Source: an uncultured Acidimicrobiales bacterium (GTDB lineage: Bacteria; Actinomycetota; Acidimicrobiia; Acidimicrobiales; Bin134). From it: a stretch of DNA of 64,000 nt. This document shows positions 1-64,000 of the stretch, one piece after another. Position 1 is the stretch's first letter. The number at the start of each line of letters is the position of its first letter. The stretch covers positions 124,001 to 188,000 of the forward strand of contig OX638350.1 of the NCBI GenBank assembly GCA_951813325.1, written 5' to 3'. The notes under the pieces were generated by a model, which saw nothing but the letters and a program-made list of their open reading frames with translations, did not search any database and was not told where the DNA came from. The position numbers were made by a program, and so were the translations under genes.

Positions 1-1
1 C

Positions 2-1507
2 CCACAAACGATTTCTCCCGAATCCACCCCGGCTGACGACACCCCGCCCGAATCCACCCCGGCCGGCGACACCCCGCCCGAATCCACCCCGGCCGGCGAC
101 ACCCCGCCCGAATCCACCCCGGCCGGCGACACCCCGGCCGGCGACACCCCGGCCGGCGACACCCCGGCTGGCGACACCCCGGCCGGCGACACCCCGGCTG
201 GCGACACCCCGGCCGGCGACACCCCGGTGCCCCGGGATGTCGCCGGCAACATCATCCCTCCCGAGGTGGTGCCGACCGTGGCTGCCGATTCGAGGTTCTC
301 GATCATCGTGGTCGATGCATTCGCCGACGGTCCCGCAGGCGCCGAGGTCGCAGATATCGACGGCGATGGCGACCTCGACCTCATCGTCAACTCCTTTGGA
401 TGGCGGGGCGTCGACCCCACCCCGGTGCAATTCCCGCCGGGCTCCCTTACCATCTACCTCAATGGCGGCGGTGGGCTGCACGACTGGACTCCGGAGCATG
501 TGATCACCCGGGCCGACGGCGATTACTTTCCCAACGAAGCCCTTCCTCATGACATCGATGGCGACGGCGACCTAGATCTGCTGGTGAGCGGCGGCTTTTT
601 TGTATGCGAGTTCAACCTGGAACTGGGACCCTGCGGCGCCCTGTTCTGGTTGGAGAACAGTGGGGGAGACTGGGTTCGCCGAGATATCGTTCCCCGCGGA
701 TCACCGCACTTTTACCACCGCGCCGAGTTCGTCGACATCGACAGTGATGGAGTTGACGATCTGATCACCGTGGCCGAGACGCTCGACGACGCCGAGGCCC
801 AGTGGTTCAAGGGCACCACAGAGACCAATCGATTCGATTCGGTGCCACGGGTCATCGGTCGGGGCGGCGGAAGCCTCCCAGTCGTCCATGACGTGGACGG
901 CGATGGCGACATGGACTTGGCCTCCGGCCAGTACTTCTTGGGAGGCCAGTCCTACGTGTGGTTCGAGAACCTCGAGCCGCCATCGACTGCCCGGCCATCG
1001 GGCGTATGGGAGCGCCATGACATCACCGATGCGCAGGGGCGCACCATCCAGCTTTCGGTGATTCCCAACCTGTTCGGAGATGGGACCGACGGCTGGGTGG
1101 GCTCGAACCACGTGCCTGCCCCCGAGAGTCCCGATGACTATGAGGCCGGGATCTACATCATGTCGCCACCCACTGATCCCCGGCTGCCCTGGCAACAGAC
1201 GGTGATCAGCGATGGCATCGAGTCGCGCCCGTCGGTCGGGGCCGCGTTCCAGGCCGCTCCCGGCGTCTTCTCATGGGGAGACGTGGACAACGACGGAGAC
1301 ATCGACTTCACCGTGTCCGGCGACGGCGACGACCGTGTCTTCTGGTTCGAGCAGGCGACACCCGGCGAGTTTGTGCAGCATGTGCTGGCCGAGTCGTTCG
1401 GACAGGCGGCCGGAGGAGCGGTCGCCGACCTAGACGGCGACGGCGACAACGAAGTCGTCTTCACCAGCTATGAGACCCACGAGGTGCTGATCTTCAGCCT
1501 GTCGTGA
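2..1507 (+). CDS. FG-GAP/VCBS repeat propeller protein, 5' partial
   Basis: The reading frame is open to the left edge of the window, so the true start lies outside. A GTG at 227 would be a possible internal start but would cut off the in-frame PESTPAGDTP stalk. The body has at least six FG-GAP-type blades with calcium-binding D-x-D-x-D-G cores, such as DIDGDGDLDLIVNS, DIDSDGVDDL, DVDGDGDMDL and DLDGDGDNEV. This predicts an extracellular seven-bladed beta-propeller on a Thr/Pro-rich stalk. Proteins of this build usually act at the cell surface in adhesion or carbohydrate binding, but the ligand cannot be predicted. The last 14 bases overlap the convergent monooxygenase gene. No signal peptide is visible because the 5' end is missing. 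Confidence 0.8.
   Translation, partial: PQTISPESTPADDTPPESTPAGDTPPESTPAGDTPPESTPAGDTPAGDTPAGDTPAGDTPAGDTPAGDTPAGDTPVPRDVAGNIIPPEVVPTVAADSRFSIIVVDAFADGPAGAEVADIDGDGDLDLIVNSFGWRGVDPTPVQFPPGSLTIYLNGGGGLHDWTPEHVITRADGDYFPNEALPHDIDGDGDLDLLVSGGFFVCEFNLELGPCGALFWLENSGGDWVRRDIVPRGSPHFYHRAEFVDIDSDGVDDLITVAETLDDAEAQWFKGTTETNRFDSVPRVIGRGGGSLPVVHDVDGDGDMDLASGQYFLGGQSYVWFENLEPPSTARPSGVWERHDITDAQGRTIQLSVIPNLFGDGTDGWVGSNHVPAPESPDDYEAGIYIMSPPTDPRLPWQQTVISDGIESRPSVGAAFQAAPGVFSWGDVDNDGDIDFTVSGDGDDRVFWFEQATPGEFVQHVLAESFGQAAGGAVADLDGDGDNEVVFTSYETHEVLIFSLS
17..226 (+). repeat. PESTPAGDTP-coding tandem repeat
   Basis: Four 30-bp units (17-136) encode PESTPAGDTP and are followed by six 15-bp units (137-226) encoding AGDTP. 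All are in the same frame as the downstream propeller protein and contain no stop, so they are its low-complexity N-terminal linker. The 15-bp unit is the second half of the 30-bp unit, which points to stepwise slippage or unequal exchange. Unit-to-unit differences are single bases (gct/gcc, gac/ggc). Confidence 0.9.
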
Positions 1508-2705
1508 AGACGCCGACCTCCTCGAGCTCTGCGCTCATGGCGTGCACTGCGTTGATCATGCTGGCCTGGAGCATGTAGGCCCGGGCCTCATCAGGAGCGG
1601 CTGCTGTGGCGGCCAAGTGGTCGAGAGCCCGTTGGCGGGCGGCGCCGTCGGGGGCGGCCAGGCTTTGGGCGTTGTCATGGGTATGCCGTCTGACGTAGTC
1701 GATAGCCAGAGCCCTCCGCAGGTCGGCGTGATGAGCTAGGCGATCGGCCCCTATGTCACCCCGCAGCACTGCGGCCAACGACGCCCCCAGCAACACCGCA
1801 TCGTGGATGCCTCCGTTCATGCCCATGCCGCCCAGCGGATTGTTGATGTGGGCGGCATCGCCCATCAAGACCACCCGACCGACGAGAAATCGGTCGGCCA
1901 CTCGCTGGTGGACCCGATAGATCGTCCGATGGGCGACGTCGTAGGGCTCAGAGCGGTGCACAATGCCGTTGAGCCTCCTCTGGACGCTCGGATCGCTGAG
2001 CGCCTCATCGTCGCCCTCGCCATCGCCCACCGGGAACAGTGCTCGCCAGAGGTCCAAGGTTCGAAGCAGAACCAGCCAATCCTCGGGATCGGAGATGTAG
2101 TTGACGTAGGCCAAGTCGTCGAAGTGGTCGGCCATCTCGAAGGGAGTGGACAGCACCAAGTAGCGATCTTCGTAAGTCATGCCGTCGAACCCCAGGCCCA
2201 GCGATTTGCGCACTGCGCTGGCTGCGCCGTCGGCGGCCACCACTGCATCGGCGACCAGCGTCTCGCCGGAGGCCAGATGGGCTGCGGCGGTATCGCCGTG
2301 ATCGACGGCACCCACCACCTCAGCACCGAATCTGACGGCGACATTGGCCATCGAGCGGAATCTGTCGAGCATGATCTCACACAGCTTGTACTGCTCGCAC
2401 TGAAGCCGAAACGGGTGGTCGGTCACGTCGTCCAGCATGCCGAGATAGAAGTCGGCCACCACTCCAGCGCGCCGGTCCCGATAGGCGAACCGGGGGGCTA
2501 TCAAGCCCCGCTGGACCATCTCGTCGACCATGCCGAAGCGGTCGAGCAGGTCGAGTGTGGCGGGGTGGAACGTCGATGCCCGCAACTCGCGGGGCAACTC
2601 GGGAGCCGCTTCCAGCAGCGTCACGTCGACGCCGCCCAGAGCCAGCTCAGCGGCGGCGACGCACCCGACCGGTCCGGCCCCGACGACAATGACGCGAGGC
2701 GGCAT
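1494..2705 (-). CDS. FAD-dependent aromatic monooxygenase (PHBH/UbiH type)
   Basis: This 403-residue protein has the family's three fingerprints: the dinucleotide motif GAGPVG at residues 8-13, a DG motif (AADGAASAVRKSLG) near 160, and GDAAHINNPLGGMGMNGG near 295, which binds the FAD ribityl chain. Members hydroxylate phenolic or N-heteroaromatic rings using NADPH and O2, and a few open pyridine rings. It lies 3 bp downstream of the arylmalonate-decarboxylase-like gene on the same strand, so the two are almost certainly co-transcribed and probably act on one aromatic acid. The substrate cannot be assigned. The 3' end overlaps the convergent propeller gene by 14 bp. Confidence 0.85.
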   Translation of the reverse strand: MPPRVIVVGAGPVGCVAAAELALGGVDVTLLEAAPELPRELRASTFHPATLDLLDRFGMVDEMVQRGLIAPRFAYRDRRAGVVADFYLGMLDDVTDHPFRLQCEQYKLCEIMLDRFRSMANVAVRFGAEVVGAVDHGDTAAAHLASGETLVADAVVAADGAASAVRKSLGLGFDGMTYEDRYLVLSTPFEMADHFDDLAYVNYISDPEDWLVLLRTLDLWRALFPVGDGEGDDEALSDPSVQRRLNGIVHRSEPYDVAHRTIYRVHQRVADRFLVGRVVLMGDAAHINNPLGGMGMNGGIHDAVLLGASLAAVLRGDIGADRLAHHADLRRALAIDYVRRHTHDNAQSLAAPDGAARQRALDHLAATAAAPDEARAYMLQASMINAVHAMSAELEEVGVFTTG

Positions 2706-2708
2706 CAG

Positions 2709-3455
2709 TCAGAATTCGCGCAGCATCATCCCGTGGCCCACGAACTGGTCGTCGATGTCCAGCGTGCGCAGGGCATGCCACAGGCAGATGGCGTTGATGG
2801 CCAGCACCGGCTTGCCCAGCCAGCGCTCGGCCTGGTCGGCCACCTCCACCATGGACAAGTTGGTGCCGCACTGGACGATGGCGTCGATGTCGTCGCCGTC
2901 GAGGTCTTTGAGCACTCCGACAAGGGTCTCGGGGGTCACATCGGCGATGGAGGTGGCCGAATCGCAGCGCAGCCCGCAAACCCGCTTCACATCGAAGCCG
3001 CACTCGGTGAAGTAGCCGTACACCTGCTCGTCGGCTGCCGGCTGGTAGGGCGTCAGGCAGGCGATTCGCGACACGCCGAGCCGCTCCAAGGCCGCGTTGC
3101 AGGCCGCCGCCCCCGATGTGATGCCGACGTCACCGGCGGTTGCCGCCACTCGAGCCTGGAATGCGGCATTGCCCTCCTTGCCTCCCCAGAAAGTCTCGGC
3201 CGACATCCCCATGAGCAGATGATCCGGTTTGCACGTCATCAGGTCGCGCACTGCGGTAGGGATGGTCTGGCGGATCAGATCCAGAAAGTGGAGAAAGGCC
3301 TCGTCGCTGCTCAGGTCGGGGGCCTCCACCAAGAATCGCCCACTGTGGAACGTGACCCCTGGGGGCCGCACCCGGGCGAAGTCGTGCTCGACGACGGTGT
3401 TGGTCGAAGGCACGATGACCCCGATCTTGGCCCGGTAGCCGACAACATCAGGCAT
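2709..3455 (-). CDS. Arylmalonate decarboxylase / maleate isomerase family protein
   Basis: A 248-residue member of the Asp/Glu racemase superfamily. The N-terminus (IGVIVPSTNTVVEHDF) and overall length fit the maleate isomerase/arylmalonate decarboxylase branch. The usual first catalytic cysteine is replaced (LLMGMSAETFWGG), while the second is present in IVQCGTNLS. One cysteine with a G-x-S at the first site is the pattern of arylmalonate decarboxylase rather than of two-cysteine maleate isomerases or racemases. ATG 3455 is preceded by GAGAGGGA at good spacing. First gene of an operon with the FAD monooxygenase. A decarboxylase or isomerase of an aromatic or dicarboxylic intermediate is likely, but the exact reaction is open. 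Confidence 0.75.
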   Translation of the reverse strand: MPDVVGYRAKIGVIVPSTNTVVEHDFARVRPPGVTFHSGRFLVEAPDLSSDEAFLHFLDLIRQTIPTAVRDLMTCKPDHLLMGMSAETFWGGKEGNAAFQARVAATAGDVGITSGAAACNAALERLGVSRIACLTPYQPAADEQVYGYFTECGFDVKRVCGLRCDSATSIADVTPETLVGVLKDLDGDDIDAIVQCGTNLSMVEVADQAERWLGKPVLAINAICLWHALRTLDIDDQFVGHGMMLREF

Positions 3456-3481
3456 AGGCGTCCCTCTCGATTCGCTCTATT

Positions 3482-3498
3482 GCGGAATGATGTTCCGC
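3482..3498. promoter_or_regulatory. IclR-like palindromic operator
   Basis: GCGGAATGATGTTCCGC is a perfect 6-bp inverted repeat with a 5-bp centre, about 27 bp upstream of the AMDase-like start. The GGAA-N5-TTCC layout resembles sites bound by IclR-family regulators of aromatic catabolism. No IclR gene is present in this window, so the regulator is an inference. Confidence 0.5.
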
Positions 3499-3793
3499 TC
3501 TAAGGAACACTAGCCGTCACCTTCAAGCCCCACCCTTCAATCTGCATTCCACACCAGGTTGATGATTGTTCAGTCAACAGCCCATGGCGCGGCTGGGCCA
3601 GAAGCGGTTGGAGGCATCACTTCTCGCGGAGTCAGTGATCAGGTAGAGACCTGTCCGGCAACTCTTTCAGATACCGCTCGATAACGACGAGGAGCTTGCA
3701 CGGGGGCCAGCCGGTCGGTCGCTCCTGGCTTCCTCAGCCGCCTAGAAGCCGGTCGGGTTCCTTATTGCACCACTGTTCGGATATTTTCGCCCC
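3499..3793. other. Intergenic region between divergent units
   Basis: About 295 bp between the monooxygenase operon and the helicase fusion. I see no coding signal, RNA gene or clear repeat here. It must hold promoters for both directions, but I could not pick out convincing -35/-10 pairs. Confidence 0.5.
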
Positions 3794-6700
3794 GTGGCGA
3801 TTTCTGAGTACGTGATCTTCGATTTGGAAGCCAACGCCGACCATACCCACCCGCCGCAGCACGAGATCATTGAGATTGGTGCTGTTTTGGTCCGCGACGG
3901 CGAGGAGACCGATCGATTCGAGACCCTGGTTCGTCCCACCCGACGTCTGCGCCCTCAGACTCTGAAACTCACCGGCATCACCCAAGAGATGGTGGATGAT
4001 GCACCCCGACCAGCGGAGGCATTGCGCTCCTTCCGCAGTTTTGTGGGGAACCACCCACTGATCGCCCACAACGGGCACGGGTACGACTTTTTGCTCCTTG
4101 ATGCCGTTGGGGAGCAGATTCCCGACTACCAGCGGCTCGACACATTGGAACTAGCTCACATCGTCTTCCCTCGAGCGGGAAAGGGCATTGTCGGCAACAT
4201 CGACGGCGGAATACCGCCGAACGGCCGCAGTCTGGACGAGTTGGCCCGACACTTCTTCGGAGACCAGCCCCGGGGTGCTCACCGCGCTCTCGACGATGCT
4301 TTGCTCTTGCATCGAGTACTGCTGCGGCTGTTGGCCGCCATGGATGAAGGCTCCCCAATGCGTCGTCTCCAACGTTGGGTTCTCCTAGCCGGCAACCACC
4401 CGTGGGCGGCATTCTTGTCGTCGCAATCTGAACGCATAGCTCTGGCGGATGTCGTGCCGCTTCCCGAGCCGCCGCAACCAAAGCCGCCGGCAAGGCCATT
4501 CAGTCCTGATGCTGTAACCGAGATGTTCCAAGACGGCGGCACACTGATGGGCCAATACCGAGAGCCCCGCAAGCAGCAAACCGAGATGGCAGAACTCATT
4601 GCCGACACCCTGCATTGTGGCGGTCGACGGCTAATCGAAGCTCCTACCGGAACTGGCAAAACTCTGGCCTATCTGGCTCCGGCCATCACATATGGCGCGG
4701 CCGCCAAGCGGCCCGTAGTTGTGGCCCCACATTCCAAAGTTCTTCAAGACCAGGTGATGGCGACCCTAGAAGAGCTTCGAGAAGATCTCGGCCCGTTCGT
4801 CTATGTCTTGCTCAAGGGCATGGGCAACTACATCAGCCTGGACTCGCTGGACGGAGAATTGGATGCCCTTGCCTCGGCGAACGGGGCTGCCGGGGCGTCA
4901 AGCGAAGGACCGCCTCAACCCGCCTTCTCCCATTCCGGGATCCTGGTCCTCGCCATTCTCTGCGGCTGGGTGGCGCAAACCAGAACCGGCGACTGGGACG
5001 ATCTCCGCACCGGCGCCATCGAGAAGAGGATTCCCGAACTGCGACGCATCCGCCGACTGCTCAGCGTGGCCGAGGCACCGGGCGGTCCGCCCAAGTTGCC
5101 GCTCGACCACCGGGACTTCTTTCGGCGGGCCCGCGATCTCTTCCCCCAAGCTGATGTGGCCGTGCTCAATCATGCACTGCTGGTGACTTGGGATGACTGG
5201 CTGCTCTATTCCAAGCACCTGATTCTGGACGAGGCCCACAATCTGGAGGACGCCGCCACCGACGCGCTCTCCGACGAAGTGTCCCAAGGAGACATTGCCG
5301 ATCTATGCGATTCCGTCTGGGATCCTTCGAGACGCAGCGGGGCGGTGGTCAGCGTCGCCCGAGCGGCCAGATGGCCGATCGGCAATGAGTGGCTGGACGC
5401 CATTCGCCGCGCGACCGAGGAAATCCGATCGGCATCTGCCCACTTCGGCTCGGCCTTCGTTCATTACTTGCGAACTCGCACTGGTGCCGGGCAAGAGGAC
5501 GCGTACCCGGTGTCATACCGGATAAGGAAGGGCATCGACACCCGCCATCCCGACTACAAGCAACCAGTGCTGGGCGCAGGCCGCCACCTCCAAGACGCTT
5601 TGATCAATCTGGCCGATGCGTTCAACGATGTGAATCTGCCCGAGAATCTGGCCCCCGGCTATCGGCGATACCGCTTGGAGGCCCAGATCAGACGGCTGGG
5701 GAGGCAGAGCCGGGATGCGGCGAGGACCCTCGGACACGTGCTGTGGGCCTCCAAGCCCGAGGAGTGGATCGCCATCGGCGGGACCCGCCACACCGAAGAC
5801 GGCTGGAAATGGGATCTGAAACGCGCCCCTGTCTCCGTGGCCGATGATCTGCGTTCACTCTGGGGTTCGCTGGACGCCACCGTGCTCACCTCGGCCACCC
5901 TGAGAGTGGGAAACAGCTTCAGCTACATCCTCAACACCCTGGGTTTGGGCAGCGCCGATCCCCGCTCCCTCGACAGCCCCTTTGCATGGCTGACCGAGAA
6001 TCACATGGTGCTGCGAACCGACTATTTGCCCGCTCCCCGCTCAAGGCTGATGGAGGAATTCAAGACGTCGGCGGCCTCAGAGATTCCCCGGCTGCTCACT
6101 CTCACCGACGGTCGGGGACTTGTCCTAATGGCTGCTCGGTCACGGATGGAATTCGTTCGGGACCATGCTCGGCCATTACTCGACAACGAGCAGATCCCGC
6201 TGTTGGCCCAGGGCGATGACACCGCGCCTGCGCTGGTCGAGCGGATGCGGAGTGAGTTGGCCACCAGTTTGATCGCTCTGCGCTCATTCTGGGAGGGAGT
6301 CGACATTCCCGGCGAAGCCCTGAGCCTGCTGGTCATCGAGAAGTTACCTTTTGACTCGCCTGCCGATCCTGTGGTTGGGGCCCGAACAGAGATGATGGAA
6401 CGTCGCGGCAAAGACCCGTTCGCCGACTACATCGTGCCCAAAGCGGCTATCCGTTTCGCCCAGGGCGCAGGCCGGTTGATCCGCACCGAGCACGATCGCG
6501 GGGTCACGGTGATCTTGGACAACCGGCTGTGCCGAGCCGTCCCCTATCGGGATCAGATCCTCGGCACCCTCCCCGGCCCCCCTCGACTAAAGCGGGCCAA
6601 CCATGCAGAGGTCGCCTACCGGCTCATCGCCGACCATCTCGGAGATGTGGTTCTCGACGAGGCCATGCGCCAACGGCTCCAAGCGCTACCCAGCGCCGAC

Positions 6701-8803
6701 CCGTGGTCTGCGCTCGCCGACATGGAGCTCTCCGAGGCTGACCTTGACGACGAGACCAGGATCGATCAATGCCTCGACCGGGTTCGAGAGCGTTTCGGAT
6801 TCAAGCAGTGGCGACCTGGCCAGCGAGACACCATGATCGGCTTTCTGCGGGGCGACGACATGCTGGCCGTGCTTCCCACCGGATCGGGCAAGTCGGTCAC
6901 CTTTCAGATCCCGGCCCTGCTGTCTCCCGGCGTGACCCTGGTCATCTCCCCCTTGGTGGCCCTGATGAACGACCAAGCTGAGAACCTGCGCGCCAAGGGT
7001 GTGGCCAAAGTGGCCACCATCCACAGCGGCATACCCCAAGGGGAATGGCGGGATATTTTGCGGCGAGCGCGTCGAGGCCACTACAAGCTGCTCTATGTCA
7101 GCCCTGAGCGGCTCTGGTCACAAGAGTTTGTGAGCGAGCTGTCCAAAATCGGGGTGTCGCGGATCGCGGTTGACGAAGCCCACTGCATCTCCCAGTGGGG
7201 TCACTCCTTTCGACCGGAATACGCCGCCATCCCCGACGCCATGAAGCGGATCGCCGGACACCCCCGACCTCCGATCCTGGCCGTCACTGCTACTGCCACC
7301 CCAAGGGTTCGAAACGAGATCGCCGAGCTGCTTGATCTGGGCCTGAAAGACCAGCCGGTGGCCCTGTCGCCCGACCGACCGGAAATGCTCTATTACGCCG
7401 AATCCTGCGACAACAGCAACGACCGGGATCTTCGAGTGGTGCAGATCGTGGATGCGTTCCCCTTTCAACCCGCCATCGTCTATGTGCCCACCCGCCGACA
7501 TGCCACGGGAATCGCCAACCTGCTGAGGTCGGCCGGCCACAACGCGTTTGCCTACCACGGAGGCATGGACCATCCCCAGCGTCAGCACATCGAAGACGCC
7601 TTCCGCCACGGTGAGATTGATGTCGTGGTGGCCACCAAGGCGTTCGGGATGGGCATCGACAAGCCCGACATCGCCTTGATCGTCCACTTGGAGATGCCCG
7701 CCTCCATCGAAGAGTACGTCCAAGAGACCGGTCGGGCAGCCCGGGGCGCCGCCGAAGAAACGGGACCGGAAACCGGTACCGCGGTCCTATTGACCATGCC
7801 AAGGGATTGCTCAATCCACCGGATATTCATCAAGAACTCGGCACCCCGCATCGAGCAGGTACAGCGGATCTGGTCGCAACTCACGACGGGCACTCATGCC
7901 TACGATCCAGAGGAACTGGCCGAAAGAGGCTACGACGGCGACCCCGAGTCGGTGAGCACCGCCCTGGCTGTCCACTACCTCCAAGAACATGGTGCGGTGA
8001 AACGGCATCCAGACACCGTCTGGAAAGGGCGGATTGCCGTAGTCGGAGATACCGAGCGCATGGTTGTAGAGCTGGAAAGAGAAGATCAGGAACTAGCTCA
8101 GCGGGCTCGGCATATCCTGGCTCTAGCCAAAAGACAAGACAGCGATGAGTACCATGCGCCAACCTGGGCCCAGAGTCTGGCCCGAAAGCCCTGGGATATT
8201 GCCGCCGACCTGTTTGAGCTGAACAAACGGGACATCGTGGGCTTCACTGCTTGGAAACACGCCTGGGTGCTGGAGAGGCTCGACGCCAACCCCCCGTGGC
8301 CGGCAATCGAGCAGTCAGCCGAAGACCGCAGGCGCTTGGCACAAGAAAAATCCAACCAAGCGAAGGCTCTTGCCCATACCTCCAAAGGGTGCCGGCGAGA
8401 GAAGATGCTCGAGTACTTGGGGACGAAGGCACCCGAGTCCTGCAAGCGGTGCGATCTATGTGTCGAGCTTCCCAGGCCATGGGCCGACGGCCTCCTGACC
8501 CGAGAGGGCCTTCTCGAATCACTGCCGGTCAACGCCATCATCACAGAGCTGGTGGAGAGCACCTCTGGAGAGCGCTATTCACACCAGCGCATCGTCAACA
8601 CCCTGGCCGGACACAGTGGCGGACAATTCGAGCTTCCCGAGCGCTTGGCCAAGCACCCTGCTTTTGGGAGATTGGCCTTCCTCAACCGACAAGGAGTCGA
8701 GGAGGCCATCGAAGGGCTGATTGAAAAAGAGGTCCTCATCAAGCGGTCGGGGGAAGTCAAGGGAACCCGATCCCAGTACCTGGAGATAGCCGAACACGAC
8801 TGA
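3794..8803 (+). CDS. DEDDh exonuclease-DinG-RecQ triple fusion helicase
   Basis: A 1669-residue fusion of three DNA-processing modules. Residues 1-180 are a DEDDh 3'-5' exonuclease: FDLEAN (D10, E12), AHNGHGYDF (D98) and HRALDD (H163, D168). Residues about 240-960 are a DinG-type SF2 helicase with APTGTGKT (283-290) and ILDEAH near 480. The cysteines that normally hold the 4Fe-4S cluster of DinG/XPD are missing; the region after KGMGNY has only one Cys. Residues about 1005-1560 are RecQ: LPTGSGKS near 1030, VDEAHCISQWGHSFR near 1125, ETGRAARG, and a zinc site (CRREK, then SCKRCDLC). GTG 3794 is chosen because it begins directly at the exonuclease fold. It probably forms a two-gene unit with the next helicase. 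Repair or anti-phage roles are both possible. Confidence 0.85.
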   Translation: MAISEYVIFDLEANADHTHPPQHEIIEIGAVLVRDGEETDRFETLVRPTRRLRPQTLKLTGITQEMVDDAPRPAEALRSFRSFVGNHPLIAHNGHGYDFLLLDAVGEQIPDYQRLDTLELAHIVFPRAGKGIVGNIDGGIPPNGRSLDELARHFFGDQPRGAHRALDDALLLHRVLLRLLAAMDEGSPMRRLQRWVLLAGNHPWAAFLSSQSERIALADVVPLPEPPQPKPPARPFSPDAVTEMFQDGGTLMGQYREPRKQQTEMAELIADTLHCGGRRLIEAPTGTGKTLAYLAPAITYGAAAKRPVVVAPHSKVLQDQVMATLEELREDLGPFVYVLLKGMGNYISLDSLDGELDALASANGAAGASSEGPPQPAFSHSGILVLAILCGWVAQTRTGDWDDLRTGAIEKRIPELRRIRRLLSVAEAPGGPPKLPLDHRDFFRRARDLFPQADVAVLNHALLVTWDDWLLYSKHLILDEAHNLEDAATDALSDEVSQGDIADLCDSVWDPSRRSGAVVSVARAARWPIGNEWLDAIRRATEEIRSASAHFGSAFVHYLRTRTGAGQEDAYPVSYRIRKGIDTRHPDYKQPVLGAGRHLQDALINLADAFNDVNLPENLAPGYRRYRLEAQIRRLGRQSRDAARTLGHVLWASKPEEWIAIGGTRHTEDGWKWDLKRAPVSVADDLRSLWGSLDATVLTSATLRVGNSFSYILNTLGLGSADPRSLDSPFAWLTENHMVLRTDYLPAPRSRLMEEFKTSAASEIPRLLTLTDGRGLVLMAARSRMEFVRDHARPLLDNEQIPLLAQGDDTAPALVERMRSELATSLIALRSFWEGVDIPGEALSLLVIEKLPFDSPADPVVGARTEMMERRGKDPFADYIVPKAAIRFAQGAGRLIRTEHDRGVTVILDNRLCRAVPYRDQILGTLPGPPRLKRANHAEVAYRLIADHLGDVVLDEAMRQRLQALPSADPWSALADMELSEADLDDETRIDQCLDRVRERFGFKQWRPGQRDTMIGFLRGDDMLAVLPTGSGKSVTFQIPALLSPGVTLVISPLVALMNDQAENLRAKGVAKVATIHSGIPQGEWRDILRRARRGHYKLLYVSPERLWSQEFVSELSKIGVSRIAVDEAHCISQWGHSFRPEYAAIPDAMKRIAGHPRPPILAVTATATPRVRNEIAELLDLGLKDQPVALSPDRPEMLYYAESCDNSNDRDLRVVQIVDAFPFQPAIVYVPTRRHATGIANLLRSAGHNAFAYHGGMDHPQRQHIEDAFRHGEIDVVVATKAFGMGIDKPDIALIVHLEMPASIEEYVQETGRAARGAAEETGPETGTAVLLTMPRDCSIHRIFIKNSAPRIEQVQRIWSQLTTGTHAYDPEELAERGYDGDPESVSTALAVHYLQEHGAVKRHPDTVWKGRIAVVGDTERMVVELEREDQELAQRARHILALAKRQDSDEYHAPTWAQSLARKPWDIAADLFELNKRDIVGFTAWKHAWVLERLDANPPWPAIEQSAEDRRRLAQEKSNQAKALAHTSKGCRREKMLEYLGTKAPESCKRCDLCVELPRPWADGLLTREGLLESLPVNAIITELVESTSGERYSHQRIVNTLAGHSGGQFELPERLAKHPAFGRLAFLNRQGVEEAIEGLIEKEVLIKRSGEVKGTRSQYLEIAEHD

Positions 8804-8832
8804 AAGTTGCTTGAAGTGTAGGTTGGCACGCT

Positions 8833-10605
8833 GTGGCCAGCCTGATTCCCGAGAATATTCCCAGCCGAAACGACATCCCCGAAAGGCTCAGAACTGCTGC
8901 CCGCCTGTTGCGCGACGCGACACCCGGAGATGTCGTGGTGTCGCTTGAGCGAACCGGCGACGACGGGGCCAGCGCGCAAAGGCTTGACCTTGGTTATGAG
9001 GATTCTGACTTCGGCACCAGGTCAATCCCGTATCTGATCGTATTCGACCCGGCGGCGGGTGTGCTTGTATTGGAATCTCCCAGTCTTCGCTCCCCAAGCG
9101 CTGCCAAGCGAGGTCGCTTTCGCAAGCAGCGGCAGGTAGGTCTAGACCAAGCTCAAAGTGCCATAATCGCCAGGGTCAACGGCTTGCAGGACAAGATCAA
9201 GTCGCTGCTGGTAGCCCGTGCCTTGGCGTTGCCCGATGTGAGCCGCAACCAGCCTTTGGCGTTGGCCGACGAGAAAACTCCTCGGCTCTTTCTTGAAGAT
9301 TTCGACGAAGCCAACCTTTTGACAGTGGTTCGGCAAATTCTCGGCGGGCAACGGCCCCCACTCGACAACAAGGGCCAAGCATGGGTGCGGGCCACCATCA
9401 ATCCCAACATCGTGATCGGCCAGCAGGGCCAAATGTTCGAAACTGCCCCCCAGACGTCTGAGGAGATGATTCGGGTTCTAGATCTGGCCCAAGAACGCCT
9501 AGCAGAACACCTCGGTCCGGGCTACCGCCTCATTCGTGGAGTGGCCGGGAGCGGCAAGACCCTGGCCCTCACCCACCGAGCCCGCTACATCGGCCAGAAC
9601 ATGCCTAGCTGGCGTCTGCTAGTGGTTTGTTTCAACAAAGCCCTTTCACAAGCTCTTGCCGAGGAGTTAGCCGCCGTCCATAACGTTGAGGTGTTCACCA
9701 TCGACTCTCTGGCCTACAAAGTCATTCGTGCAGCCGGGCGTATCCCGACCACAGGCAACGGCGACGCGGCCTGGGATGCTCGACGCTCAGAGGCAATTGA
9801 AGCTGCCGCTACTCTCCCAACTTCGGAGAAATTCGACATGGTTCTCGTAGATGAAGCCCAGGATCTAGGAAATTCTGGACTTGCCCTAGCCTGGGCAATG
9901 GGCAGACACGAACTCGGGGTGGAGCAGCGGCACTTCATCGTTGCTCTGGACAGCGCGCAGAACGTCTACCGGCGCAAGATGAACTGGAACCCCCCGGGTT
10001 TGACCGCCCGTGGACGGTCAACGATTCTCCGAGAGAACTACCGCAACACAAAGCAGACGCTCGACTTCGCGTTGGGAGCAATCGCCGGAATCGGCCAGCC
10101 CAGCGCAGGCCAGGCATCTTCAGATGATCTAGACACCTTCGTCATGCCCGAAGCCGCATTGCGACATGGGAAACCCCCGGATCTTCAGGTGTGCCCCGAT
10201 CTCAGAACCGAGGCTCAGACGCTGACAGAGAAAACAGCCGAACTCTTCCACAACGGGGCCACACCCGACGACATTGTCATCATGTCGGGATCGAGAGAAT
10301 TGCGGATCACCTTGCAGCGGACGCTGAGAGCAAAGGGAATTGAGGCACTCGACGCACAGCAGGAGCGGGAACAACTGGTGTCGGTGCGCGGCAAGATACG
10401 AGTGGCGACCCTCCAACTGCTGAAAGGACTCGAATACCCTCACGTCCTGATCGGCGGCGTCAACGACATCTGGGTCAACGACGACGAAGACGAGACTCGT
10501 CAACGACTGCTCTACGTTGCCATGACCCGGGCGACCGAAACGTTGACCGTCACCTATTCCGGCGACGGACCTATGGGCCGTCTACTACAGGCGGCCCCCC
10601 GCTGA
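8833..10605 (+). CDS. UvrD-like SF1 helicase with NERD-like N-terminus
   Basis: A 590-residue SF1 helicase: Walker A GVAGSGKT (about 237-244), LVDEAQDLG near 338 (Walker B), RENYRNT (motif IV region), LLKGLEYPHVLI, and YVAMTRATETLTVTYS near the C-terminus (motif VI). The first 180 residues look like a nuclease-related domain (IPYLIVFDPAAGVLVLES), but the E-x-K expected at a NERD active site reads ESPS, so nuclease activity is doubtful. It starts at GTG, 29 bp after the DinG-RecQ fusion, and is very likely co-transcribed with it. Together they would supply two opposite-polarity motors plus an exonuclease. A DNA-repair or defence role is an inference from context. Confidence 0.8.
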   Translation: MASLIPENIPSRNDIPERLRTAARLLRDATPGDVVVSLERTGDDGASAQRLDLGYEDSDFGTRSIPYLIVFDPAAGVLVLESPSLRSPSAAKRGRFRKQRQVGLDQAQSAIIARVNGLQDKIKSLLVARALALPDVSRNQPLALADEKTPRLFLEDFDEANLLTVVRQILGGQRPPLDNKGQAWVRATINPNIVIGQQGQMFETAPQTSEEMIRVLDLAQERLAEHLGPGYRLIRGVAGSGKTLALTHRARYIGQNMPSWRLLVVCFNKALSQALAEELAAVHNVEVFTIDSLAYKVIRAAGRIPTTGNGDAAWDARRSEAIEAAATLPTSEKFDMVLVDEAQDLGNSGLALAWAMGRHELGVEQRHFIVALDSAQNVYRRKMNWNPPGLTARGRSTILRENYRNTKQTLDFALGAIAGIGQPSAGQASSDDLDTFVMPEAALRHGKPPDLQVCPDLRTEAQTLTEKTAELFHNGATPDDIVIMSGSRELRITLQRTLRAKGIEALDAQQEREQLVSVRGKIRVATLQLLKGLEYPHVLIGGVNDIWVNDDEDETRQRLLYVAMTRATETLTVTYSGDGPMGRLLQAAPR

Positions 10606-10629
10606 AGCAGTTTCAGTGGCTTGCTTCAG
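10602..10629. terminator. Hairpin between convergent genes
   Basis: CTGAAGCA and TGCTTCAG form a perfect 8-bp stem around a 12-nt loop, spanning the gap and the ends of the helicase and Fic genes. It sits where a shared bidirectional terminator is expected. There is no T-tract, so it is only a candidate. Confidence 0.45.
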
Positions 10630-12140
10630 GGCAGTTTGAGACGGATGCCGCCGATGGCGGCATCGTCGGGATCTTGCAGGGCGTTGGTGGCCTCCATCTG
10701 GCCATTGGAGGCTGCCCAATCCCCCCAGGGCATCGCGGCTGTCCACCGCCAGACAAAGCTCATCACTCTCACTAACGCGGATACGTCACCTCCCTCTGAT
10801 GCTGAAGTGCGTCGCAGGCAGGCGGTGTACTCGTTGCGGTAGACGCTGGGAATGATGATGCGGGCTGCATCCACCGCCGAAAGCTCCGCGTTCATCATCA
10901 CTCGGGCCACCCGCCCATTCCCATCGGTGAAGGGATGCACCTCCGACACCACCACCATCAAATACAGCGCCCGCAGAAATCCGGCGGGGACCGACGAGGC
11001 CAACTCGAAGCCACGGCGCAGCGTGCCCTCAACCAGCGTGGGATCGACGAACAAGTAACCCCCGACTTGGTTGGGCTCTGTCTTCCACCGGCCCGGTCCC
11101 ATCTCGGGTCGACCGCCCAAGATCATCCTGTGCCGCTCGCAGAGGTGGCTGATCAGCTTCTCGGGGTCTTCAGAAGTTGCCTTTCGACCCAAAGTGTCGG
11201 CAACGCAGCGGTAGGTGCCCAAGATGTCGTGGCCATCTGCCGGCCGAGAGGCCGGAGGCTGCTGGGAGTCGATGATCCTTCGGGCTTCTGCCACCGTGAA
11301 GACAGTGCCCTCGATGTAGTTGGAGAAGTAGCTCTCGAAGAAAAGCAGCGCTTCTCCTTCGGATCCGGCCGGCAGCCAGTCAGGCACATCCGGGTCGTCT
11401 TGTTGGGCCAATCCCTGGATCAGCCGGTTGAACATCTCCACTCGCGGGTCATCCCAAGCCCGGCCATGGGTGAGGGCTTGCAGGAGGCGTCCTGCGGTGG
11501 GACGCAGCGGCTGGTGACCGGCCAACTGGTCGAACAAGCGGTTGATCTTCTCCACTCGATCAGCCACGCCCATTGACTCGGCCAAGGCGACGGCATCCTC
11601 TTGCAGTCGCAGCATTCGCTCTGAGCCCCAAACGATAGCCTTGCCGGCCAGCCAGTCCTCCAGCTCCGCCAACGACAGGGTTCGAGGGGTCCGGCCGCCC
11701 CGACCGTGGGTGATCGCCAGGTTGTCGACCAAGATGCGGGCCTGGCTGGACATCCTCAACCCCTCAGCCCACGGAGGGTCTTCAACTGGTTCGGCAATTG
11801 GGCCACCGGAACGGATTTGCACTTCCATTCCCGGAAGCCGGATGGACTTGCGGTCACCAGGGGCAGCCATGAAGATGCACCCTCCGTCCACGCCGCCATT
11901 TTCGGCGGCAGAGCGGTCCACAATGACCGCACCGGGAAGCATGCGGCCCAAGATGAGCCAGCGGTTCGCCACCACGATCTCTGCCGGGTCGCTGACGAGA
12001 TCAGCAGAGTACAGCCGGGGTGCCAACCGGCGGATCCGACCTCGGGCCACGGCCCTGCTGAGGGTGTCCCGCGATGCCACATCGTCGAAGAAGACGGTAT
12101 GCACCTCTGTCGGCCAGGGGGTGGACGCTCGGCGGGCCAT
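10626..12140 (-). CDS. Fic-domain protein with AbiEi-like N-terminal domain
   Basis: A 504-residue protein. The C-terminal half carries the catalytic Fic loop HPFTDGNGRVAR near residue 400, a match to HPFx(D/E)GN(G/K)R, so AMP- or other NMP-transfer to a target protein is expected. Upstream, SNYIEG (about 271-276) fits the autoinhibitory (S/T)xxxE(G/N) helix, so the enzyme should hold itself inactive. Residues 1-60 (DVASRDTLSRAVARGRIRRLAPRLYS) look like the winged-helix N-terminus of AbiEi antitoxins. This suggests a DNA-binding self-regulating toxin, or a Fic protein that has captured an antitoxin domain. It is convergent with the helicase pair. Target and trigger are unknown. Confidence 0.8.
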   Translation of the reverse strand: MARRASTPWPTEVHTVFFDDVASRDTLSRAVARGRIRRLAPRLYSADLVSDPAEIVVANRWLILGRMLPGAVIVDRSAAENGGVDGGCIFMAAPGDRKSIRLPGMEVQIRSGGPIAEPVEDPPWAEGLRMSSQARILVDNLAITHGRGGRTPRTLSLAELEDWLAGKAIVWGSERMLRLQEDAVALAESMGVADRVEKINRLFDQLAGHQPLRPTAGRLLQALTHGRAWDDPRVEMFNRLIQGLAQQDDPDVPDWLPAGSEGEALLFFESYFSNYIEGTVFTVAEARRIIDSQQPPASRPADGHDILGTYRCVADTLGRKATSEDPEKLISHLCERHRMILGGRPEMGPGRWKTEPNQVGGYLFVDPTLVEGTLRRGFELASSVPAGFLRALYLMVVVSEVHPFTDGNGRVARVMMNAELSAVDAARIIIPSVYRNEYTACLRRTSASEGGDVSALVRVMSFVWRWTAAMPWGDWAASNGQMEATNALQDPDDAAIGGIRLKLP

Positions 12141-12365
12141 ATTCAGACAATATCGGCCCGAATGCTCAATTACACGGCGTTTTGTTGCTCAATGAACTGT
12201 ACCTGTCCAGCGTTTGTGTCTTGAAATCCCATTAACCTGGCATTTTCACGCTGAATAACCGACCGAAAACGCTTCAACCCTGCCAATTCTCCAGGCAATG
12301 GGTGGGTGTTGGTGCCCAACCGGCAGGCACCGACCTCCCAGGGTTGGCTATAGTGCCGGGCACCT

Positions 12366-12439
12366 GCGGGTGTAGTTCAGTGGCAGAACCCCAGCTTCCC
12401 AAGCTGATGACGCGAGTTCGATTCTCGTCACCCGCTCCA
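12366..12439 (+). tRNA. tRNA-Gly (anticodon CCC)
   Basis: A 74-nt cloverleaf with CCA encoded. The acceptor stem GCGGGTG/CACCCGC pairs fully. The D arm is GTTC/GAAC, the anticodon loop is TTCCCAA (anticodon CCC, reading GGG), and the T arm is GCGAG-TTCGATT-CTCGT with one G-T pair. The first anticodon-stem pair is a C-A mismatch. The next protein gene starts 2 bp after the CCA. Confidence 0.95.
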
Positions 12440-12441
12440 CG

Positions 12442-13290
12442 ATGACAGGGCAGATCTACCTCGCCACGGTGGCCATCGAGCCGAATCGCTGGGGCTTGGC
12501 CGAACCCGGCGGGCATCCCCTCATCCGGGTCTCGGATTGGCTCCCGGCCATTGCCGATGCCGGCTTCGACGGCCTGGAGCTGTGGGAGCGCCACGCCCGG
12601 TCGGTGCCCGACGACGAGCTCGACGCGCTGTTGGGCTCGGAAGTCCCGATCGAGATCCTGAGTTGCTACACCAGCTGGGACGATCCTGACGATACCGACC
12701 GGGCTGAGACCGCGGCGTGGATCGAGCGGGTGGGAGCACAGGGCGTCAAGTTCAACGTGGGCAGCGACCCCGGTGCCATCGGCGACTACACCGAGCGGCT
12801 CCGGCGGTTCGAGGCCGAGGTGCCCGTTGGCGCGCGGCTGCTGTGCGAGTGCCACTTCGGAACGGTGGCCGAGGATCCGGCAGTGGCCCGTGACATATTC
12901 GACGCGGTGGCTGGCGCCGACCGGCTGGGCGCCATCGTGCACCTCCACCCCATGGCCCGAGACGAGTGGTCGGCGCCGCTGGCCGTGCTCGGCCACCGGG
13001 TGCGCCACGTCCACGCCCAATTGGCCGAGTATCCCCAATCCACCAGTGCCGAAGAGCTCGGCGAAGCGCTGCGGCCCGACGTGGAGGCCATTTGCGCGGT
13101 GTCCCCCGAGGCAACCTGGACCATCGAGTTCTCCCACGGCCTGTGGGGCTTCGGCCGCGACGATGCCCAGCACGACAACCCCGCCTACATCCTCCAATCC
13201 GCCCGCCGCGACCTCGAGGCCTTGCGCGCCGCGTTGTGGCGACCCACCGGCAGCGGGCCGGTTTCACGACCCCGTTCAACGGACGTCTGA
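12442..13290 (+). CDS. Xylose-isomerase-like TIM-barrel protein
   Basis: A 282-residue protein of the sugar phosphate isomerase/epimerase (AP endonuclease 2) superfamily. Visible barrel features are WLPAIADAGFDGLELWERH near residue 35, GVKFNVGS near 95, LLCECHFGT near 132 (a likely metal-binding Glu and His), VHLHPMARDEW and WTIEFSHGLWG. Such proteins isomerise or epimerise sugars or polyols or act on inositol derivatives; the substrate is not evident. ATG 12442 lies only 2 bp behind the tRNA 3' end, leaving no room for its own promoter or ribosome site unless the transcript is processed or leaderless. Confidence 0.7.
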   Translation: MTGQIYLATVAIEPNRWGLAEPGGHPLIRVSDWLPAIADAGFDGLELWERHARSVPDDELDALLGSEVPIEILSCYTSWDDPDDTDRAETAAWIERVGAQGVKFNVGSDPGAIGDYTERLRRFEAEVPVGARLLCECHFGTVAEDPAVARDIFDAVAGADRLGAIVHLHPMARDEWSAPLAVLGHRVRHVHAQLAEYPQSTSAEELGEALRPDVEAICAVSPEATWTIEFSHGLWGFGRDDAQHDNPAYILQSARRDLEALRAALWRPTGSGPVSRPRSTDV

Positions 13291-13400
13291 GCGACCCTCC
13301 GACCTTCGTCCAAATTCAGCACCGCCTCGTCGGCCTTGAACTCCTTGGTGAGCCGCGGCCTGGACCTGTCCGGCGGCGCGTCCTTTTCCATCGGCGACAT
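13291..13400 (-). pseudogene. IS3-type transposase OrfA remnant
   Basis: Read on the minus strand, this gives RPRLTKEFKADEAVLNLDEG and then RRVAQTS. That resembles the start of IS3-family OrfA (typically xPEFKADAVxLVLDEGRSVAEVA), with a local scramble where ADAVRLV is expected. No other part of the transposase is recognisable. It marks an old insertion just left of the duplicated lipoprotein region. Confidence 0.55.
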
Positions 13401-13747
13401 GGCTACTCATACCGTTGGTGCTCTCTCGTCGGCGGCGGGTCTGACAGACCCGGGCCGGGAGCGCTGCGAGCGGCATGCAAGGGGTCTCGGCCGACCCGTC
13501 GCCTTGGTGGCCGCGCCGGCGGCGCCCGGCGGGCGCAGGGGCGGGTCGGGCCCCTCGCCGCGGCGGGCAGTTGCGCCGCAGGCGCGATGTTGATATCGTG
13601 CTTTTTAGGTCGATGCGATGCACTTTTGGGGCCTGTTGGCGGATCCCGCCGACACAGAGGTCTTGGAGGCGGTTTTCGCCTCGCGCTCGCCGGTGGGCGG
13701 AGCCAACAGCCGGCGAGGCCACTACCGCGGGCTCCCCTTTCACCAAC
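13401..13747. other. GC-rich region without a gene
   Basis: About 350 bp with several short open frames on both strands but no recognisable protein, RNA or terminator. The composition (runs of cggcgggc) differs from the flanks. It may be debris of the insertion event that left the OrfA fragment. Confidence 0.4.
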
Positions 13748-13785
13748 CCTGACGGTTCGCGCAACCTAGAACAAGGAGGTGTCAG

Positions 13786-15369
13786 ATGCTAGAGATCAGG
13801 CGGTGTCTTTTCCCGGTCATGAAGACGATTTTCGTCTTTTTGGCTGTTTTGGCTGTTGCGGTGTCTGCTTGCGGCGGAGGCGGCGACTCCGGCACGGCTC
13901 CGGCGGTGGTGTTGGCTGGGACCCCCGATGGCGAGCCGGCGCCGCCAGCGACTGTGCCCGCGCCGCGAGCGCAGATCACCGCGCCTGCGGCGCCGGGGCT
14001 CGCGGCCGCTCCGACCGCGGCGCCAGAGCCCGCACAGGTGCCCACTGCTGGGGCCGTTTCCGGTCCCACTCCCGCTCCGACCGCCGCCCTTTTCCCAGAG
14101 GAACCTGAGGACGCGGTTTGCGGTCCAGCAAGCGTGGCGGTGGACACCGACGGCGACGGCGTGCTCGACGACTGCCTGGAGGACTTCGCGCTCAACCTCA
14201 CCCCGGCTCCCACGGCGAAACCCGATCCGGTTGTGCAGCCGACCCCGGCTCCCACGGCGAAACCCGATCCGGTTGTGCAGCCGACCCCGGATCCCACGGC
14301 GAAACCCGATCCGGTTGTGCAGCCGACCCCGGATCCCACGGCGAAACCCGATCCGGTTGTGCAGCCGACCCCGGATCCCACGGCGAAACCCGATCCGGTT
14401 GTGCAGCCGACCCCGGAGCCGACGGCGAAACCCGATCCGGTTGTGCAGCCGACCCCGGGGCCGACGGCGGAGGCTACTCCGGTTGTGGAGCCGACCCCGG
14501 AGCCGACGGCGGAGGCTACTCCGGTTGTGCAGCCCATCGTTGTGGCCGACTATTCGACAGTGTGCGCGGATCCGGCTCCTGCGGGCGAGCCCGGCCTGGG
14601 CACGGGCTCCGACGGGGGGCCTTGCGCCGTCCGGCTTTTGACCCGCGGCGACCTGCTCGCCACCGGCCTGTTCGATGTCGGCCGCCCCGGCAGCCCCGCC
14701 GGCGGCCGGGGGCTCCTCCTCCAACGCGCCGACTCCATGCCGAACGTTCCCGACGCCGAGGCGCTGGCGCACGTCACCGACTGCGTGCGCGCCGAGCCTC
14801 CCGGCGGCTACCCCGGCGCCGGCGGGAGGCTCGGCGCCGGCGGCTGGAAGCGGATGCCCGACGAGGCGACCACTTTCCAGGCGTGCAATGTGTTGTGGCA
14901 GATGGCGGCCGGGCCGATCAACCACGCCGGGATGCGACCGGAGGCCCGCTGCGTCTACGAGACGTTCGCCCTGTTCCACCTGTGGGGCATCTACTCCCTC
15001 GACCACACCCCAGGGGACTGGCAGCGGTACGGGTGGGGCGACGTGTGCTATTCGTGGATCGACCCCGAGCCCGACCGCCCGTTTTTGGAGAAGTGCCACT
15101 GGCTGTACGGCCACTACATCGGCCAAAAAGAGGCCGCGGGCCGCATCTGGGCCTACGACCAGTGCCGCGCCTACACCGACAACGACACGACGGACGAGTG
15201 GCTCGCCGCGCGCGGCAACTGCGGGGACCGCTACCTGCTGGTGCTGATGGCAAACCTGTTCATGCACCGAGAGGCCCGCGAGCTCGGCCTGCTGCCCGAC
15301 AACGAAGGAACCGTCGACTACCTCACCCGCCGCCCCACCGACGGGACCGGCGCTTATCGGCTGTGCTGA
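13786..15369 (+). CDS. Pro/Thr-repeat lipoprotein with Cys-rich domain, copy 1
   Basis: A 527-residue putative lipoprotein. The start ATG 13786 has an ideal AAGGAGGT five bases upstream. A short basic lead is followed by a hydrophobic segment and the lipobox VSAC, then GGGGDS, so the mature protein is probably lipid-anchored at residue 29. Residues about 45-250 are an Ala/Pro/Thr stalk with eight 14-residue repeats (PTPDPTAKPDPVVQ). The C-terminal 270 residues form a domain rich in Cys and aromatic residues (about 12 Cys; DVCYSWIDPEPDRPF, EKCHWLYGHYIGQKEAAG, DQCRAYTDND) that I do not recognise. It is followed after 36 bp by the large Cys-rich protein and is probably co-expressed with it. A paralog sits at 17.6 kb. 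Confidence 0.8.
   Translation: MLEIRRCLFPVMKTIFVFLAVLAVAVSACGGGGDSGTAPAVVLAGTPDGEPAPPATVPAPRAQITAPAAPGLAAAPTAAPEPAQVPTAGAVSGPTPAPTAALFPEEPEDAVCGPASVAVDTDGDGVLDDCLEDFALNLTPAPTAKPDPVVQPTPAPTAKPDPVVQPTPDPTAKPDPVVQPTPDPTAKPDPVVQPTPDPTAKPDPVVQPTPEPTAKPDPVVQPTPGPTAEATPVVEPTPEPTAEATPVVQPIVVADYSTVCADPAPAGEPGLGTGSDGGPCAVRLLTRGDLLATGLFDVGRPGSPAGGRGLLLQRADSMPNVPDAEALAHVTDCVRAEPPGGYPGAGGRLGAGGWKRMPDEATTFQACNVLWQMAAGPINHAGMRPEARCVYETFALFHLWGIYSLDHTPGDWQRYGWGDVCYSWIDPEPDRPFLEKCHWLYGHYIGQKEAAGRIWAYDQCRAYTDNDTTDEWLAARGNCGDRYLLVLMANLFMHREARELGLLPDNEGTVDYLTRRPTDGTGAYRLC
14200..14535 (+). repeat. Eight 42-bp coding repeats
   Basis: Eight exact-length units encode T-P-x-P-T-A-K-P-D-P-V-V-Q-P in the stalk of the copy 1 lipoprotein. 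The last two vary (AEATPVVEP). Because 42 is a multiple of three, gain or loss of units changes stalk length without breaking the frame. Confidence 0.95.
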
Positions 15370-15405
15370 ACGCCGCCTTGTTGAACGAGAACAGAACGGA
15401 CAGCG

Positions 15406-17535
15406 ATGGCCGACGAACAAAACACTGAGCTTCTGCAAGACATTCGAAGTTCTGCCTCTGGCGCGGAACACGCTGAAGGGAAGGCGCGGCAAAACGACGT
15501 TCCTCTTGCTGGGTGTCCGAGATGGCTGAACCGCCGCACCCTTGCGATGCTGCTGCTGTTGTTCGCGCTCGCGGCGATGGCCAACACCTGCGAGGACGAC
15601 GACGGCAACCCGATCCCCCACGACCACTGCTGGGACGGCACCGCGGCCGCGGTGGGCGGCTGCCCGACTGAGCCCACCCCTGAGCCCACCCCCGAGCCGC
15701 TCCCCCCGTGCCCCTATCTGTCCCACAGAGACACCCCGTCCGGCAGCTGCCACAGCCTAATGACACAATGCACTATCGGGACTTTCGTTTTGCATGACGA
15801 TCCGTGCCCAACCCCAGCACCAGACGACCCCGACGAGGACGACCCCGACGAGGACGACCCCGACGAGGACGACTCCGACGACCCCGAGGAGAACGATCCC
15901 GACGTGGATCCGATTGGGTGGGCGGAGTCTCCTCCGGCGATCACGTGCAACAATTTGCACTGGCCGGCCGGGACCAGTTGCGTGGCCGGCTCGACGCCGA
16001 CCACAGACGAACAGGGGATCATCACCTACGTGATCGACTACGACGAGATCCCATGCCAGTCGCAGTCGGCGACATGGCCGGACTGTCTGGGCTCGGATTA
16101 TGAGGGCGGCACCGGCACGGTCGGAGACGTGGATTGCACGACGTGGACGCCCGCGGACCACGGCGACCATTCCCACACCTGGTATCCCCACGACGGTGAC
16201 GGCAACGGCGAGTACGACACCTGCACTTATCCGCACGAATGCGGAACCACTGCGAATGTCCACAATTGCGAAGAGACCCCGACTCCGAACCCGACGCCGA
16301 CGCCGACTTCGAACCCGACTTCGAACCCGACGCCGGACCCGACGCCAGACCCGACGCCGACTGCGACTCCGGTTCCGGGGGTGCCGACGGGGTTGACGGT
16401 GACGTGTTTCGGGTGGCAGGAGCCAGCCGGCGATTATGGGGACGGCTATTACACGGTGTTCGTGAGCTGGGACGCGCAGTCCGGTGCGGGCGTGGTGTTC
16501 GAGTTGGTGGGCGATTTGGGCTATGTCGGGGCTGATGCGATGCACACCGGTGTGGTGGCGGCTGTGGTGGTGGCTGATCCCGACGACGAGGATCTGGAGG
16601 TTCTGGCGCCGGTGACGGTTGGGGTTCGGGTGCGGGCGACGAGCGCGGGGGTCACCAGCGCGTACACGGCGCTGGCCCAGGACACGTGCTCGCCGCCGCC
16701 GTGCCCCGCCGCGGTGCCCGCCGCGGTGGCCGCCGAGGCGCGGGCCAGATACGGGGATCTGCGGTGGGAGGGATGGCTGGGCGCCTATGACGGCACCCAG
16801 GCCCAAATAGCCCAGTCGGCGGTGCCCGGCGGCGACCAGACCCTGTTGCCGGCATCGCTGCTGTCGGTGATCGACGGGGTGCCCGACAGCGTGGTGTGGC
16901 TCACCGAGCACGGCCGCGACAACGCAGCGCCCGGGGTGAGCTGGCAATCGGCGCGCGACCCGGAGTCGGGCTGCTCGTGGCGGCTGGACGAGATCAACGT
17001 GGCGTTGCGCGAGCTGTTGTTCACCGACGCCGCCGATTTGGCCCTCGCTGATACCGAGTCGGGCGGCCAGTGGGATTATTGGGCCCAAGCGGTGGACATC
17101 TGGGACGACACGTCGGCCCAACAACAGCAGTACTGGGCGGTGTGGCACGACCGGGGCGCCTACGGCGGCGACGGCGTGCCCGCCGGGTACGGTCTCCCGG
17201 CTCGGTGCGAGACCTCTAGGGGCCCGACAAGCGACGGCCGCGACGACTGCGACATATCGGCGCGGTGCCGGGCCTCAGACGTGCCCGAGGCCACCTTCCG
17301 GAGCACCCTCGAGCGCGCCAGGCGCCCCGACCCGCCGCCGGGCTGTGTGTGGGTCGTGCCCCGCGAGGGGTACTGGGAGTGGTGGATCGAATGGGAGCTG
17401 GTCCCCGAAAGAGACGAGAACTGCGACCAGCCCGACGCGGCCTGCTGGGTCCAGATCGGCCGGGGCATGTCCCGCTTTTTGAAACTCACCGGCCCCGCCG
17501 GACTCATCGAGCTCAACCAACCCGACGACCCCTAG
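15406..17535 (+). CDS. Large Cys-rich membrane-anchored surface protein
   Basis: A 709-residue protein of unknown function. Residues 1-45 are polar, and about 48-65 form a hydrophobic segment (TLAMLLLLFALAAMA) that could be a signal anchor. Then come a Pro/Thr/Glu stretch, an Asp/Glu repeat (DDPDE units, three identical 15-bp copies at 15826-15870), a Cys-containing block, a second Pro/Thr linker, and a beta-rich segment (VPGVPTGLTVTCFGWQE onward) that looks like a fibronectin III fold. A C-terminal domain with many Trp and Cys follows (WWIEWELVPERDENC). It lies in tandem with the lipoprotein gene. An extracellular adhesive or binding role is plausible. A deleted second copy follows the paralogous lipoprotein. 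Confidence 0.7.
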   Translation: MADEQNTELLQDIRSSASGAEHAEGKARQNDVPLAGCPRWLNRRTLAMLLLLFALAAMANTCEDDDGNPIPHDHCWDGTAAAVGGCPTEPTPEPTPEPLPPCPYLSHRDTPSGSCHSLMTQCTIGTFVLHDDPCPTPAPDDPDEDDPDEDDPDEDDSDDPEENDPDVDPIGWAESPPAITCNNLHWPAGTSCVAGSTPTTDEQGIITYVIDYDEIPCQSQSATWPDCLGSDYEGGTGTVGDVDCTTWTPADHGDHSHTWYPHDGDGNGEYDTCTYPHECGTTANVHNCEETPTPNPTPTPTSNPTSNPTPDPTPDPTPTATPVPGVPTGLTVTCFGWQEPAGDYGDGYYTVFVSWDAQSGAGVVFELVGDLGYVGADAMHTGVVAAVVVADPDDEDLEVLAPVTVGVRVRATSAGVTSAYTALAQDTCSPPPCPAAVPAAVAAEARARYGDLRWEGWLGAYDGTQAQIAQSAVPGGDQTLLPASLLSVIDGVPDSVVWLTEHGRDNAAPGVSWQSARDPESGCSWRLDEINVALRELLFTDAADLALADTESGGQWDYWAQAVDIWDDTSAQQQQYWAVWHDRGAYGGDGVPAGYGLPARCETSRGPTSDGRDDCDISARCRASDVPEATFRSTLERARRPDPPPGCVWVVPREGYWEWWIEWELVPERDENCDQPDAACWVQIGRGMSRFLKLTGPAGLIELNQPDDP

Positions 17536-17551
17536 GCCGGCGCCCCCAACA

Positions 17552-17573
17552 GCGCGAACCTGACGGTTCGCGC
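17552..17573. terminator. Perfect hairpin after the surface protein gene
   Basis: GCGCGAACC-TGAC-GGTTCGCGC forms a 9-bp perfect stem with a 4-nt loop, 16 bp after the stop and 23 bp before the next start. It could end the upstream transcript or act as a leader hairpin for copy 2. Copy 1 keeps the right arm but its left arm is altered (TTTCACCAACCC), so the hairpin is not conserved there. Confidence 0.6.
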
Positions 17574-17596
17574 AACCTAGAACAAGGAGGTGTCAG

Positions 17597-19297
17597 ATGC
17601 CAGAGATCAGGCGGTGTCTTTTCCCGGCCATGAAGACGATTTTCGTCTTTTTGGCTGTTTTCGCTGTTGCGGTGTCTGCTTGCGGCGGAGGCGGCGACTC
17701 TGGGACGGCTCCGGCGGTGGTGTTGGCTGGGACCCCCGATGGCGAGCCGGCGCCGCCAGCGACTGCGCCCGCGCCGCGAGCGCAGATCACCGCGCCTGCG
17801 GCGCCGGGGCCCGCGGCCGCTCCGACCGCGGCGCCAGAGCCCGCGGCCGCTCCGACCGCGGCGCCAGAGCCCGCACAGGCGCCCACTGCTGGGGCCGTTT
17901 CCGGTCCCACTCCCGCGCCGACCGCCGCCCTTTTCCCAGAGGAACCTGAGGACGCGGTTTGTGGTCCAGCAGGCGTGGCGGTGGACACCGACGGCGACGG
18001 CGTGCTCGACGACTGCCTGGAGGACTTCGCGCTCAACCTCACCCCGGATCCCACGGCGAAACCCGATCCGGTTGTGCAGCCGACCCCGGAGCCGACGGCG
18101 AAACCCGATCCGGTTGTGCAGCCGACCCCGGAGCCGACGGCGAAACCCGATCCGGTTGCAGCGCCCACCCCGGAGCCGACCCCGGCTCCCACGGCGAAGG
18201 CCGATCCGGTTGCAGCGCCCACCCCGGAGCCCACGGCGAAAGCTACCCCGGTTGCAGAGCCCACCCCAGAAGCGGTCCATGTCTACTCAGGCTGGCATCT
18301 GGACCCGACGTGCCGCAACGACTACCGGTGGTGGTCCGGCCTGCGCTGGACAGAGGACGTGTCCAATCCCGGGTCCGGCTCCGAGGACGGCCCCGACCCG
18401 CTCCAGGCCGGAGAGGACCACGGCCCCCCGTCCGACGAACAACAGCAGCGCTGCGAAGAGGCGACCGCGGCACCGCAGCCCATTGTTGTGGCCGACTATT
18501 CGACAGTGTGCGCGGATCCGGCTCCTGCGGGCGAGCCCGGCCTGGGCACGGGCTCCGACGGGGGGCCTTGCGCCGTCCGGCTTTTGACCCGCGGCGATCT
18601 GCTCGCCACCGGCTTGTTCGATGTCGGCCCCCCCGGCAGCCCCGCCGGCGGCCGGGGGCTCCTCCTCCAACGCGCCGACTCCATGCCGAACGTTCCCGAC
18701 GCCGAGGCGCTGGCGCACGTCACCGAATGTGTGCGCGCCGAGCCTCCCGGCGGCTACCCCGGAGCCAGCGGGAAGGCGCGGATGCCCGACGAGGCGACCA
18801 CTTTCCAGGCGTGCAATGTGTTGTGGCAGCTGGCGGCCGGGCCGATCAACCACGCTGGGATGCGACCGGAGGCCCGCTGCGTCTACGAGACGTTCATCCT
18901 GTTCCACTTGATGGGCGTCTACTCCCTCGACCACACCCCAGGGGACTGGCAGCGGTACGGGTGGGGCGACGTGTGCTATTCGTGGATCGACCCCGAGCCC
19001 GACCGGCCGTTTTTGGAGAAGTGCCACTGGCTGTACGGCCACTACATCGGCCAAAAAGAGGCCGCGGGCCGCATCTGGGCCTACGACCAGTGCCGCGCCT
19101 ACACCGACAACGACACGACGGCCGAGTGGCTCGCCGCGCGCGGCAACTGCGGGGACCGCTACCTGCTGGTGCTGATGGCAAACCTGTTCATGCACCGAGA
19201 GGCCCGCGAGCTCGGCCTGCTGCCCGACAACGAGGGAACCGTCGACTACCTCACCCGCCGCCCCGCCGACGCGACCGGCGCTTATCGGCTGTGCTGA
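17597..19297 (+). CDS. Pro/Thr-repeat lipoprotein with Cys-rich domain, copy 2
   Basis: A 566-residue paralog of the 13.8-kb lipoprotein, nearly identical in signal, lipobox (VSAC) and C-terminal Cys-rich domain. Three things differ. It has one more AAPTAAPEP unit near residue 75. Its 14-residue repeats are fewer and less regular, shifting to PVAAPTPEP. It also has an insertion of about 70 residues (VHVYSGWHLDPTCRNDYRWW and on) between stalk and domain that copy 1 lacks and that adds two cysteines. The C-terminal GGRLGAGGWK segment of copy 1 is shortened. Start and ribosome site are the same as in copy 1. The function is unknown; the pattern suggests a surface protein diversifying after duplication. 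Confidence 0.8.
   Translation: MPEIRRCLFPAMKTIFVFLAVFAVAVSACGGGGDSGTAPAVVLAGTPDGEPAPPATAPAPRAQITAPAAPGPAAAPTAAPEPAAAPTAAPEPAQAPTAGAVSGPTPAPTAALFPEEPEDAVCGPAGVAVDTDGDGVLDDCLEDFALNLTPDPTAKPDPVVQPTPEPTAKPDPVVQPTPEPTAKPDPVAAPTPEPTPAPTAKADPVAAPTPEPTAKATPVAEPTPEAVHVYSGWHLDPTCRNDYRWWSGLRWTEDVSNPGSGSEDGPDPLQAGEDHGPPSDEQQQRCEEATAAPQPIVVADYSTVCADPAPAGEPGLGTGSDGGPCAVRLLTRGDLLATGLFDVGPPGSPAGGRGLLLQRADSMPNVPDAEALAHVTECVRAEPPGGYPGASGKARMPDEATTFQACNVLWQLAAGPINHAGMRPEARCVYETFILFHLMGVYSLDHTPGDWQRYGWGDVCYSWIDPEPDRPFLEKCHWLYGHYIGQKEAAGRIWAYDQCRAYTDNDTTAEWLAARGNCGDRYLLVLMANLFMHREARELGLLPDNEGTVDYLTRRPADATGAYRLC
18041..18267 (+). repeat. Coding repeats of the copy 2 stalk
   Basis: Three clear 42-bp units matching those of copy 1 are followed by a degenerate stretch alternating TPEPTAK and PVAAP. 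The array is shorter than in copy 1 and has begun to diverge at its 3' end. Confidence 0.85.
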
Positions 19298-19333
19298 ACG
19301 CCGCCTTGTTGAACGAGAACAGAACGGACAGCG

Positions 19334-19480
19334 ATGGCCGACGAACAAAACACTGAGCTACGGCACGCCCGGGGTGAGCTGGCAATCGGCGCGCGACCCG
19401 GAGTCGGGCTGTTCTTGGCGGCGGGTCCGTCGGGCGCTTTGGCATCGGGCTTGATGGGCCAATCAGGTTATTTCGGTTGA
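19334..19480 (+). pseudogene. Collapsed remnant of the second surface-protein gene
   Basis: The first eight or nine codons equal those of the 15406 gene (MADEQNTEL). The sequence then jumps to the equivalent of about 16929-16985 (ccggggtgagctggcaatcg), here read in another frame, and stops at 19480. Roughly 1.5 kb of internal sequence and the whole 3' part are missing, so this is a deletion product of the tandem duplication rather than a gene. Confidence 0.8.
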
Positions 19481-19589
19481 CATGGGCGATGGCGTCGGCC
19501 GACAACCGGCCAGCTACGTCGGCCGAGGCTGTCACCTGTTCGAGTTCGCCGCCCGCGATCAATCGCTCGACCTCAGCGAGTCCCCGTTC

Positions 19590-19757
19590 CTAGTGGTGTG
19601 TCGTGGGTTTAGCGCCGTGGATTGCGACGGCAGCGGCGTTCCTCGCAAGGCGCACCGACGCAGCCATACTTCCAGCGTACGGCAAGGAGGGGCAACGCCG
19701 CGAGGGGCGTCGATGCCTAGCAGGACACGCGCGAATAAACCCACGACACACCACTAG
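19590..19757. mobile_element. MITE-like element with perfect terminal inverted repeats
   Basis: A 168-bp block starts with CTAGTGGTGTGTCGTGGG and ends with its exact reverse complement; the match runs 22 bp at each end. The outer CTAG may be a 4-bp target duplication, leaving 18-bp inverted repeats, a layout known from IS5-type elements. The inside has no transposase, so it would be mobilised in trans. A fragment of its right end occurs at 56744-56795, and the left end recurs at 63968-64000. Confidence 0.85.
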
Positions 19758-19850
19758 CTCATTCGGCACCCCCGAAGATAGCCGGTAATCGCTCGGGCAT
19801 CTCCCGGATCGGTCACGCCGCGCGGGCCGTGCCACTAACGTGCAACGAGC

Positions 19851-20678
19851 ATGCCGGTATTGCTGGGGGCCTTGGCGTCGGGGCTGATCGGAGTATCCGA
19901 CTACTTCGGGCGCTACGCCAGTCGGCGAGCCCGGGCCATGACCTCGGTGGGCACGGCGTTCATGGGCGGGCTGGGTATCACAATGGTGCTGGTGCTGGTG
20001 GTGCCCAGCGCCATCACTGCGGCGGATTTGCTGCTGGGAGCGGCCTCCGGGGCGTTCATCGCCATCGCCCTGTCGTCGATGTGGCACAGCTTGGCCGTCT
20101 CCTCGTCGGCCATCGCATCGCCTATCGTGGCCGCTTTCACCGCGCTGGGGCCGCTGGTCTACGGCATCGCCACCGGCGAGCGGCCTACCACCGCGGCGGC
20201 CATCGGCATTGCGGTTGCGGTATCCGGCCTTCTCTTGGCGGTGATCGTCCCCAAGAGCGTGGAGAACATCGGGGCGGGCATTGCCTACGCCGTGTTGGGG
20301 GGTCTCGCATTCACGGTGGCGATCGTGCTTTTGGGTCGGACCAGCGTGGACAGCGGCATGTGGCCTGCGGTCACCCAGCGGGCAGCCGCCCTGGCGTTCA
20401 TGCTGATGGTCACCCGGGCGCGGCGCATTCCCCAGATCCTGCCCCGGTCGCTGCGGCTGGCCGGCCTGGCCGGAGGGATCGCCGGCGGCTTGGGCATGGC
20501 ATCGTTCATCGCCGGGGTGCAGCGAGGCCCGCTGGGCGAGGTATCGGTGGCCGGGTCGCTCTACCCGGTGGTCACCATCGCTTTGGCAGTGGTCTTCGAC
20601 GGTGACACCCTGCGGTGGTGGCAGGCCGTCGGCATCGCCGCCGTGCTGGCCGGGACCACCCTGATCACCATCGGGTAG
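19851..20678 (+). CDS. EamA/DMT-family transporter
   Basis: A 275-residue protein with about ten hydrophobic segments in two repeated halves of five, the layout of drug/metabolite exporters with EamA domains. Typical family features are the short loops, the conserved GERPTTAAAIGIAVAVSGLLL at the end of the first half and its echo DGDTLRWWQAVGIAAVLAGT at the C-terminus. It should be an inner-membrane exporter or permease for a small metabolite; the substrate is unknown. It stands alone between the MITE-like element and the convergent sugar operon. Confidence 0.8.
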   Translation: MPVLLGALASGLIGVSDYFGRYASRRARAMTSVGTAFMGGLGITMVLVLVVPSAITAADLLLGAASGAFIAIALSSMWHSLAVSSSAIASPIVAAFTALGPLVYGIATGERPTTAAAIGIAVAVSGLLLAVIVPKSVENIGAGIAYAVLGGLAFTVAIVLLGRTSVDSGMWPAVTQRAAALAFMLMVTRARRIPQILPRSLRLAGLAGGIAGGLGMASFIAGVQRGPLGEVSVAGSLYPVVTIALAVVFDGDTLRWWQAVGIAAVLAGTTLITIG

Positions 20679-20742
20679 TGGGCCCCGGGGTTGAGCTTCT
20701 TGACGGCGTCGTAGTCCAGCTGCATTCGCTGCACCGCGCCGG

Positions 20743-21891
20743 TCAATCCCAGATGGACAGACGGGTTTCCATGTCGAAGAAGTGGAGGCTTGCCACCTCA
20801 ACGGCGATGTCGATCGGCTGGTCCACGGCCGCTCGGCTGCGGGGGTCGAACCGGCCAACGGCGTTGGCGTCGGCACTGATCTCCTCCACGGCATCGGGAT
20901 CGCCGGCATCGACCGGTGCCGCGCTCAAGTTGAAGTGGACGATGATCTCCGAGCCCAATGCCTCCACCAAATTCACCGTCGACGAGACCGTGGCCTCCGC
21001 GTCGGGAACCAAGGCGGCATCTTCCAGGTCTTCGGGGCGCACCCCCACGATGACCGACAGGCCGTCGTAGTCCTGCAACCCGGGCCGGCGGTCGAAGACC
21101 ACATGCGGCAGCCCGATCTGATGATCGCCGATCCAAACCGCTGAGCCGTCGATACGGCCCTCGAACAAGTTCATCGACGGCGATCCTATGAACGCGGCCA
21201 CGAACACATTCTCAGGCCGGTCATAGAGGTTCTGGGGGGTGTCCACCTGCTGGAGATAGCCGTCTTTGAGCACCGCCACCCGGTCGCCCATGGTCATGGC
21301 CTCCACCTGGTCGTGGGTCACATATACGGTGGTCACCTCCAGGTCGTGCTGCAACCGGGCGATCTCGGCTCGCATCTGCACCCGCAGCTTGGCATCGAGG
21401 TTCGACAACGGCTCATCCATCAAAAAGGCCGATGGTTCACGAACGATGGCCCGCCCCATGGCCACCCGCTGCCGCTGGCCGCCGGAGAGCTGGTTGGGCC
21501 TCTTGTCGAGCTGCTCGGTGAGTTCCAGGATGCGGGCGGCCTCGGCCACCCGATCTTTGATCTCCGCTTTGGGCACCTTGGACAGTCGCAGTGAGAACCC
21601 GATGTTCTGCTCCACCGTCATATGGGGGTACAGGGCGTAGTTCTGGAACACCATGGCGATGTCGCGTTGTTTGGGCTCGACGTCGTTGACCACCCGGTCG
21701 CCGATACGCAGCTTGCCCGAGGTGATCTCCTCTAGGCCGGCGATCATGCGCAGGGCAGTGGACTTCCCGCAGCCGGAAGGGCCGACCAGCACCAAGAACT
21801 CCTTGTCTGCGATGTCCAGGCTCAAATTGTGAATGGCCTGAAAGCCATTCGGATAGACCTTGTTGATCTCCTCGAAAGATATCTCAGCCAC
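20743..21891 (-). CDS. Sugar ABC transporter ATP-binding protein (UgpC/MsmK type)
   Basis: A 382-residue ATPase. Walker A GPSGCGKST lies near residue 40, the Q-loop is FQNYALYPHM, the signature LSGGQRQRVAMGRA, Walker B FLMDEPLSNLDA, and the H-loop VYVTHDQ. The C-terminal 130 residues form the TOBE/MalK-like regulatory domain. I prefer GTG 21891 over an ATG 42 bp upstream, because GGGAGG stands 6 bp before the GTG and the protein then begins at the ABC fold. It energises the two permeases of this operon and is its last gene, 75 bp after the GH32 gene. MsmK-like ATPases can serve several sugar importers. Confidence 0.9.
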   Translation of the reverse strand: MAEISFEEINKVYPNGFQAIHNLSLDIADKEFLVLVGPSGCGKSTALRMIAGLEEITSGKLRIGDRVVNDVEPKQRDIAMVFQNYALYPHMTVEQNIGFSLRLSKVPKAEIKDRVAEAARILELTEQLDKRPNQLSGGQRQRVAMGRAIVREPSAFLMDEPLSNLDAKLRVQMRAEIARLQHDLEVTTVYVTHDQVEAMTMGDRVAVLKDGYLQQVDTPQNLYDRPENVFVAAFIGSPSMNLFEGRIDGSAVWIGDHQIGLPHVVFDRRPGLQDYDGLSVIVGVRPEDLEDAALVPDAEATVSSTVNLVEALGSEIIVHFNLSAAPVDAGDPDAVEEISADANAVGRFDPRSRAAVDQPIDIAVEVASLHFFDMETRLSIWD

Positions 21892-21966
21892 GAAAGGCCT
21901 CCCTTCGCTGGTGAATACGGTATGGGGCGACAACCAAAAAAAACAGCGCAGCCACCCCCCAGAGCC

Positions 21967-23268
21967 TCACAGCAGCCTGAGCTCCGCTTGGCCCTCGACT
22001 CGGACATGCCATTCCTTGCCTGGGAAGGTGAGGGCGCTCAGAGTTGCCTGGCCCCCGGCGGCGAAGATCTCGATCGATCCGTGGTCGATGACAATCTCAT
22101 GCCCGCCGCTTTGGGTCAGCTCGGCTTCGTATCGCTGGGCATATCCCTCCAATAGCTCCCCTTGGCGGGTAATCGAGGCCGATTGGCCGGTGATTTCTAT
22201 CGCCGCCACCAAGCCGTCGCCCCCTTCGATCTCCGCTCTCACCGGCCCATCTGCCCGTATGTAGATGGCCCGGTCGGGTTTGCTGGACCAGGTTGGCCCA
22301 TTGACGGGTGAGCTTCGGGTCAACAGGTCGAGCGCTGGCGCGGCCAAAAGCCGTCCGTCGTGGCCCAGCGACAGCTGGCGCGGCAGCGACTGAATGCCCC
22401 GCCATCCATTGCTGGGGTGGAAATTGGAATAGTGCCAGCTGTTCATCCACCCCATGACCACCGGGTTGTCGGCCGGCGCGGCGTGGAAGCTCTGGAGGGC
22501 ATAGAAGTCGGGACCGAAGTCCACCGGGGCTGGTGCTGCGGAGGGTTCGAATCGGGCGCCGTTGAAGTGACCGGACACAGCCAGACTGGCACTGTGCCCA
22601 TGGGGCCCGGCGTTGGTCACGCAGAAGGTGAGCAGCCAGCCGGGGTCGCCGTCCGGCAGCCTCATGAGGTCGGGGCACTCCCAGACCCCGTCGGCCGCCA
22701 TCTCCCAGGTGAACTCGCCAGCAAGGTCCCAGCCTTTGAGGTCTGCCGAGCGATAGAACTGAATCCGGTCGCCCACGGCCAATACCATGACCCAGCAGCG
22801 GGGATCGCCATCGTCTATGGCCACAACCTTGGGATCGCGGCAATTCTCGGCTTCGACTGCCAGCACCGGATTGTCGTTGGACATATTCCAGGTAAGGCCA
22901 CCGTCGAGGCTGGCGGCTATGGACTGGCGCTGGAGTCCTTGAAGGTCTTGGGTGAACACTGCCACCAGAGCCCCGGCTCCGAACCCAGATGTGTTGTTGT
23001 GGTCGATGACTGCGGAACCCGAGAAGATGGTCCCGAGCTCGTCGGGCCACAATGCGACCGGGTGGTGATCCCACTTCACCAGATCAACGCTGGAGGCGTG
23101 GCCCCAGTGCATGGGACCCCACACGGCGTCGTCGGGGTTGTGCTGATAGAAGGCATGCCAGCGCCCGTCCAGGAAGCAGAGACCGTTGGGGTCGTTCATC
23201 CAGCCGACCGGCGGCGTCAAATGAACGGCGGGGCGCGCCGGGGCCAAGCCCTCCAAACCGGAGGCCAT
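21967..23268 (-). CDS. GH32 beta-fructofuranosidase (sucrose/fructan hydrolase)
   Basis: A 433-residue glycoside hydrolase family 32 protein. The nucleophile motif WMNDPNG (D26), FSGS near 82, the transition-state RDP (144-146) and the acid/base ECPD (E197) are all present. It cleaves terminal fructose from sucrose, fructo-oligosaccharides or levan. There is no signal peptide, so it should act in the cytoplasm on imported sugar. The start is ATG 23268, sharing one base with the stop of the upstream permease (TGATG); an open frame continuing further upstream overlaps the permease and is not the gene. The C-terminal beta-sandwich typical of the family is present from about residue 310. Confidence 0.9.
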   Translation of the reverse strand: MASGLEGLAPARPAVHLTPPVGWMNDPNGLCFLDGRWHAFYQHNPDDAVWGPMHWGHASSVDLVKWDHHPVALWPDELGTIFSGSAVIDHNNTSGFGAGALVAVFTQDLQGLQRQSIAASLDGGLTWNMSNDNPVLAVEAENCRDPKVVAIDDGDPRCWVMVLAVGDRIQFYRSADLKGWDLAGEFTWEMAADGVWECPDLMRLPDGDPGWLLTFCVTNAGPHGHSASLAVSGHFNGARFEPSAAPAPVDFGPDFYALQSFHAAPADNPVVMGWMNSWHYSNFHPSNGWRGIQSLPRQLSLGHDGRLLAAPALDLLTRSSPVNGPTWSSKPDRAIYIRADGPVRAEIEGGDGLVAAIEITGQSASITRQGELLEGYAQRYEAELTQSGGHEIVIDHGSIEIFAAGGQATLSALTFPGKEWHVRVEGQAELRLL

Positions 23269-24191
23269 CAGCCTTTGACTCCGCTGGACGCCACCGATTC
23301 GATGAAGGCCCGCTGGAAGGCCAGGAACATCAACAAGACAGGGATGGTAATCAGGGTCAGGTAGGCCATGATCTCTCCCCAGGCCACATTGAGTTGGAAG
23401 AAGTAGGCCACTCCCAGCATGACCGGGCGGATGTCCTCCTGCTGGACCACCAGCAGCGGCCACAGGTAGCCATTCCAAATCGGCAAGAAGGTGAGGATGG
23501 CCACGGTGGCGAAAGCCGGACCTGAGAGCGGAATCGCCACCTTGCGGTAGATCTGAAACCAGCTGGCCCCGTCGATCAGCGCAGCCTCGTCCAGCTCCTT
23601 GGGGATGCTGCCGAAGTACTGGGCGAATAGGAAGATCGACAGGGCATTGGCCACGAACGGGAGGATTTGCACGTGGTATGTGTTCAGCCACCCCCGGGTG
23701 ATCTCCAAGCCGTCGCCAACGCTGATCGCCGGAAGCTCGGTGACCACCATGAGCAGGGGTATTGCGATGGCCTCCAGCGGCAGGATCAAGGTGGCGATGA
23801 TCAGACTGAGCAACACCTTTTGTCCCCGGAACCGCACCCTGCTGAGGGCGAAACCGGCCATGGAGTTGACGATGAGGCCCAGCCCCACGGTCAAACTGGA
23901 GATGGCGATGGAGTTGAGGATGAACCGTCCCGCGGGAACTCTGTCGAACACACCCTTGTAGTTGTCCAGTGAGATGTCGCCATAGGGGATGAACGCCCGG
24001 AGCGAGGAGGTGTCCCGCAGCAGCTGGTCGTCGGGCTTGAGCGACGACACCACCATGAACACGATGGGAAACAGGAAGAAGGCCGCGAAAATGCACAGCA
24101 GCAGGTAGCGGGAGGCCAACAGCATGGCCGCCTTGTTGTGGGAGGTGGCGATTCGCGTCGTCGCCCGATGGCGGGACTTGGCGGCCTTCAT
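23268..24191 (-). CDS. Sugar ABC transporter permease (MalG/UgpE type)
   Basis: A 307-residue inner-membrane permease with six predicted helices and the EAA loop EAALIDGASWFQIYRKVAIP that contacts the ATPase. The start ATG 24191 is chosen over a TTG 57 bp upstream that would overlap the previous gene; AAAGGCAG precedes the ATG. It pairs with the permease immediately upstream to form the channel. Its last base is shared with the start of the GH32 gene, so the two are translationally coupled. Confidence 0.9.
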   Translation of the reverse strand: MKAAKSRHRATTRIATSHNKAAMLLASRYLLLCIFAAFFLFPIVFMVVSSLKPDDQLLRDTSSLRAFIPYGDISLDNYKGVFDRVPAGRFILNSIAISSLTVGLGLIVNSMAGFALSRVRFRGQKVLLSLIIATLILPLEAIAIPLLMVVTELPAISVGDGLEITRGWLNTYHVQILPFVANALSIFLFAQYFGSIPKELDEAALIDGASWFQIYRKVAIPLSGPAFATVAILTFLPIWNGYLWPLLVVQQEDIRPVMLGVAYFFQLNVAWGEIMAYLTLITIPVLLMFLAFQRAFIESVASSGVKG

Positions 24192-24222
24192 CGGACTGCC
24201 TTTGAAATCGATGGGACGTGTC

Positions 24223-25311
24223 TCATGTCGGCTTGGGCTCTCGGGCAAGCCACCGCTGCACGAGGGCCACGGCCAACACCATGATGAAGAACACCAAGGA
24301 GATGGCCGAGCCGTAGGCGATGTTCTGCTGACCCCACCCCTGTCGCACCGCGTAGAAGATGACCGATGAGGTGGAGTCCAGGGGGCCGCCGTTGGTCATC
24401 ACGTCCACTTGGGTGAATAGGCCGAAGGCAGCGATGGTGATAGTGATCAGGATGAAAACCCGTGTGGCCCGCAAACTGGGCCACGTTACATGGCGGAACT
24501 GGGCCCAGCGGCTGGCGCCGTCAATGGCCGCCGCCTCATAGAGCACGCCGGGGATGGTCTGAAGGCCGGCCAGCCAGATCACCATATGGAGTCCGACGGC
24601 CTGCCAGATGGACATCCCCATCAGAGCGGGCATGGCGGTCGTGGTGTCGCCCAGCCAGTCGGTGCCCGTGATGCCCCCGAAGGTGAACCAATCGAGGATG
24701 GAGTTGAGCAGCCCGTTCTCCGCGTCGTAGATAAAGCGCCACAAGATGGAAATGACAACCATGGCGGTGACCACCGGCATGAAGTAGATGGTGCGAAAGA
24801 TGTTGATCCCCCGCAGTTTCTGATTGACCAGCAGGGCCAGAACGAGCCCCAATGCGCTCTGCACCGGGACGATGACTGCGGTGAAGAAGATGGTGTTGAT
24901 CATCGACTTGACGAACAGGAGGTCGCCCACCAAGAAATACGTCCGCTTGTCGCCTCCCCTGGGAATGCTGAACCACTTCTGCAAGCCGTCGAACTGGGGA
25001 TTGTCGGGGTTGTTGCGGATGGTCTCCCGGAGTGGGTACACGAGACCGCCGTCATCGTTGCGCGCGTATTCGCCGTTCTCGTCTGCCGACGGAGACAGCG
25101 TCACCCACTCGAACGAGAGCAGGCGGTCGAACTGGTCGGCCCCCACATATCGAGTGGGGTTCGGCGAGGCCAACCGCTGGTCGGTGAAGCTGAAGTAGAA
25201 CGACGCCGCAAACGGTAGGGCAAGGAACAAAAGCAGCAGCACCACCACAGGCGCGACCATCAGAAGGCCGGTTCGGCGCTCCGATTTGGTTGCTGCCGCT
25301 GTACTCGCCAT
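24223..25311 (-). CDS. Sugar ABC transporter permease (MalF/UgpA type)
   Basis: A 362-residue permease, longer than the usual 290-320. A first helix near residues 16-38 is followed by an unusual 80-residue periplasmic loop (about 45-130), then five helices and the EAA motif YEAAAIDGASRWAQFRHVTWP. It is the partner of the permease 31 bp downstream. The extended loop resembles the extra periplasmic part of MalF and may help to dock the binding protein. Confidence 0.9.
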   Translation of the reverse strand: MASTAAATKSERRTGLLMVAPVVVLLLLFLALPFAASFYFSFTDQRLASPNPTRYVGADQFDRLLSFEWVTLSPSADENGEYARNDDGGLVYPLRETIRNNPDNPQFDGLQKWFSIPRGGDKRTYFLVGDLLFVKSMINTIFFTAVIVPVQSALGLVLALLVNQKLRGINIFRTIYFMPVVTAMVVISILWRFIYDAENGLLNSILDWFTFGGITGTDWLGDTTTAMPALMGMSIWQAVGLHMVIWLAGLQTIPGVLYEAAAIDGASRWAQFRHVTWPSLRATRVFILITITIAAFGLFTQVDVMTNGGPLDSTSSVIFYAVRQGWGQQNIAYGSAISLVFFIMVLAVALVQRWLAREPKPT

Positions 25312-25384
25312 CGCCGATTACTTTGCCAGGCGGGAGGCTCGGGCGGCCTGCGCTAGGCCGCCCGAGCTCCACCCGGAGGGGGAC

Positions 25385-26764
25385 TTAGTTGGTGTAGCCG
25401 CTGTTCGCCTCGATGTCGGCGTCGATCTCGTCGACAGCCGCGTCGAGAGCGGTCAGCACGTCAGCGCCGTTGGCGATGTCAGCCAGGGCCTTCTCGAAGA
25501 CCACCGCGGCATTGAGATACGCCGGGGTTGGCGGGCGGATCAGGCCTTGCTGGTTGCTGAGCTCGAAGAAGACCTCGAGTGGGCCGCCGGCGGCGTAGTT
25601 CTGGGTGAGCGCGGCCCCACCCGGCGTAGACGGAATGAGGCCGGTGCCATCGGAGAACGAAGCCAGGTACTGGTCGTCTATGGCGAACTCGATGAAGGCG
25701 TTGGCGCACTCGGGGTTGTCGCTGGCCGACGAGACGCCAAATTGCCACGAGGCAGCGCCGATCTTCGGGCCGTGGCCGAAATCGGGAGCGGGCAGGAACA
25801 ACAGGTCGTCGCCGAACGCTTCCAGTGCGCCCAGCGCCGCCCAGTTGCCATTCCACTGGAGGCCGTAGCGGCCGTCAATGAAGCCGGTCTCCCGGTCGGC
25901 GCCGTCCTGAGACGTGCCTGGCGCCAGATTTCGGTCGAACAGGCTCTGCCACCACTCGCCGAAGGCTTGGGCCTCGGCGCCGTTCAAGACGTCCTCTGCG
26001 CTCTGGTAGTCGGAGCGATCGACAATGTCACCGCCGAAGCTCTGAAGCAGCGGGGAGAAGGCATAGGGATACCACTCGCCAGTCCAGGCCATGCCCAGGT
26101 CGAGGGCGTAGTCGAACTCGCCTGAGGCCTGGAGGGTCTCCAGGATGCCGTCGAACTCCTCGAAGCTCCAGGGGTCGTCCAGCGTCGGGATGCGGATGCC
26201 ATTGGCCTCCAGTACCGATTTGCGGGCGAACACGGCGATGGCCGCATCCCACAGCCCCAGCGAGTAGACCTCGCCATTCCAGCTGCCGATGGCACCGGGC
26301 AGGAAGTCGGCATAGGCCGAGGGATCGATGTCTAGCGGCTGCATGTATTCGGCCCAGGCCCAGTTGGGCATGACCGGACCGTCCACATCGATGATGTCGG
26401 GCAGGCTGCCATCTAGCGCGGCGGCTATGACCGACTCGTTGTAGGCCTCCTGCGGGAAGTCCTCGCGCGTGATGCGGCACTCGTTTTGCGCGGCGTTGAA
26501 GTCATCGATGACGTTGGTGAGCAGCTCCCGCTCAGTGTCGTTTCCGGCACCGTGATACCACATTGTAATGGTGTCGGGACCGCTGGGCGGCGCCTCGGTG
26601 GGAGCAGCCGTCGGCGCTTGGGTGGGAGCAGCCGTCGGCGCTTGGGTGGCCGGTGCCGGTGTGGCATCGTCGTCATCGTTGCCGCACGCGGCGGCAATCA
26701 GACTGAACACGGCGACAATGACGAGCAATAGCCGCCGATTGCCGATTCTTCTTGTATTTTTCAT
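25385..26764 (-). CDS. Sugar-binding lipoprotein of the ABC importer
   Basis: A 459-residue extracellular solute-binding protein, family 1. A basic start (MKNTRRIGNRR), hydrophobic core and lipobox IAAAC at about residues 23-27 give a lipid-anchored protein. A Pro/Thr/Ala linker of about 35 residues (APTAAPTQ repeats) follows before the binding domain (TITMWYHGAGNDTE). Such proteins bind oligosaccharides; the operon suggests sucrose or fructo-oligosaccharides. GGGAGG precedes ATG 26764 by 9 bp. It sits 25 bp after the LacI gene. Confidence 0.9.
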   Translation of the reverse strand: MKNTRRIGNRRLLLVIVAVFSLIAAACGNDDDDATPAPATQAPTAAPTQAPTAAPTEAPPSGPDTITMWYHGAGNDTERELLTNVIDDFNAAQNECRITREDFPQEAYNESVIAAALDGSLPDIIDVDGPVMPNWAWAEYMQPLDIDPSAYADFLPGAIGSWNGEVYSLGLWDAAIAVFARKSVLEANGIRIPTLDDPWSFEEFDGILETLQASGEFDYALDLGMAWTGEWYPYAFSPLLQSFGGDIVDRSDYQSAEDVLNGAEAQAFGEWWQSLFDRNLAPGTSQDGADRETGFIDGRYGLQWNGNWAALGALEAFGDDLLFLPAPDFGHGPKIGAASWQFGVSSASDNPECANAFIEFAIDDQYLASFSDGTGLIPSTPGGAALTQNYAAGGPLEVFFELSNQQGLIRPPTPAYLNAAVVFEKALADIANGADVLTALDAAVDEIDADIEANSGYTN

Positions 26765-26789
26765 GGAAGGTTCCCTCCCTGTTGGTGCT

Positions 26790-27836
26790 CTATAGCTGAC
26801 CGGGCGGAGCGACTGAGCCTCGCTCGACGATGGGGCATGGCATGCGTTTGCCTTGCGGGCCGGCCCCGTCGTCGAGCAGGCGCAGCACCTGCTCCATTGC
26901 CCATCGACCCATCTCGTCGTGCGGCAGTTGCACGCTGGTGAGGCCCGGGTCGATGGCCTCAGCCACTAGGACCTGGTTGTCGAAACCGACGACCGACAGA
27001 TCCCGCGGAATGGACAGACCGAGGCGGCTGGCAGCGATGTAGGCACCCGCGGCCATGCGGTCGTTGAAACAGAAAATGGCAGTTGGGGGATCGTCCCCTT
27101 CCAGCAGTCGGGCGGCTGCCATGGCGCCGCTGGCAGCATCCGAATCGGCATGGGCCACCAAGTCAGGGCCGTCATCCAACCCTCGAGTCTCCAGCACTGT
27201 CCTCCAGGCCGCCTCCCTCTCGATGGCGGCTGGCGGGCCCATGGGATCGTTGATCATTGCGATGCGGCGGTGGCCGGCGTCGGCCAGATGCTCAACCGCG
27301 GCCGTGGCCCCGCCAAATTCATCGGGCGCCACCCAGGAGAACGCCGCCTCGTCTTTGGGGCGGGAGTCCAAAATGACAGTGGGAATGTGCCCCAACGCAG
27401 TTGGGGGCTCCACGATACGGTGATACATCGTTGCGTATACCGCGGCATCGATCTGCCGGTCCAACAGCGCCTCAACCGTGCGCTTCTCAACGTCGGGGCG
27501 GTAGTCGGTATTGGACAACAGCAGCACATAGTCGTGCTCGTCGGCAACGTATTGGGCGCCCTGGATCATGGCACCGGCATAGGGGGTGGTGACGATCTCA
27601 TCGCTGATGAAGCCAATTGCCCTAGTCCGCTGACTGCGCAGGCTGCGGGCCAAGACATTGGGGCGGTATCCCAGCTCGCTTGCTACTGCTCGAACCCGGG
27701 CCCGGGTCTCACCGCTGATGGAGTCGTCCTTGCCGTTGAGCACCATCGACGCGGTGGCGGCAGAGACTCCGGCGCGTTCCGCCACGTCTTGCAGTCGGAC
27801 CCTCATTCCCCCTGGAAGCCCCCTTGACTCAAGCAT
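26790..27836 (-). CDS. LacI-family repressor of the fructoside operon
   Basis: A 348-residue LacI/GalR regulator. The helix-turn-helix is RLQDVAERAGVSAATASMVL with the hinge helix RPNVLARSLRSQ near residue 67. The rest is a periplasmic-binding-protein-like effector domain (FNDRMAAGAYIAASRLGLSI near 255). ATG 27836 gives the longest form; ATG 27806 (MRVRLQDVAE) is a good alternative nearer the domain. It is the first gene of the operon and its promoter carries its own probable operator, so autorepression released by a fructose-containing sugar is expected. Confidence 0.9.
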   Translation of the reverse strand: MLESRGLPGGMRVRLQDVAERAGVSAATASMVLNGKDDSISGETRARVRAVASELGYRPNVLARSLRSQRTRAIGFISDEIVTTPYAGAMIQGAQYVADEHDYVLLLSNTDYRPDVEKRTVEALLDRQIDAAVYATMYHRIVEPPTALGHIPTVILDSRPKDEAAFSWVAPDEFGGATAAVEHLADAGHRRIAMINDPMGPPAAIEREAAWRTVLETRGLDDGPDLVAHADSDAASGAMAAARLLEGDDPPTAIFCFNDRMAAGAYIAASRLGLSIPRDLSVVGFDNQVLVAEAIDPGLTSVQLPHDEMGRWAMEQVLRLLDDGAGPQGKRMPCPIVERGSVAPPGQL

Positions 27837-27854
27837 TTGGATTTAATCGATTTA

Positions 27855-27868
27855 CTAAACCGATTTAG
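27855..27868. promoter_or_regulatory. LacI-type operator
   Basis: CTAAACCGATTTAG, a near-perfect palindrome (12 of 14 positions) with the central CG typical of LacI-family sites. It starts one base after the -10 box, covering the transcription start. A second related half-palindrome, TTTAATCGATTTA, lies at 27842-27854, immediately next to it. Confidence 0.8.
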
Positions 27869-27869
27869 T

Positions 27870-27897
27870 TCTATATCTCCCATGGCCCTGTTGTCAA
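27870..27897 (-). promoter_or_regulatory. Sigma70-type promoter of the fructoside operon
   Basis: On the minus strand, a consensus -35 TTGACA (27897-27892) is followed after 16 bp by TATAGA (27875-27870). Transcription would start within the operator and read into the LacI gene and the rest of the operon. Confidence 0.75.
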
Positions 27898-28024
27898 CCT
27901 CTGCCTTTGAGAAACTTCATTGCCGGCCACCCTGGAGCTGTCCCCGGCCTCGGAGCTGCCGCCAGCTCTCGGCTGAGCTGCCGTGCGGGTTTTCTGCTGA
28001 GGGTCTATATTGCGGCCGAGCCGA

Positions 28025-28056
28025 GGAGAGGAGGACGGGAGGGGGCAATCCTCTCC
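28025..28056 (-). terminator. Candidate hairpin after the phosphohexomutase gene
   Basis: GGAGAGGA and TCCTCTCC form an 8-bp stem with a 16-nt loop, 20 bp beyond the stop of the phosphohexomutase. The loop is long and there is no T-run, so this is a weak candidate. The remaining bases up to the LacI promoter show no gene. Confidence 0.35.
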
Positions 28057-28075
28057 CCGGCCCGGTATCAGCCCA

Positions 28076-29419
28076 TCAGTTGATGAGGGCTTGGACCTCG
28101 GCCACTCTCTGTTGGACCTCGTCGGGAGTGGGGGCTTCCAGATTCAGCCGCAGCAGGGGCTCGGTGTTGGAGGGGCGCAGGTTGAACCACCAGTCGCCCA
28201 GGTTCACGGTGAGGCCGTCGAGGCGGTCCTGGTCGGCGCCGGCGTAGGCGGTGGCCACCCGTTCGATTACCGCGGCGGCATCTTCCACTGCCGTGTTGAG
28301 CTCGCCCGAGGCTGCGTAGCGGTCGAGGCTCGACACCAGGTCGGACAGCCCGGCCGGGTGGCCGCTGAGGGCTTCCAATACCACCAGGGCGGCGATCAAC
28401 CCGCTGTCGGCCCGATAGTTGTCCCGGAAGTAGTAGTGGCCGGAGTGCTCACCGCCGAACACCGCCCCGGTCTCGGCCATCACCTGTTTGATGTAGGAGT
28501 GGCCCACCCGGGTGCGAACCGCCGTTCCGCCCCCCTCGTCGATCACTTCGGGCACCGTCCGAGAGCAGATCAAGTTGTGGATCACCGTGGCACCGGGACC
28601 GCGGGCCAAAATCGAGCGGGCGATGATGGCGGTGGTCAACGACCCCGACACCGGTCGGGCCGTCTCGTCCACCAGGAACACCCGGTCGGCGTCGCCGTCG
28701 AAGGCCAGCCCGATGTCGGCGCCCACCGCCACCACCCGGTCTTGCAGATCCCGCAGGTTCTCGGGCTGGAGGGGGTCGGCCGGATGGTTGGGGAACGTGC
28801 CGTCCAGCTCGGGGTACAGGAGATCGAGCACGAAGGGCAGCCCGTCGAACACCGCGGGCACTACGAGGCCGCCCATGCCGTTGGCGGTGTCGGCCACCAC
28901 CAGCAGCGGGGCCAGTGCATCCAAATCCACGAACGAGCGCACATGGTCGACGTAGCCGCTCAGCAGGTCGCGGGTGGTGCGGGTGCCCTTGGCTGCTGTC
29001 GGATCGGCGCCGGCGATGGCCATGGCCTTGATGGTCCCCAGGCCGGAATCGGAGCTGATCGGTGCGGCGCCGGGCCCGCACATCTTGATCCCGTTGTAGC
29101 CCGCGGGGTTGTGGGAGGCGGTGAACACCGCTCCGGGCAGGTCGAGTTTTCCCGAGGCGTAATAGAGCATGTCGGTGGCGCACAGCCCCACGTCCACCAC
29201 ATCGACGCCGTGGTTGAGCGCGCCGTCGCCGAAGGCGGCGGCCAGCTCCTCGCCCTCGGGCCTCATGTCCCTTCCGACCAGCACCGCCCCCGCTCCCGAC
29301 GCGGCCGCGAATCGGGCGAAGGCCCCGCCGATGGCTCTGGCCCCGTCGGCGTCGAGTTGGTCGCCCACCGTGCCCCGCACGTCGTAGGCCTTGAAGATGG
29401 CGTCGTAGTCGGTGGCCAT
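28076..29419 (-). CDS. Phosphomannomutase/phosphoglucomutase
   Basis: A 447-residue alpha-D-phosphohexomutase. The phosphoserine loop is TASHNP (Ser102), the Mg-binding loop DGDADR (241-246), the sugar-recognition loop GEHSGHYY near 318, and the phosphate-binding loop RPSNTEPLLR near the C-terminus. It interconverts hexose 6- and 1-phosphates, feeding GDP-mannose or glycogen and cell-wall sugar synthesis; mannose versus glucose specificity cannot be told. The 46-bp distance to the upstream enoyl-CoA hydratase on the same strand allows co-transcription but gives no functional link. Confidence 0.92.
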   Translation of the reverse strand: MATDYDAIFKAYDVRGTVGDQLDADGARAIGGAFARFAAASGAGAVLVGRDMRPEGEELAAAFGDGALNHGVDVVDVGLCATDMLYYASGKLDLPGAVFTASHNPAGYNGIKMCGPGAAPISSDSGLGTIKAMAIAGADPTAAKGTRTTRDLLSGYVDHVRSFVDLDALAPLLVVADTANGMGGLVVPAVFDGLPFVLDLLYPELDGTFPNHPADPLQPENLRDLQDRVVAVGADIGLAFDGDADRVFLVDETARPVSGSLTTAIIARSILARGPGATVIHNLICSRTVPEVIDEGGGTAVRTRVGHSYIKQVMAETGAVFGGEHSGHYYFRDNYRADSGLIAALVVLEALSGHPAGLSDLVSSLDRYAASGELNTAVEDAAAVIERVATAYAGADQDRLDGLTVNLGDWWFNLRPSNTEPLLRLNLEAPTPDEVQQRVAEVQALIN

Positions 29420-29465
29420 TTCGTTGGGGGCCTAGGGCTCTGGGCGGTTCAGCGGCATCGGGCGG

Positions 29466-30293
29466 CTATTGCTTCTTGAGCTTCTGCTTCATCTCGTCGA
29501 GTTGCATCAAGATGGGATAGCCGCTGACGCTGATGGCGTTGCCGTGGCCCGTGTGGTGCACGTCGAACGCCGACTGGAGGGCGGTGTAGTAGCCCTGCAC
29601 ATCCAGGGTCTGGTTCACCGCCCGCTTGGCCTGGGCCAGCCCGAAGGCGTTGTTCTGGGCGATCTGGGCAGCTATCTCGTGGGTGCGCTCCCAGAGCTGG
29701 TCGCGGGCGACGACCTCTCGGGCCAGCCCGATTTGGACAGCTTCATCGGCGCCCAGCGTGCGCTGGGTGAACAGCAGGTCTTTGGCCCGGCGGGCCCCCA
29801 GCTCCCAGGTGTGGCCGTGGTATTCCACCCCTCCGATGGCCATAAGCACCACCGGATCGGAGAACTCCACGTCATCGGCCACCACCAGCAGGTCAAGCGG
29901 CCAGATCAAATTCAATGCCCCGGCGATGGCCTTGCCCTGGATGGCGCCGATGGTGGGCTTGGGGATGTTGCGCCAATGCCACGAGTAGCCCAAGTACTTG
30001 CGGGCCTCCCACCGGTAGATCTTGTTCAGCTGCCAGCTGCCGTCGGCCTCCGCCAATGACACCGCGTCGGGATCTGGGGCGCCGCCGCCCAGATCGTGGC
30101 CGGCGGAGAAGTGCCTGCCTTGGCCCCGCAGCACGATGACCTTCACGTCGTCGTCGTACTCCGCGGCCAAGAAGTGATGGTGCAGCTCATCGAGCATCCG
30201 CTCGTTCTGGGCGTTGGCCTTCTCGGGCCGGGCCAGCGTGATGGTGGCCACCGCATCAGCGGTCTCGTACTCGACGTATTTGAAATCGTCCAT
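29466..30293 (-). CDS. Enoyl-CoA hydratase/isomerase family protein
   Basis: A 275-residue crotonase-fold protein. The oxyanion-hole segments are HFSAGHDLGG near residue 70 and GKAIAGALNLIWPLD near 120. The C-terminal helices (FDVHHTGHGNAISVSG) match the actinobacterial enoyl-CoA hydratase branch. The start is ATG 30293 (AGAGG five bases upstream), 102 bp inside the longest open frame. The expected reaction is hydration of an enoyl-CoA in fatty or aromatic acid breakdown. The Glu pair of classical hydratases cannot be clearly placed, so isomerase or other crotonase chemistry is possible. Confidence 0.8.
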   Translation of the reverse strand: MDDFKYVEYETADAVATITLARPEKANAQNERMLDELHHHFLAAEYDDDVKVIVLRGQGRHFSAGHDLGGGAPDPDAVSLAEADGSWQLNKIYRWEARKYLGYSWHWRNIPKPTIGAIQGKAIAGALNLIWPLDLLVVADDVEFSDPVVLMAIGGVEYHGHTWELGARRAKDLLFTQRTLGADEAVQIGLAREVVARDQLWERTHEIAAQIAQNNAFGLAQAKRAVNQTLDVQGYYTALQSAFDVHHTGHGNAISVSGYPILMQLDEMKQKLKKQ

Positions 30294-30438
30294 GGGTGCC
30301 TCTATCTCGGTCCTCTTGCTCCGGGTTGGTTGCTCTAGCCGGTAACAACCCTTATCGTGGTGGAAGCAGTCGGAACCGGCGCCGCCCCAGAGCATAAAGG
30401 GTTCCCCTCAGAATCGAAGAGATGACGAAGGGAACCCA

Positions 30439-30825
30439 ATGGCAGTTACCGAGATTGAGCGCACGGAGTTGGCCAACCGGCTGGTGTCAGCCATCGGCAG
30501 AGAGGCCACCGAAACGCTCATGAACTGCATCATCCCCGAAGGCCGGGACCAGCTGGCCGCCAAAGACGACCTCGACGTCTTGGAATCCACCCTCCGAGGC
30601 GAGTTCGCGGCGTTCAAGGGGGAGATGCGGAGCGAGTTCGCGGCGTTCAAGGGGGAGATGCGGAGCGAGTTCGCGGCGTTCAAGGGGGAGATGCGGAGCG
30701 AGTTCGCCGAGTTCAAAGGCGAGATCAACTTGGCGCTGGCCAAACAGACCCGCATGTACCTGACGACTTTGGCGGGGTTCATGCTCACCACATGGGGCGC
30801 TCTGATTGTGCCCGCTGTGGTGTGA
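30439..30825 (+). CDS. Coiled-coil protein with C-terminal membrane segment
   Basis: A 128-residue protein. Residues 1-50 are helical and contain a Cys. Residues about 55-98 consist of an 11-residue repeat (FAAFKGEMRSE), the hendecad pattern of a right-handed coiled coil. Residues about 107-127 are a single membrane helix (YLTTLAGFMLTTWGALIVPA). GAAGGGAA stands before ATG 30439. The function is unknown; the build is like small tail-anchored coiled-coil proteins. It stands alone between two minus-strand genes. Related designs occur at 39.6, 40.5 and 63.6 kb, there with the membrane helix at the N-terminus. Confidence 0.7.
   Translation: MAVTEIERTELANRLVSAIGREATETLMNCIIPEGRDQLAAKDDLDVLESTLRGEFAAFKGEMRSEFAAFKGEMRSEFAAFKGEMRSEFAEFKGEINLALAKQTRMYLTTLAGFMLTTWGALIVPAVV
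30601..30732 (+). repeat. 33-bp coding repeats
   Basis: Three identical 33-bp units and a fourth diverged unit encode FAAFKGEMRSE in the coiled coil. The near identity of the units at the DNA level indicates recent expansion. Confidence 0.9.
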
Positions 30826-30840
30826 TGGACCACTAGGCCA

Positions 30841-33501
30841 TCACGCGTAGCGGAGGGCGGCGGCTTCGAGGACAGCCAGGGTTTGCTCGGCAATAAGGTC
30901 CCAGTCGAAGGCTGGACGGCGGTTGACTAGAGCCTGGCGGGAGCGGCCGAGGTCTTCAGGGGTGAGCTGGTCGAGACACCGGGTGAGGTCCTCGACGGTG
31001 GTTCCGTAGCGGATGTCGGCACCGGCGAAGGTCTCGTCGAAGAATTCCCAGTCGCTGGTGATGGCCGGCACCCCTGCTCCCAGGCAGTCGAACGCGGTGC
31101 CGGTGGTGAGCATCCCCGTGGGGGAGAACGGGAGGATCACCGCGTCGTAGGCCTTCATGCGCCGCAGGTACTGATTGAAGTCGAGATGGCCGTGCTCGGC
31201 AATAATCCGAGGGTCGTCGGGCACGGCCACCGACAGGTCCACCCGGATGACGAGTTGAATGTCGTCCCGGCGGCAGGCGGCTACCGCGTCCACCACCAGT
31301 TGGAGGTCTTTCTCCACCCGGGGGGTGCCGATCACCGCGAGGCGAAGCGCGCACGGCGGCCAGCCCTCGGCCACCTCCACATCCTCGCGGGTGGTGTGGG
31401 CCACCGTTTCGTACTCGCGGCCCCAATGGCCGTGGGGGATGACGTGGTGCCGGGTGTGGGCCCCGTAGGCGTAGGCAGCCCGGGCTGTGTCTTGGCCGAC
31501 TTGGCTGTGATGGATGACCGCATCGGCCGCTTCGGCCCAGAGCTGGTAGCTGGCCGCAGCGTCGTCGGTCTTGAAGAAGTGGGGGAGCAGATTGTGCTGG
31601 GTCCACACGATGGCAGTGCCAGAGGCCCGCACTTGCTCGAGCACCTCGGCGGTTCGATCAGGATTGACGCCGCTCCACCACTCGGGCCAGGCCATGTGCA
31701 AGACGTCCAGGTCTCGGAGCCTTCGCGCCAGCTCGTCGTCGGGGATGCCAGCACCAGTGGCCACCACCCGGTCGGCCAGAGGGTCATACAGCGACCGGTC
31801 GTAGGGGTGTTTGTGGATGGTGCTGCCCACCCGCAGGCGGGGGGTGACCTTCCAGGTGAAGTCCATGGTCGTCGACGGCTCGAGCTCGGATTGGCGCACC
31901 CGGGGCAGCTCGCCCCAGAAGCTGCGCCACTCGGCGATGCCGCCGGTGTCGATGGTCTGGAGCTGTCCGGCGCTGATCTCCACATCCAGCGGCCGGCCGG
32001 CGGGTTCAGCCACCGACAGGGTGAGCGGGCCGGGAAGGCTTGCGGGGTCGTCGAAGCGGAGCTGTTCAGACACCACCAGCGAGCGGCCCTCCACCCGATA
32101 GACGGCTGTCCTGCTTCCGGCGACAACCGGCTCGTTGCCGCCGGCCGGCGCCCACCCGTCGTGGACGATGGTGACCGTGCCGGGGGAGTGCTCTACCGAA
32201 GTGGGTAGGCCCGAGGGAATCAGCGGCGCATTGCTGGTGCCGGTCAAGTCGTCTCGGCCCCGCGGGGTGATCACCGGCAGCATCACCGGATGGCCAGAGG
32301 TGGGCTGCTCGAACAGGCCGGGGCACCGGGGCGAGGGGGCATAGTCGGCGGAGAAACCGAACACGGTGGGCAGAGCGAGCGACAGAGACTTGGATCGGTA
32401 CGACCACAGCGTGGCCTGCTGGGACTCGTCGAACTCGATGAATCGCTCGGCAGGAGGAAACGCATCGGTGGCCGCCGCGCCCGCTGCTTCTGGCCGTCGG
32501 CGCAGTTCCAGGGCGGACAGCAGCAGCTTGCCGTAGATGTCCAGGGTCATCTGAAGCCGCCGGGCCGGGCCCCGGTAGAACATGGGGGCTCGATTCTGGT
32601 GGGCGGCGATCACCCCGCTGGGGAACCACTCCAACAGATCGTCGAGTGTGGCATCGGCCCGGGCCAGCCAGCGGTCTTGGGGGGTGTCGATATCGCGTCC
32701 TGCGGCGATGGCAGCCAGCTCGATGGTGATGGCCATGCCCAGCGCGCCGATGGACCGGCCCCAGGTGATCGCCCCGCCGGGCTGGGCCACCTCGTCGAGG
32801 TCGGTGAGCACCTGAGACAGCCCTCTGGCCCATCCGGGTCCGATCTGGTCGGCCAGCGGCTCGGCGAACAGGTACATGTCGGGGGTGTAGATGTCGTAGT
32901 GGACCCAGGCGCCCATGCCGTCGTTGAGCCAGCCGGTGGGGCTGGAGAACATCGAGCGGACCCGGTCCAACAGATCGGGCAATTCAGGCGACTGGTCGCC
33001 ACCTCGCAGCCGGGCCAGCGCCCCCAGGCACCGGGAGGCCACCACCGCGAAGTTGGGCGGGATGGCATCGGTGTCGTTCAGTCGAGCGATGATCTCCTTG
33101 GAGTGCACCGCGTCGAGCACCGTGTCGTGCTGTTCGCCAGGCAGCGCATCCAGGCCGCCGATCCGCAAGACGGTCTCGCCGACGCGATAGCTGGCAAACG
33201 CCTCCACCTTGGTCGGATCGAGTGAGGCGATCAGCGGGGAGATCCGGGTTCGCAGATCGCAGCCGCCCACCTCGTCGACGCCGCAGTCGATGAGCAGCCC
33301 CAGCACATACAGCAAATCGGCGGTGGTGTCGTCCAAAACAGCGTGGCCGGCGTAGAGGCGGGGTAATTCAAAACCGGGGGCGGCCGAGTGCTCGAACTCG
33401 GCCATTTTCTGCACCACAGCCGACACCAGGCGGTCGGCCAGCGCTCCGGCGGTGGTGGCCTCGGCCAAGGGGGGCTCGGGCACGCGCAGGTCAAGGCTCA
33501 T
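30841..33501 (-). CDS. DUF2264-like domain fused to a GT-B glycosyltransferase
   Basis: An 886-residue protein. Residues about 1-360 resemble DUF2264 alpha-toroid proteins, with GWLNDGMGAWVHYDIYTPD and GGAITWGRSIGALGMA matching the family's GWxxDGxxxxxDYY and GRSxxYR blocks; these are probable polysaccharide-processing folds. A beta-rich part follows (about 360-560). Residues about 570-886 are a GT-B glycosyltransferase: WTQHNLLPHF, IPHGHWGREY, a donor-site segment LAVIGTPRVEKDLQLVVDA and DCLGAGVPAITSDWEFFDE. It begins at ATG 33501. No signal peptide is seen, so a cytoplasmic role is likely. The pairing of glycan-degrading-like and glycan-building domains is unusual. The substrate is unknown. 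Confidence 0.65.
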   Translation of the reverse strand: MSLDLRVPEPPLAEATTAGALADRLVSAVVQKMAEFEHSAAPGFELPRLYAGHAVLDDTTADLLYVLGLLIDCGVDEVGGCDLRTRISPLIASLDPTKVEAFASYRVGETVLRIGGLDALPGEQHDTVLDAVHSKEIIARLNDTDAIPPNFAVVASRCLGALARLRGGDQSPELPDLLDRVRSMFSSPTGWLNDGMGAWVHYDIYTPDMYLFAEPLADQIGPGWARGLSQVLTDLDEVAQPGGAITWGRSIGALGMAITIELAAIAAGRDIDTPQDRWLARADATLDDLLEWFPSGVIAAHQNRAPMFYRGPARRLQMTLDIYGKLLLSALELRRRPEAAGAAATDAFPPAERFIEFDESQQATLWSYRSKSLSLALPTVFGFSADYAPSPRCPGLFEQPTSGHPVMLPVITPRGRDDLTGTSNAPLIPSGLPTSVEHSPGTVTIVHDGWAPAGGNEPVVAGSRTAVYRVEGRSLVVSEQLRFDDPASLPGPLTLSVAEPAGRPLDVEISAGQLQTIDTGGIAEWRSFWGELPRVRQSELEPSTTMDFTWKVTPRLRVGSTIHKHPYDRSLYDPLADRVVATGAGIPDDELARRLRDLDVLHMAWPEWWSGVNPDRTAEVLEQVRASGTAIVWTQHNLLPHFFKTDDAAASYQLWAEAADAVIHHSQVGQDTARAAYAYGAHTRHHVIPHGHWGREYETVAHTTREDVEVAEGWPPCALRLAVIGTPRVEKDLQLVVDAVAACRRDDIQLVIRVDLSVAVPDDPRIIAEHGHLDFNQYLRRMKAYDAVILPFSPTGMLTTGTAFDCLGAGVPAITSDWEFFDETFAGADIRYGTTVEDLTRCLDQLTPEDLGRSRQALVNRRPAFDWDLIAEQTLAVLEAAALRYA

Positions 33502-33512
33502 GGCCCATCCCC

Positions 33513-33594
33513 GTTCATGCCATGGTTGCCAATCGGTCGCGGGTTACCTCGTTGTTCATGCCATGGTTGCCAATCGGTCGCGGGTTACCTCGTT
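33513..33594. repeat. 41-bp direct tandem duplication
   Basis: GTTCATGCCATGGTTGCCAA and the following 21 bases occur twice head to tail (33513-33553 and 33554-33594). The unit contains the last codons and stop of the 2-hydroxyacid dehydrogenase gene. The extra copy lies downstream of the stop, so the protein is intact. Confidence 0.95.
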
Positions 33595-34554
33595 GCGCGC
33601 GGGTTCTTCGGCTGACCACCGGCGGATCTCCTCGATCACGTAGTCGGTCATGCGGGCCAGCTCAGTGCCCTGGCTGCCGGCCAGGTGGGGGGTGATCCAC
33701 ACGTTGGGCAGCTCCAGCAGCGGGCTGTCGGCCGGCAGGGGCTCGGGATCGGTCACGTCCAAGATGGCGTACAGCCGCCCCGACGCCAGATGGGGGATCA
33801 GCGCCCCATGGTCGATGAGCGGTCCCCGGGCGGTGTTGATCACCGTGGCCCCATCGGGCAGGGCCGACAACTGGGCTGGGCCGATCATGTGCCGCGTCTC
33901 AGCCAGGGCGGGCGCGTGGATGGACAGCACGTCGGCACCGGCGCACAGCTCATTGAGTTCGAGCTTTTCCACTCCCAGCGAAACCGCCTCCTCGGGGGTG
34001 ACGTAGGGGTCATACAGCGTCACCTTCAAGTGGGGAAAGGGACGCAGCAGATCGATCGCCCGACGGCCCACCAGCGATGCCCCGACGATGCCCACGGTGC
34101 GGTCGTAGTTGCCCCATCGGCGGTCGCCCATATCCGACCGCGCCAAGAAGTCTGCCGGGCCGCGGCGCCACAGCACCCCCTTGTTGGCGAACAAGACAGC
34201 GGCCAGGGTGAATTCGGCCACCGGCTCGGCATTGGCGTTGGCCCCGCTGGTCACCCGGATACCCCGGTCCCACACCGCGTCGGTCAAGGCTGTCTTGACC
34301 GTTCCCGCCGCGTAGGCGAACAGGCCGAGCCGGGGGGCCCGGTCGAGCATGGCCGCGTCCAGGGGCGGGCATCCCCAATGGCCCACGATCACCTCGGCTT
34401 TGGCCAGCACGGCGTCGGCTTGGGGGTCCCAGGCGCCGATGGGCTCGGTGTTCAACAACGTGCCCATCGCCCGCAGGCGGCCGAGATCGGCCTCGCCGAA
34501 CAGCTCCATGGCGGGCCAGTGGGCGATGGCGATGCTGGGCTGCCCCCTGGTCAC
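33556..34554 (-). CDS. D-isomer-specific 2-hydroxyacid dehydrogenase
   Basis: A 332-residue protein with the NAD-binding segment TVGIVGASLVGRRAIDLLRP near residue 155 (a G-x-S variant of GxGxxG), the conserved ATVINTARGPLIDH near 240, DVTDPEPLPADSPL near 275 and the catalytic His in ITPHLAGSQG near 298. Members reduce 2-keto acids or oxidise D-2-hydroxyacids with NAD(P); the substrate is unknown. It lies 54 bp from the glycosyltransferase fusion on the same strand. The start of that gene and the stop of this one are separated only by the 41-bp duplication. Confidence 0.85.
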   Translation of the reverse strand: MTRGQPSIAIAHWPAMELFGEADLGRLRAMGTLLNTEPIGAWDPQADAVLAKAEVIVGHWGCPPLDAAMLDRAPRLGLFAYAAGTVKTALTDAVWDRGIRVTSGANANAEPVAEFTLAAVLFANKGVLWRRGPADFLARSDMGDRRWGNYDRTVGIVGASLVGRRAIDLLRPFPHLKVTLYDPYVTPEEAVSLGVEKLELNELCAGADVLSIHAPALAETRHMIGPAQLSALPDGATVINTARGPLIDHGALIPHLASGRLYAILDVTDPEPLPADSPLLELPNVWITPHLAGSQGTELARMTDYVIEEIRRWSAEEPARNEVTRDRLATMA

Positions 34555-34675
34555 CTGAGCAGTCTGGCAAGTTCACGGTCAGCAGGCCATTTCCCGACCC
34601 CTCCGCTACGCCCGATTCAGAACCTCGGGGTACGGTTTGAGCCGCTTCACATGCACATCGAACAAGGGGCAGGCA

Positions 34676-35527
34676 ATGGCTGATCTGGTCAACTACGAGG
34701 GCAAGCGGGTGCTGGTTGTGGGCGGCGCCACCGGGATGGGAGCGGCGGCGGCCCAGAAAGCGGCTGGTCTGGGAGCCCATACCATCGTGCTGGACATCGC
34801 CGAAGTGTCCTACGAGTGCGATCAGTACATCCATGTCGATCTGGGCGACCAGTCCAGCGTGGACGGGGCCGTCAGGGCCATTGGCGCCCCGGTGCACGCG
34901 GTGTTGGCCTGCGCGGGCGTGGCCGACGGCACCGGCAACCTCATGCTGATCAACTTCACCTCTCAGCGTCACCTCGTCGAGGCCCTGGTCAAAGGGGGCA
35001 AGCTGGGCCGGGGCAGCTCGGTTTCCTTCATCTCCTCGGCCGCCGGGATGGGCTGGATGAGCAACCTCGACCAGGTGAAGGACTTCTTGGCCACCCCCGA
35101 TTGGGACACCGCCGCGGCGTGGATCGACGAGAACGAGGGCACCGACAGCTACATGTTCAGCAAGCAGGCCATCAACGGCTACGTGGCCGCCCAGGCGCTT
35201 CCCTTCCTGCAAAAGGGCATTCGCATCAACTCCATCATGCCCGGTCCCACCGATACCCCCTTGGCCCGGGCCAACGCCGACCTGTGGCTCGGCTTTGGCG
35301 CCGCCTACCGGGAGGCCGCTGACGTGCCCACCCTGGTTCCCGAGCAGATGGGCGACACGCTGCTGTTCCTGAGCAGCGACGCGGCCAGCGGCATCAACGG
35401 GGTCAACCTGCTGGTGGACCAAGGCCACACCAACGCCTCTTTGGTGGATAGCTGGGACGACCCGCTCATAAAGGTTATGGCCGGGATGATGGACTTCGAC
35501 CCGGCCATGTTCGGCATGGACGAGTGA
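34676..35527 (+). CDS. Short-chain dehydrogenase/reductase
   Basis: A 283-residue SDR. The cofactor loop is GGATGMGAAAA near residue 16, and the active site YMFSK (Y-x-x-x-K) lies near 148 with a Ser in SFISSAAGMGW. The C-terminal INSIMPGPTDTPL is typical of 3-alpha-hydroxysteroid- or coniferyl-alcohol-type dehydrogenases, which have a shortened mid-region. ATG 34676 is preferred (AAGGGGC upstream) over an ATG 39 bp earlier. It is followed 13 bp later by a thioesterase, so the pair is an operon that probably processes an acyl or alcohol intermediate. Confidence 0.85.
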   Translation: MADLVNYEGKRVLVVGGATGMGAAAAQKAAGLGAHTIVLDIAEVSYECDQYIHVDLGDQSSVDGAVRAIGAPVHAVLACAGVADGTGNLMLINFTSQRHLVEALVKGGKLGRGSSVSFISSAAGMGWMSNLDQVKDFLATPDWDTAAAWIDENEGTDSYMFSKQAINGYVAAQALPFLQKGIRINSIMPGPTDTPLARANADLWLGFGAAYREAADVPTLVPEQMGDTLLFLSSDAASGINGVNLLVDQGHTNASLVDSWDDPLIKVMAGMMDFDPAMFGMDE

Positions 35528-35540
35528 GCAGAAGCGCCCG

Positions 35541-36380
35541 ATGAGCGGCGAGCTGCCTGAGATGTTGAAGCTCACCGAGGTTGGCGAGCAGCGCTATCAC
35601 GTCTTCCAGCCGGCGGAGTCGGACGAGGGGCGCGATGTGGTGTTCAGCGGCCAGCTCATGGCCCAGATGATGATGGCGTCCGACCGGGAGGCGGGCGGCG
35701 CCAAGGACATCCGCTCGGTCCACGCCATCTTCGCCCGGGCGGGCACCTACACCCTGCCGATCGAGGTGGACATCGACCCTATGCAGGCGGGGCGCACCTG
35801 GGCCAGCGATACGGTGACCGCCACCCAGGGGGGCAAGCTGCTCAGCCGGGCCATGGTCCTGATGAACTCGGTGGAAGACGATCTCATGCGCCACGAGCCG
35901 ACCATGCCCGACGTGCCCGGCGCGGAGGGGCTCGACCCCGGATTCGCCTTCATCTTCCCCGGCGCCGAGTGGCGGCCGGTGCCCGGCGAGCCCGACATCG
36001 ACGGAGTGCCCGTGGAGCGGGCCTGGCATCGCTACGAGCCGGGAGCAGGACCCCAGGCGGCCAACCAGGGCATCGCCGGCTGGGCCACCTGCGGCAGCAT
36101 CATCGGCCTGGCCATGCGCCCCCACCGCGAAACCATCCGCATCGAGGACGCCCACCGCACCCTTTCCACCGGGGTAATAGCCCACACCCTGCATTTCTTG
36201 GACCGCCTGGACGTGTCGCAGTGGCTGCTGGTCCAGCTGCGAGGCACCAAAGCGGCCAACGGCCGGGTCTTCGGCCAAGGCGAGGTGTTCACCGCCGAGG
36301 GCCAGTTGATGGCCACCTTCCACCAAGACTCCATGGCCAAAGCCGCCCCCGCCACCATGGACCCCACCCGCTCGATGTAG
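35541..36380 (+). CDS. TesB-like acyl-CoA thioesterase
   Basis: A 279-residue double-hotdog protein. The first hotdog helix is VVFSGQLMAQMMMASDREA near residue 35, and the second half contains WATCGSIIGLAMRPH and STGVIAHTLHFLDRLDVSQW, the family's second hotdog helix and His region. It should hydrolyse an acyl-CoA to free acid and CoA. Located 13 bp after the SDR. The homology is clear at the level of fold; chain-length preference is not readable. Confidence 0.75.
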   Translation: MSGELPEMLKLTEVGEQRYHVFQPAESDEGRDVVFSGQLMAQMMMASDREAGGAKDIRSVHAIFARAGTYTLPIEVDIDPMQAGRTWASDTVTATQGGKLLSRAMVLMNSVEDDLMRHEPTMPDVPGAEGLDPGFAFIFPGAEWRPVPGEPDIDGVPVERAWHRYEPGAGPQAANQGIAGWATCGSIIGLAMRPHRETIRIEDAHRTLSTGVIAHTLHFLDRLDVSQWLLVQLRGTKAANGRVFGQGEVFTAEGQLMATFHQDSMAKAAPATMDPTRSM

Positions 36381-36531
36381 CGGCTCTCACCGGGCGATCA
36401 CTTAGGGCGTTAGCGGATAGGCGTTGACCTGCGGAAACGCTTGACGTTTCGGCTGCATCCCCGACACTGTGGCCAGCGGATATGCCGGCGAGCGCAGCTA
36501 TCAGAATAAAGTGCGCCGAAAGCCCGACCAC

Positions 36532-37995
36532 CTATCCGCGCGGCCCCTTAGTGGTGTCGTCCAAGATCATCAGGGTCTTGAGATCGCTGTGGAAGTCGAG
36601 GGCGTAGTTGCCGCCCTCCCGGCCGATGCCGGAGATGCCGCAGCCGCCGAAGGGAGCGGTGAGGTCGCGCACCAAGAAGGTGTTGACCCACACCAGCCCG
36701 GCCCGGATGGCCGCGCCCACCCGCTCGGCCCGGGCCCGTGACGAAGTCCAGATTTGAGCTGACAGGCCGTAGTCGGTGCTGTTGGCCAGAGCGATGGCCT
36801 CGTCCTCGTCGGCGAACGTCTGCACCGTGAGCACCGGCCCGAAGATCTCCTGTTGCACGACCTCGCTGTGGTTGGAGGCTGGTTCGATGAGCGTCGGCTC
36901 GTAGTGGAGGCTGCCTTCTACTGGATGGCCGCCCCGCACTATGGCATCGCCTGCGGCCCGAGCCCGCTCGACGAACCCGTGGACTCGGTCGCGGTGGTCG
37001 GGGTGGGCCAGGGGGGCGATGTCGGTGGCTGGGTCGCGGGGGTCGCCCAGTACCAGCGCGTCGGCGTGGTGGTGGAAGCGATCGAGGAACGGTTCCCGGA
37101 TTTCGTCGGCCACCAGAATCCGGGTGCCGGCCAGACACACCTGCCCGGAATCGTCGAACTGCCAGGCCGCTCGATGGGCGGCGGCGTCGAGGTCGGCGTC
37201 GGCGAACACGAGGAACGGCCCCTTGCCGCCCAGTTCGGCAGTGAACGGGACGATGTTGGCGGCCGCGGCCCGTCCGATGTGGCGGGCGGTTTCCGGTGAC
37301 CCGGTGAACGTGATGCGCCTTACCCGGGGGTCGGCCACCAGCGCGGCGCCTACCTCCTCGCCGATGCCCTGCACGAGGTTGAACGCGCCGGGCGGGAAGC
37401 CGGCCTCCACGGTGAGCTCGGCCAGCAGCGCGGCCGACAGCGGCGACCACTCGGCCGGCTTGTGGATGACGCTGTTTCCGGCGGCCAGGGCGGGGGCCAG
37501 CTTCCAGGTGCTGAGCATGAACGGCGCATTCCAGGGGGTGATGACCACCGCCGGCCCAGCGGGCATGTGCTGCACCTGGTTCCGCATGCTCTTGGCGTCC
37601 CAGGTGCGGTCCTGGTGGCCGGTGATCAGATCGGCGTAGGTGCGGAAGTTGAGGGCGCCCCGGGCCACCAGCCGCTCCTTCATGGACTCCAGCAGAAACC
37701 CCATGTCGAGGGTCTCCACTAGGGCGATCTGGTCGGTGTGAGCCTCGATCAGGTCGGCCAGGCGGTGCAGGACGTCGGCCCGGTCGCCGATGCTCAGGGC
37801 GCTCCATGCCTCGAAACCCTCCTGTGCGGCGGCCACCGCGGCGGTGGCGGTGGCCTTATCTCCCCGGGCGATGTCGGCCAAATGCTCCCAGCCCATCGGT
37901 GACCGGGTCTCGAACCGCTGGCGCGAGGAGGCCCACGAGCCGCCGATCAGGTGGTCGACCGGCACCGAGACGCCGCCGACATCCTTGCGGGTCAT
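36532..37995 (-). CDS. Aldehyde dehydrogenase, HpaE-like
   Basis: A 487-residue NAD(P) aldehyde dehydrogenase. The conserved ITPWNAPFML, the glutamate motif ELGGKGP near residue 257 and the catalytic cysteine in DSGQVCLAGTR near 290 are intact. The C-terminal APFGGCGISGIGREGG is typical of 5-carboxymethyl-2-hydroxymuconate semialdehyde dehydrogenases. It overlaps the upstream FAH-family gene by 4 bp (ATGA), the same partner as in homoprotocatechuate (HpaG/HpaE) degradation. It oxidises a semialdehyde from ring cleavage to the acid. The exact substrate is inferred from this pairing only. Confidence 0.85.
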   Translation of the reverse strand: MTRKDVGGVSVPVDHLIGGSWASSRQRFETRSPMGWEHLADIARGDKATATAAVAAAQEGFEAWSALSIGDRADVLHRLADLIEAHTDQIALVETLDMGFLLESMKERLVARGALNFRTYADLITGHQDRTWDAKSMRNQVQHMPAGPAVVITPWNAPFMLSTWKLAPALAAGNSVIHKPAEWSPLSAALLAELTVEAGFPPGAFNLVQGIGEEVGAALVADPRVRRITFTGSPETARHIGRAAAANIVPFTAELGGKGPFLVFADADLDAAAHRAAWQFDDSGQVCLAGTRILVADEIREPFLDRFHHHADALVLGDPRDPATDIAPLAHPDHRDRVHGFVERARAAGDAIVRGGHPVEGSLHYEPTLIEPASNHSEVVQQEIFGPVLTVQTFADEDEAIALANSTDYGLSAQIWTSSRARAERVGAAIRAGLVWVNTFLVRDLTAPFGGCGISGIGREGGNYALDFHSDLKTLMILDDTTKGPRG

Positions 37996-38885
37996 TGGCT
38001 TTCTGCTTCTTCCACCGCGGATTCGTAGTGCTGGGCGCCCGGGCCTCGGGGGGCTCGAATACCGCGGAACTCCCAGTCCCCGCCTTTGGCAGTGGACTGC
38101 ACTTCTTCGGAGTTCGACGGCTGGGCGCCCACATCGTCCCGGATGGGGGTGGGGCCGGAAACGATGGTGTTGGTGAGCGCGCCCAAGCCCTCGACCTGCA
38201 CGGTGACCACATCACCGGGCTCCACCGGGCGGGAGTTGGCCGGGGTTCCCGACAGCAAGATGTCGCCCGGCACCAGCGTTATGGTGCGGGCGATGTCGGC
38301 CACGATGTAGTGCATGTCCCATTCCATCTCGTCGGTGGTGGCGTCCTGTTTGATCTCCCCGTTCACGATGGTCTGGATGCGCTTGCCCCGGAAGTCCCAT
38401 CCAGTGACCAGGCCGGGACCCACCGGGCACAGGGTGTCGCTGCCCTTCACTCGCAGCATGGAACCGGCGTCGGTGTCCCGGAAATCGTGGAGGCCGTAGT
38501 CGTTGGCCACGGTGTATCCGGCGATGTAGTCCCCGGCCTCGGCGGGAGACACGTTGCGACAGGTCTTGCCGACCACGATGGCGATCTCGCCCTCGTAGTT
38601 CAGCCACTCGCAGCCGACGGGGCGGACCACGTCGCTCTGGTGGCCGGTGAGCGCGGTAGTCGGCTTGTGGAAGTAGGTCGGCGCGGGTGGCAGCTTGGTC
38701 ATGAACTCCTCGACCCGGCTGCGGTAGTTCAGATGGATGCAGATGATCTTGGTGGGCACCACTGGGGCCAGATGGACGGCATCGTCGATGGCCGCCCATC
38801 GACCGTCACCGGCCACAAGCCGATCGCCGTCTCGTTCGACAAGACACGGGTAGCCGTGGAGAAGGATGCGGCGGAATTCGGACAT
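37992..38885 (-). CDS. Fumarylacetoacetate hydrolase family protein, HpaG-like
   Basis: A 297-residue FAH-fold protein. IICIHLNYRSRVEEF, PTYFHKPTTAL, the metal ligands in YEGEIAIVVGK and VANDYGLHDFRDTDAG, and GDILLSGTPANSRPVEPGD all fit the family. Members decarboxylate, isomerise or hydrolyse ring-cleavage products. ATG 38885 matches the usual N-terminus (RILLHGYPCLVERDG); an ATG at 38912 is possible but would face the divergent MarR start. Only 25 bp separate the two divergent starts, so the regulator probably controls this gene from the shared region. Confidence 0.85.
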   Translation of the reverse strand: MSEFRRILLHGYPCLVERDGDRLVAGDGRWAAIDDAVHLAPVVPTKIICIHLNYRSRVEEFMTKLPPAPTYFHKPTTALTGHQSDVVRPVGCEWLNYEGEIAIVVGKTCRNVSPAEAGDYIAGYTVANDYGLHDFRDTDAGSMLRVKGSDTLCPVGPGLVTGWDFRGKRIQTIVNGEIKQDATTDEMEWDMHYIVADIARTITLVPGDILLSGTPANSRPVEPGDVVTVQVEGLGALTNTIVSGPTPIRDDVGAQPSNSEEVQSTAKGGDWEFRGIRAPRGPGAQHYESAVEEAESQ

Positions 38886-38910
38886 GTCTGGCAATCTAGC
38901 GGTGGTACTC

Positions 38911-39423
38911 ATGCCGTCTGACGATTCTCACAACGACCGCCTGCTCGACGCCGAAGTGGACATCCAAGCTCGGCTGGGCGACCAGCCCCTCGACTTCGAC
39001 TCTATGCAGGCCATATCGAACATCTACCGGGCAGCCGCCGCGGTTCGCCGCCGGGCCGAGCGGGAGGTGCTGGCCGAGGCCGGACTGTCGTGGGGCGGCT
39101 TCACCATCTTGTGGGTGCTGTGGGTGTGGGGGGAGATGGAGGCGGCTCAACTGGCCTCTGAGTGCGACCTGGCCAAGGGCACCCTCACCGGGATGGTGTC
39201 CACCCTGGAGAAGCAGGGCCGAGTCGAGCGCACCCGCATGAGGTCGGACCGCCGAAGGGTCACCGTGGCCCTCACCCCCGCCGGCCTCAAGACCATCGAG
39301 CAGCTGTTTCCCCAGTTCAACGGCTTTGAGGCGAAGATGAGCAGGGGTCTCAGCGTCGCCGAAAAGCATGAACTGGCCCGCCTCCTGCGGGCGGTAACGA
39401 CCAACGCTTCGGAGTGGGTCTGA
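38911..39423 (+). CDS. MarR-family regulator (HpaR-like role)
   Basis: A 170-residue winged-helix regulator: QLASECDLAKGTLTGMVSTL is the recognition part, followed by the wing RMRSDRRRVTVALTPAG. It is divergent from the FAH/aldehyde dehydrogenase pair with 25 bp between starts, a common layout for repressors of aromatic acid degradation such as HpaR. The effector would be a phenolic acid or CoA ester, by analogy. ATG 38911 was chosen; further in-frame starts exist upstream (38884, 38866) but would reach into the divergent gene. Confidence 0.85.
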   Translation: MPSDDSHNDRLLDAEVDIQARLGDQPLDFDSMQAISNIYRAAAAVRRRAEREVLAEAGLSWGGFTILWVLWVWGEMEAAQLASECDLAKGTLTGMVSTLEKQGRVERTRMRSDRRRVTVALTPAGLKTIEQLFPQFNGFEAKMSRGLSVAEKHELARLLRAVTTNASEWV

Positions 39424-39560
39424 CCGCGTCGCTTGTCGTTTGGGGAGCGGCCCGGACGAGCCTTGAGCCTGAGCCCCCAGCAGGCAATTGGGTAGGACGG
39501 CGAACTTGGCCGATGGCCTCATGGGGGAACGGAACTGTTTTATTGACATTAATCAGTATA

Positions 39561-40400
39561 TATTGAAATATATTATTGTTGTATCTTGCAGTGCACCGCA
39601 CTAGGGTTGTGCCATGGAGACGGTGACGCTGGTGGATCTGGCTCCGATCTTGGGCATCATGCTCGGGTCGATGCTGGCGTTCTCCACCGCGATCATGCGC
39701 TACCAGCACGTTGACAGCACCAAAACACGTGATCTCGTGCACGGGCTGATCGAGAAGTCCAGCCGGGAGAACCGCGAGCTCATCGAGAAATCCAGCCAGG
39801 AGAACCGCGAACTCATCGAAAAGTCCAGCCAGGAGAACCGCGAACTCATCGAGAAGTCCAGCCGGGAGAACCGCGAGCTCATCGAAAAGGTTCACTTGGA
39901 GCTGTCGGGTGGCTTGGACGAGGTGCGGGGCGGTCTGGGGGAACTGAGGGAGCGCCTGGCCCGCATCGAGGGCTATCTAGAGCGCTGGCCTAAGCCCCCG
40001 CCCTATGACGGTGCCGCCGAGGCGGCCTGAAAGTGGAGCAGGTTTAGCCGATGACGAACGGGTCGCGGGTGGCGCCGGTGAGCTCGACCCAGACGGTTTT
40101 GGTCTGGAGGAAGCCGTCGAGGGCTTCGAGGCCGTTGTCTCGGCCGTAGCCCGACTGCTTGAAGCCGCCGAAGGGGGCCATGTAGCTCACGTTGCGGTAG
40201 GTGTTGATCCACACCGTGCCCACCCGGAGCGCTCTCGACACCCGGTGGGCGAGGCGGATGTCGTTGGTCCAGATGCCCGCAGCCAGCCCGAAGTCGCTGT
40301 CGTTGGCCAGCTTCACCACCTCGTCCTCGTCGTCGAAGGCCATTACCGCCAGCACCGGGCCGAACACCTCTTCGCGCACGATGGTGGTGTCATTGGCCAT
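39561..40400. repeat. Segmental duplication, copy 1 (truncated)
   Basis: An AT-rich leader (tattgaaatat), the coiled-coil gene and the last 118 codons of an aldehyde dehydrogenase gene occur here and again at 40440-41213. The offset is 879 bp before the coiled-coil repeats and 813 bp after, because copy 1 has two extra 33-bp units. Confidence 0.9.
39614..40030 (+). CDS. Membrane-anchored hendecad coiled-coil protein, copy 1
   Basis: A 138-residue protein. An N-terminal membrane helix (LAPILGIMLGSMLAFSTAI, about residues 8-26) is followed by a coiled coil with four 11-residue units EKSSRENRELI (33-bp DNA repeats at 39752-39883) and a C-terminal ERLARIEGYLE helix and PPP tail. The function is unknown. 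The leader is AT-rich and contains TTGACA at 39543. It is almost identical to the gene at 40493 except for repeat number, and shares its plan and C-terminal RLARIE motif with the gene at 63624. Confidence 0.7.
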   Translation: METVTLVDLAPILGIMLGSMLAFSTAIMRYQHVDSTKTRDLVHGLIEKSSRENRELIEKSSQENRELIEKSSQENRELIEKSSRENRELIEKVHLELSGGLDEVRGGLGELRERLARIEGYLERWPKPPPYDGAAEAA

Positions 40401-40420
40401 TCCGGTGATCGCCGTGTTTT
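40044..40420 (-). pseudogene. 3' fragment of an aldehyde dehydrogenase gene
   Basis: It encodes only the last ~118-125 residues (TIVREEVFGPVLA to RDPFVIG) of an aldehyde dehydrogenase. It is nearly identical to the C-terminus of the gene at 40857, with a few replacements (MAF for LVF, DSDFG for DSDYG). The catalytic Cys and Glu parts are missing, so it cannot be active. It is cut where the AT-rich leader of the next coiled-coil gene begins, as expected for a tandem duplication junction. Confidence 0.9.
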
Positions 40421-40439
40421 AATGGAATAGATTAGAATA

Positions 40440-41213
40440 TATTGAAATATATTTTAGTTGTATCTTGCAGTGCGCCGCGCTAGGGTTGTGCTATGGAGAC
40501 GGTGACGCTGGTGGATCTGGCTCCGATCTTGGGCATCATGCTCGGGTCGATGCTGGCGTTCTCCACCGCGATCATGCGCTACCAGCACGTTGACAGCACC
40601 AAAACACGTGATCTCGTGCACGGGCTGATCGAGAAGTCCAGCCGGGAGAACCGCGAGCTCATCGAGAAGTCCAGCCGGGAGAACCGCGAGCTCATCGAAA
40701 AGGTTCACTTGGAGCTGTCGGGTGGCTTGGACGAGGTGCGGGGCGGTCTGGGGGAACTGAGGGAGCGCCTGGCCCGCATCGAGGGCTATCTAGAGCGCTG
40801 GCCTAAGCCCCCGCCCTATGACGGTGCCGCCGAGGCGGCCTGAAAGTGGAGCAGGTTTAGCCGATGACGAACGGGTCGCGGGTGGCGCCGGTGAGCTCGA
40901 CCCAGACGGTTTTGGTCTGGAGGAAGCCGTCGAGGGCTTCGAGGCCGTTGTCTCGGCCGTAGCCCGACTGCTTGAAGCCGCCGAAGGGGGCCATGTAGCT
41001 CACGTTGCGGTAGGTGTTGATCCACACCGTGCCCACCCGGAGCGCTCTCGACACCCGGTGGGCGAGGCGGATGTCGTTGGTCCAGATGCCCGCAGCCAGC
41101 CCGTAGTCGCTGTCGTTGGCCAGCTTCACCACCTCGTCCTCGTCGTCGAAGACCAACATCGCCAGCACCGGGCCGAACACCTCCTCGCGGACGATGGTGG
41201 ACTGGTTGGTCAC
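40440..41213. repeat. Segmental duplication, copy 2
   Basis: Second copy of the leader, coiled-coil gene and aldehyde dehydrogenase 3' end. Here the aldehyde dehydrogenase gene continues to full length, so this is likely the parental arrangement. Confidence 0.9.
40493..40843 (+). CDS. Membrane-anchored hendecad coiled-coil protein, copy 2
   Basis: A 116-residue near-identical sister of the 39614 protein with two instead of four EKSSRENRELI units (33-bp repeats at 40631-40696). The membrane helix, C-terminal helix and tail are unchanged. It is convergent with the catabolic operon's last gene, with 13 bp between stops. The function is unknown. Confidence 0.7.
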   Translation: METVTLVDLAPILGIMLGSMLAFSTAIMRYQHVDSTKTRDLVHGLIEKSSRENRELIEKSSRENRELIEKVHLELSGGLDEVRGGLGELRERLARIEGYLERWPKPPPYDGAAEAA

Positions 41214-42320
41214 GCCGGTTATCACGGTGGGGCGCACGAACCGCCCACCGAGTTGAGGGTCGACCACACCGCCGGCGGCAACTGCCGCCCCCTCCGCACG
41301 GGCTTGGTCGATCATGGCCAGGATCCGGTCCCGTTGGGCGTCGGAGGCCGCCGGGCCCATCTCGGTGGCCGGGTCGGCGGGATCGCCCAGCACCAGTTCG
41401 TTGGCCCGTCCCACCACCCGGCCGACCACCTCATCGGCGATGTCTCGGTGGATGTAGGCCCTGGATCCGGCAATGCAGGTCTGGCCGCTGGCCGCGAAGA
41501 TCCCGGCTAAGAGCCCGTTGGTCACCGCCGCGAGGTCGGCGTCGGCGAAGATGATCTGGGGCGACTTGCCGCCCAACTCCAGCACGGTGGGAGTCAGGTT
41601 GTCGGCTGCGGCCCGGGCCACATGCTTGGCCGTGGCCCCGCCGCCGGTGAAGGTGATCTTGTCGATGCCCGGATGGGCGGTGATGGCCGCGCCCACCTCG
41701 GCCCCGCCGGTCACCACATTGATGACACCGGGCGGGAACCCGGCCTCGGCGGTCCGCTCGGCCAACATGAGCGCGGTGACCGGGGTGATGTCAGAGGGTT
41801 TGATCACCGCAGTACACCCGGCGGCCAGCAGGGGTGCCAGCTTCCAGGTCAGCAGGGCCAGCGGCGAGTTCCACGGGATGATGGCCCCCACCACTCCGAC
41901 CGGTTCGCGCTCGGTGTACACCAAGAAGTTGGGCGACGGGCTGGGAAGCTGCTCTCCGCCGATCTTGTCGGCCATCCCGGCGAAGAAGTCGTAGTAGCCC
42001 TGCAAGCCCTTGGCCTGAGCCGACGTCTCCCGGATGATCTTGCCGTTGTCCCGGGTCTCGACAATGGCCAGTTGCTCGGCGTCTCGGGACAGGAGTTCGC
42101 CCAGCCGACGCATCAGCCGGGCCCGCTCGGCGCCGGTCATCGCCGCCCACGGACCCTCGGTGAACGCTCGCCGAGCCGCCCGCACGGCATCGCCGACCGC
42201 GGCCGGGTCATCAGCCACTTCGGCCCAGGGCTCTCCGGTGTTCGGGTTGGTCGTGGCCATGCGCCGTCCGTTCGGTGGTGGGGCGAACCCCCCATCGATC
42301 CAGTTGTCGTAGGTCTCCAT
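40857..42320 (-). CDS. Aldehyde dehydrogenase, last gene of the Liv-P450 operon
   Basis: A 487-residue aldehyde dehydrogenase of the betaine-aldehyde/4-aminobutyraldehyde type. IPWNSPLALLTWK, LELGGKSPQI (general-base Glu) and ASGQTCIAGSR (catalytic Cys) are present. ATG 42320 overlaps the stop of the ferredoxin gene by one base (TGATG), so the two are coupled; a longer upstream start would run into the ferredoxin. In this operon it would oxidise the aldehyde made by the alcohol dehydrogenase or aminotransferase. Its 3' end is duplicated downstream. Confidence 0.9.
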   Translation of the reverse strand: METYDNWIDGGFAPPPNGRRMATTNPNTGEPWAEVADDPAAVGDAVRAARRAFTEGPWAAMTGAERARLMRRLGELLSRDAEQLAIVETRDNGKIIRETSAQAKGLQGYYDFFAGMADKIGGEQLPSPSPNFLVYTEREPVGVVGAIIPWNSPLALLTWKLAPLLAAGCTAVIKPSDITPVTALMLAERTAEAGFPPGVINVVTGGAEVGAAITAHPGIDKITFTGGGATAKHVARAAADNLTPTVLELGGKSPQIIFADADLAAVTNGLLAGIFAASGQTCIAGSRAYIHRDIADEVVGRVVGRANELVLGDPADPATEMGPAASDAQRDRILAMIDQARAEGAAVAAGGVVDPQLGGRFVRPTVITGVTNQSTIVREEVFGPVLAMLVFDDEDEVVKLANDSDYGLAAGIWTNDIRLAHRVSRALRVGTVWINTYRNVSYMAPFGGFKQSGYGRDNGLEALDGFLQTKTVWVELTGATRDPFVIG

Positions 42321-42535
42321 CAAATCTCCTCTTGCACTAGGGCGATAGCCCGGCCAGGGCACCGATCCGCTACTTCCTCGGCTCGTTCTCGGGGCAGAAG
42401 GCCGTCGCCGACCACTGAAGATATGACCACGTCATTGTCCAGCTCGAACATCTCGGGTTCGAGCATCTCGCATATCCCGCCACCGATGCACAGCTCTTGG
42501 TCGATCACTACTCGCATGAGTTCGCCGCCGGCCAT
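42320..42535 (-). CDS. 3Fe-4S ferredoxin, P450 electron donor
   Basis: A 71-residue ferredoxin with three cysteines: two in LCIGGGICEMLEPEMF (C16 and C22) and one in DRCPGRAIAL near residue 59. The missing fourth cysteine is the mark of the 3Fe-4S type found next to actinobacterial P450s. It should pass electrons to the P450 two genes upstream. No ferredoxin reductase is encoded nearby. ATG 42535 overlaps the aminotransferase stop (TGATG); ATG 42517 is an alternative. Confidence 0.9.
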   Translation of the reverse strand: MAGGELMRVVIDQELCIGGGICEMLEPEMFELDNDVVISSVVGDGLLPRERAEEVADRCPGRAIALVQEEI

Positions 42536-43818
42536 CAGCCCGCCTCCGCGAGTGCCTCGTCGAGGATTGCCATGCCCTCGTCGATGTCGGCTTGGGTGGC
42601 TACCAAAGGAACCAGCACTCGGATGCAGTTGGAGTACACCCCGGCGCCCATCAGGATCAGCCCGCGGTCGAACGCCTCGTCGATCACCCGGGCGGCCCGC
42701 ACGGGGTCAGGCTCTTTGCTGTCGGTGTCTTTGACCAGCTCGATGGCCAGCATGGCCCCCAACCCCCGGACCTCGCCGATGCTCCGGTGATCGGCAGCCA
42801 GTCCGTCGAGCCGGGACCGCAGTTGCTCGCCTAGGGCCTGGGATGCCTTTTGGAACTGGGGGTCGAGCACCTGGGAGATAGCTGCTTGGGCAGCTGCGCA
42901 CGACAGGGGATTGCCGCCGTAGGTCCCCCCGATGCCCCCGGCGTGCACCGAGTCCATGATCTCTGTCCGGCCCGTGACCCCAGAAATCGGCAGTCCGCCG
43001 CCCATCGCCTTGCCCCAGGTGCACAGATCGGGTTCGATGCCGTAGTGGGTGCACGCCGCGGGGAGCCCGGTTCGGCCCATGCCGGCCTGCACCTCGTCGG
43101 AGATGAGCAGAATCTTGTGCTCAGCGGCTATCTCGGCCACCCGGGCCGGATAGTCCTTGGGCATCGGGACGAAACCGCCCTCGCCTTGGACCGGCTCGAA
43201 GATGATGGCGGCCACGTTGTCCGGGTCGACCTGGTTCTTGAACAGGCGGAGGAGTCCGGCGATGGCGTCGTCGCTGGTGACGCCCCGGTACGGGTAGGGA
43301 CCCGGCGCCCGGTAGATCTCCGGGGCGAACGGGCCAAAGCCCAGCTTGTAGGGCCGCACCTTGGCGGTGAGCGACATGGTGAGCAGGGTCCGCCCGTGAA
43401 AGGCGTTGTCCAGGCAGATGATGCCCTGGCGACCGGTGTGGTAGCGGGCAATCTTCACCGCGTTCTCCACCGCCTCTGCTCCCGAGTTCAACAGCAGCCC
43501 CTTGGTGTCGAAATCGCTGGGATGGCACTGGCCCAGCAGTCGGCACACCTCTACGTATGGCTCATAGGACGACAGCGAGAAGCACTGGTGGAGGTAGGCG
43601 TCGAGCTGCTCCCGGATGGCGGCGACGATCTCCGGGTTTCCGTGGCCGTGGTTGGCCGTGCCGACACCGGCAACGAAGTCGATGAACTCCCGGCCGTCCA
43701 CATCCCAGATACGGGCACCCGATGCTCGGGCCACGAAGAACGGCCGACCCGCAGTTCCTGTAGCCACCCAGCGAGAGCGCTCGGCGGCCAATCGGTCGGT
43801 GTTGGGGGTCGAAGTCAT
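42535..43818 (-). CDS. Class III aminotransferase (GabT/omega type)
   Basis: A 427-residue PLP enzyme. HGNPEIVAAIREQLDAYLH, SGAEAVENAVKIARYHTGR, the cofactor aspartate in LLISDEVQAGMGRTG and the PLP lysine in CTWGKAMGGGLP all fit fold-type I class III. It transfers an amino group between an omega-amine or beta/gamma-amino acid and a keto acid. ATG 43818 overlaps the P450 stop (ATGA); a longer open frame upstream is inside the P450. In this operon it could release or remove the amine nitrogen. The substrate is not known. Confidence 0.9.
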   Translation of the reverse strand: MTSTPNTDRLAAERSRWVATGTAGRPFFVARASGARIWDVDGREFIDFVAGVGTANHGHGNPEIVAAIREQLDAYLHQCFSLSSYEPYVEVCRLLGQCHPSDFDTKGLLLNSGAEAVENAVKIARYHTGRQGIICLDNAFHGRTLLTMSLTAKVRPYKLGFGPFAPEIYRAPGPYPYRGVTSDDAIAGLLRLFKNQVDPDNVAAIIFEPVQGEGGFVPMPKDYPARVAEIAAEHKILLISDEVQAGMGRTGLPAACTHYGIEPDLCTWGKAMGGGLPISGVTGRTEIMDSVHAGGIGGTYGGNPLSCAAAQAAISQVLDPQFQKASQALGEQLRSRLDGLAADHRSIGEVRGLGAMLAIELVKDTDSKEPDPVRAARVIDEAFDRGLILMGAGVYSNCIRVLVPLVATQADIDEGMAILDEALAEAG

Positions 43819-45068
43819 GGAGACGTCCTTGGCTGCATGCCCACCGACAGCACGCCGTGGACGAAGTTGGAGCGGGCTCGCACCGGTTCGGAAGTCTGTT
43901 CCAGGCAGAGGGATCGCTTGGCCATCTCCTCCAGCAGCACCGTGAGCTCCAGCCGGGCCAAGAAGGCGCCGAGACACAAGTGAGGACCGCCGCCGCCGAA
44001 CGCGAAGTGGTCGCTGTTGGCCCGGCTCACGTCGAAGCGGAACGGATCTTCGAACACGGTCTCATCGCGGTTGGCCGAGGCGTACCACATGACCACCTTG
44101 TCGCCTTTGGCGATGCTGGTTCCCGCCAGCTCGGTATCGGTGGTGACCGTGCGCCTCATGTGCATAATCGGGGTGGCCCATCGCAGGATCTCCTCGGCGG
44201 CCGAGTTGATCATCGACCGGTCGTCAAGCACCCGCTGCCACTCACCCGGGCTGGCAGCCAGCGCCATTGCCCCGTGGCTGATAGCGGTGCGGGTGGTCTC
44301 GTTGCCCGCGAATACCAGCAGGTGGAACATGTTTCGGTATTCGCTTCTCGACATCTGCTCGTCTTCGGATTGGGCTTGGACCAGGTGGGAGACCAGATCG
44401 TCTTGAAGATCGTCCTGCCTGTGTTGACGCATGCCCTCGCCGTACTCGAACAGGGCGTGGCTGGCCGGGCTGTTGAATGGCAGAAGGCGCAGCTCGGTGG
44501 TGTTCCCAAAGGCATCGGGGGGAATGGACTGGGCATCGCCAGTGCCCTCGACCAGATAGTTGGACAGCTCTACCAGGTAGTCGGCGTCTTCGACCGGGAC
44601 GCCCAGCATGGTCAAGATCACCTGGATGGGCAGCGGCGCGGCCACCATGTCCACCCAGTCCCCCCCGCCCTGGCTGACGAACTCGTCGAGCAGATCGATG
44701 GTGATGGCCCGCACCGTCTCCTCCCACAGGCGGATGTTCTTGGGGGTGAAGGCGCCGGCCACCAGGCGCCGGAGCCGCGTGTGGTCGGGGGCGTCGGTGT
44801 CGATGAGCGACCGCCGGGCTTCCAACGCGTCGGCCTCAAGATCCCACAGGTTGGTGTGGCCGATGGCCGACGAGAACAACTCGGGGTTCCGGGACACGAA
44901 GCGCACATCGGCGTGGTGGGTGACAGCCCAGAACCCCCCATCCTCATAGGGATGCCAGGCCAGACCATCGATGGCCCGCAGTTGGGCGAAGCAGCCGTGG
45001 GGGATCCCCCGGAGATAAAGGCTGGGATCGGTGACGTTCGGCGTTTCCACAGTGGCGGCAGGCGTCAT
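43815..45068 (-). CDS. Cytochrome P450, first of two
   Basis: A 417-residue soluble bacterial P450. I-helix AGNETT (254-259) with the acid-alcohol pair, ExxR in AEEILR (293-296), HMRRTVTTD, and the heme loop FGGGGPHLCLGAFLAR with Cys365 as ligand. It resembles the CYP124/125/142-like group that hydroxylates terminal or unactivated carbons, judged only from motif style. It starts at ATG 45068, one base after the stop of the glutamine-synthetase-like gene. The co-transcribed 3Fe-4S ferredoxin is its likely redox partner. An alkyl or side-chain hydroxylation of the gamma-glutamylated or free amine would fit. Confidence 0.92.
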   Translation of the reverse strand: MTPAATVETPNVTDPSLYLRGIPHGCFAQLRAIDGLAWHPYEDGGFWAVTHHADVRFVSRNPELFSSAIGHTNLWDLEADALEARRSLIDTDAPDHTRLRRLVAGAFTPKNIRLWEETVRAITIDLLDEFVSQGGGDWVDMVAAPLPIQVILTMLGVPVEDADYLVELSNYLVEGTGDAQSIPPDAFGNTTELRLLPFNSPASHALFEYGEGMRQHRQDDLQDDLVSHLVQAQSEDEQMSRSEYRNMFHLLVFAGNETTRTAISHGAMALAASPGEWQRVLDDRSMINSAAEEILRWATPIMHMRRTVTTDTELAGTSIAKGDKVVMWYASANRDETVFEDPFRFDVSRANSDHFAFGGGGPHLCLGAFLARLELTVLLEEMAKRSLCLEQTSEPVRARSNFVHGVLSVGMQPRTSP

Positions 45069-45069
45069 G

Positions 45070-46413
45070 TCAACAGTGCTCCGCATACCGGGCCCGCTCC
45101 CAGTCGTTCACCTCATCGGGGTGGGGCGAGTTCTCCGGGGCCATGGCCAGCTCGTGGTCGGCCAGAGTCAGAAAGCCCTCCGAGAACACCTCGCCGAGCA
45201 CCGTGGCCAGCGGGCTGCCCCGATAGGCAGCGATCGCCCCGGCCAGATCGGCGGGCAGGGGCAGCGAGTTGCCGGGGTCGGCGTACATGTCGCCCTCGCT
45301 CATGGGCGGCAGGGGCAGCGCCCGCTCGATGCCGTCGAGGCCCGCTCCCAGGATGGCGGCGATCATCAGGTAGGGGTTGGCGTCGGCGCCCGCAGAGCGG
45401 AACTCCACCCGGTTGGCCTGCGAGCCGGGTTCGCAGATGCACCGGCACAGCACCGAGCGATTGTCCAGGCCCCAGTGCACGTGGGTGGGCACGAATGTGT
45501 ACGGGCGGATGCGCTTGGGACCGTTGATGGTGGGCGCGGCCAACAGGGTCATGGCCTCGGCGTGCTCCGATAGTCCAGCGATCCAGTGCCCCATCAGCTG
45601 GTTGGGCCTGCCGTTGGAGTCGGCGAAGGCGTTGGCCCCGCCCTCGGTCAGGCTGGTGTGGATGTGCATGCCCGATCCCGACGGCTCAGTCCACAGCTTG
45701 GGCATGAATGTGGCCCGCATCCCGTGCTGGACGGCCACCTGTTTGACGATGCTCTTGAGCAGCACGGTGTTGTCGGCGCAGGCCATGGCGTCGGCGTGGC
45801 CGATGTTGATCTCCATCTGCCCGGGGCCGTATTCGGGGTTGGACGACTCCACCTCGAGCCCGGCCGCCCCCAGGCCTTGGCGCATGTCCCGCACGCAGTC
45901 CTCCAACTCCAGCGCGTCGGTGAGCGAGGAGTATTGGATGTGGTTCTGCACCGGCGTCCAGTCGGGGGCGCAGAGGTAGAACTCCAACTCGGTGGCCACC
46001 ACCGGATCCAGCCCGGCCTGGCGGCACCGCTCAATCTGGTCGGCCAGCACGTTGCGGGGGGCGGCGGGGTGGGGCTCGCCGTGGGGGTCGAAGGTGTCGG
46101 CGAACACCAGCGCATAGCCCGGACGATGGGAGAAGATGCGGGCGGTGGAGACGTCGGGCATGAGGTGGCAGTCGAGGAAGCCCGTTTCCATGTTGATGTA
46201 GGGGTGGTCGGGCAGGTCGTTCTGCATGTCGAACGCGAAGATGGCGTCGGCGATGTTGAGGCCCCCGTCGACGGTCGTCGAAAAAAAGCGCTCTACCGGA
46301 ACCCGCTTGCCCCGCAGATGGCCCATGGTGTCGGGTGCGGTCACCTCGACGGTGTGGACGCCCGCCTGCTCACAAGCGGCGCGGAAGCGGTCGGCGCTGG
46401 GGGTTTCAGCCAT
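45070..46413 (-). CDS. Glutamine-synthetase-like ligase (PuuA-type), first of two
   Basis: A 447-residue GS-fold protein. Glu residues in VVATELEFYL and NPEYGPGQMEINIGHADA, the SGSGMHIHTSL block, NRSVLCRCI and RVEFRSAGADANPYLMIAA are the family's active-site blocks. It is shorter and more divergent than true glutamine synthetases and lies in a catabolic operon, so it most likely joins glutamate's gamma-carboxyl to an amine using ATP. ATG 46413 is supported by the start of homology (MAETPSADRFRAACEQAG); the region upstream in frame is not protein-like. It sits between the alcohol dehydrogenase and the P450. Confidence 0.85.
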   Translation of the reverse strand: MAETPSADRFRAACEQAGVHTVEVTAPDTMGHLRGKRVPVERFFSTTVDGGLNIADAIFAFDMQNDLPDHPYINMETGFLDCHLMPDVSTARIFSHRPGYALVFADTFDPHGEPHPAAPRNVLADQIERCRQAGLDPVVATELEFYLCAPDWTPVQNHIQYSSLTDALELEDCVRDMRQGLGAAGLEVESSNPEYGPGQMEINIGHADAMACADNTVLLKSIVKQVAVQHGMRATFMPKLWTEPSGSGMHIHTSLTEGGANAFADSNGRPNQLMGHWIAGLSEHAEAMTLLAAPTINGPKRIRPYTFVPTHVHWGLDNRSVLCRCICEPGSQANRVEFRSAGADANPYLMIAAILGAGLDGIERALPLPPMSEGDMYADPGNSLPLPADLAGAIAAYRGSPLATVLGEVFSEGFLTLADHELAMAPENSPHPDEVNDWERARYAEHC

Positions 46414-46436
46414 GATTCGAATACCTCGCTGACAGT

Positions 46437-47414
46437 TCAGTTGGCATGGGCCTGGTTGATCAGTAGCACTACGCGACCTTGCACGTCGCCGGCGCGCAGG
46501 CGGTCGTGGGCGAGCTGGGCCTCGGCGAGGGGGACTGTTTGCACCGGCGCAATGACGGACGGCTCCCGCCGGGCAAGGTCGAGGAGTTCGGTCAACTGGG
46601 CCCTGCTGCCCCAGATGCTGGACATGAAGCGGGCCTCGTGGGGAACGACTCCCAGGCCAAAGGGAATGCGGCCTCCGAACAGGCCCACCACCACTACCAG
46701 GCCCTGCCTGGCCACCACATCGGCCGCGACGGCCAGTGTGGCGTGGCGGCCGACGAAATCGACTACGACATCGCATGGCGGCAACTCGTCGTCGGCATCG
46801 AACACGCCATCGGCGCCCATGGCCACCGCCGCATTGCGCTTGTCTGCCGCCTGGTCGAGGGCGTACACATCGGCGTCGGTCAGCAGCTTGAGATAGCGCA
46901 GCGCAAACTGTCCGAGACCGCCGGCGCCGATGACCAGCGCCCGTCGCCGACCCGGGCGGCGCAGCGTATCCAGGCCGTGCTGCACGGCCCGGTAGGCGGT
47001 GAGGCCCCCACAGGCCAGTGGGGCACTGGCCACGGGATCGAGGCCGCCCAGCGGGAACAGGTACGCCCGATCAGCGATGCCCATGCGCTCGGCGTAGCCC
47101 CCGTCGACCACAAGCCCGGCTTCCGTGGCATCGGCACAGATCATCTCGTTGCCGTTGGCGCACTGCTGGCATCGGCCGCACCCCCAGGGCGCGTACACCA
47201 TCACCGGCCCTAGCTCGGGATGCGTCCCGGTGACCTCATGGCCCAGCACAATGGGCAGGGGACTCGGATAGTCGCCCTCCACCACGTGGAGGTCTGAGTG
47301 GCATACGCCGCAGGCGGTGACCTCGATGACCTCGCCGCCGTTTGCATCGGGCTCGGAGTAGTCGTCCACCACAACTAGGGGCGAGTTGCGAGCCTCCAAG
47401 ACAACCGCGAGCAT
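46437..47414 (-). CDS. Zinc-dependent alcohol dehydrogenase (MDR family)
   Basis: A 325-residue medium-chain dehydrogenase. Catalytic zinc ligands lie in ACGVCHSDLHV and LGHEVTG, the four structural-zinc cysteines in WGCGRCQQCANGNEMIC, and the cofactor loop GAGGLGQFALRYLK is near residue 165. It oxidises an alcohol to an aldehyde with NAD(P). Its start lies 1 bp after the acyl-CoA dehydrogenase stop. It would act on the product of the P450, ahead of the aldehyde dehydrogenase of the same operon. Confidence 0.9.
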   Translation of the reverse strand: MLAVVLEARNSPLVVVDDYSEPDANGGEVIEVTACGVCHSDLHVVEGDYPSPLPIVLGHEVTGTHPELGPVMVYAPWGCGRCQQCANGNEMICADATEAGLVVDGGYAERMGIADRAYLFPLGGLDPVASAPLACGGLTAYRAVQHGLDTLRRPGRRRALVIGAGGLGQFALRYLKLLTDADVYALDQAADKRNAAVAMGADGVFDADDELPPCDVVVDFVGRHATLAVAADVVARQGLVVVVGLFGGRIPFGLGVVPHEARFMSSIWGSRAQLTELLDLARREPSVIAPVQTVPLAEAQLAHDRLRAGDVQGRVVLLINQAHAN

Positions 47415-47415
47415 G

Positions 47416-48582
47416 TCAGTAGCTCTTGGGCAAGCCCAGGCACTTTTGGGCTACGAAGGCCAGCACCAGGTTGTTGTTGATCGGGGCCACTTGGTACAGC
47501 CGGGTCTCGCGGAATTTGCGCTCGATGTCGTACTCCACCGCGAAACCGAATCCGCCGTGGGTGTTGAGCGCGGCGTTTCCGGCCTCCCAGGAGGCCTCCG
47601 ACGCCAGCAGCTTGGCCATGTTGGCTTCGGCTCCGCATGGCTGTGCGGCGTCGAACAGATTCGCTGCCTTCCACCGCATGAGGTCGGCGGCTTGGAGGTT
47701 GGTGTACGCCCGGGCCAGCGGGAAGGCGACCCCTTGGTTCATGCCGATGGGCCGTCCGAATACCTCGCGCCCTTTGGCGTAGTCGCTGGCTATTTCCAGG
47801 AAGAATCGGCCGTCGCCGACGCACTCGGCCGCGATGAGGATCCGCTCGGCGTTCATGCCGTCAAGGATGTGGCGGAAGCCCCTGCCCTCGGTGCCGACCA
47901 GCGCCTCGCCCGGTACCACCACGTCGTCGAAGAACACCTCGGTGGTGCTGTGATTCATCATCGTTGGGATGGGGTTGATGGTCAGCCCCGGCACCAGCTC
48001 GCCGTCGTCGCCCCGCAGCTCGATGAGGAAAACCGACAGCCCGTCTATGCGGTTGTCCACCTCATCGGCGGGGGTTGTGCGGGCTAGCAGGATCATGAGG
48101 TCGGAGTACAGCGCCCGCGATGTCCAGATCTTCTGGCCGTTGATGCGCCAGGTGTCGCCGTCGCGCTCGGCCCTGGTGCGGATGGCAGTGGTTTCCGATC
48201 CGGCGGTGGGCTCGGTGACCCCGAACGCCTGCAAGCGTTTGCGGCCGTCGGCCACCTGGGGCAGGTACTGCTGCTTCTGCTGCTCTGATCCGTGGCGCAG
48301 CAGCGTGCCCATCACGTACATCTGGGCATGGCAGGCGCTGGGGTTGCCGCCGCTGGCCGAGATCTCCTCCACGATCACCGAGGCCCCCGCCAGGCTCAGC
48401 CCGCCCCCGCCGTATTGCTCGGGGATCAGCGACCCGAGCCAACCGTGGGCGGTCAGCTCGGCTACGAACTCCTCGGGATAGCCGCTGGGTTCGAGCCCGC
48501 GCCAGTACTCGTTGCCGAACTTGTCGCAGAGACGGCGCACCTCGGAGCGGATCACTTCAAAGTCATCGGGGCCAGCGTTCAC
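47416..48582 (-). CDS. Acyl-CoA dehydrogenase family flavoprotein
   Basis: A 388-residue acyl-CoA dehydrogenase fold. LIPEQYGGGGLSLAGASVIVEE, FGVTEPTAGSETTAIRT (FAD/substrate loop), KIWTSRALYSD and the C-terminal NTHGGFGFAVEYDIER. The C-terminal stretch where many members carry a catalytic Glu (YEGT) reads YQVAPINNN, so the base may lie elsewhere, or the enzyme may act on a non-CoA substrate. GTG 48582 directly follows the stop codon of the GntR gene with no gap. It introduces a double bond into an acyl or acyl-like chain in this pathway. Confidence 0.85.
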   Translation of the reverse strand: MNAGPDDFEVIRSEVRRLCDKFGNEYWRGLEPSGYPEEFVAELTAHGWLGSLIPEQYGGGGLSLAGASVIVEEISASGGNPSACHAQMYVMGTLLRHGSEQQKQQYLPQVADGRKRLQAFGVTEPTAGSETTAIRTRAERDGDTWRINGQKIWTSRALYSDLMILLARTTPADEVDNRIDGLSVFLIELRGDDGELVPGLTINPIPTMMNHSTTEVFFDDVVVPGEALVGTEGRGFRHILDGMNAERILIAAECVGDGRFFLEIASDYAKGREVFGRPIGMNQGVAFPLARAYTNLQAADLMRWKAANLFDAAQPCGAEANMAKLLASEASWEAGNAALNTHGGFGFAVEYDIERKFRETRLYQVAPINNNLVLAFVAQKCLGLPKSY

Positions 48583-49275
48583 TTAGTCCTCCCAAAAGCC
48601 CTTCTTCTCGAGATAGGCCACCGCGGCCACGCCCGACTCGTGGAGGTGGTGCTCCATCCGGCGCCGGGCCTCATCGGCGTCGCGGTCGACGATGGCCTCC
48701 AAGATGGCGGCGTGGTGGCGAACGGCTTGGGCGTCCCAGCCGTCGGTGAACTCGTAGTAGTCGGCTGGCACCGAGCGTTCCAACAATCGCAGGAGCCACC
48801 GGGTCCGTCGGGGTGCGGTGCAGTTGATGATGCGGTGGAAGGCCCAGTTCAGCGCCGAAAGATCGTCGTCGGTGCCGTCGACGAACCGATACTGGATGGC
48901 GCGCAGCTGTTCGATCTCTTCTTCGTTCAAGGTCGTGGCGGCAATGGCCGCCGCCCGCCCGGCCACCACCCCAAATAGCTCGTAGTGGTCGACGATGTCA
49001 TCCGGGGTGAGGTCGGCCACCACTGCGCCGCGCCGGGGGATCAAGTCGAGTAGTCCCTCTTGGCCGAGGACAACCAGCGCCTCTCGTATCGGGCTCCGGC
49101 TCACATCGAGCGCGGCCGCCAGGGCCTCCTGGTCGATCTTGGTTCCGGGCTTCAACGCCCCGGTGAGTATCTGCTCCCGGACATAGAGCACCACCTCTTC
49201 GGCCAATCCACCCCGCCGGCGGTTTGGCGGGGGTGAGCCCTCGAAGGGATCGGGGAAAGCGGCCAGATCAGTCAT
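48583..49275 (-). CDS. GntR-family (FadR/FCD) regulator
   Basis: A 230-residue regulator. The N-terminal winged helix is ILTGALKPGTKIDQEALAAALDVSRSPIREAL, and the FCD effector domain carries the metal-ligand pattern (FHRIINCTA, VRHHAAILEAI). It overlaps the LivM-LivG gene by 4 bp and so is the fifth gene of the operon it probably regulates. The three 20-bp palindromes at 54.16, 56.84 and 62.77 kb are candidates for its binding sites, because it is the only DNA-binding regulator of this catabolic region. Confidence 0.9.
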   Translation of the reverse strand: MTDLAAFPDPFEGSPPPNRRRGGLAEEVVLYVREQILTGALKPGTKIDQEALAAALDVSRSPIREALVVLGQEGLLDLIPRRGAVVADLTPDDIVDHYELFGVVAGRAAAIAATTLNEEEIEQLRAIQYRFVDGTDDDLSALNWAFHRIINCTAPRRTRWLLRLLERSVPADYYEFTDGWDAQAVRHHAAILEAIVDRDADEARRRMEHHLHESGVAAVAYLEKKGFWED

Positions 49276-51164
49276 GACGCCGACGACCCGAGATAGGCGG
49301 CCTGCACCGCGGGGTCGGCCTGGATCTCATCTGGGGTGCCCACGGCGATGACCGAGCCGCGGTCGAGGCAGTAGATGCGGTCGCAAATGCCGGTGATGAA
49401 GTCCAGATCGTGGTCGATCACCACCACGCCGGCGCCCACCAAAGCGGCCATGGTCTGCACCTGCTCGACCATGGCTAGCGACTCGGTGTCGCTCATCCCC
49501 GATGTGGGCTCGTCGAGCAACAGGAACAGCGGCCGGGCGGCAGCGGCCCGGGCCAGCTCCAGCCGGCGGGAGTTGCCGTAGTCGAGCTCGCCGGCCCTCC
49601 GGTCCCTTTGGTCCCACAATCCAGCGGCGGCCACCAGGACGTCGGTTTCCGGGGTTGACCGGTCGTCGTGTTCGGCGATGGCTACCAAGCGGGTGACCTG
49701 CACGTTCTCCCGCACGGTGAGCGACCCGAACAGCCGGAGGTTCTGGAAGGTGCGGACCAGCCCGGCCCGGGCTATCTCATGCGACGGGGTGCCGACGAGG
49801 TCGGTGCCGTTCAGCCGTACCTGGCCCGAGCTCGGCGTGATGATCCCGGTGATGATGTTGAGCAGGGTGGTCTTGCCCGCGCCGTTCGGGCCGATGATGC
49901 CCACCACCTCACCACTGCTCACCTCGACGCCCGACTGGGAGAGCGCCTGGAACCCGCCAAAGACGACACTGACGTTGTCAACCTCGAGCCGGGCGTCCTG
50001 CTCGGAATCCATAGAGGCCTCCGGCACCTCCGGGGGGCTCTGCGTCCGGGTGAAGCGGCGGTAGAGCCAATCGTCGAACTCCCAGTCGCTGAGCAGGCCC
50101 TTGGGCCTCCAGATCATGAAGCCGAGCATGGCCACGCCGAAGAACACCGTCTGGAGGTTCTCCCGGAAGATCCAGTCCAACGGCGCGCTGTCCAGCCCGA
50201 GGCCGAACACTTCGAAGCCGTCCTGGCCCAGTCGGCGGGCCAGCTCCCGGCCCACAGTCATGACGGCCACCCCGAACAGCGCGCCGGTGACGCTGTTTCG
50301 ACCCCCGACAATCAGCATGGCCAAGGTCAGAAGGGTGTAGTTGAAAAAGAAATTCTCGGGAAGGATCGAACCGGTCTCGTATACCCGGAGGCTCGCGCCG
50401 ATCGATACCACGACCACCGAGATCAACAGGGCGATCATCTGCTGGACCATGGGGTTCACCCCCATGGCCCGGGCCGCGAGGTCGTCTTCGCGGCCCGCCT
50501 TGGCCAACCGCCCTCGCCGGCTTTGGGCGAAGAGGCGGGCGAGCACCAGTGCTCCGGCCAGCGCCAAATAGATGGGCACTCGGGTGTCGAGGGCGCCGCC
50601 GATGCGGAACGACAGCCCGGCGCGCTCGCCACCGGTCATCTCTGGCCAGTGTCGGGCCACCTCGTGGGTGACAAACAGCAGGGCCAGCGTGATGACGGTG
50701 GCGGCCACCGCTCCCGACTCAGCCCCAGAGCGGGCCAAGCCGATGCCGACAAAGACGGCCACCACCACGGTGACCGCTACGGCAATAGCCACCGCGGCCC
50801 AAGAACCGACATCGACATTGGTGAGTCCGAACGGCGCATCCGGGATGCGCTTGGCCTTCTCGGCCGGGGCAATGGCGAAAATGGCGAACGTGTAGCCGGC
50901 GATGGCGCCGAACCCGATGTGGCCAAACGACAGCACCCCGGTGTTGCCGACATAAATCTGGATACCGAGCACGATGATGGCGTCGATCAGGGCGATGGTG
51001 ACCAGCCGCTCGGCTGCTCCGCTGAACAGGCTCTGATACAGCAAACCCACGGCGATGAACGCGCCGAACAGCAGCCCCACCCCGACGACGGGGAATGCCA
51101 CATCGCGGCGAAGGTTGGGGAACATCCCCGCGTGGGCGGCGCCGAGGCCGCGCTGTTCAGCCAT
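49272..51164 (-). CDS. LivM-LivG fusion: ABC permease joined to ATPase
   Basis: A 630-residue fusion. Residues about 20-360 are a LivM-type permease with roughly nine hydrophobic helices and the family segment GNTGVLSFGHIGFGAIAGY. Residues about 385-630 are a LivG-type ATPase: GPNGAGKTTLLNIITG (Walker A), FQNLRLFGSLTV, the signature region ELDYGNSRRLELARAAAA (not the usual LSGGQ) and FLLLDEPTSGMS. ATG 51164 overlaps the LivH stop (TGATG). Longer upstream frames overlap LivH and are rejected. It forms a hydrophobic amino-acid-type importer with LivH, LivF and the binding protein. Confidence 0.9.
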   Translation of the reverse strand: MAEQRGLGAAHAGMFPNLRRDVAFPVVGVGLLFGAFIAVGLLYQSLFSGAAERLVTIALIDAIIVLGIQIYVGNTGVLSFGHIGFGAIAGYTFAIFAIAPAEKAKRIPDAPFGLTNVDVGSWAAVAIAVAVTVVVAVFVGIGLARSGAESGAVAATVITLALLFVTHEVARHWPEMTGGERAGLSFRIGGALDTRVPIYLALAGALVLARLFAQSRRGRLAKAGREDDLAARAMGVNPMVQQMIALLISVVVVSIGASLRVYETGSILPENFFFNYTLLTLAMLIVGGRNSVTGALFGVAVMTVGRELARRLGQDGFEVFGLGLDSAPLDWIFRENLQTVFFGVAMLGFMIWRPKGLLSDWEFDDWLYRRFTRTQSPPEVPEASMDSEQDARLEVDNVSVVFGGFQALSQSGVEVSSGEVVGIIGPNGAGKTTLLNIITGIITPSSGQVRLNGTDLVGTPSHEIARAGLVRTFQNLRLFGSLTVRENVQVTRLVAIAEHDDRSTPETDVLVAAAGLWDQRDRRAGELDYGNSRRLELARAAAARPLFLLLDEPTSGMSDTESLAMVEQVQTMAALVGAGVVVIDHDLDFITGICDRIYCLDRGSVIAVGTPDEIQADPAVQAAYLGSSAS

Positions 51165-52051
51165 CACACCCGCTCCGCGTGGGCTACCCGGATGAGGCCC
51201 TGCGGCCGGAAGATGAACAGCAGGGCGATCAGCAAGAACACGAAGCCCTCGGTGAGACTGGCCACCGAATCGGGTAGCCGTGACCGCAACAGAACCTCGG
51301 CCAGCCCGAGCACGAAGCCACCCAGCACCGCCCCCCGAAGGCTTCCCAGACCGCCGATGAGCGCGGCCAGCACCCCTTTGAGCATGGGGGCTATTCCTGC
51401 GCTCGGTACCGTGTTCCCAGCCCGCATGAGCCAGAAAACGCCGGCGATTCCGGCCAGCAACCCGGAGAGGGCGAACGCACCCCGGATAACCGTGTCGGAG
51501 CGCACCCCCATGAGCCGGGCAGTGTCGAAGTCGGCAGCCGCCGCCCGCAGGGCCAGGCCGAACATGGTGCGCTGGACGAGCCAGGAAGTGGCTAGGAGGG
51601 TTACCAGGGTCACTCCGATCACCACCGTGTCGAACACCTCGATGTGCAGCGAGCCGATGCTGTACGTGTTGGTGACCCATCTAGGACGGGAGAACGTCTT
51701 CACCGACGCGGAGACATAGAGCAAGAAGATGGCCGAAACCACGAAGTGGACGCCGAACGACGTCAACAGCAGGGTGAAGTCGGAACTGCCCCGTACGCGG
51801 CTGAACGCCACTCGCTCAATGACCAGAGACGTGACGATGGCGGTGCCGATGATTATGGGGGTGACCAAGTACCACGACCAGCCTTCGCTGATGGTCCAAA
51901 ACGCCACATAGCCAGAGACGGTTATCAGCTCGCCGTGGGCAAAGTTGAGCAGATGCATGACCCCGAAGATCACGGCCACGCCGAGCGCCAACAGCGCGTA
52001 GATGCTGCCCCGACCGAGGCCGTCGATGAGGTTCTGAAGCAGCTCGGTCAT
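51164..52051 (-). CDS. livH: Branched-chain amino acid ABC permease LivH
   Basis: A 295-residue inner-membrane permease with the LivH hallmarks IYALLALGVAVIFGVMHLLNFAHGE at the N-terminus (first part shown is 20 residues or fewer of each block: GLGRGSIYALLALGVAV), ARLMGVRSDTVIRGAFALSG near residue 180 and IGGLGSLRGAVLGGFVLG near 240. It makes the channel with the LivM half of the next gene. It overlaps LivF by 4 bp upstream and LivM-LivG by 1 bp downstream. The import substrate is unknown. Confidence 0.92.
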   Translation of the reverse strand: MTELLQNLIDGLGRGSIYALLALGVAVIFGVMHLLNFAHGELITVSGYVAFWTISEGWSWYLVTPIIIGTAIVTSLVIERVAFSRVRGSSDFTLLLTSFGVHFVVSAIFLLYVSASVKTFSRPRWVTNTYSIGSLHIEVFDTVVIGVTLVTLLATSWLVQRTMFGLALRAAAADFDTARLMGVRSDTVIRGAFALSGLLAGIAGVFWLMRAGNTVPSAGIAPMLKGVLAALIGGLGSLRGAVLGGFVLGLAEVLLRSRLPDSVASLTEGFVFLLIALLFIFRPQGLIRVAHAERV

Positions 52052-52758
52052 TGCCCGTTGCCTCCGACGAAGGTGTCGAACAGGTCCGCACGCTCCCGGA
52101 GCTCTGCACCGGTGCCCTCGGCTACCACTTCGCCTGATCGAAGCACGTAGGCCCGGTCGGCCACCTCCAACATGCGGGTAGCGTTCTGCTCCACCACCAG
52201 CAGGGTCCGTCCCTGGCTCCGCAGTGTCTCAATCAACTCGAACACCACATCGACCAGAACGGGAGCCAAACCGAGAGAGGGCTCGTCCATCATCAGCAGT
52301 CGAGGCTTGGACATCAGCGCTCTGGCAATGGCCAGCTGCTGGGACTCCCCGCCCGAGAGATAGCCGGCGGCCACCGTTCGCTTTTCTCGCAGCACCGGGA
52401 ACCGCTCGCCCATCTCGTGGAGCAATTCGGCTCTTTCATCTCGGGACTGGGTGATGCCGCCGATCTTCAGGTTCTCCTCCACGGTGAGGTCGCCGAAGAT
52501 CCGCCGATGCTCGGGCACCAGCGCCACGCCCAAGCGCAGGAGCTTCTCTGGGGAGTTGCCGGTGATGTCGGTGCCGTCGAAGGTAACCGATCCGGCCGCG
52601 GGGGAGAGCAGCCCGGCGATTGATCCCAGCAGCGTGGTCTTGCCGGCGCCGTTGGGTCCGATGAGGCCAACCACCTCACCAGACCCAACGTGCAGATCGG
52701 CATCTCGAAGCGCTGAGATCGCACCGTACCTGGTTGTCAATCTCGAGACTTCGAGCAT
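52048..52758 (-). CDS. livF: Branched-chain amino acid ABC ATPase LivF
   Basis: A 236-residue ATPase: GPNGAGKTTLLGSIAG (Walker A), VPEHRRIFGDLTVEENL (the LivF-type Q-loop region), YLSGGESQQLAIARAL (signature) and LLMMDEPSLGLAP (Walker B). It is the second ATPase of the importer beside the LivG domain. It lies 50 bp after the binding-protein gene and overlaps LivH by 4 bp (ATGA). Confidence 0.93.
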   Translation of the reverse strand: MLEVSRLTTRYGAISALRDADLHVGSGEVVGLIGPNGAGKTTLLGSIAGLLSPAAGSVTFDGTDITGNSPEKLLRLGVALVPEHRRIFGDLTVEENLKIGGITQSRDERAELLHEMGERFPVLREKRTVAAGYLSGGESQQLAIARALMSKPRLLMMDEPSLGLAPVLVDVVFELIETLRSQGRTLLVVEQNATRMLEVADRAYVLRSGEVVAEGTGAELRERADLFDTFVGGNGQ

Positions 52759-52808
52759 GGCGCTAATCGTATGTGAGCATCAGGCCTGATCTTTTTTTCG
52801 GCCCGTGG

Positions 52809-54110
52809 TTAGCCGATGGTGGCGACCAAGGTGTCGACGCCGTCGACGATTTGGTTGATTGGCACGGCCTTGGGCGGAATGCCGTTGGTGCCTGCGTAGG
52901 TGATCTCACCGGTCAGCCCCTGGAAGCCCTCAATCTGGGCCACTGCGGCCCCGATGTCGGCCGGGTTGGTGCAGCCGCAGTCCAAGATGCCCTGGAAGCC
53001 CAAGAACATCGAGTCAACGTAGAGCGCCATGAAGCCCCGACTGTCCAGCGCCTCGCCTTTGGCCGCTTCATAGTCGGCCAGCATGGTGTCGATGCGGTCG
53101 CCGGGGGAAATGCTGGTGTGTGGGGTGTGGGCGATGCCCTCGTTGTTGTCCTCGAACTGGATGCCGGTGGCGTCCAGTGCATCGGTGCCGATGTAGGTCA
53201 GCCCGTCGAGGCCCTGGCCCTCTAGCTGACCCCGCAGAGCGGTGACCTGGAAGCCGAGCGCGGCCGAGAACACCACCTCGTTATTTTGGGAGATGCCGGC
53301 AATCTCGTTGACCTGGGCCGAGAAGTCGGTGTCAGCGGCCCAAACGTAGGTCTGCACGCTTACCACCTCGCCGCCCAGTTCTTCGAACTTGGCCATGAAG
53401 GCATCGGGGTTGATGCCGGTGTAAGGGATGCCCTCGCCCTCGGTGAACACGATGGCCCGGGTGATGCCCTGGTCCCAGGCCCACTGGGCCGCGGCGCCGG
53501 ACATGCCGTAGTCATCGAAGGTCACCAGGAACGAGTTGATCGAGGCGTCAGCCAGCGTGGGCTCGGTAGAGGCGGCCACGAACAGCGGCACCTGGCCCTC
53601 GGTGGTCTGGAGGATCGGCAATGCGAAGTCGGCGAACGGCGGTCCGATCAGGAAGTGGGCGCCCCAATCCAGGAGCTCCTGGGTGGCCAAAACCGCGTCG
53701 TCGCCTACCTCGGCTACCCGAACCTCTACCGGAAAGCCGTTGAGACCGCCGACGCAGTTGACCTTCTCGGCGATGAACGGCACCAGCTTAGAGCCGGGGA
53801 TGTCGACGAATCCGACGACGTCGCTGAAGTCCATGGCCATGCCGACTCGAATCGGATCGCCGGACGGCGGGGTTCCGCAGTTGTCGAGATCGGCACTGAG
53901 TACGGCATCGATGAAGAGCTGTGCGCCTCCATCGCCAGTAGAGGGTGCTTCGGTGGGCGCCGCGGTCGGTGTTTCGGTTGGTTCAGGCGTAGGCGCTTCG
54001 GTGGGCTCAGGTGCCGGGGCGGTATCGCCGCCGCCATCGTCGTCATTGCCACAGGCCGCCGCCACCAGGGAAAATACCGCCAAAAGCGCCAACAAGAACT
54101 TGAGCTTCAT
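52809..54110 (-). CDS. Branched-chain-amino-acid-type substrate-binding lipoprotein
   Basis: A 433-residue receptor. The signal MKLKFLLALLAVFSLVAAAC ends in the lipobox VAAAC, then GNDDDGGG and a Pro/Glu/Thr linker of about 40 residues, then a type I periplasmic-binding fold (IRVGMAMDFSDVVGFVDIPG; HFLIGPPFADFALPILQTT). It is the first gene of the twelve-gene operon and captures the substrate outside the cell. The ligand is probably an amine, amino acid or aromatic acid, but cannot be predicted. Promoter and operator lie just upstream. Confidence 0.9.
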   Translation of the reverse strand: MKLKFLLALLAVFSLVAAACGNDDDGGGDTAPAPEPTEAPTPEPTETPTAAPTEAPSTGDGGAQLFIDAVLSADLDNCGTPPSGDPIRVGMAMDFSDVVGFVDIPGSKLVPFIAEKVNCVGGLNGFPVEVRVAEVGDDAVLATQELLDWGAHFLIGPPFADFALPILQTTEGQVPLFVAASTEPTLADASINSFLVTFDDYGMSGAAAQWAWDQGITRAIVFTEGEGIPYTGINPDAFMAKFEELGGEVVSVQTYVWAADTDFSAQVNEIAGISQNNEVVFSAALGFQVTALRGQLEGQGLDGLTYIGTDALDATGIQFEDNNEGIAHTPHTSISPGDRIDTMLADYEAAKGEALDSRGFMALYVDSMFLGFQGILDCGCTNPADIGAAVAQIEGFQGLTGEITYAGTNGIPPKAVPINQIVDGVDTLVATIG

Positions 54111-54155
54111 GAGCTCCCCCTCCTCAGTCAGGTTTGGAAAACCTTACGGGATAGA

Positions 54156-54175
54156 TCGTTTGGGAGCAAACGATC
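54156..54175. promoter_or_regulatory. Regulon palindrome, site A
   Basis: ATCGTTTGGGAGCAAACGAT, part of a perfect inverted repeat with 10-bp arms (54153-54162 and 54167-54176). It lies between the promoter and the start of the binding-protein gene, where a bound repressor would block transcription of the whole Liv-P450 operon. Sites B and C match it at most positions. Confidence 0.8.
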
Positions 54176-54191
54176 TTTGTATATAAAATTA

Positions 54192-54220
54192 AAAATACAG
54201 ATCACAGCAACTGCTGTCAA
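54192..54220 (-). promoter_or_regulatory. Promoter of the Liv-P450 operon
   Basis: On the minus strand, TTGACA (54220-54215), a 17-bp spacer and TATTTT (54197-54192). The surrounding stretch is strongly AT-rich compared with the rest. Site A begins about 16 bp downstream of the -10 box. Confidence 0.65.
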
Positions 54221-54227
54221 CCAACAC

Positions 54228-55283
54228 TCAAGAAGGAAGCAGCTGGGCCACCAGTTCGCCACCCGCCACCACTGGGGTTCCGTCCAGGGACACCGTGCAA
54301 CCCCGCATAGGCAGGTCGAAGTGGCCACGGCAAAACCGCCCTGCCACCTCGTTGGCACCGGTCGAGTACAAGAAGTTGCCGGCGAAGGCCCGAAGCTCTG
54401 TGCCGTTGTGGTCGGCCTTGTCCCACAGGGCCATGGCCTCCCACCGGGCCGAGGTGTTCATCCCCCAGCCCACGTGGCTCACTGCGTAGGCCTCGGGCTC
54501 TTCGAATGCGGCCAGATAGGACCGGAACAGCTCAGCATCGACCCCGTTCCCTTCGATTTCGGTGATGTAGTCGTCTACCACGGTCAGCGTCACTGGTTCG
54601 CGGATGTACTCCTTGAAGGTGAGGTTCACGTCGCCGGGGGCCAACACCACCGTTCCGTTCACCGTGGCCGCGGCGGGGAACGCCAGCACCAGACCGCCGG
54701 GCCAGTGGGCGATCGTCCCTGGCTCTGCGCACCAACCGTGCGACCCAGCCCTCACCGCGCCGAAGAGATCCACCATCAGCTCGGTGCCCGCATCCGATTC
54801 AATCCGCATCTCCTTGGCCTGCTCCAACAGGCCGACCCCGATCGCCACCCGATCAGCCAGGAAAGGATCGTGGGGCCATCGTTCGGTGTTCTCGGGATGC
54901 TCGTTGGACACCATAAGCACTCGGGCCCCGCTGGCCAGGATCTGGCCAAGTTCGGGGGCGTGGAGCAGCCCCTCCACCGTGCAGTCCACGATGAAGTCGG
55001 CCTTGGTAAGCGCACCCAGAGCGGCGGGGTTGGCGGCCAGGGCCACTGACGCGCCGGTGGAGCGGATCGGGACCGGCCCGGGATTGGGTGGGGTGGTGAC
55101 CACGATGTCGACGGGGGCAGCCCCGCAGAGCGAGAGGGCGAGGCGAGCGGTCTGCACGATCTCGGGGCGGCTACGGGTTTCTGACAGGACCACCGCAATT
55201 TCGGTCGGCGCCAGTCCGCAGGCTTCGAACTGCTCGGCATAGCGCCTAACCCAGGCACTCTCGATGATGGAACGAGCAACCAC
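54228..55283 (-). CDS. NicX-like ring-cleaving dioxygenase (M29-like fold)
   Basis: A 351-residue protein of the family that contains 2,5-dihydroxypyridine 5,6-dioxygenase NicX and aminopeptidase-T-like enzymes. Candidate iron ligands are His270 in SHVGWGMN and His321/Asp323 in RGHFDLPM. That H...HxD spacing is close to what I recall for NicX (His265, His318, Asp320). It would open a hydroxylated N-heterocycle, though a peptidase-like or other hydrolase role is possible. GTG 55283 lies 3 bp after the upstream flavoprotein gene, so the two are one operon. Its stop is followed by the promoter of the Liv operon. Confidence 0.65.
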   Translation of the reverse strand: MVARSIIESAWVRRYAEQFEACGLAPTEIAVVLSETRSRPEIVQTARLALSLCGAAPVDIVVTTPPNPGPVPIRSTGASVALAANPAALGALTKADFIVDCTVEGLLHAPELGQILASGARVLMVSNEHPENTERWPHDPFLADRVAIGVGLLEQAKEMRIESDAGTELMVDLFGAVRAGSHGWCAEPGTIAHWPGGLVLAFPAAATVNGTVVLAPGDVNLTFKEYIREPVTLTVVDDYITEIEGNGVDAELFRSYLAAFEEPEAYAVSHVGWGMNTSARWEAMALWDKADHNGTELRAFAGNFLYSTGANEVAGRFCRGHFDLPMRGCTVSLDGTPVVAGGELVAQLLPS

Positions 55284-55286
55284 TGT

Positions 55287-56498
55287 TCAAACCGGGGTTT
55301 CGGCCGCGTCGTCAAAAAGGCCGGCCCGACCGAGGCGGTCGAGGCACACATCCATGCTCCAGGGGTGCATGGCCGCGCCGCACCGGGCGTCGCGGTAGAA
55401 CTGCTCCAGGCGAGACGGCCGCAACAGCGCTCTTCCGCCGCATACCCGCAGCCCCAAAGACGCCAGCTGGGGAGCGCCGTCCATGGTGGTGACCATTGAA
55501 CTCCACGCCCGCCGCACCGCGGCGGTCTGGGGATCGACCCCGCTTTCGGCCAGTACCCGGTAGCACAGCGCTTGAGCCCGATCGTAGATGAGGTTCATCT
55601 CCGCCCAGCCCTGCTGTTTGATCGGGTGGGAACGCCGAGCCGACGGGCCGCCGTCGCCGATGAGGTACTCCGCGGTGGCATCCATGATGGCCCCCATCAA
55701 GCCCAAGTAGGCGAACGACAGGGTCATGAAGAAGTACGGCCATCGGGCCGCGGCCTGATCGAACATCCCCGGCGGAATCCACTCGCGCTCAGCAGGAACG
55801 AACACGTCTTTCAGCACCAGATTGCGGGAATCGGTGGCCCGCATGCCCAGCGAGTCCCAGTCGCCCTCGATGCGGAGACCGTCGGAGTCGGCGGCCACCC
55901 CCAGCAGGCGCACCCGGGAGTCGCCTTCAGCCAAACACACGATGTTGTGGATGTCAGCCGCACCGCTGAGCGAGGCGAAGATCTTCCGACCGCTTAACCG
56001 ATAGCCGCCGTCGACGGGCACCGCGGTGGTGGCGTACCCCTCGGTGGCCCCCGCCGCGATCCCCTCGGAAAAGGGCTGGCTGTGGATGTGCCCCCGCTCG
56101 ATGATGCCCTGCCATAATACCGCCCGCCGCCGGTGCAACACCGACCGCTCCTCAGTGCTCAGTTCCATGTCATCGGCGATCTGACCCACCATGAGCGTGG
56201 TAGCCGAGTGCATGTTGAAGGTCAGTCCGGTGGCTGCACAGTGCCGCCCGAGCTCCTCTGACGCCAAGGCGTATCCCACGAAGTCGGCCCCGAGGCCGCC
56301 TGCAGTCTTAGGAATGCAGATGCCCAACAGGCCCGCCTTGGCAAGGTCGTGCCAGTTCTCAAAGGGGAAGGCCGCGTCTCGGTCGTATTTGGCCGATCGG
56401 GACGCCAGCGCGGGACCGAGCGCTCTTACCTGCTCTACAACATCTGCCCGCTCCGGGGTCAGCACCCCATCGCGCGCCGCGAGATCAGTTAATTGCAC
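55287..56498 (-). CDS. Acyl-CoA-dehydrogenase-like flavoprotein
   Basis: A 403-residue acyl-CoA dehydrogenase-fold protein: ICIPKTAGGLGADFVGYALASEE, QPFSEGIAAGATEGYATTAV, the KIFASLSGAADIH middle strand and a C-terminal helical bundle ending YRDARCGAAMHPWS. That C-terminus lacks the EGT catalytic segment and recalls the flavin monooxygenases of this fold (DszC/HsaA type), so it could be an oxygenase rather than a dehydrogenase. GTG 56498 is the start. It precedes the NicX-like gene by 3 bp and both lie downstream of the interrupted intergenic region with the MITE fragment. Confidence 0.75.
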   Translation of the reverse strand: MQLTDLAARDGVLTPERADVVEQVRALGPALASRSAKYDRDAAFPFENWHDLAKAGLLGICIPKTAGGLGADFVGYALASEELGRHCAATGLTFNMHSATTLMVGQIADDMELSTEERSVLHRRRAVLWQGIIERGHIHSQPFSEGIAAGATEGYATTAVPVDGGYRLSGRKIFASLSGAADIHNIVCLAEGDSRVRLLGVAADSDGLRIEGDWDSLGMRATDSRNLVLKDVFVPAEREWIPPGMFDQAAARWPYFFMTLSFAYLGLMGAIMDATAEYLIGDGGPSARRSHPIKQQGWAEMNLIYDRAQALCYRVLAESGVDPQTAAVRRAWSSMVTTMDGAPQLASLGLRVCGGRALLRPSRLEQFYRDARCGAAMHPWSMDVCLDRLGRAGLFDDAAETPV

Positions 56499-56743
56499 AC
56501 GCCCACACTAGATCTCACCGCAATGAGCGTCGTAGACACTCGCAATTCGCTCGATGAATTCGTCCCAGCGAAGCCCACATCCGGTGGGCGTAAGATCCTG
56601 AGATATTGCCCCGGTCTCGCGATCGGAAGTCACGACTGACCGGACCCCGTTTGTTGGTCCGGGTGATGTGTGCTCTGTTCTTTGGTCCCGGTTTGTGGGA
56701 GTCAGGCGGCGTGTGGTCGTTGTATTTCTTGAGCGTCCAATAC
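56499..56743. other. Gene-free region with element debris
   Basis: No reliable gene is seen. A minus-strand frame ends in RWDEFIERIASVYDAHCGEI and could be the tail of a lost gene. Around 56641-56662 an inverted repeat GGACC...GGTCC is visible. The right part (GTGTGGTCGTTG and on) has no counterpart in the complete MITE-like element and may belong to the parent insertion sequence. Confidence 0.35.
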
Positions 56744-56795
56744 GGCGTCGATGCCTAGCAGGACACGCGCGAATAAACCCACGACACACCACTAG
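56744..56795. mobile_element. Right end of the MITE-like element
   Basis: These 52 bp match the right end of the complete element at 19590-19757, including the terminal ACCCACGACACACCACTAG. The left part is replaced by unrelated sequence, so this is either a longer relative or a deleted copy. It sits between the acyl-CoA-dehydrogenase-like gene and site B. Confidence 0.85.
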
Positions 56796-56843
56796 CGTCT
56801 GCCGGACTGCCGACCTCTAACCGGGGGCACGCACGCCGGTTGA

Positions 56844-56863
56844 ATCGTTTGGTACCAAACAAT
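56844..56863. promoter_or_regulatory. Regulon palindrome, site B
   Basis: ATCGTTTGGTACCAAACAAT, with a perfect 14-bp core GTTTGGTACCAAAC. A likely -10 box TATACT follows at 56864-56869 and the GTG start at 56876, so the transcript is probably leaderless and the site overlaps the promoter spacer. It matches site A at 17 of 20 positions. Confidence 0.8.
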
Positions 56864-56875
56864 TATACTGCCGGC

Positions 56876-57691
56876 GTGGCCGACCTGAAGGGGTTCATGT
56901 ATCCCCGCTCTCCCACCGGTGCCGCCGGCATCCTGCCGGGCCCGCCGTGGCACTACTCGGGCGACATGTTGACGGTGGAGTTCCGCACTGATCCGGCCAA
57001 GGTGGCCGAGCTTCTCCCTGAGCCACTGGAGCTGGTCGATGACGACCCCGGTGCCGTCGCCCTCATCTGGGCGGACTGGCAGAGTTGCAGCGACAGTTTC
57101 GAGGAGATTCTCGACCCGGCCCGGGCCCAGTACAAAGAGGTGTTCTTGGTGGTGCGCTGTGCTTACAAGGGCCAGATCTTCAGCCGAGCGGCCTATATCT
57201 GGGTGGACAAGGACTTCGCCATGGCCCGGGGCCACATCCAGGGCTATCCCAAGAAGATGAGCGAGATCTGGATGACCCGGCCGGTGGCCTACGGCAAGGC
57301 CGGCCCTCGGCTCGAGCCGGGCGGACAGTTCGGCGCCACCCTCAGCACGTGGGGGCGGCGGATTGCCGAGGCCAACTTCACCATCCGGGGCACTGCCGAG
57401 TCGCCCGGATTCGTCAACAGCCATCCCATGCTTCACAGCCGCCAGATGCCGGCCATCGAGATGGACGGGCGCGACTCGCTGGACGAGCTGGTGACCATGC
57501 GGGGATACGACGCTGACCTCGGCCCGGCGTTCAGCGGCGACGCCGATCTGGTGCTGCCCGAGAATCCCACCGAAGAGCTCACCCGGCTGGAGCCCTTCGA
57601 GGTCATCGGCGGCTACTACCGGCAGGTGGGCAACTCCATGGCCGGGGGCACCACGCTGTGGGCCGCCCCCAATCCGATGGAATCCGACTGA
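56876..57691 (+). CDS. Acetoacetate decarboxylase family protein
   Basis: A 271-residue ADC-fold protein. YPRSPTGAAGILPGPPWHYSG at the N-terminus, EVFLVVRCAYKGQIFSRAAY near residue 88, and GHIQGYPKKMSEIWMTRP carrying the lysine pair used for Schiff-base formation in the family. Members decarboxylate beta-keto acids, or act as hydratases or aldolases in divergent branches. GTG 56876 is chosen; it sits 7 bp after a -10 box, giving a leaderless mRNA. The stop overlaps the start of the P450 gene (TGATG). First gene of a four-gene plus-strand operon. Confidence 0.8.
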   Translation: MADLKGFMYPRSPTGAAGILPGPPWHYSGDMLTVEFRTDPAKVAELLPEPLELVDDDPGAVALIWADWQSCSDSFEEILDPARAQYKEVFLVVRCAYKGQIFSRAAYIWVDKDFAMARGHIQGYPKKMSEIWMTRPVAYGKAGPRLEPGGQFGATLSTWGRRIAEANFTIRGTAESPGFVNSHPMLHSRQMPAIEMDGRDSLDELVTMRGYDADLGPAFSGDADLVLPENPTEELTRLEPFEVIGGYYRQVGNSMAGGTTLWAAPNPMESD

Positions 57692-58962
57692 TGGGCGCCC
57701 AGGCCTACGTCGATGACTACCTGGCTGATCTCGGCCCTGATGACGCCGACATCACCGACCACGACACTTACGTGGCCGGCGTCCCCCACGCCACGTTCAC
57801 CCGGCTGCGCGCCGAAGACCCAGTCCATTGGACTGAGGAGGCCGACGGATCCGGGTTCTGGTCGATCCTGCGCTACGACGACTGTCTGGCTGTGAGCCGT
57901 GACGTCGAGACGTTCACATCGTCGCTGGGCATCCGGCTGGAGGAGATGGACGCCGAGCAGACCGAAGCCCGCAGGACCATGATGGAGATGGACCCGCCCG
58001 AGCACACCCGACTGCGGCGATTGGTGAATACGGGCTTCACCCGCCGGACGGTCGAGACTTTTGAGGGCTCCATCAGAGAGCTGGTGGGAGAAGTGCTCGA
58101 CACTGCGCTGGCTCGCGACGAGTTTGACTTCGTCCACGACATCGCCGAGGAACTCCCCATGCGGATGCTGGGCCGCCTGCTGGGCACCGACGACGAACAC
58201 GGTCGGAAGCTGGTGGCCTGGGGCGACGCGCTGCTCGGCAACACCGATCCCGATTTCACCGACTACCCGGTAGACCTCACCGACACCGAGCGGTTCCGGA
58301 TGATCCCGTTCCGCAGTCCCGCGGCCATCGAGATCTTCCAATACGCCCAAGAGCAGGCCGCCGACCGGCGGGGCTGCCCCCGAGACGACATCATCACCAA
58401 GCTGTTGGCCCCCACCATCGACGGCGACCCGCTCACCGACTTGGAGTTCAACAACTTCTTCACCCTGTTGGTGGCGGCGGGCAACGACACCACCCGCTAC
58501 ACCATGACCCACGGCATGTGGACCCTACTGAACCACCCCCACCTGTGGGAGTCGTGGAAGGCCGACCCGGGCTTGACCGACACCGCGGTGGAGGAGATCC
58601 TGCGAACCGGGTCGGTCACCATGCACTTCCGTCGCACCGCTACCCGCGACGTCGAGATGCGGGGGTCGAAGATCCGGGCTGGCGACAAAGTGGTGATCTG
58701 GTTTGTGGCCGCCAACCACGACCCCGAGGGGTTCGAACGGCCGTTCCGCTTCGACCTGGGTCGCGAGCAAAACGACCACATGGCGTTCGGCCGCAACGGG
58801 CCGCATCTGTGCCTGGGGGCCTGGCTGGCCCGCATGGAGGTGCGGCTGGTGTTCGAAGAGCTGATGAAGCGGGTGAACCGCTTGGAGCCCGCTGGCCCCA
58901 TCAACCGGCTGCGCTCCAACTTCATCTCGGGGATCAAACGGCTGCCGGTTCGGGTGGCGTGA
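57691..58962 (+). CDS. Cytochrome P450, second of two
   Basis: A 423-residue P450. I-helix AGNDTT (263-268), ExxR in VEEILR (302-305), HFRRTATRDVEM, and the heme loop FGRNGPHLCLGAWLAR with Cys374. It is of the same general type as the 43.8-kb P450 but clearly divergent, so the two probably have different positions of attack. It is translationally coupled to the decarboxylase-like gene. No ferredoxin is encoded in this half of the region, so it may share the one at 42.3 kb. Confidence 0.92.
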   Translation: MGAQAYVDDYLADLGPDDADITDHDTYVAGVPHATFTRLRAEDPVHWTEEADGSGFWSILRYDDCLAVSRDVETFTSSLGIRLEEMDAEQTEARRTMMEMDPPEHTRLRRLVNTGFTRRTVETFEGSIRELVGEVLDTALARDEFDFVHDIAEELPMRMLGRLLGTDDEHGRKLVAWGDALLGNTDPDFTDYPVDLTDTERFRMIPFRSPAAIEIFQYAQEQAADRRGCPRDDIITKLLAPTIDGDPLTDLEFNNFFTLLVAAGNDTTRYTMTHGMWTLLNHPHLWESWKADPGLTDTAVEEILRTGSVTMHFRRTATRDVEMRGSKIRAGDKVVIWFVAANHDPEGFERPFRFDLGREQNDHMAFGRNGPHLCLGAWLARMEVRLVFEELMKRVNRLEPAGPINRLRSNFISGIKRLPVRVA

Positions 58963-59014
58963 TGGAAGTTCCCATTGCTGGAATCCGGCTTCTCCTGACC
59001 CGAGGGGCAATGTG

Positions 59015-59875
59015 ATGGGGGCCATCGTCGGGGCTGGGTTGATCTCCCACGTGCCTCCACTAGTGATGCCCGAGGCGGTTCGCCGGGAGCTCAACGACGG
59101 CGAGGACACCACGTTGTTCCAAGGACTTCACGACCTCGGCGCCCAGCGGCAGCGATCGTTGGCTGCCGACACCGTGGTGGTGGTGGACACCCACTGGTTC
59201 ACCACCGTCGAGCACATCGTCACCTCCCACGACCGCCGCTGCGGACTTTTCACTTCCGAAGAGCTGCCCCGGGGTATGTGCCAGATGCCTTATGACATGC
59301 CCGGCGACCGAGAGTTGGCCGAGGCGTGGGCCGGCCGGGCCGCAGGGCGAGACGACACCTGGATCACCGCTATCGACGATCCCCATCTCCCGGTGCACTA
59401 TCCCACCATCAACCTGCTTCCGTTCCTCCAGGGCGACGAGGCATGGGTTTCGGCCAGTATCTGCCAGACGGCCGAGCCCCACGACTTTTTGCTGTTCGGC
59501 GAGCTGTTGGCCCAGGCGGTGGCGGGCCTCAACCGCCGGGTAGTGGTGTTGGCCAGCGGCGGGCTGAGCCACCGCTTCTGGCCGCTGCGGCAGTTCCGCA
59601 ACCACGAGGCGGCCGATCCGGCTCTCCATCTGCGCACCCCCGAAGCCAAGGCCGCCGACGAGCACGTCATTGACTGCCTCAAGCGGGGTGATCATGCCGG
59701 CGTGCTCGACTTCTTGCCCGAGTTCTCCGCCCATGCGCCTGAGGGGTTCTTCGGCCACTACCTGACCATGGTCGGAGCGCTGGGCGGAGCGGCCTGCACC
59801 GCTCCCGGCGAGCAGTTCGGAGACTATGAATCGGTCGCGGGGACGGGCCAAGTCCATCTATGGTTCAACCCGTGA
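59015..59875 (+). CDS. Class III extradiol dioxygenase (HpaD/LigB type)
   Basis: A 286-residue protein of the LigB superfamily. GLISHVPPL (first His), VVVDTHWFTT (second His), LFTSEELPRGMCQMPYDMPG, VLASGGLSHRFWP and AGTGQVHLWFNP follow the order seen in the class III homoprotocatechuate 2,3-dioxygenases. It should open a catechol-type ring with Fe(II) and O2. ATG 59015 is preferred, 7 bp after GAGGGG; a GTG lies 3 bp earlier. It comes 52 bp after the P450 gene and overlaps the next gene by 16 bp. Confidence 0.8.
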   Translation: MGAIVGAGLISHVPPLVMPEAVRRELNDGEDTTLFQGLHDLGAQRQRSLAADTVVVVDTHWFTTVEHIVTSHDRRCGLFTSEELPRGMCQMPYDMPGDRELAEAWAGRAAGRDDTWITAIDDPHLPVHYPTINLLPFLQGDEAWVSASICQTAEPHDFLLFGELLAQAVAGLNRRVVVLASGGLSHRFWPLRQFRNHEAADPALHLRTPEAKAADEHVIDCLKRGDHAGVLDFLPEFSAHAPEGFFGHYLTMVGALGGAACTAPGEQFGDYESVAGTGQVHLWFNP

Positions 59876-60579
59876 AGCGCGCCCTGGCCATCGCCCACGA
59901 GTTGGACGGTCTACCCGGCCAGATTGCCACCCGCTTGCGCCAGCGGGATTACGAGGTCCACATCCACGTGGTGACCCACGACTACGACCACCCCAACGTC
60001 GCTGTACCCTTCCCCTCGATGGACGACTACGACCTGCTGTTGCCGATGGGGTCGGTTCGCTCGCTCACCGACAAAGACGAGATCGACTCCTGGATCTACG
60101 AGGAGCTCGACATGATCAAACAGGCCCACGAGGAGGGCAAGCCCGTGTTGGGGATCTGCTTCGGCGGCCAGCTGATCTCCGAGGCGCTTGAGGGAGTGGT
60201 CGAGGTGTCTCCAGTGACCGAAATCGGCTGGTTCGAGCTTGACGACGGTGAGGACGGCCCCAACCCGGCCGGGCCGGGACCGTGGATGCAGTGGCACCAC
60301 GACCGATTCACCCCGCCACCCGGGTCTGAAGTACTGGCCCGCAACGACAGCTCGGTGCAGCTCATCAAGATCGGCCGCACAGTGGGGACCCAGTTCCACC
60401 CTGAGGTCGACGTGGCCCACGTCGAGTCATTCCTCAGGTTGGCTCCAAAGGACTACTTGGACGATTGCGGGGTGGACTTCGAACTGCTCATGGAGCAGAC
60501 CCGCCAGCACGAGATGGCCAACATCAAGCAGTGCCACGCCTTTGTCGACTGGTACCTGGACGAGGTGCTCGCCGAGTAA
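59860..60579 (+). CDS. Class I glutamine amidotransferase-like hydrolase
   Basis: A 239-residue GATase1 domain: the nucleophile in VLGICFGGQLI (Cys near residue 102) and the His/Glu pair in QFHPEVDVAHV. As a stand-alone domain next to a GS-like ligase, it resembles the GATase partners found beside the GS-like genes of aniline degradation clusters, where the pair makes gamma-glutamylanilide or removes the glutamyl group. It overlaps the dioxygenase gene by 16 bp and is convergent with the second GS-like gene, 9 bp between stops. Confidence 0.85.
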   Translation: MVQPVKRALAIAHELDGLPGQIATRLRQRDYEVHIHVVTHDYDHPNVAVPFPSMDDYDLLLPMGSVRSLTDKDEIDSWIYEELDMIKQAHEEGKPVLGICFGGQLISEALEGVVEVSPVTEIGWFELDDGEDGPNPAGPGPWMQWHHDRFTPPPGSEVLARNDSSVQLIKIGRTVGTQFHPEVDVAHVESFLRLAPKDYLDDCGVDFELLMEQTRQHEMANIKQCHAFVDWYLDEVLAE

Positions 60580-60588
60580 ACCACCCGT

Positions 60589-61902
60589 TCAGTGGTACAT
60601 GAGGTATTCGTCGAGTTCCCACTGGGTCACTTCGCCCCCGGGCACGTCTTCACCCACTGCGGCGATGTAGCGCTCCCACTCGGCCTGCTTGTTGGCGATG
60701 AAGTTCTGGCACAAGTCGTCGCCCACCGCGGCCATCAGCGCGGGATCGGCCACCAGGTGCTCCAGCGCCACAGCCAGGCTGGGCGCCGCGCCCACATCGG
60801 TATTGACCTCTTCGAACCCGTCGGTGGTCAGTGGGTCGGGGCACTCCAACTCATCGACCACCCCGAGCCGGGCGGCTTGGAGAATGGTGGCCACCCCGAG
60901 GTGGATGTTGACCGCGCCGTCACCCACCCGGTTTTCGATCCGGGTGGCGATCCCTCTTGCCTCGGGTATCCGATTGGCCGCGCAGCGGTGGTCGTGGCCC
61001 CAGTTGGCCCAGTAGCCGTTGAGCTCTGCCGGCTGGAGCCGCCGGTAGGCGTTCACCGTGGGGGCGCACAGCGCGGTGAGAGCCTGGTGGTGAGCCACCA
61101 GGCCGGCTAGGCATCCCTTGGCCAGGGCTGAGAGGCCGTCGTCGGCCGAGGTGTCGTTGAAGGCGTTGTGGCCCTCAGCGTCGACCAGCGAGAAGTTCAC
61201 GTGTACGCCGCTGCCGGCCACCCCGACAAACGGCTTGCCCAGAAACGTCAGGTCCAGGCCGTGGCTCAGGGCCACCTCCCGGGCCAGCACCCGGAATAGG
61301 AACGCCTCGTCGGCCGCTTTGAGGGCGTCGTCGTACTCCAGCGTGAGCTCGAACTGCGACTCGTCGTACTCGGCGTTGATGCTCTCCAGCGGGAACCCGC
61401 ATCTCCAAGCGGTGCGGGTGATGTCGTCGAGCAGTCCGGTCGGATCGGCTGAGCGCCCGGTTCCGTAGACGAACGACCGGGGAGTGTCCCAGCGCTCCCA
61501 GCCGCCCTCGCCGTCAGGCTGGAGCACATAGGCCTCTAGCTCGATGCCCACCTTGGGCGCATAACCGAGGTCAGCCCACGCGGCAATGGCCCGCTGGAGG
61601 GCGTAGCGGGCCGAGACGGTGTAGGGCTGCCCCTTGAAGTCGAGATGGCCCACCACCACACCGGTGGCGTCGTCCTCCCAGCTTGTGCGGACCTCGTGGG
61701 GGTCGAAGCTGGCCATGACGTCGGGAAGCCCTTCCAGCAGATAGGTGCCGGGGGCGGGGATGAGGCTGCGGTCGTAACCGAGGGCGAAGGTGGTGATGCA
61801 GTGGCCGGTGCCGTGTTCGGCCAGGTGGACAGGCAGGTACTTGCCCCGGGCCAGGCCGAGATGATCGGGCCAGAGGACCCGGATCCGGTCGTAGTCGCTC
61901 AT
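60589..61902 (-). CDS. Glutamine-synthetase-like ligase, second of two
   Basis: A 437-residue GS-fold protein distinct from the 45.1-kb one. LRxGKYLP-type N-terminus (GLARGKYLPVHLAEHG), VGIELEAYVL, NAEYDESQFELTLEYDDAL, AGSGVHVNFSLV and TRIENRVGDGAVNIHLGVAT are the active-site blocks. The expected reaction is ATP-dependent gamma-glutamylation of an amine. It is the second gene of a minus-strand unit, 39 bp after the alpha/beta hydrolase, under site C. Neighbouring GATase and PuuD-like hydrolases could later remove the glutamyl group. Confidence 0.85.
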   Translation of the reverse strand: MSDYDRIRVLWPDHLGLARGKYLPVHLAEHGTGHCITTFALGYDRSLIPAPGTYLLEGLPDVMASFDPHEVRTSWEDDATGVVVGHLDFKGQPYTVSARYALQRAIAAWADLGYAPKVGIELEAYVLQPDGEGGWERWDTPRSFVYGTGRSADPTGLLDDITRTAWRCGFPLESINAEYDESQFELTLEYDDALKAADEAFLFRVLAREVALSHGLDLTFLGKPFVGVAGSGVHVNFSLVDAEGHNAFNDTSADDGLSALAKGCLAGLVAHHQALTALCAPTVNAYRRLQPAELNGYWANWGHDHRCAANRIPEARGIATRIENRVGDGAVNIHLGVATILQAARLGVVDELECPDPLTTDGFEEVNTDVGAAPSLAVALEHLVADPALMAAVGDDLCQNFIANKQAEWERYIAAVGEDVPGGEVTQWELDEYLMYH

Positions 61903-61941
61903 GGAGTGGTTCCTCTCATCACGGGGAGACTTCTGCTCTCA

Positions 61942-62745
61942 TCATGGCTGAGCCGCCGGAAGCGATCCCAAAAACTCGCCAACGAGTCGGTTGAAGAATG
62001 CAGGGGCTTCGGCCGGGCTGAGGTGGCCTGCTCCGGGGATCACCTCTAGCTGGCTGTTTTGGATACCCGTGTGGAGCTCGGCGGCATAGGACAGCGGCGT
62101 CTCCTCGTCGAGCTCGCCGACCACTACCAGCGTGGGCGCGCTGATCTCTCCGAGCCGGTGGCGTACGTCATGGGTTGGAAGCAGTTGGCAGGCGGCTCGG
62201 AAACCTGACTCGGGTATGCGGGCAAACGCCGCGATGGCCTGATCCCGGTCAAGCCCCTCAAATCCGGGAGCGGTGATCCCGTCGATGACGTCGGTGGCGA
62301 TATCGGCCAGCGGCACTCCGTCGTCGATGGGCGCGGTGCGCAATCGGCGCCATTCCTCGGGATCGGTCCCATCGCCGCCGAAAGCGGCGCTGGTGTCGGC
62401 TAGTACCAGCGATCGCACTCGGGGCGGATGGCGTAGCGCGGTGTGCAGCGCATGGTGTCCACCGAACGACAAACCGCACAGGTGGGCAGATTCCACCCCC
62501 AGCCGATCCAACAGCCCGGCCACCGCATCGGCGATGGCCTCGAAGGTGAGCGGGCTTATGGGCGACGACTCACCGTAGCCGGGCATGTCCCATGCTACGC
62601 ACTGCCACTGGTCGCAAAAAGCCTCGATCTGGGGCTCCCACGCCGTTCGCGACCCGCCCAAGCCGTGGAGAAACAGCACAACATCGCCATCACCTGCCTC
62701 GCGCCAGGAAATTGTGCGGTCGACGTCTCGAATCTGTGGTCCCAA
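61942..62745 (-). CDS. Alpha/beta hydrolase (ring-cleavage product or enol-lactone type)
   Basis: A 267-residue hydrolase. The oxyanion segment is LFLHGLGGSRTAW, the nucleophile elbow GLSFGGHHAL (Ser near residue 94), the acid GELDEETP near 208 and the His PGAGHLSPAEAP near 238. The build is that of 3-oxoadipate enol-lactonase or meta-cleavage hydrolases, and NicD-type deformylases belong to the same fold. The start is TTG 62745; no better start is seen. It is divergent from the PuuD-like gene across site C and cotranscribed with the GS-like gene. Confidence 0.8.
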   Translation of the reverse strand: MGPQIRDVDRTISWREAGDGDVVLFLHGLGGSRTAWEPQIEAFCDQWQCVAWDMPGYGESSPISPLTFEAIADAVAGLLDRLGVESAHLCGLSFGGHHALHTALRHPPRVRSLVLADTSAAFGGDGTDPEEWRRLRTAPIDDGVPLADIATDVIDGITAPGFEGLDRDQAIAAFARIPESGFRAACQLLPTHDVRHRLGEISAPTLVVVGELDEETPLSYAAELHTGIQNSQLEVIPGAGHLSPAEAPAFFNRLVGEFLGSLPAAQP

Positions 62746-62773
62746 CGCGAACCAAACTAACGTTCGAAGCGAA

Positions 62774-62793
62774 AGCGTTTGGAAGCGAACAAT
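62774..62793. promoter_or_regulatory. Regulon palindrome, site C
   Basis: AGCGTTTGGAAGCGAACAAT, a weaker version of sites A and B with the same spacing of half-sites (CGTTTGG and CRAAC). It lies in the 51-bp gap between the divergent alpha/beta hydrolase and PuuD-like genes. A further half-site-like inverted pair CGAAC/GTTCG occurs at 62748-62766. Confidence 0.7.
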
Positions 62794-62796
62794 TTC

Positions 62797-63504
62797 TTGG
62801 CCACGAAACCCCCATTGATCGGACTACCAGGTCGGCGCAAGCGCGCCTCGGAAGTGCGCGGTTTTCCCGACATCCTGGACGATTGCGACCTCGATCTGTA
62901 CTTTGCCGACTATGCCCGCGGCGTCATGGAGGCCGGCGGCACCCCGGTACACATCCCCATAGATGCCGATCCCGCCGCCGTTGGCGATCGGCTCGACGGC
63001 ATCGTCCTCCCCGGGGGAACCGACATCGACCCGATCCGCTATGAGGCCGACCCCGACCCCGAGCTGCTGGATCCCGAGCCCGAGCGCGACGATCTCGAAC
63101 TGGGGCTGCTTTCGGCCGCTCTCGACGCCGAACTCACCGTCCTCGGCATCTGCCGGGGGATCCAGCTGCTCAATGTGCTTCAGGGGGGCACCCTGCACCA
63201 GCACATCCCGGAACACAGCCGCTTCGACCTTCCCATCGATACCACCATCCACCAGGTGAGCTTTGCCGAGGGCTCCACCTTGCATGGGCTCTACGGCTCA
63301 TCAGCCCGGGTGAACAGCCTCCACCATCAAACAGTGGCCGATTTGGGCCGGGATCTCACCGTCACTGCCCGGGCCGACGACGGCACCATCGAAGGCCTGG
63401 AGATGGGAGATCACGTGGTCGCCGTCCAATGGCACCCCGAGATGATGCCTACCCGCGACACCGATCCCATCTTCGGTTGGCTCGTGCACCGGGCATCCCG
63501 CTAG
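62797..63504 (+). CDS. PuuD-like gamma-glutamyl hydrolase (peptidase C26)
   Basis: A 235-residue class I GATase-fold hydrolase. IVLPGGTDIDPIRY, the nucleophile in VLGICRGIQLLNV, GGTLHQHIP, VNSLHHQ and the His/Glu of VAVQWHPEM are the blocks of gamma-glutamyl-GABA hydrolase (PuuD). It should release glutamate from gamma-glutamylated intermediates made by the GS-like ligases. TTG 62797 (MATKPPLIGLPGRR) is chosen because an earlier TTG at 62779 would start inside site C. The leader is then only 3 bp from the palindrome, so a leaderless transcript is likely. Confidence 0.85.
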   Translation: MATKPPLIGLPGRRKRASEVRGFPDILDDCDLDLYFADYARGVMEAGGTPVHIPIDADPAAVGDRLDGIVLPGGTDIDPIRYEADPDPELLDPEPERDDLELGLLSAALDAELTVLGICRGIQLLNVLQGGTLHQHIPEHSRFDLPIDTTIHQVSFAEGSTLHGLYGSSARVNSLHHQTVADLGRDLTVTARADDGTIEGLEMGDHVVAVQWHPEMMPTRDTDPIFGWLVHRASR

Positions 63505-63623
63505 ACGCAGCCTATCTTCGCTAGGGAAACAAGGCTGTGGATCGCGGCACACCTTGCATGGCTAAAGTGGTGGGTAATCTTCCCCCTTCCCCCTTTTGCC
63601 TGAACGGGTAGAGGAACAAGATC

Positions 63624-63971
63624 ATGCAAGCGATCACTGCAACCATCATCGGCGTGTTGGGCACCGGGTTCATCTCGGTGTTCTTGTATGCCATGCGCAT
63701 GATGAGCGCGAGGTTCGACCGGATAGACGACCGGTTCGACCGGATAGACGACCGGTTCGACCGGACAGACGACCGGTTCGACCGGATCGAAGATAAGTTC
63801 ACCGGCCAGATCAACGGAGTTCATAGCCGCATCGACGGCCTTCGCAGCGAGTTTCATCGCGAACTTGGCAGCATTCGCGAAGAGATGCATAAGGGGTTCA
63901 AAGAGCACGGAGAACGACTAGCTCGTATCGAAGCTCATCTCGAGATTGATCCCCCTGCCGAAGCCGCCTAG
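63624..63971 (+). CDS. Membrane-anchored heptad coiled-coil protein
   Basis: A 115-residue protein. An N-terminal membrane helix (TATIIGVLGTGFISVFLYAM, about 5-24) is followed by four 7-residue units RFDRIDD (21-bp repeats at 63711-63794), a longer coiled coil and the C-terminal ERLARIEAHLE...AEAA, a match to the tail of the 39614 and 40493 proteins. Its TAG stop lies inside the end of the MITE-like element (cTAGtggtgtg), so the insertion may have set the present C-terminus. The function is unknown. Confidence 0.7.
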   Translation: MQAITATIIGVLGTGFISVFLYAMRMMSARFDRIDDRFDRIDDRFDRTDDRFDRIEDKFTGQINGVHSRIDGLRSEFHRELGSIREEMHKGFKEHGERLARIEAHLEIDPPAEAA

Positions 63972-64000
63972 TGGTGTGTCGTGGGTTTAGCGCCGTGGAT
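63968..64000. mobile_element. Left end of the MITE-like element
   Basis: These 33 bp equal the first 33 bp of the complete element at 19590 (CTAGTGGTGTGTCGTGGG and on, to GCCGTGGAT). The element continues beyond the right edge of the window. Confidence 0.9.

Follow-up and report, generated by a model that had tools for sequence, protein, structure and literature searches.

A triple-domain fusion and its helicase partner

The window, a 64,000-nucleotide stretch of a 3.59-Mb genome of an uncultured Acidimicrobiales bacterium (G000:C1:124001-188000), carries two adjacent genes on the + strand, both with a GTG start. The first (3794–8803; 1669 aa) encodes an exonuclease-DinG-RecQ fusion and the second (8833–10605; 590 aa), which follows after a gap of 29 bp, a UvrD-like superfamily 1 (SF1) helicase with a degenerate NERD-like N-terminus. 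Their orthologues in the genus are 76–95% identical, with dN/dS values of 0.19–0.24 for the fusion and 0.15–0.27 for the helicase, so the reading frames are not due to chance, and both genes are under purifying selection. A search that covers GC-rich actinobacterial promoters poorly found no sigma-70-like promoter.

The fusion begins with a DEDDh 3'-5' exonuclease domain (aa 7–173, 3812–4312, + strand as for all domains below; PF00929 RNase_T, E 5e-23). It is followed by a DinG/XPD-like SF2 helicase with a pseudo-Fe-S region (aa ~240–945, 4511–6628; PF13307, NF005981), in which Pfam places Helicase_C_2 (PF13307) at aa 766–925 (E 2e-33). The remainder is a RecQ helicase with a zinc site and a C-terminal winged-helix-like (RQC-like) part (aa ~990–1669, 6761–8800; TIGR00614 at 318 bits, above the family cut-off of 219.8). 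In Pfam its DEAD and Helicase_C domains cover aa 1008–1317 and RecQ_Zn_bind aa 1505–1556, and the AlphaFold model of this part (pLDDT 84) gave RecQ 4tmu as the top Foldseek match in the PDB (E 4e-30). An extra region of ~200 aa that separates the RecQ motor from the zinc site (7751–8389) exceeds the standard RecQ length; it is present in all homologues, and the secondary structure of the model suggests that it is winged-helix-like.

Across 10 aligned homologues no variation was seen in the exonuclease residues D10, E12, D98, H163 and D168, in the Walker A and DEAH boxes of both SF2 motors, or in the RecQ zinc cysteines C1533, C1550, C1553 and C1556. The DinG motor keeps APTGTGKT, DEAH and QGxGRLIR in the Acidimicrobiia rows of the alignment. 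With its complete DEDDh site, DinG motor and pseudo-Fe-S region the protein belongs to the ExoDinG subgroup, and its motor, four-cysteine zinc site and catalytic core fold make it a RecQ helicase as well. An earlier note on this DNA had described three enzymes in one 1669-residue chain; the reading frame, the Pfam domains and the invariant catalytic residues agree with that description. Its remark that the three are normally separate was too strong: the triple fusion is unusual, but the joining of exonuclease and DinG is standard, and a 2005 study had already reported the triple fusion in Thermus thermophilus HB27.

The same note had pointed to the loss of the DinG Fe-S cysteines. The window fusion indeed retains 0 of the 4, whereas the homologues from Thermus and Deinococcus retain all four. 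None or one is found in the 12 Acidimicrobiia fusions compared, and also in 5 stand-alone ExoDinG proteins from another Acidimicrobiia family; the loss is therefore a trait that the fusion has in common with the lone ExoDinG proteins of the class, and we rejected the idea that it is peculiar to the fusion. The definition of the subgroup covers both Fe-S and pseudo-Fe-S (pFeS, 0–1 cysteine) members, which makes the window protein a pFeS type, and S. aureus DinG is a Fe-S-less ExoDinG (PMC11981726). As the S. aureus protein works both as a 5'-3' helicase and as a 3'-5' exonuclease (PMC12345164), absence of the cysteines does not imply a lost motor, and the proposal that the loss marks a departure from the standard mechanism was not upheld.

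The second protein consists of an N-terminal NERD-like domain without the catalytic E-x-K (aa 1–205, 8833–9447), supported by a paralogue alignment, a 14-row alignment and the helix-strand order of the model, and an SF1A helicase core (aa 213–590, 9469–10602; PF00580/PF13361). Both UvrD motor domains, N and C, were detected in 14/14 orthologues, which places the protein in the UvrD/Rep SF1A group and bears out the earlier description of an opposite-superfamily helicase 29 bp downstream. In the AlphaFold model (pLDDT 79; plasmid-derived rows were left out of the input) a NERD-like helix-strand order precedes a clear UvrD core, which VIA-align 2 aligned to UvrD with Z 35. The top whole-length Foldseek match was human SLFN11/SLFN14 (E ~1e-18), ahead of UvrD; since VIA-align 2 gives the UvrD core the better score (Z 35 versus 29.6) and the full-span Foldseek rmsd is large, we record this match and make no family claim of it.

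Loss of E-x-K, also put forward earlier, is real and family-wide: the alignment shows the motif in none of the 14 orthologues, and none matches Pfam NERD (PF08378) at E 0.1, whereas a paralogue (L031) keeps it as EAK and matches at 1.6e-11. PD-(D/E)xK enzymes can relocate catalytic residues, and the preserved helix-strand order of the model would fit a NERD-like domain whose catalytic lysine has shifted position and which retains nuclease activity, in which case the second protein would be an active nuclease-helicase. We consider the chance of this very slight, as the invariant columns within the first 140 residues of the 14-row alignment (R12, V36, L68, P73, G76 and P134) include no E-x-K-like pair.

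Pairing, mobility and surroundings in Acidimicrobiia

The pair is carried by marine, often sponge-associated bacteria, the named relatives being Acidimicrobiia MAGs. We found the full fusion in 7/100 related genomes; the helicase was present in the same seven (7/7), adjacent wherever the contig allows. A search of named genomes starting from the helicase alone returned 10 orthologous loci, 10/10 immediately 3' of a fusion, and in a sample of the class the fusion, with its RecQ part, occurred in 12/395 genomes, with the adjacent helicase in 12/12. With genomes that turned up in several searches discounted (matched on contig coordinates), this amounts to ~22 loci, and the helicase lies next to the fusion at every one with a readable downstream side. 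Within Acidimicrobiia the pairing is thus obligate, and the two-gene order that the earlier note had singled out for checking is conserved. The pair itself is sparse, being found in 5/22 genomes of the genus and in ~3% of sampled Acidimicrobiia genomes.

Comparison with one relative (G007) revealed an empty site. Its flanks are 96% and 92% identical to the window, and window positions 3517 and 10617 lie just 19 bp apart there; it therefore lacks just these two genes, a cassette of ~7.1 kb (3518–10613, + strand). In G019 and G009 both the pair and the neighbouring Fic gene are absent, and window 3518–3521 is joined to 12342, just before a tRNA-Gly. In G021 the pair sits in a different core interval, beside a gene reading as aspS, whose core flanks are nearly adjacent in most members of the genus. 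Such presence/absence polymorphism at otherwise syntenic sites is that of a mobile accessory cassette. A fixed core-genome position, which would have spoken against the earlier reading, was not observed, and the pattern of presence and changing position led us to reject a core repair operon. As a separate observation, 12342–12439, just 5' of tRNA-Gly(CCC), is a variable spot, with the downstream flank kept in most genus members and a differing upstream side.

Decay is also evident: a 208-aa helicase remnant is found in G785, a fragmentary second copy in G076, and disrupted fusions at L048 and L049. The GC content is 0.61 in the pair versus 0.66–0.68 in the flanks. At the cassette ends we detected no direct repeat of at least 7 bp and no target-site duplication, only one 7-bp inverted match; without terminal or direct repeats the cassette cannot be recognised as a transposon in its own right. 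As a control we used the stand-alone ExoDinG (~1000 aa, 37–38% identical), which occupies a conserved core position in 5 genomes of one genus of the class, with neither RecQ nor a helicase partner at these loci. The fused form is the mobile one, in contrast to this core-fixed relative.

These observations bear on a different account, in which the pair is an accessory repair module: an upgraded ExoDinG acting on crosslinked DNA or stalled forks, with RecQ for fork regression and the UvrD-like partner, spread horizontally through a benefit under genotoxic stress. Every domain has homologues in repair, related genomes carry the lone ExoDinG as a fixed core gene, and in S. aureus the ExoDinG protein acts in the repair of crosslinks caused by mitomycin C and formaldehyde (PMC12345164). 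However, patchy presence, a clean empty site, decayed copies and a changing position are unusual for core repair, and we regard this account as unlikely, though as the strongest of the alternatives.

The neighbours change from locus to locus and are not shared. A Fic gene adjoins the pair in the window and in G014, TacA antitoxin, HipA and a WYL regulator are found at L047, PIN/antitoxin pairs at L048 and L052, an IS110 element at L051, and a serine recombinase near the G076 copy, while several loci have core neighbours only (nuo operon, argGH, aspS; reading frames read by eye). The NERD helicase adjoining the pair in G032 is of the active type. No classical defence island was found at the loci examined, and PADLOC matched no system as a whole, only generic helicase models. 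The earlier note had suggested inspecting the neighbours for defence genes: toxin-antitoxin, Fic, WYL and recombinase genes border the pair at some loci, ordinary core genes elsewhere. The pair was found on no phage, plasmid or viral contig: the phage and plasmid collections yielded nothing beyond fusions on Deinococcota megaplasmids and generic helicases of the DinG, RecQ or NERD kind, and on viral contigs RecQ alone matched, with no fusion.

A further alternative is that the two genes belong to the machinery that replicates or stabilizes an integrative element or megaplasmid, the rest of which went unrecognised. Plasmid-borne Deinococcota versions and the recombinase near the G076 copy would suit it, but the empty site removes two genes only, without integrase, att repeat or terminal repeats, and the loci have no neighbours in common, which leaves it a slim chance.

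Several other genes were also noted. The Fic protein of the window (10626–12140, − strand; 504 aa) has the motif HPFTDGNGR and what may be a class II inhibitory motif, SNYIEGT; its gene is accessory too, being missing here in G019 and G009. Two reading frames at 13786–15369 and 17597–19297 have near-identical signal-peptide-like N-termini and surround a 709-aa reading frame without a Pfam match; stretches of the region 13786–19297 recur ~3.2 Mb into the same genome. Beside the G021 pair lies a 408-aa reading frame (L027, 12859–14085), DUF222/HNH (13E12)-like by eye, with many copies across the genus. The G032 neighbour (L031, 12811–14535) is a second, divergently oriented NERD-UvrD helicase with intact E-x-K, which PADLOC scores as RTasNERD-Hel at 213 bits. 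Finally, at ~2.16 Mb of the window's genome (L262, 9445–19285), a 1767-aa RecQ-UvrD double helicase follows a 1484-aa protein without a Pfam match; as a large RecQ-bearing reading frame recurs across the genus, it looks like core machinery.

Relatives in Deinococcota and known systems

The triple fusion was reported as 'REC_DNA' (DnaQ-DinG-RecQ) on the megaplasmid of T. thermophilus HB27 by Omelchenko et al. in 2005, with the DinG and RecQ parts absent from strain HB8 (PMC1274311). The HB27 protein (WP_011174436) has the same three-domain order and a similar length (1649 aa) and varies between strains; it is ~28–30% identical to the window fusion, keeps the four Fe-S cysteines and is followed by three other genes, whereas a UvrD-like helicase follows the window fusion. 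Related fusions are found on Thermus and Deinococcus megaplasmids, that of HB27 flanked by cas genes of types I-C and III-B, and in Deinococcus actinosclerus the fusion is preceded by a UvrD helicase (Pfam). Conservation of the three HB27 genes (L023, 16960–19858) extends to T. brockianus. The first is coiled-coil-like and weakly resembles JetC/LmuB, and the other two have no Pfam or PADLOC match.

In a RecQ tree the Acidimicrobiia and Deinococcota fusions form one clan against the sampled lone RecQ proteins (94/87), which favours one origin of the fusions; the DinG tree is ambiguous on this point, owing to long branches and an uncertain root. More distant relatives of the helicase follow a DUF3516 helicase in G481 and, in an Ectothiorhodospiraceae MAG (L053), an SF1 gene that resembles MkoA of Mokosh (195 bits). 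The MkoA-like helicase (897 aa) ends in a topoisomerase-type zinc ribbon, and the L053 pair (337–4860) may be a separate two-gene system.

We found no description of the two-gene pair in the open-licence literature and no role assigned to the Thermus protein, and the text of a 2025 DinG review does not mention RecQ (PMC11981726). The findings added here are that the pairing is obligate, that an empty site exists and that the lone ExoDinG, unlike the pair, is fixed; the triple fusion itself was known before.

Among characterized proteins, S. aureus and B. subtilis DinG share the DEDDh exonuclease and DinG helicase, the Bacillales type also being without Fe-S cysteines, but these ExoDinG proteins have no RecQ and no obligate helicase partner, and are chromosomal repair or RNA-quality genes (PMC11981726, PMC12345164, PMC12525004). 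Gabija likewise combines a nuclease protein with a compact UvrD-like helicase, and our helicase profile matched GajB chains. It requires an OLD-family GajA beside GajB, however, whereas the genes adjacent to our helicase are the fusion and Fic, without an OLD/TOPRIM match; the nuclease protein here joins an exonuclease to two helicases. NERD-helicases (PADLOC C3a187, RTasNERD-Hel) also join an N-terminal NERD-like domain to an SF1 helicase, and C3a187 matched the helicase part at 156 bits; the second protein differs in having no NERD catalytic motif and no match to Pfam NERD. RecBCD, AdnAB and AddAB offer a possible analogy, with opposite-polarity or twin motors and a nuclease, but the fusion has SF2 DinG and RecQ motors and a DEDDh nuclease instead of PD-(D/E)xK. 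Human WRN joins an exonuclease to RecQ in one chain without DinG, a resemblance of architecture only.

A possible role in degrading invading DNA

We propose that the pair is a horizontally mobile helicase-nuclease module whose most likely task, as an anti-phage or anti-element system, is the degradation of invading or aberrant DNA, and give this function a probability of roughly 55%. In its favour we count the pairing, the patchiness, the empty site, the second insertion interval, the decayed copies and the fixed lone ExoDinG as contrast, together with the megaplasmid fusions (in HB27 amid cas genes), the bordering TacA-HipA-WYL, PIN, Fic, recombinase and IS110 genes, and the MkoA-like link in L053. 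Against it we count that the pair is absent from the phage, plasmid and viral contigs searched (Deinococcota megaplasmids carry the fusion only), that no whole PADLOC system was matched, that several loci have core-only neighbours, and that every catalytic domain also occurs in repair enzymes.

By family, DinG moves 5'-3', RecQ and UvrD move 3'-5', and DEDDh enzymes degrade 3'-5'. The best reading of how the module might work is RecBCD- or Gabija-like. The UvrD-like partner, its catalytically dead NERD-like domain binding DNA ends, forks or the fusion protein, would open the duplex 3'-5' and load the fusion. The fusion would then engage the duplex with its two motors of opposite polarity which, on antiparallel strands, would travel the same way along it, as RecD and RecB do. 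Fed by these motors, the DEDDh domain would digest the 3'-ended strand, the target being invading DNA. The sequences themselves show the domains, the catalytic residues, the pairing, the mobility and the selection; complex formation, target choice and the antiviral role are our inference, and the polarities come from family knowledge. More specifically, and tentatively, at somewhat less than even odds, the pair could be a two-gene antiviral system made of a three-enzyme protein and a helicase with a dead NERD sensor. It would then be a functional analogue of RecBCD, built on SF2 motors and spread in a minimal cassette, whose fused core was re-partnered in Deinococcota.

If the module does degrade foreign DNA, it would be a defence system built on two opposite-polarity SF2 motors in one chain and common enough to test, in which selection has maintained a dead nuclease domain, probably for sensing or docking. 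The Thermus DnaQ-DinG-RecQ protein described in 2005 (PMC1274311) would then have a function as well.

Follow-up and report, generated by a model that had tools for sequence, protein, structure and literature searches.

A candidate gene cluster for catabolism of glutamate-capped arylethylamines in an uncultured Acidimicrobiales bacterium

The window, a 64,000-nucleotide stretch of the genome of an uncultured Acidimicrobiales bacterium (a single 3.59 Mb contig), contains a large group of genes that, judged from sequence, is a candidate supercluster for arylethylamine catabolism, with tyramine as the likeliest substrate. We put the probability of this reading at about 0.5. The amine would receive a glutamate cap, the ring would be hydroxylated by a cytochrome P450, and meta-cleavage would lead to an intermediate of the Puu pathway. 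The original prediction listed, at positions 40857–63504, two glutamine synthetase (GS)-like ligases, two P450s, a ferredoxin, a GATase, a PuuD-like hydrolase, an aminotransferase, alcohol and aldehyde dehydrogenases (ADH and ALDH) and an importer, and all are found where it placed them. Its borders are too tight, however: a MarR-HpaG-HpaE block at 36532–39423, just upstream, is part of the cluster by comparison with other loci, e.g. L066 of the Acidimicrobiia.

Families were assigned from NCBIfam/Pfam profile scores relative to family cut-offs, PDB sequence searches and pairwise alignments. The upstream block consists of an HpaE-like aldehyde dehydrogenase (36532..37995, minus strand; best family TIGR02299 HpaE, 498 bits, cut-off 638), an HpaG-like isomerase/decarboxylase of the fumarylacetoacetase family (37992..38912, minus; TIGR02303, 193 bits, cut-off 276) and, divergent from HpaG in an HpaR-like position, a MarR-family regulator (38866..39423, plus; PF01047). 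Further along, the plus strand encodes an MppR/acetoacetate-decarboxylase-like protein, a predicted hydratase/retro-aldolase (56840..57691; 184 bits to MppR, 168 bits to 4zbo; TIGR04460, 215 bits, cut-off 380), and P450b, a predicted ring hydroxylase by its sequence and its conservation beside the ligase GS2 (57658..58962). These are followed by a LigB-family, HpaD_Fe-like extradiol dioxygenase (59012..59875; PF02900; TIGR02298, 124 bits, cut-off 316), which has a 77-bit match to 8iq8, a 3,4-dihydroxyphenylacetate 2,3-dioxygenase, and by a class I GATase with a Cys-His-Glu triad (59860..60579). The latter is a distant relative of DcaT, of the chloroaniline plasmid type (33% identity over 142 aa to the GATase adjoining DcaQ). 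None of LigB, HpaE, HpaG and the MppR-like protein reaches the cut-off of its family.

The two ligases, GS1 (45070..46440, minus) and GS2 (60589..61902, minus), are predicted GS-like gamma-glutamyl-amine ligases on the basis of residues and tree. Alignment (E. coli GlnA numbering, Met excluded) shows that both retain E129, E131, E212, E220, H269, R321, R339, R344, E357 and R359, which we take to be the catalytic residues of GlnA. Both have lost the presumed ammonium-site acids: there is a gap at D50, and the E327 position is F in GS1 and L in GS2. The genome has two further GS genes near 3.37 Mb, and both retain D50 and E327. The known gamma-glutamylamine ligases PuuA, IpuC and DcaQ likewise keep the catalytic residues and lack the ammonium-site acids, with Y, W and L respectively at the E327 position. 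GS1 and GS2 look like amine ligases, neither being a glutamine synthetase, in agreement with the gamma-glutamylating role first proposed for them.

GS2 falls in a clade of 90 rows (83 GS2 rows and 7 paralogues; SH-aLRT 100), and PuuA, IpuC and DcaQ are all outside it. The paralogues, 51%–53% identical, are without the pathway neighbours. GS1 has its own six-row clade (support 100), which joins the IpuC annotated on plasmid pTC1 and distant GS1-like genes in a group of weak support (87); identity to the pTC1 ligase is 35% for GS1 and 30% for GS2. The ligases group neither with true GS nor, firmly, with a characterised ligase, the placements that the original prediction had named as counting against it.

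GS2 is found again in Actinomycetota, Chloroflexota, Deinococcota and Alphaproteobacteria, where its neighbours are one P450, an HpaD-type dioxygenase, an MppR-like aldolase, HpaE and HpaG. In Novosphingobium the orthologue is accompanied by P450b, a LigB or VOC HpaD-type dioxygenase, HpaE, HpaG (73% identical to that of the cluster) and an MppR-like gene, and the same set is present in Nitriliruptoraceae (L158) and, within the Acidimicrobiia, in families other than that of the window. Six loci from Chloroflexota and Deinococcota (MAG contigs, taxon labels as recorded) carry the unit, HpaE being found in four. MarR keeps its place next to HpaG across further families and phyla. At 40% identity P450b is near GS2 in 52 of 80 loci, and a LigB/VOC dioxygenase and an MppR-like gene are near it in 32 each, many of these loci being from close relatives and many contigs ending early; the figure is 0 of 25 at control GS loci for all three, and HpaE and HpaG were not matched at the controls at this identity either. 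The grouping is more than chance, since these neighbours are found again in further families and phyla and are absent from control loci.

Among 148 related genomes, the 20 that contain LigB are exactly those that contain the MppR-like gene. GS2 (at least 54% identity) is also found in 20, and 18 are common to both sets. The exceptions are G079 and G119, with GS2 and neither LigB nor the MppR-like gene, and G080 and G090 (80% complete), which have the LigB and MppR-like pair and no GS2 match. GS2, P450b, LigB, HpaE, HpaG and the MppR-like protein are thus members of a single unit shared across phyla, whose make-up suggests an arylethylamine, for example tyramine, as substrate. The “double-ligase set” is best described as two or three modules that have come together in Acidimicrobiia.

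The unit shares with the Hpa pathway a MarR regulator, an HpaD-type dioxygenase and HpaE- and HpaG-like enzymes in one neighbourhood. It differs in the low scores of these homologues, in having a GS-like ligase and a P450 in the place of HpaB, and in its MppR-like protein, where the known Hpa route uses HpaH and HpaI; neither of these two is among the annotated cluster proteins. HpaB (PF03241) is absent from the host genome and from nine more of the 20 genomes with LigB and the MppR-like gene, and the same search matched 4 of 14 genomes as control. HpaF (PF02962) gave no match in the host genome, nor in any control genome. G080 displays MarR-HpaB-HpaE-LigB-MppR-like-HpaG in one unit, and the 13.4 kb examined there contains neither a ligase nor a P450, which indicates that ligase and P450 occupy HpaB's place.

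The related lower genes found together with HpaB in G080 also fit a route where the cap is lost ahead of ring opening. A P450 would hydroxylate the carbon bonded to the amide nitrogen, giving glutamine and an arylacetaldehyde; oxidation of this aldehyde would produce a (homo)protocatechuate-type acid, which would enter the ordinary 4-hydroxyphenylacetate meta-pathway. The homology of the lower genes to homoprotocatechuate enzymes agrees with this, as does the presence of two P450s and a second ALDH in the cluster. However, the units of Novosphingobium, Chloroflexota and Deinococcota in which a single P450 was detected would need one P450 for both hydroxylation and deamination, or dopamine as the starting compound, and the host has no HpaB. 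In addition, all six VOC dioxygenases have Trp at what is presumably the position of Arg243, the carboxylate-binding residue of homoprotocatechuate dioxygenase. Early loss of the cap is considered unlikely.

In the preferred route, module B, the cap would be retained. In an ATP-dependent first step GS2 would couple the amine to the gamma-carboxyl group of glutamate, and P450b would hydroxylate the ring to a catechol, converting gamma-glutamyl-tyramine to gamma-glutamyl-dopamine. The LigB/HpaD-type dioxygenase would open the ring, perhaps with the cap still on, HpaE would oxidise the ring-fission semialdehyde, and HpaG would then isomerise and decarboxylate. Hydration and retro-aldol cleavage by the MppR-like protein would yield pyruvate and gamma-glutamyl-4-aminobutyraldehyde, a known Puu intermediate. 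From this the ALDH would form gamma-glutamyl-GABA, the PuuD-like hydrolase would release GABA and glutamate, and the GABA-transaminase-like enzyme would take GABA towards succinate. The cap may serve to block cyclisation between the free amine and the ring-fission aldehyde. A role of an MppR-like aldolase in meta-cleavage has been proposed independently for phenol in Saccharolobus (PMC7820114). That this is a new route for amines derived from aromatic amino acids, present in at least four phyla, with the amine capped through P450 hydroxylation and extradiol opening, with gamma-glutamyl-4-aminobutyraldehyde and not succinic semialdehyde as the end point, and with the MppR-like protein replacing both HpaH and HpaI, is offered tentatively, at somewhat short of even odds.

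The ALDH (40857..42362, minus; gene start probably near 42317), a predicted gamma-glutamyl-aminobutyraldehyde dehydrogenase, scores 462–502 bits with BADH/aminobutyraldehyde dehydrogenase families, below their cut-offs, and is 40% identical to E. coli PuuC. For the class III aminotransferase (42535..43824, minus) the best-scoring families are 4-aminobutyrate transaminases (TIGR00700, 474 bits, cut-off 507), and it is 44% identical to PuuE. The PuuD-like gamma-glutamyl hydrolase (Peptidase_C26; 62779..63504, plus; PF07722, 184 bits; PRK11366, 87 bits, cut-off 266) aligns with E. coli PuuD at 35% identity and has the Cys-His-Glu triad. No PuuB-type oxidase is among the annotated cluster proteins. 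The cluster has in common with Puu a gamma-glutamyl ligase, these three enzymes and the predicted capped aldehyde, but the aldehyde would derive from an aromatic ring instead of putrescine, and the ligases are outside the PuuA lineage. PuuD-like genes are also found near other GS-like ligases (10/25 controls at 33% identity, 5/25 at 40%) and so do not single out the capped route.

Decarboxylase genes provide clues to the substrate. Five of the six Chloroflexota/Deinococcota loci have a PLP amino-acid decarboxylase within the unit, and five of six an amino-acid permease. The Chloroflexota units have a tyrosine-decarboxylase-like gene, found at three of the six loci: L155 and L171 score 302 and 282 bits with TIGR03811 (cut-off 905), and L150 is so called by its 78%–79% identity to that of L155. 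In L066 a PLP decarboxylase lies between LigB and GS2; this protein and a second one of L155 best match L-2,4-diaminobutyrate decarboxylase (185 and 157 bits, cut-off 900). At 33% identity, 12 of 80 GS2 loci have a PLP decarboxylase nearby and none of the 25 controls does (p = 0.065); at 40% the GS2 figure is 6 of 80 (p = 0.33). These p-values overstate independence because many loci are closely related. No decarboxylase is seen in the cluster itself, and the host genome's two PLP decarboxylases are both far away. The tyrosine-decarboxylase-like genes together with the HpaD, HpaE and HpaG homologues suggest a two-carbon side chain on the substrate.

The aromatic amine originally suggested as substrate class fits these data, and an aniline-type amine would be one such. 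GS2 would then act as TdnQ/AtdA1 do, with P450b replacing the Rieske dioxygenase. In aniline degradation (Tdn/Atd/Dca) a GS-like ligase and a class I GATase feed catechol meta-cleavage (reviewed in PMC4539516), a trio similar to that found here. Yet GS2 is outside the DcaQ lineage and distant from it in the tree (DcaQ being a long branch), and the clues to a two-carbon side chain favour a side-chain amine, which makes an aniline-type substrate very unlikely.

The core route leaves GS1/P450a, ACAD1, ADH, the NicX-like protein, ACAD2 and the alpha/beta hydrolase unaccounted for. P450a (43815..45086, minus) is of CYP125/CYP124 type in PDB searches. It is near a 71-aa ferredoxin (42320..42535, minus; Fer4_15/Fer4_13), whose three Cys indicate the 3Fe-4S type. 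Beyond GS1 on the minus strand are ADH, a zinc alcohol dehydrogenase family protein (46437..47414; profile search), ACAD1, of the acyl-CoA dehydrogenase family (47416..48582; Pfam/profile search), and a GntR/FCD regulator (48583..49275; Pfam). The Liv-type importer genes span 49272–54110, all minus: a LivM-LivG fusion (49272..51167, start approximate, reading frame open to 51680; the L087 orthologue is one 632-codon frame), LivH permease (51164..52051) and LivF ATPase (52048..52758), both conserved in other loci, and a substrate-binding protein (52809..54110) assigned by position and sequence, with no NCBIfam match and conserved beside Liv genes.

GS1/P450a may be a second ligase-P450 module for an earlier hydroxylation or a different amine. 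Taken further, two or three independent pathways may lie side by side. One, for aliphatic amines and of Ipu or morpholine type, would comprise GS1, P450a, the ferredoxin, the aminotransferase, ALDH, ADH and the importer; another, aromatic, would use GS2, P450b, LigB and the Hpa genes; and one of hydroxypyridine type would consist of the NicX-like protein, ACAD2 and the hydrolase. The grouping of GS1 with pTC1 IpuC points this way, and among three PuuD-type proteins compared, the PuuD-like hydrolase is most similar to the GATase encoded next to ipuC on pTC1 (39%). No GS1 is seen in the non-actinobacterial GS2 loci examined, and most GS2 copies with a NicX-like gene and without LigB are in their own subclade. 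Against this, GS1 and GS2 occur together in 18 of the 148 relatives, with GS1 alone in three and GS2 alone in two, and in Microthrixaceae and other groups they lie next to each other in divergent orientation, together with P450a-P450b-GATase. Separate pathways are plausible, although we lean against them.

The NicX-like protein (54228..55283, minus) resembles 2,5-dihydroxypyridine 5,6-dioxygenase, with 192 bits to 7cn3 and no Pfam or NCBIfam match. H265, H318 and D320, which we take to be the iron ligands of NicX, are conserved in the alignment; the genomic partners differ from those of NicX. ACAD2 (55287..56498, minus) has an acyl-CoA dehydrogenase fold and is possibly a flavin oxygenase (the top PDB matches are the type 2 domain proteins 5z8t/5gj7, followed by acyl-CoA dehydrogenases and DnmZ/nitrososynthase). 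The alpha/beta hydrolase (61942..62745, minus; PcaD-like by profile and Pfam) travels with these two and GS2 as a recurrent quartet in Acidimicrobiia and Kineosporia. Such a quartet would suit a pyridine-type amine as main substrate, the NicX-like dioxygenase and NicD-like hydrolase carrying the main ring opening. However, the lineages that branch deep in the GS2 clade (Chloroflexota, Deinococcota, Nitriliruptoraceae, Novosphingobium) have the LigB/VOC unit in whole or in part and gave no NicX-like match at their GS2 loci; a pyridine-type substrate is distinctly unlikely.

No description of this gene set or route was found in the open-licence papers searched, and to this extent the claim of an undescribed set stands; the combination of P450, ferredoxin and GS-like ligase has precedents. 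Plasmid pTC1 of Paenarthrobacter aurescens has, as annotated, GATase-P450-ferredoxin-ferredoxin reductase-‘ipuC’. The genes shown around this ligase include none for ring cleavage and no Hpa gene, and of the cluster ligases only GS1 resembles it. The mor/pip (morpholine/piperidine) clusters similarly place a GS-like gene beside a P450 and ferredoxin (with or without reductase). In Gulosibacter the locus tags of GS genes GMOLON4_438 and GMOLON4_3052 adjoin those of the piperidine/morpholine-type P450s bioI (_437) and pipA (_3051) (PMC9477822).

If the preferred reading is correct, it would explain the role of a large clade of the “glutamine synthetase family” in environmental bacteria, and provide substrates for two unassigned P450 types and a catabolic role for MppR-like aldolases. 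Protecting-group logic would be carried through aromatic ring cleavage, and aromatic catabolism would join the Puu/GABA pathway directly. Sponges commonly contain aromatic amines and the corresponding brominated alkaloids. The unit is carried by a near relative, Candidatus Poriferisocius (presumably sponge-derived, judging by its name), whose GS2 is 88% identical; the pathway may bear on host-symbiont chemistry.

Every component of the original prediction, an undescribed gamma-glutamylation route with paired ligases and P450s at positions 40857–63504, was located in the sequence. A minus-strand run, in which adjacent genes overlap or are spaced by a few to about 50 bases, extends from 40857 (ALDH) to 54110 (substrate-binding protein). 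Its order is ALDH, ferredoxin, aminotransferase, P450a, GS1, ADH, ACAD1 (an acyl-CoA dehydrogenase family protein), GntR, LivMG, LivH, LivF and the substrate-binding protein; a NicX-like gene and ACAD2 come next, also on the minus strand. The ferredoxin is of 3Fe-4S type (42320–42535). An open reading frame at 56508–56792 was considered as a possible ferredoxin and dropped, as it has no NCBIfam match. The MppR-like gene, P450b, LigB and GATase form a tight plus-strand group; oriented against it are GS2 and an alpha/beta hydrolase, and the PuuD-like gene is the last of the set. A tRNA was the single Rfam hit at gathering thresholds.

The borders first proposed are too narrow. A block of MarR, HpaG-like and HpaE-like genes (36532–39423) lies upstream of them yet is counted in the system, because the relative G126 has one single cluster (loci L066 and L067). 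Next to this block, at 33556–36380, are D-2-hydroxyacid dehydrogenase-like, SDR and thioesterase-like genes (named by eye), whose position beside HpaE is kept in the relative G007 (88%–89%). Positions 39536–40924 display a partial tandem duplication, with 288- and 300-base copies that are 95%–99% identical at spacings of 879 and 813 bases. This stretch includes a fragment from the C-terminal part of ALDH (40044–40400, minus strand) and a small open reading frame with a short repeated motif in two versions (39614–40030 and 40493–40843).

GS1 (45070–46440) and GS2 (60589–61902) are predicted ligases whose glutamine synthetase (GS) fold is plain from their sequences. They were aligned with three GS, namely E. 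coli GlnA and both GlnA of the window's genome, and with PuuA, the pTC1 plasmid protein annotated as IpuC, and a DcaQ-type ligase (pTB30). GS1 and GS2 retain His269, the arginines and the acidic residues of the catalytic site, but D50 and E327, the ammonium-binding positions of GS, are missing. These two residues are also missing in PuuA, IpuC and DcaQ; both GlnA of the window's genome retain them.

In a 107-row tree (a quick tree, in which the long branches of PuuA, DcaQ and IpuC are unsure), GS2 falls in a 90-row clade with support 100. Of its rows, 7 are unlabelled paralogues; the other 83 carry the GS2 label and come from Acidimicrobiia, Nitriliruptoraceae, Kineosporia, Chloroflexota, Deinococcota and Alphaproteobacteria. 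GS1 forms its own six-row clade (100) inside a weak group (87) shared with IpuC and distant GS1-like genes. GlnA, PuuA and DcaQ are outside both the GS2 clade and the GS1 group. Residues and tree thus rule out GS1 and GS2 as true GS, and neither ligase is firmly placed with a characterised pathway. Four paralogues (L024, L029, L030 and L032) make up one branch of the 90-row clade and their loci are missing the pathway neighbours; the clade as a whole is therefore not tied to the pathway. A GS2 paralogue, 51%–53% identical, is found near LivF-like ATPase genes in the same genus (L093, L094 and L202–L206), with P450b, LigB, HpaE, HpaG and MppR-like neighbours absent in up to 20 kb; L203 additionally has a P450a-like match.

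The partners of GS2 recur across phyla. The neighbourhoods of the best 80 of 480 relatives from a genome-contig scan were compared, to at most 10 kb on each side of GS2 (many contigs end sooner), with those of 25 other GS-family genes from relatives, which served as controls (GlnA, GS1-like genes or paralogues of GS2). With the identity threshold set at 40%, P450b is found in 52/80 of the GS2 loci, a LigB or VOC dioxygenase in 32/80, the MppR-like gene in 32/80, GATase in 31/80, HpaE in 21/80, MarR in 20/80 and HpaG in 19/80, and each of them in 0/25 controls. Looser cut-offs bring in GATase in 1/25 controls (33%) and a P450b match in one (L199, 30%). As the loci are mutually related, these counts represent linkage and not independent events. 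The PuuD-like gene was rejected as a discriminator of the capped route, as it is near control ligases too (32/80 vs. 5/25 at 40%; 36/80 vs. 10/25 at 33%). An F420/flavin-type luciferase-like oxidoreductase is present in 10 of the best 80 loci, e.g. L128:11373–12326, L150:6151–7086 (TIGR03619, 171 bits), L160, L164 and L168, and was not matched in the window.

A Novosphingobium plasmid carries GS2 (49% identity), LigB (51%), P450b (45%), HpaE (65%), the MppR-like gene (60%) and HpaG (73%), together with a MarR gene, a second ALDH and a 2Fe-2S protein. The cultivated strain Novosphingobium sp. EMRT-2 has a compact version of the unit. Six Chloroflexota/Deinococcota loci all have GS2, P450b, HpaG, the MppR-like gene and a VOC-type HpaD (TIGR02295, 101–118 bits in the three scanned, against a cut-off of 321); HpaE is present in 4/6. 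An amino-acid permease is nearby in 5/6; one of these shares just 25% identity with the L155 permease. The L150 and L155 units have PuuD and GATase, without the beta-lactamase-fold serine hydrolase found in L164, L166 and L171 (PF00144 in L171), where PuuD was not matched. The two hydrolases are possibly two solutions for cap removal, by non-orthologous replacement.

PLP decarboxylases are found in five of these six loci, L164 being the exception. The L155 and L171 (Thermoflexales) enzymes score 302 and 282 bits against tyrosine decarboxylase (cut-off 905), and the L150 enzyme is 78%–79% identical to the tyrosine-type one of L155. Diaminobutyrate decarboxylase is the best match of the second decarboxylase in L155 (157 bits) and of that in the Acidimicrobiia unit L066 (185 bits; cut-off 900), which is placed between LigB and GS2. 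By itself the association with GS2 is not significant against the controls: among the best 80 of 480 loci there are 12/80 vs. 0/25 at 33% identity (p 0.065) and 6/80 at 40% (p 0.33). The decarboxylases have weight because of the tyrosine-type genes in Chloroflexota and the recurrence in Deinococcota, Nitriliruptoraceae and Acidimicrobiia.

The amine-type ligase, the tyrosine-type decarboxylases in some units and the homoprotocatechuate-type ring opening together suggest tyramine or a closely related arylethylamine as the substrate. The best PDB matches of P450a and P450b are CYP125/CYP124 steroid or lipid hydroxylases; a sterol-type substrate was set aside, since the remaining unit is of homoprotocatechuate type. 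All reactions of the capped route are predictions. The ordinary end products of the Hpa route are pyruvate and succinic semialdehyde; with the cap retained, the same chemistry would give pyruvate and gamma-glutamyl-4-aminobutyraldehyde. The latter is the PuuC substrate in E. coli, according to the puuC annotation, and the window contains PuuC-, PuuD- and PuuE-like genes. MppR is an aldolase, and the MppR-like protein may act as hydratase/retro-aldolase; MppR-similar proteins are proposed for the same step in an account of Saccharolobus phenol meta-cleavage (PMC7820114). The class I GATase may prevent build-up of the capped amine, as in aniline degradation, where such a role is covered in a review (PMC4539516).

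In the set of 148 relatives, 20 genomes carry LigB, and these 20 are exactly the ones with the MppR-like gene. A GS2 of at least 54% identity is found in 20 of 23 matched genomes (in G125 as two fragments), a count that omits the 51%–53% paralogues (with them G014 and G113) and G136 (39%). LigB is present in 18 of these 20; G079 and G119 have GS2 without LigB, and G080 and G090 LigB without GS2. GS1 at 53% or more is found in 21 of 35 matched genomes. Both ligases are present in 18 genomes, GS1 alone in three (G021, G045 and G090) and GS2 alone in two (G076 and G117); Fisher tests on this co-occurrence ignore relatedness.

G080 displays a row of MarR, HpaB (TIGR02309, 335 bits, cut-off 480), HpaE-like, LigB, MppR-like and HpaG-like genes, and ligase and P450 are both absent from the 13.4 kb covered. 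Related lower genes therefore appear to work with HpaB there, and elsewhere GS2 and P450b would replace HpaB. Of the 20 LigB genomes, most of which are drafts in many contigs, 10 gave no HpaB match, the window's own (a single contig, 95.9% complete) among them. HpaB is matched in the other 10, once as a weak fragment (G038), and shares the contig of LigB only in G080. A search for HpaF gave no match in the window's genome, nor in any control genome.

The claim of novelty is too strong for the set of P450, ferredoxin and GS-like ligase. In Gulosibacter, the P450s pipA/bioI and GS genes are reported under adjacent locus tags (PMC9477822), and plasmid pTC1 likewise has a P450, a ferredoxin and a GS-like ligase. 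No description of the gene combination as a whole, or of glutamyl-tyramine or glutamyl-dopamine catabolism, was found among the open-licence papers listed in literature searches. The system is thus placed as a variation on a known kind, gamma-glutamyl-protected amine catabolism, here joined to a predicted homoprotocatechuate-type meta-pathway.

GS1 and P450a may act on another amine or an earlier oxidation state. Several relatives have a second P450a copy, and no GS1 above 38% identity is present among the matches listed from the plasmid collection. The NicX-like protein, ACAD2, the alpha/beta hydrolase and GS2 form a recurrent quartet in Acidimicrobiia and Kineosporia, which may represent a parallel route that acts on a hydroxypyridine-like ring. 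Most GS2 copies with a NicX-like gene but without LigB are in one subclade; L117, L118, L122 and L124–L126 are elsewhere. G007 has a second module (L087:13927–18286 to L088:2794), between its main cluster and its MarR-HpaG-HpaE block, consisting of HpaG-like (36%), P450b-like (43%), hydrolase, ACAD2 and NicX-like genes and a second GS2 (58%). A regulator resembling the PaaX family (recognised by eye) adjoins the quartet at L126:6060–6863 and L133:5425–6231.
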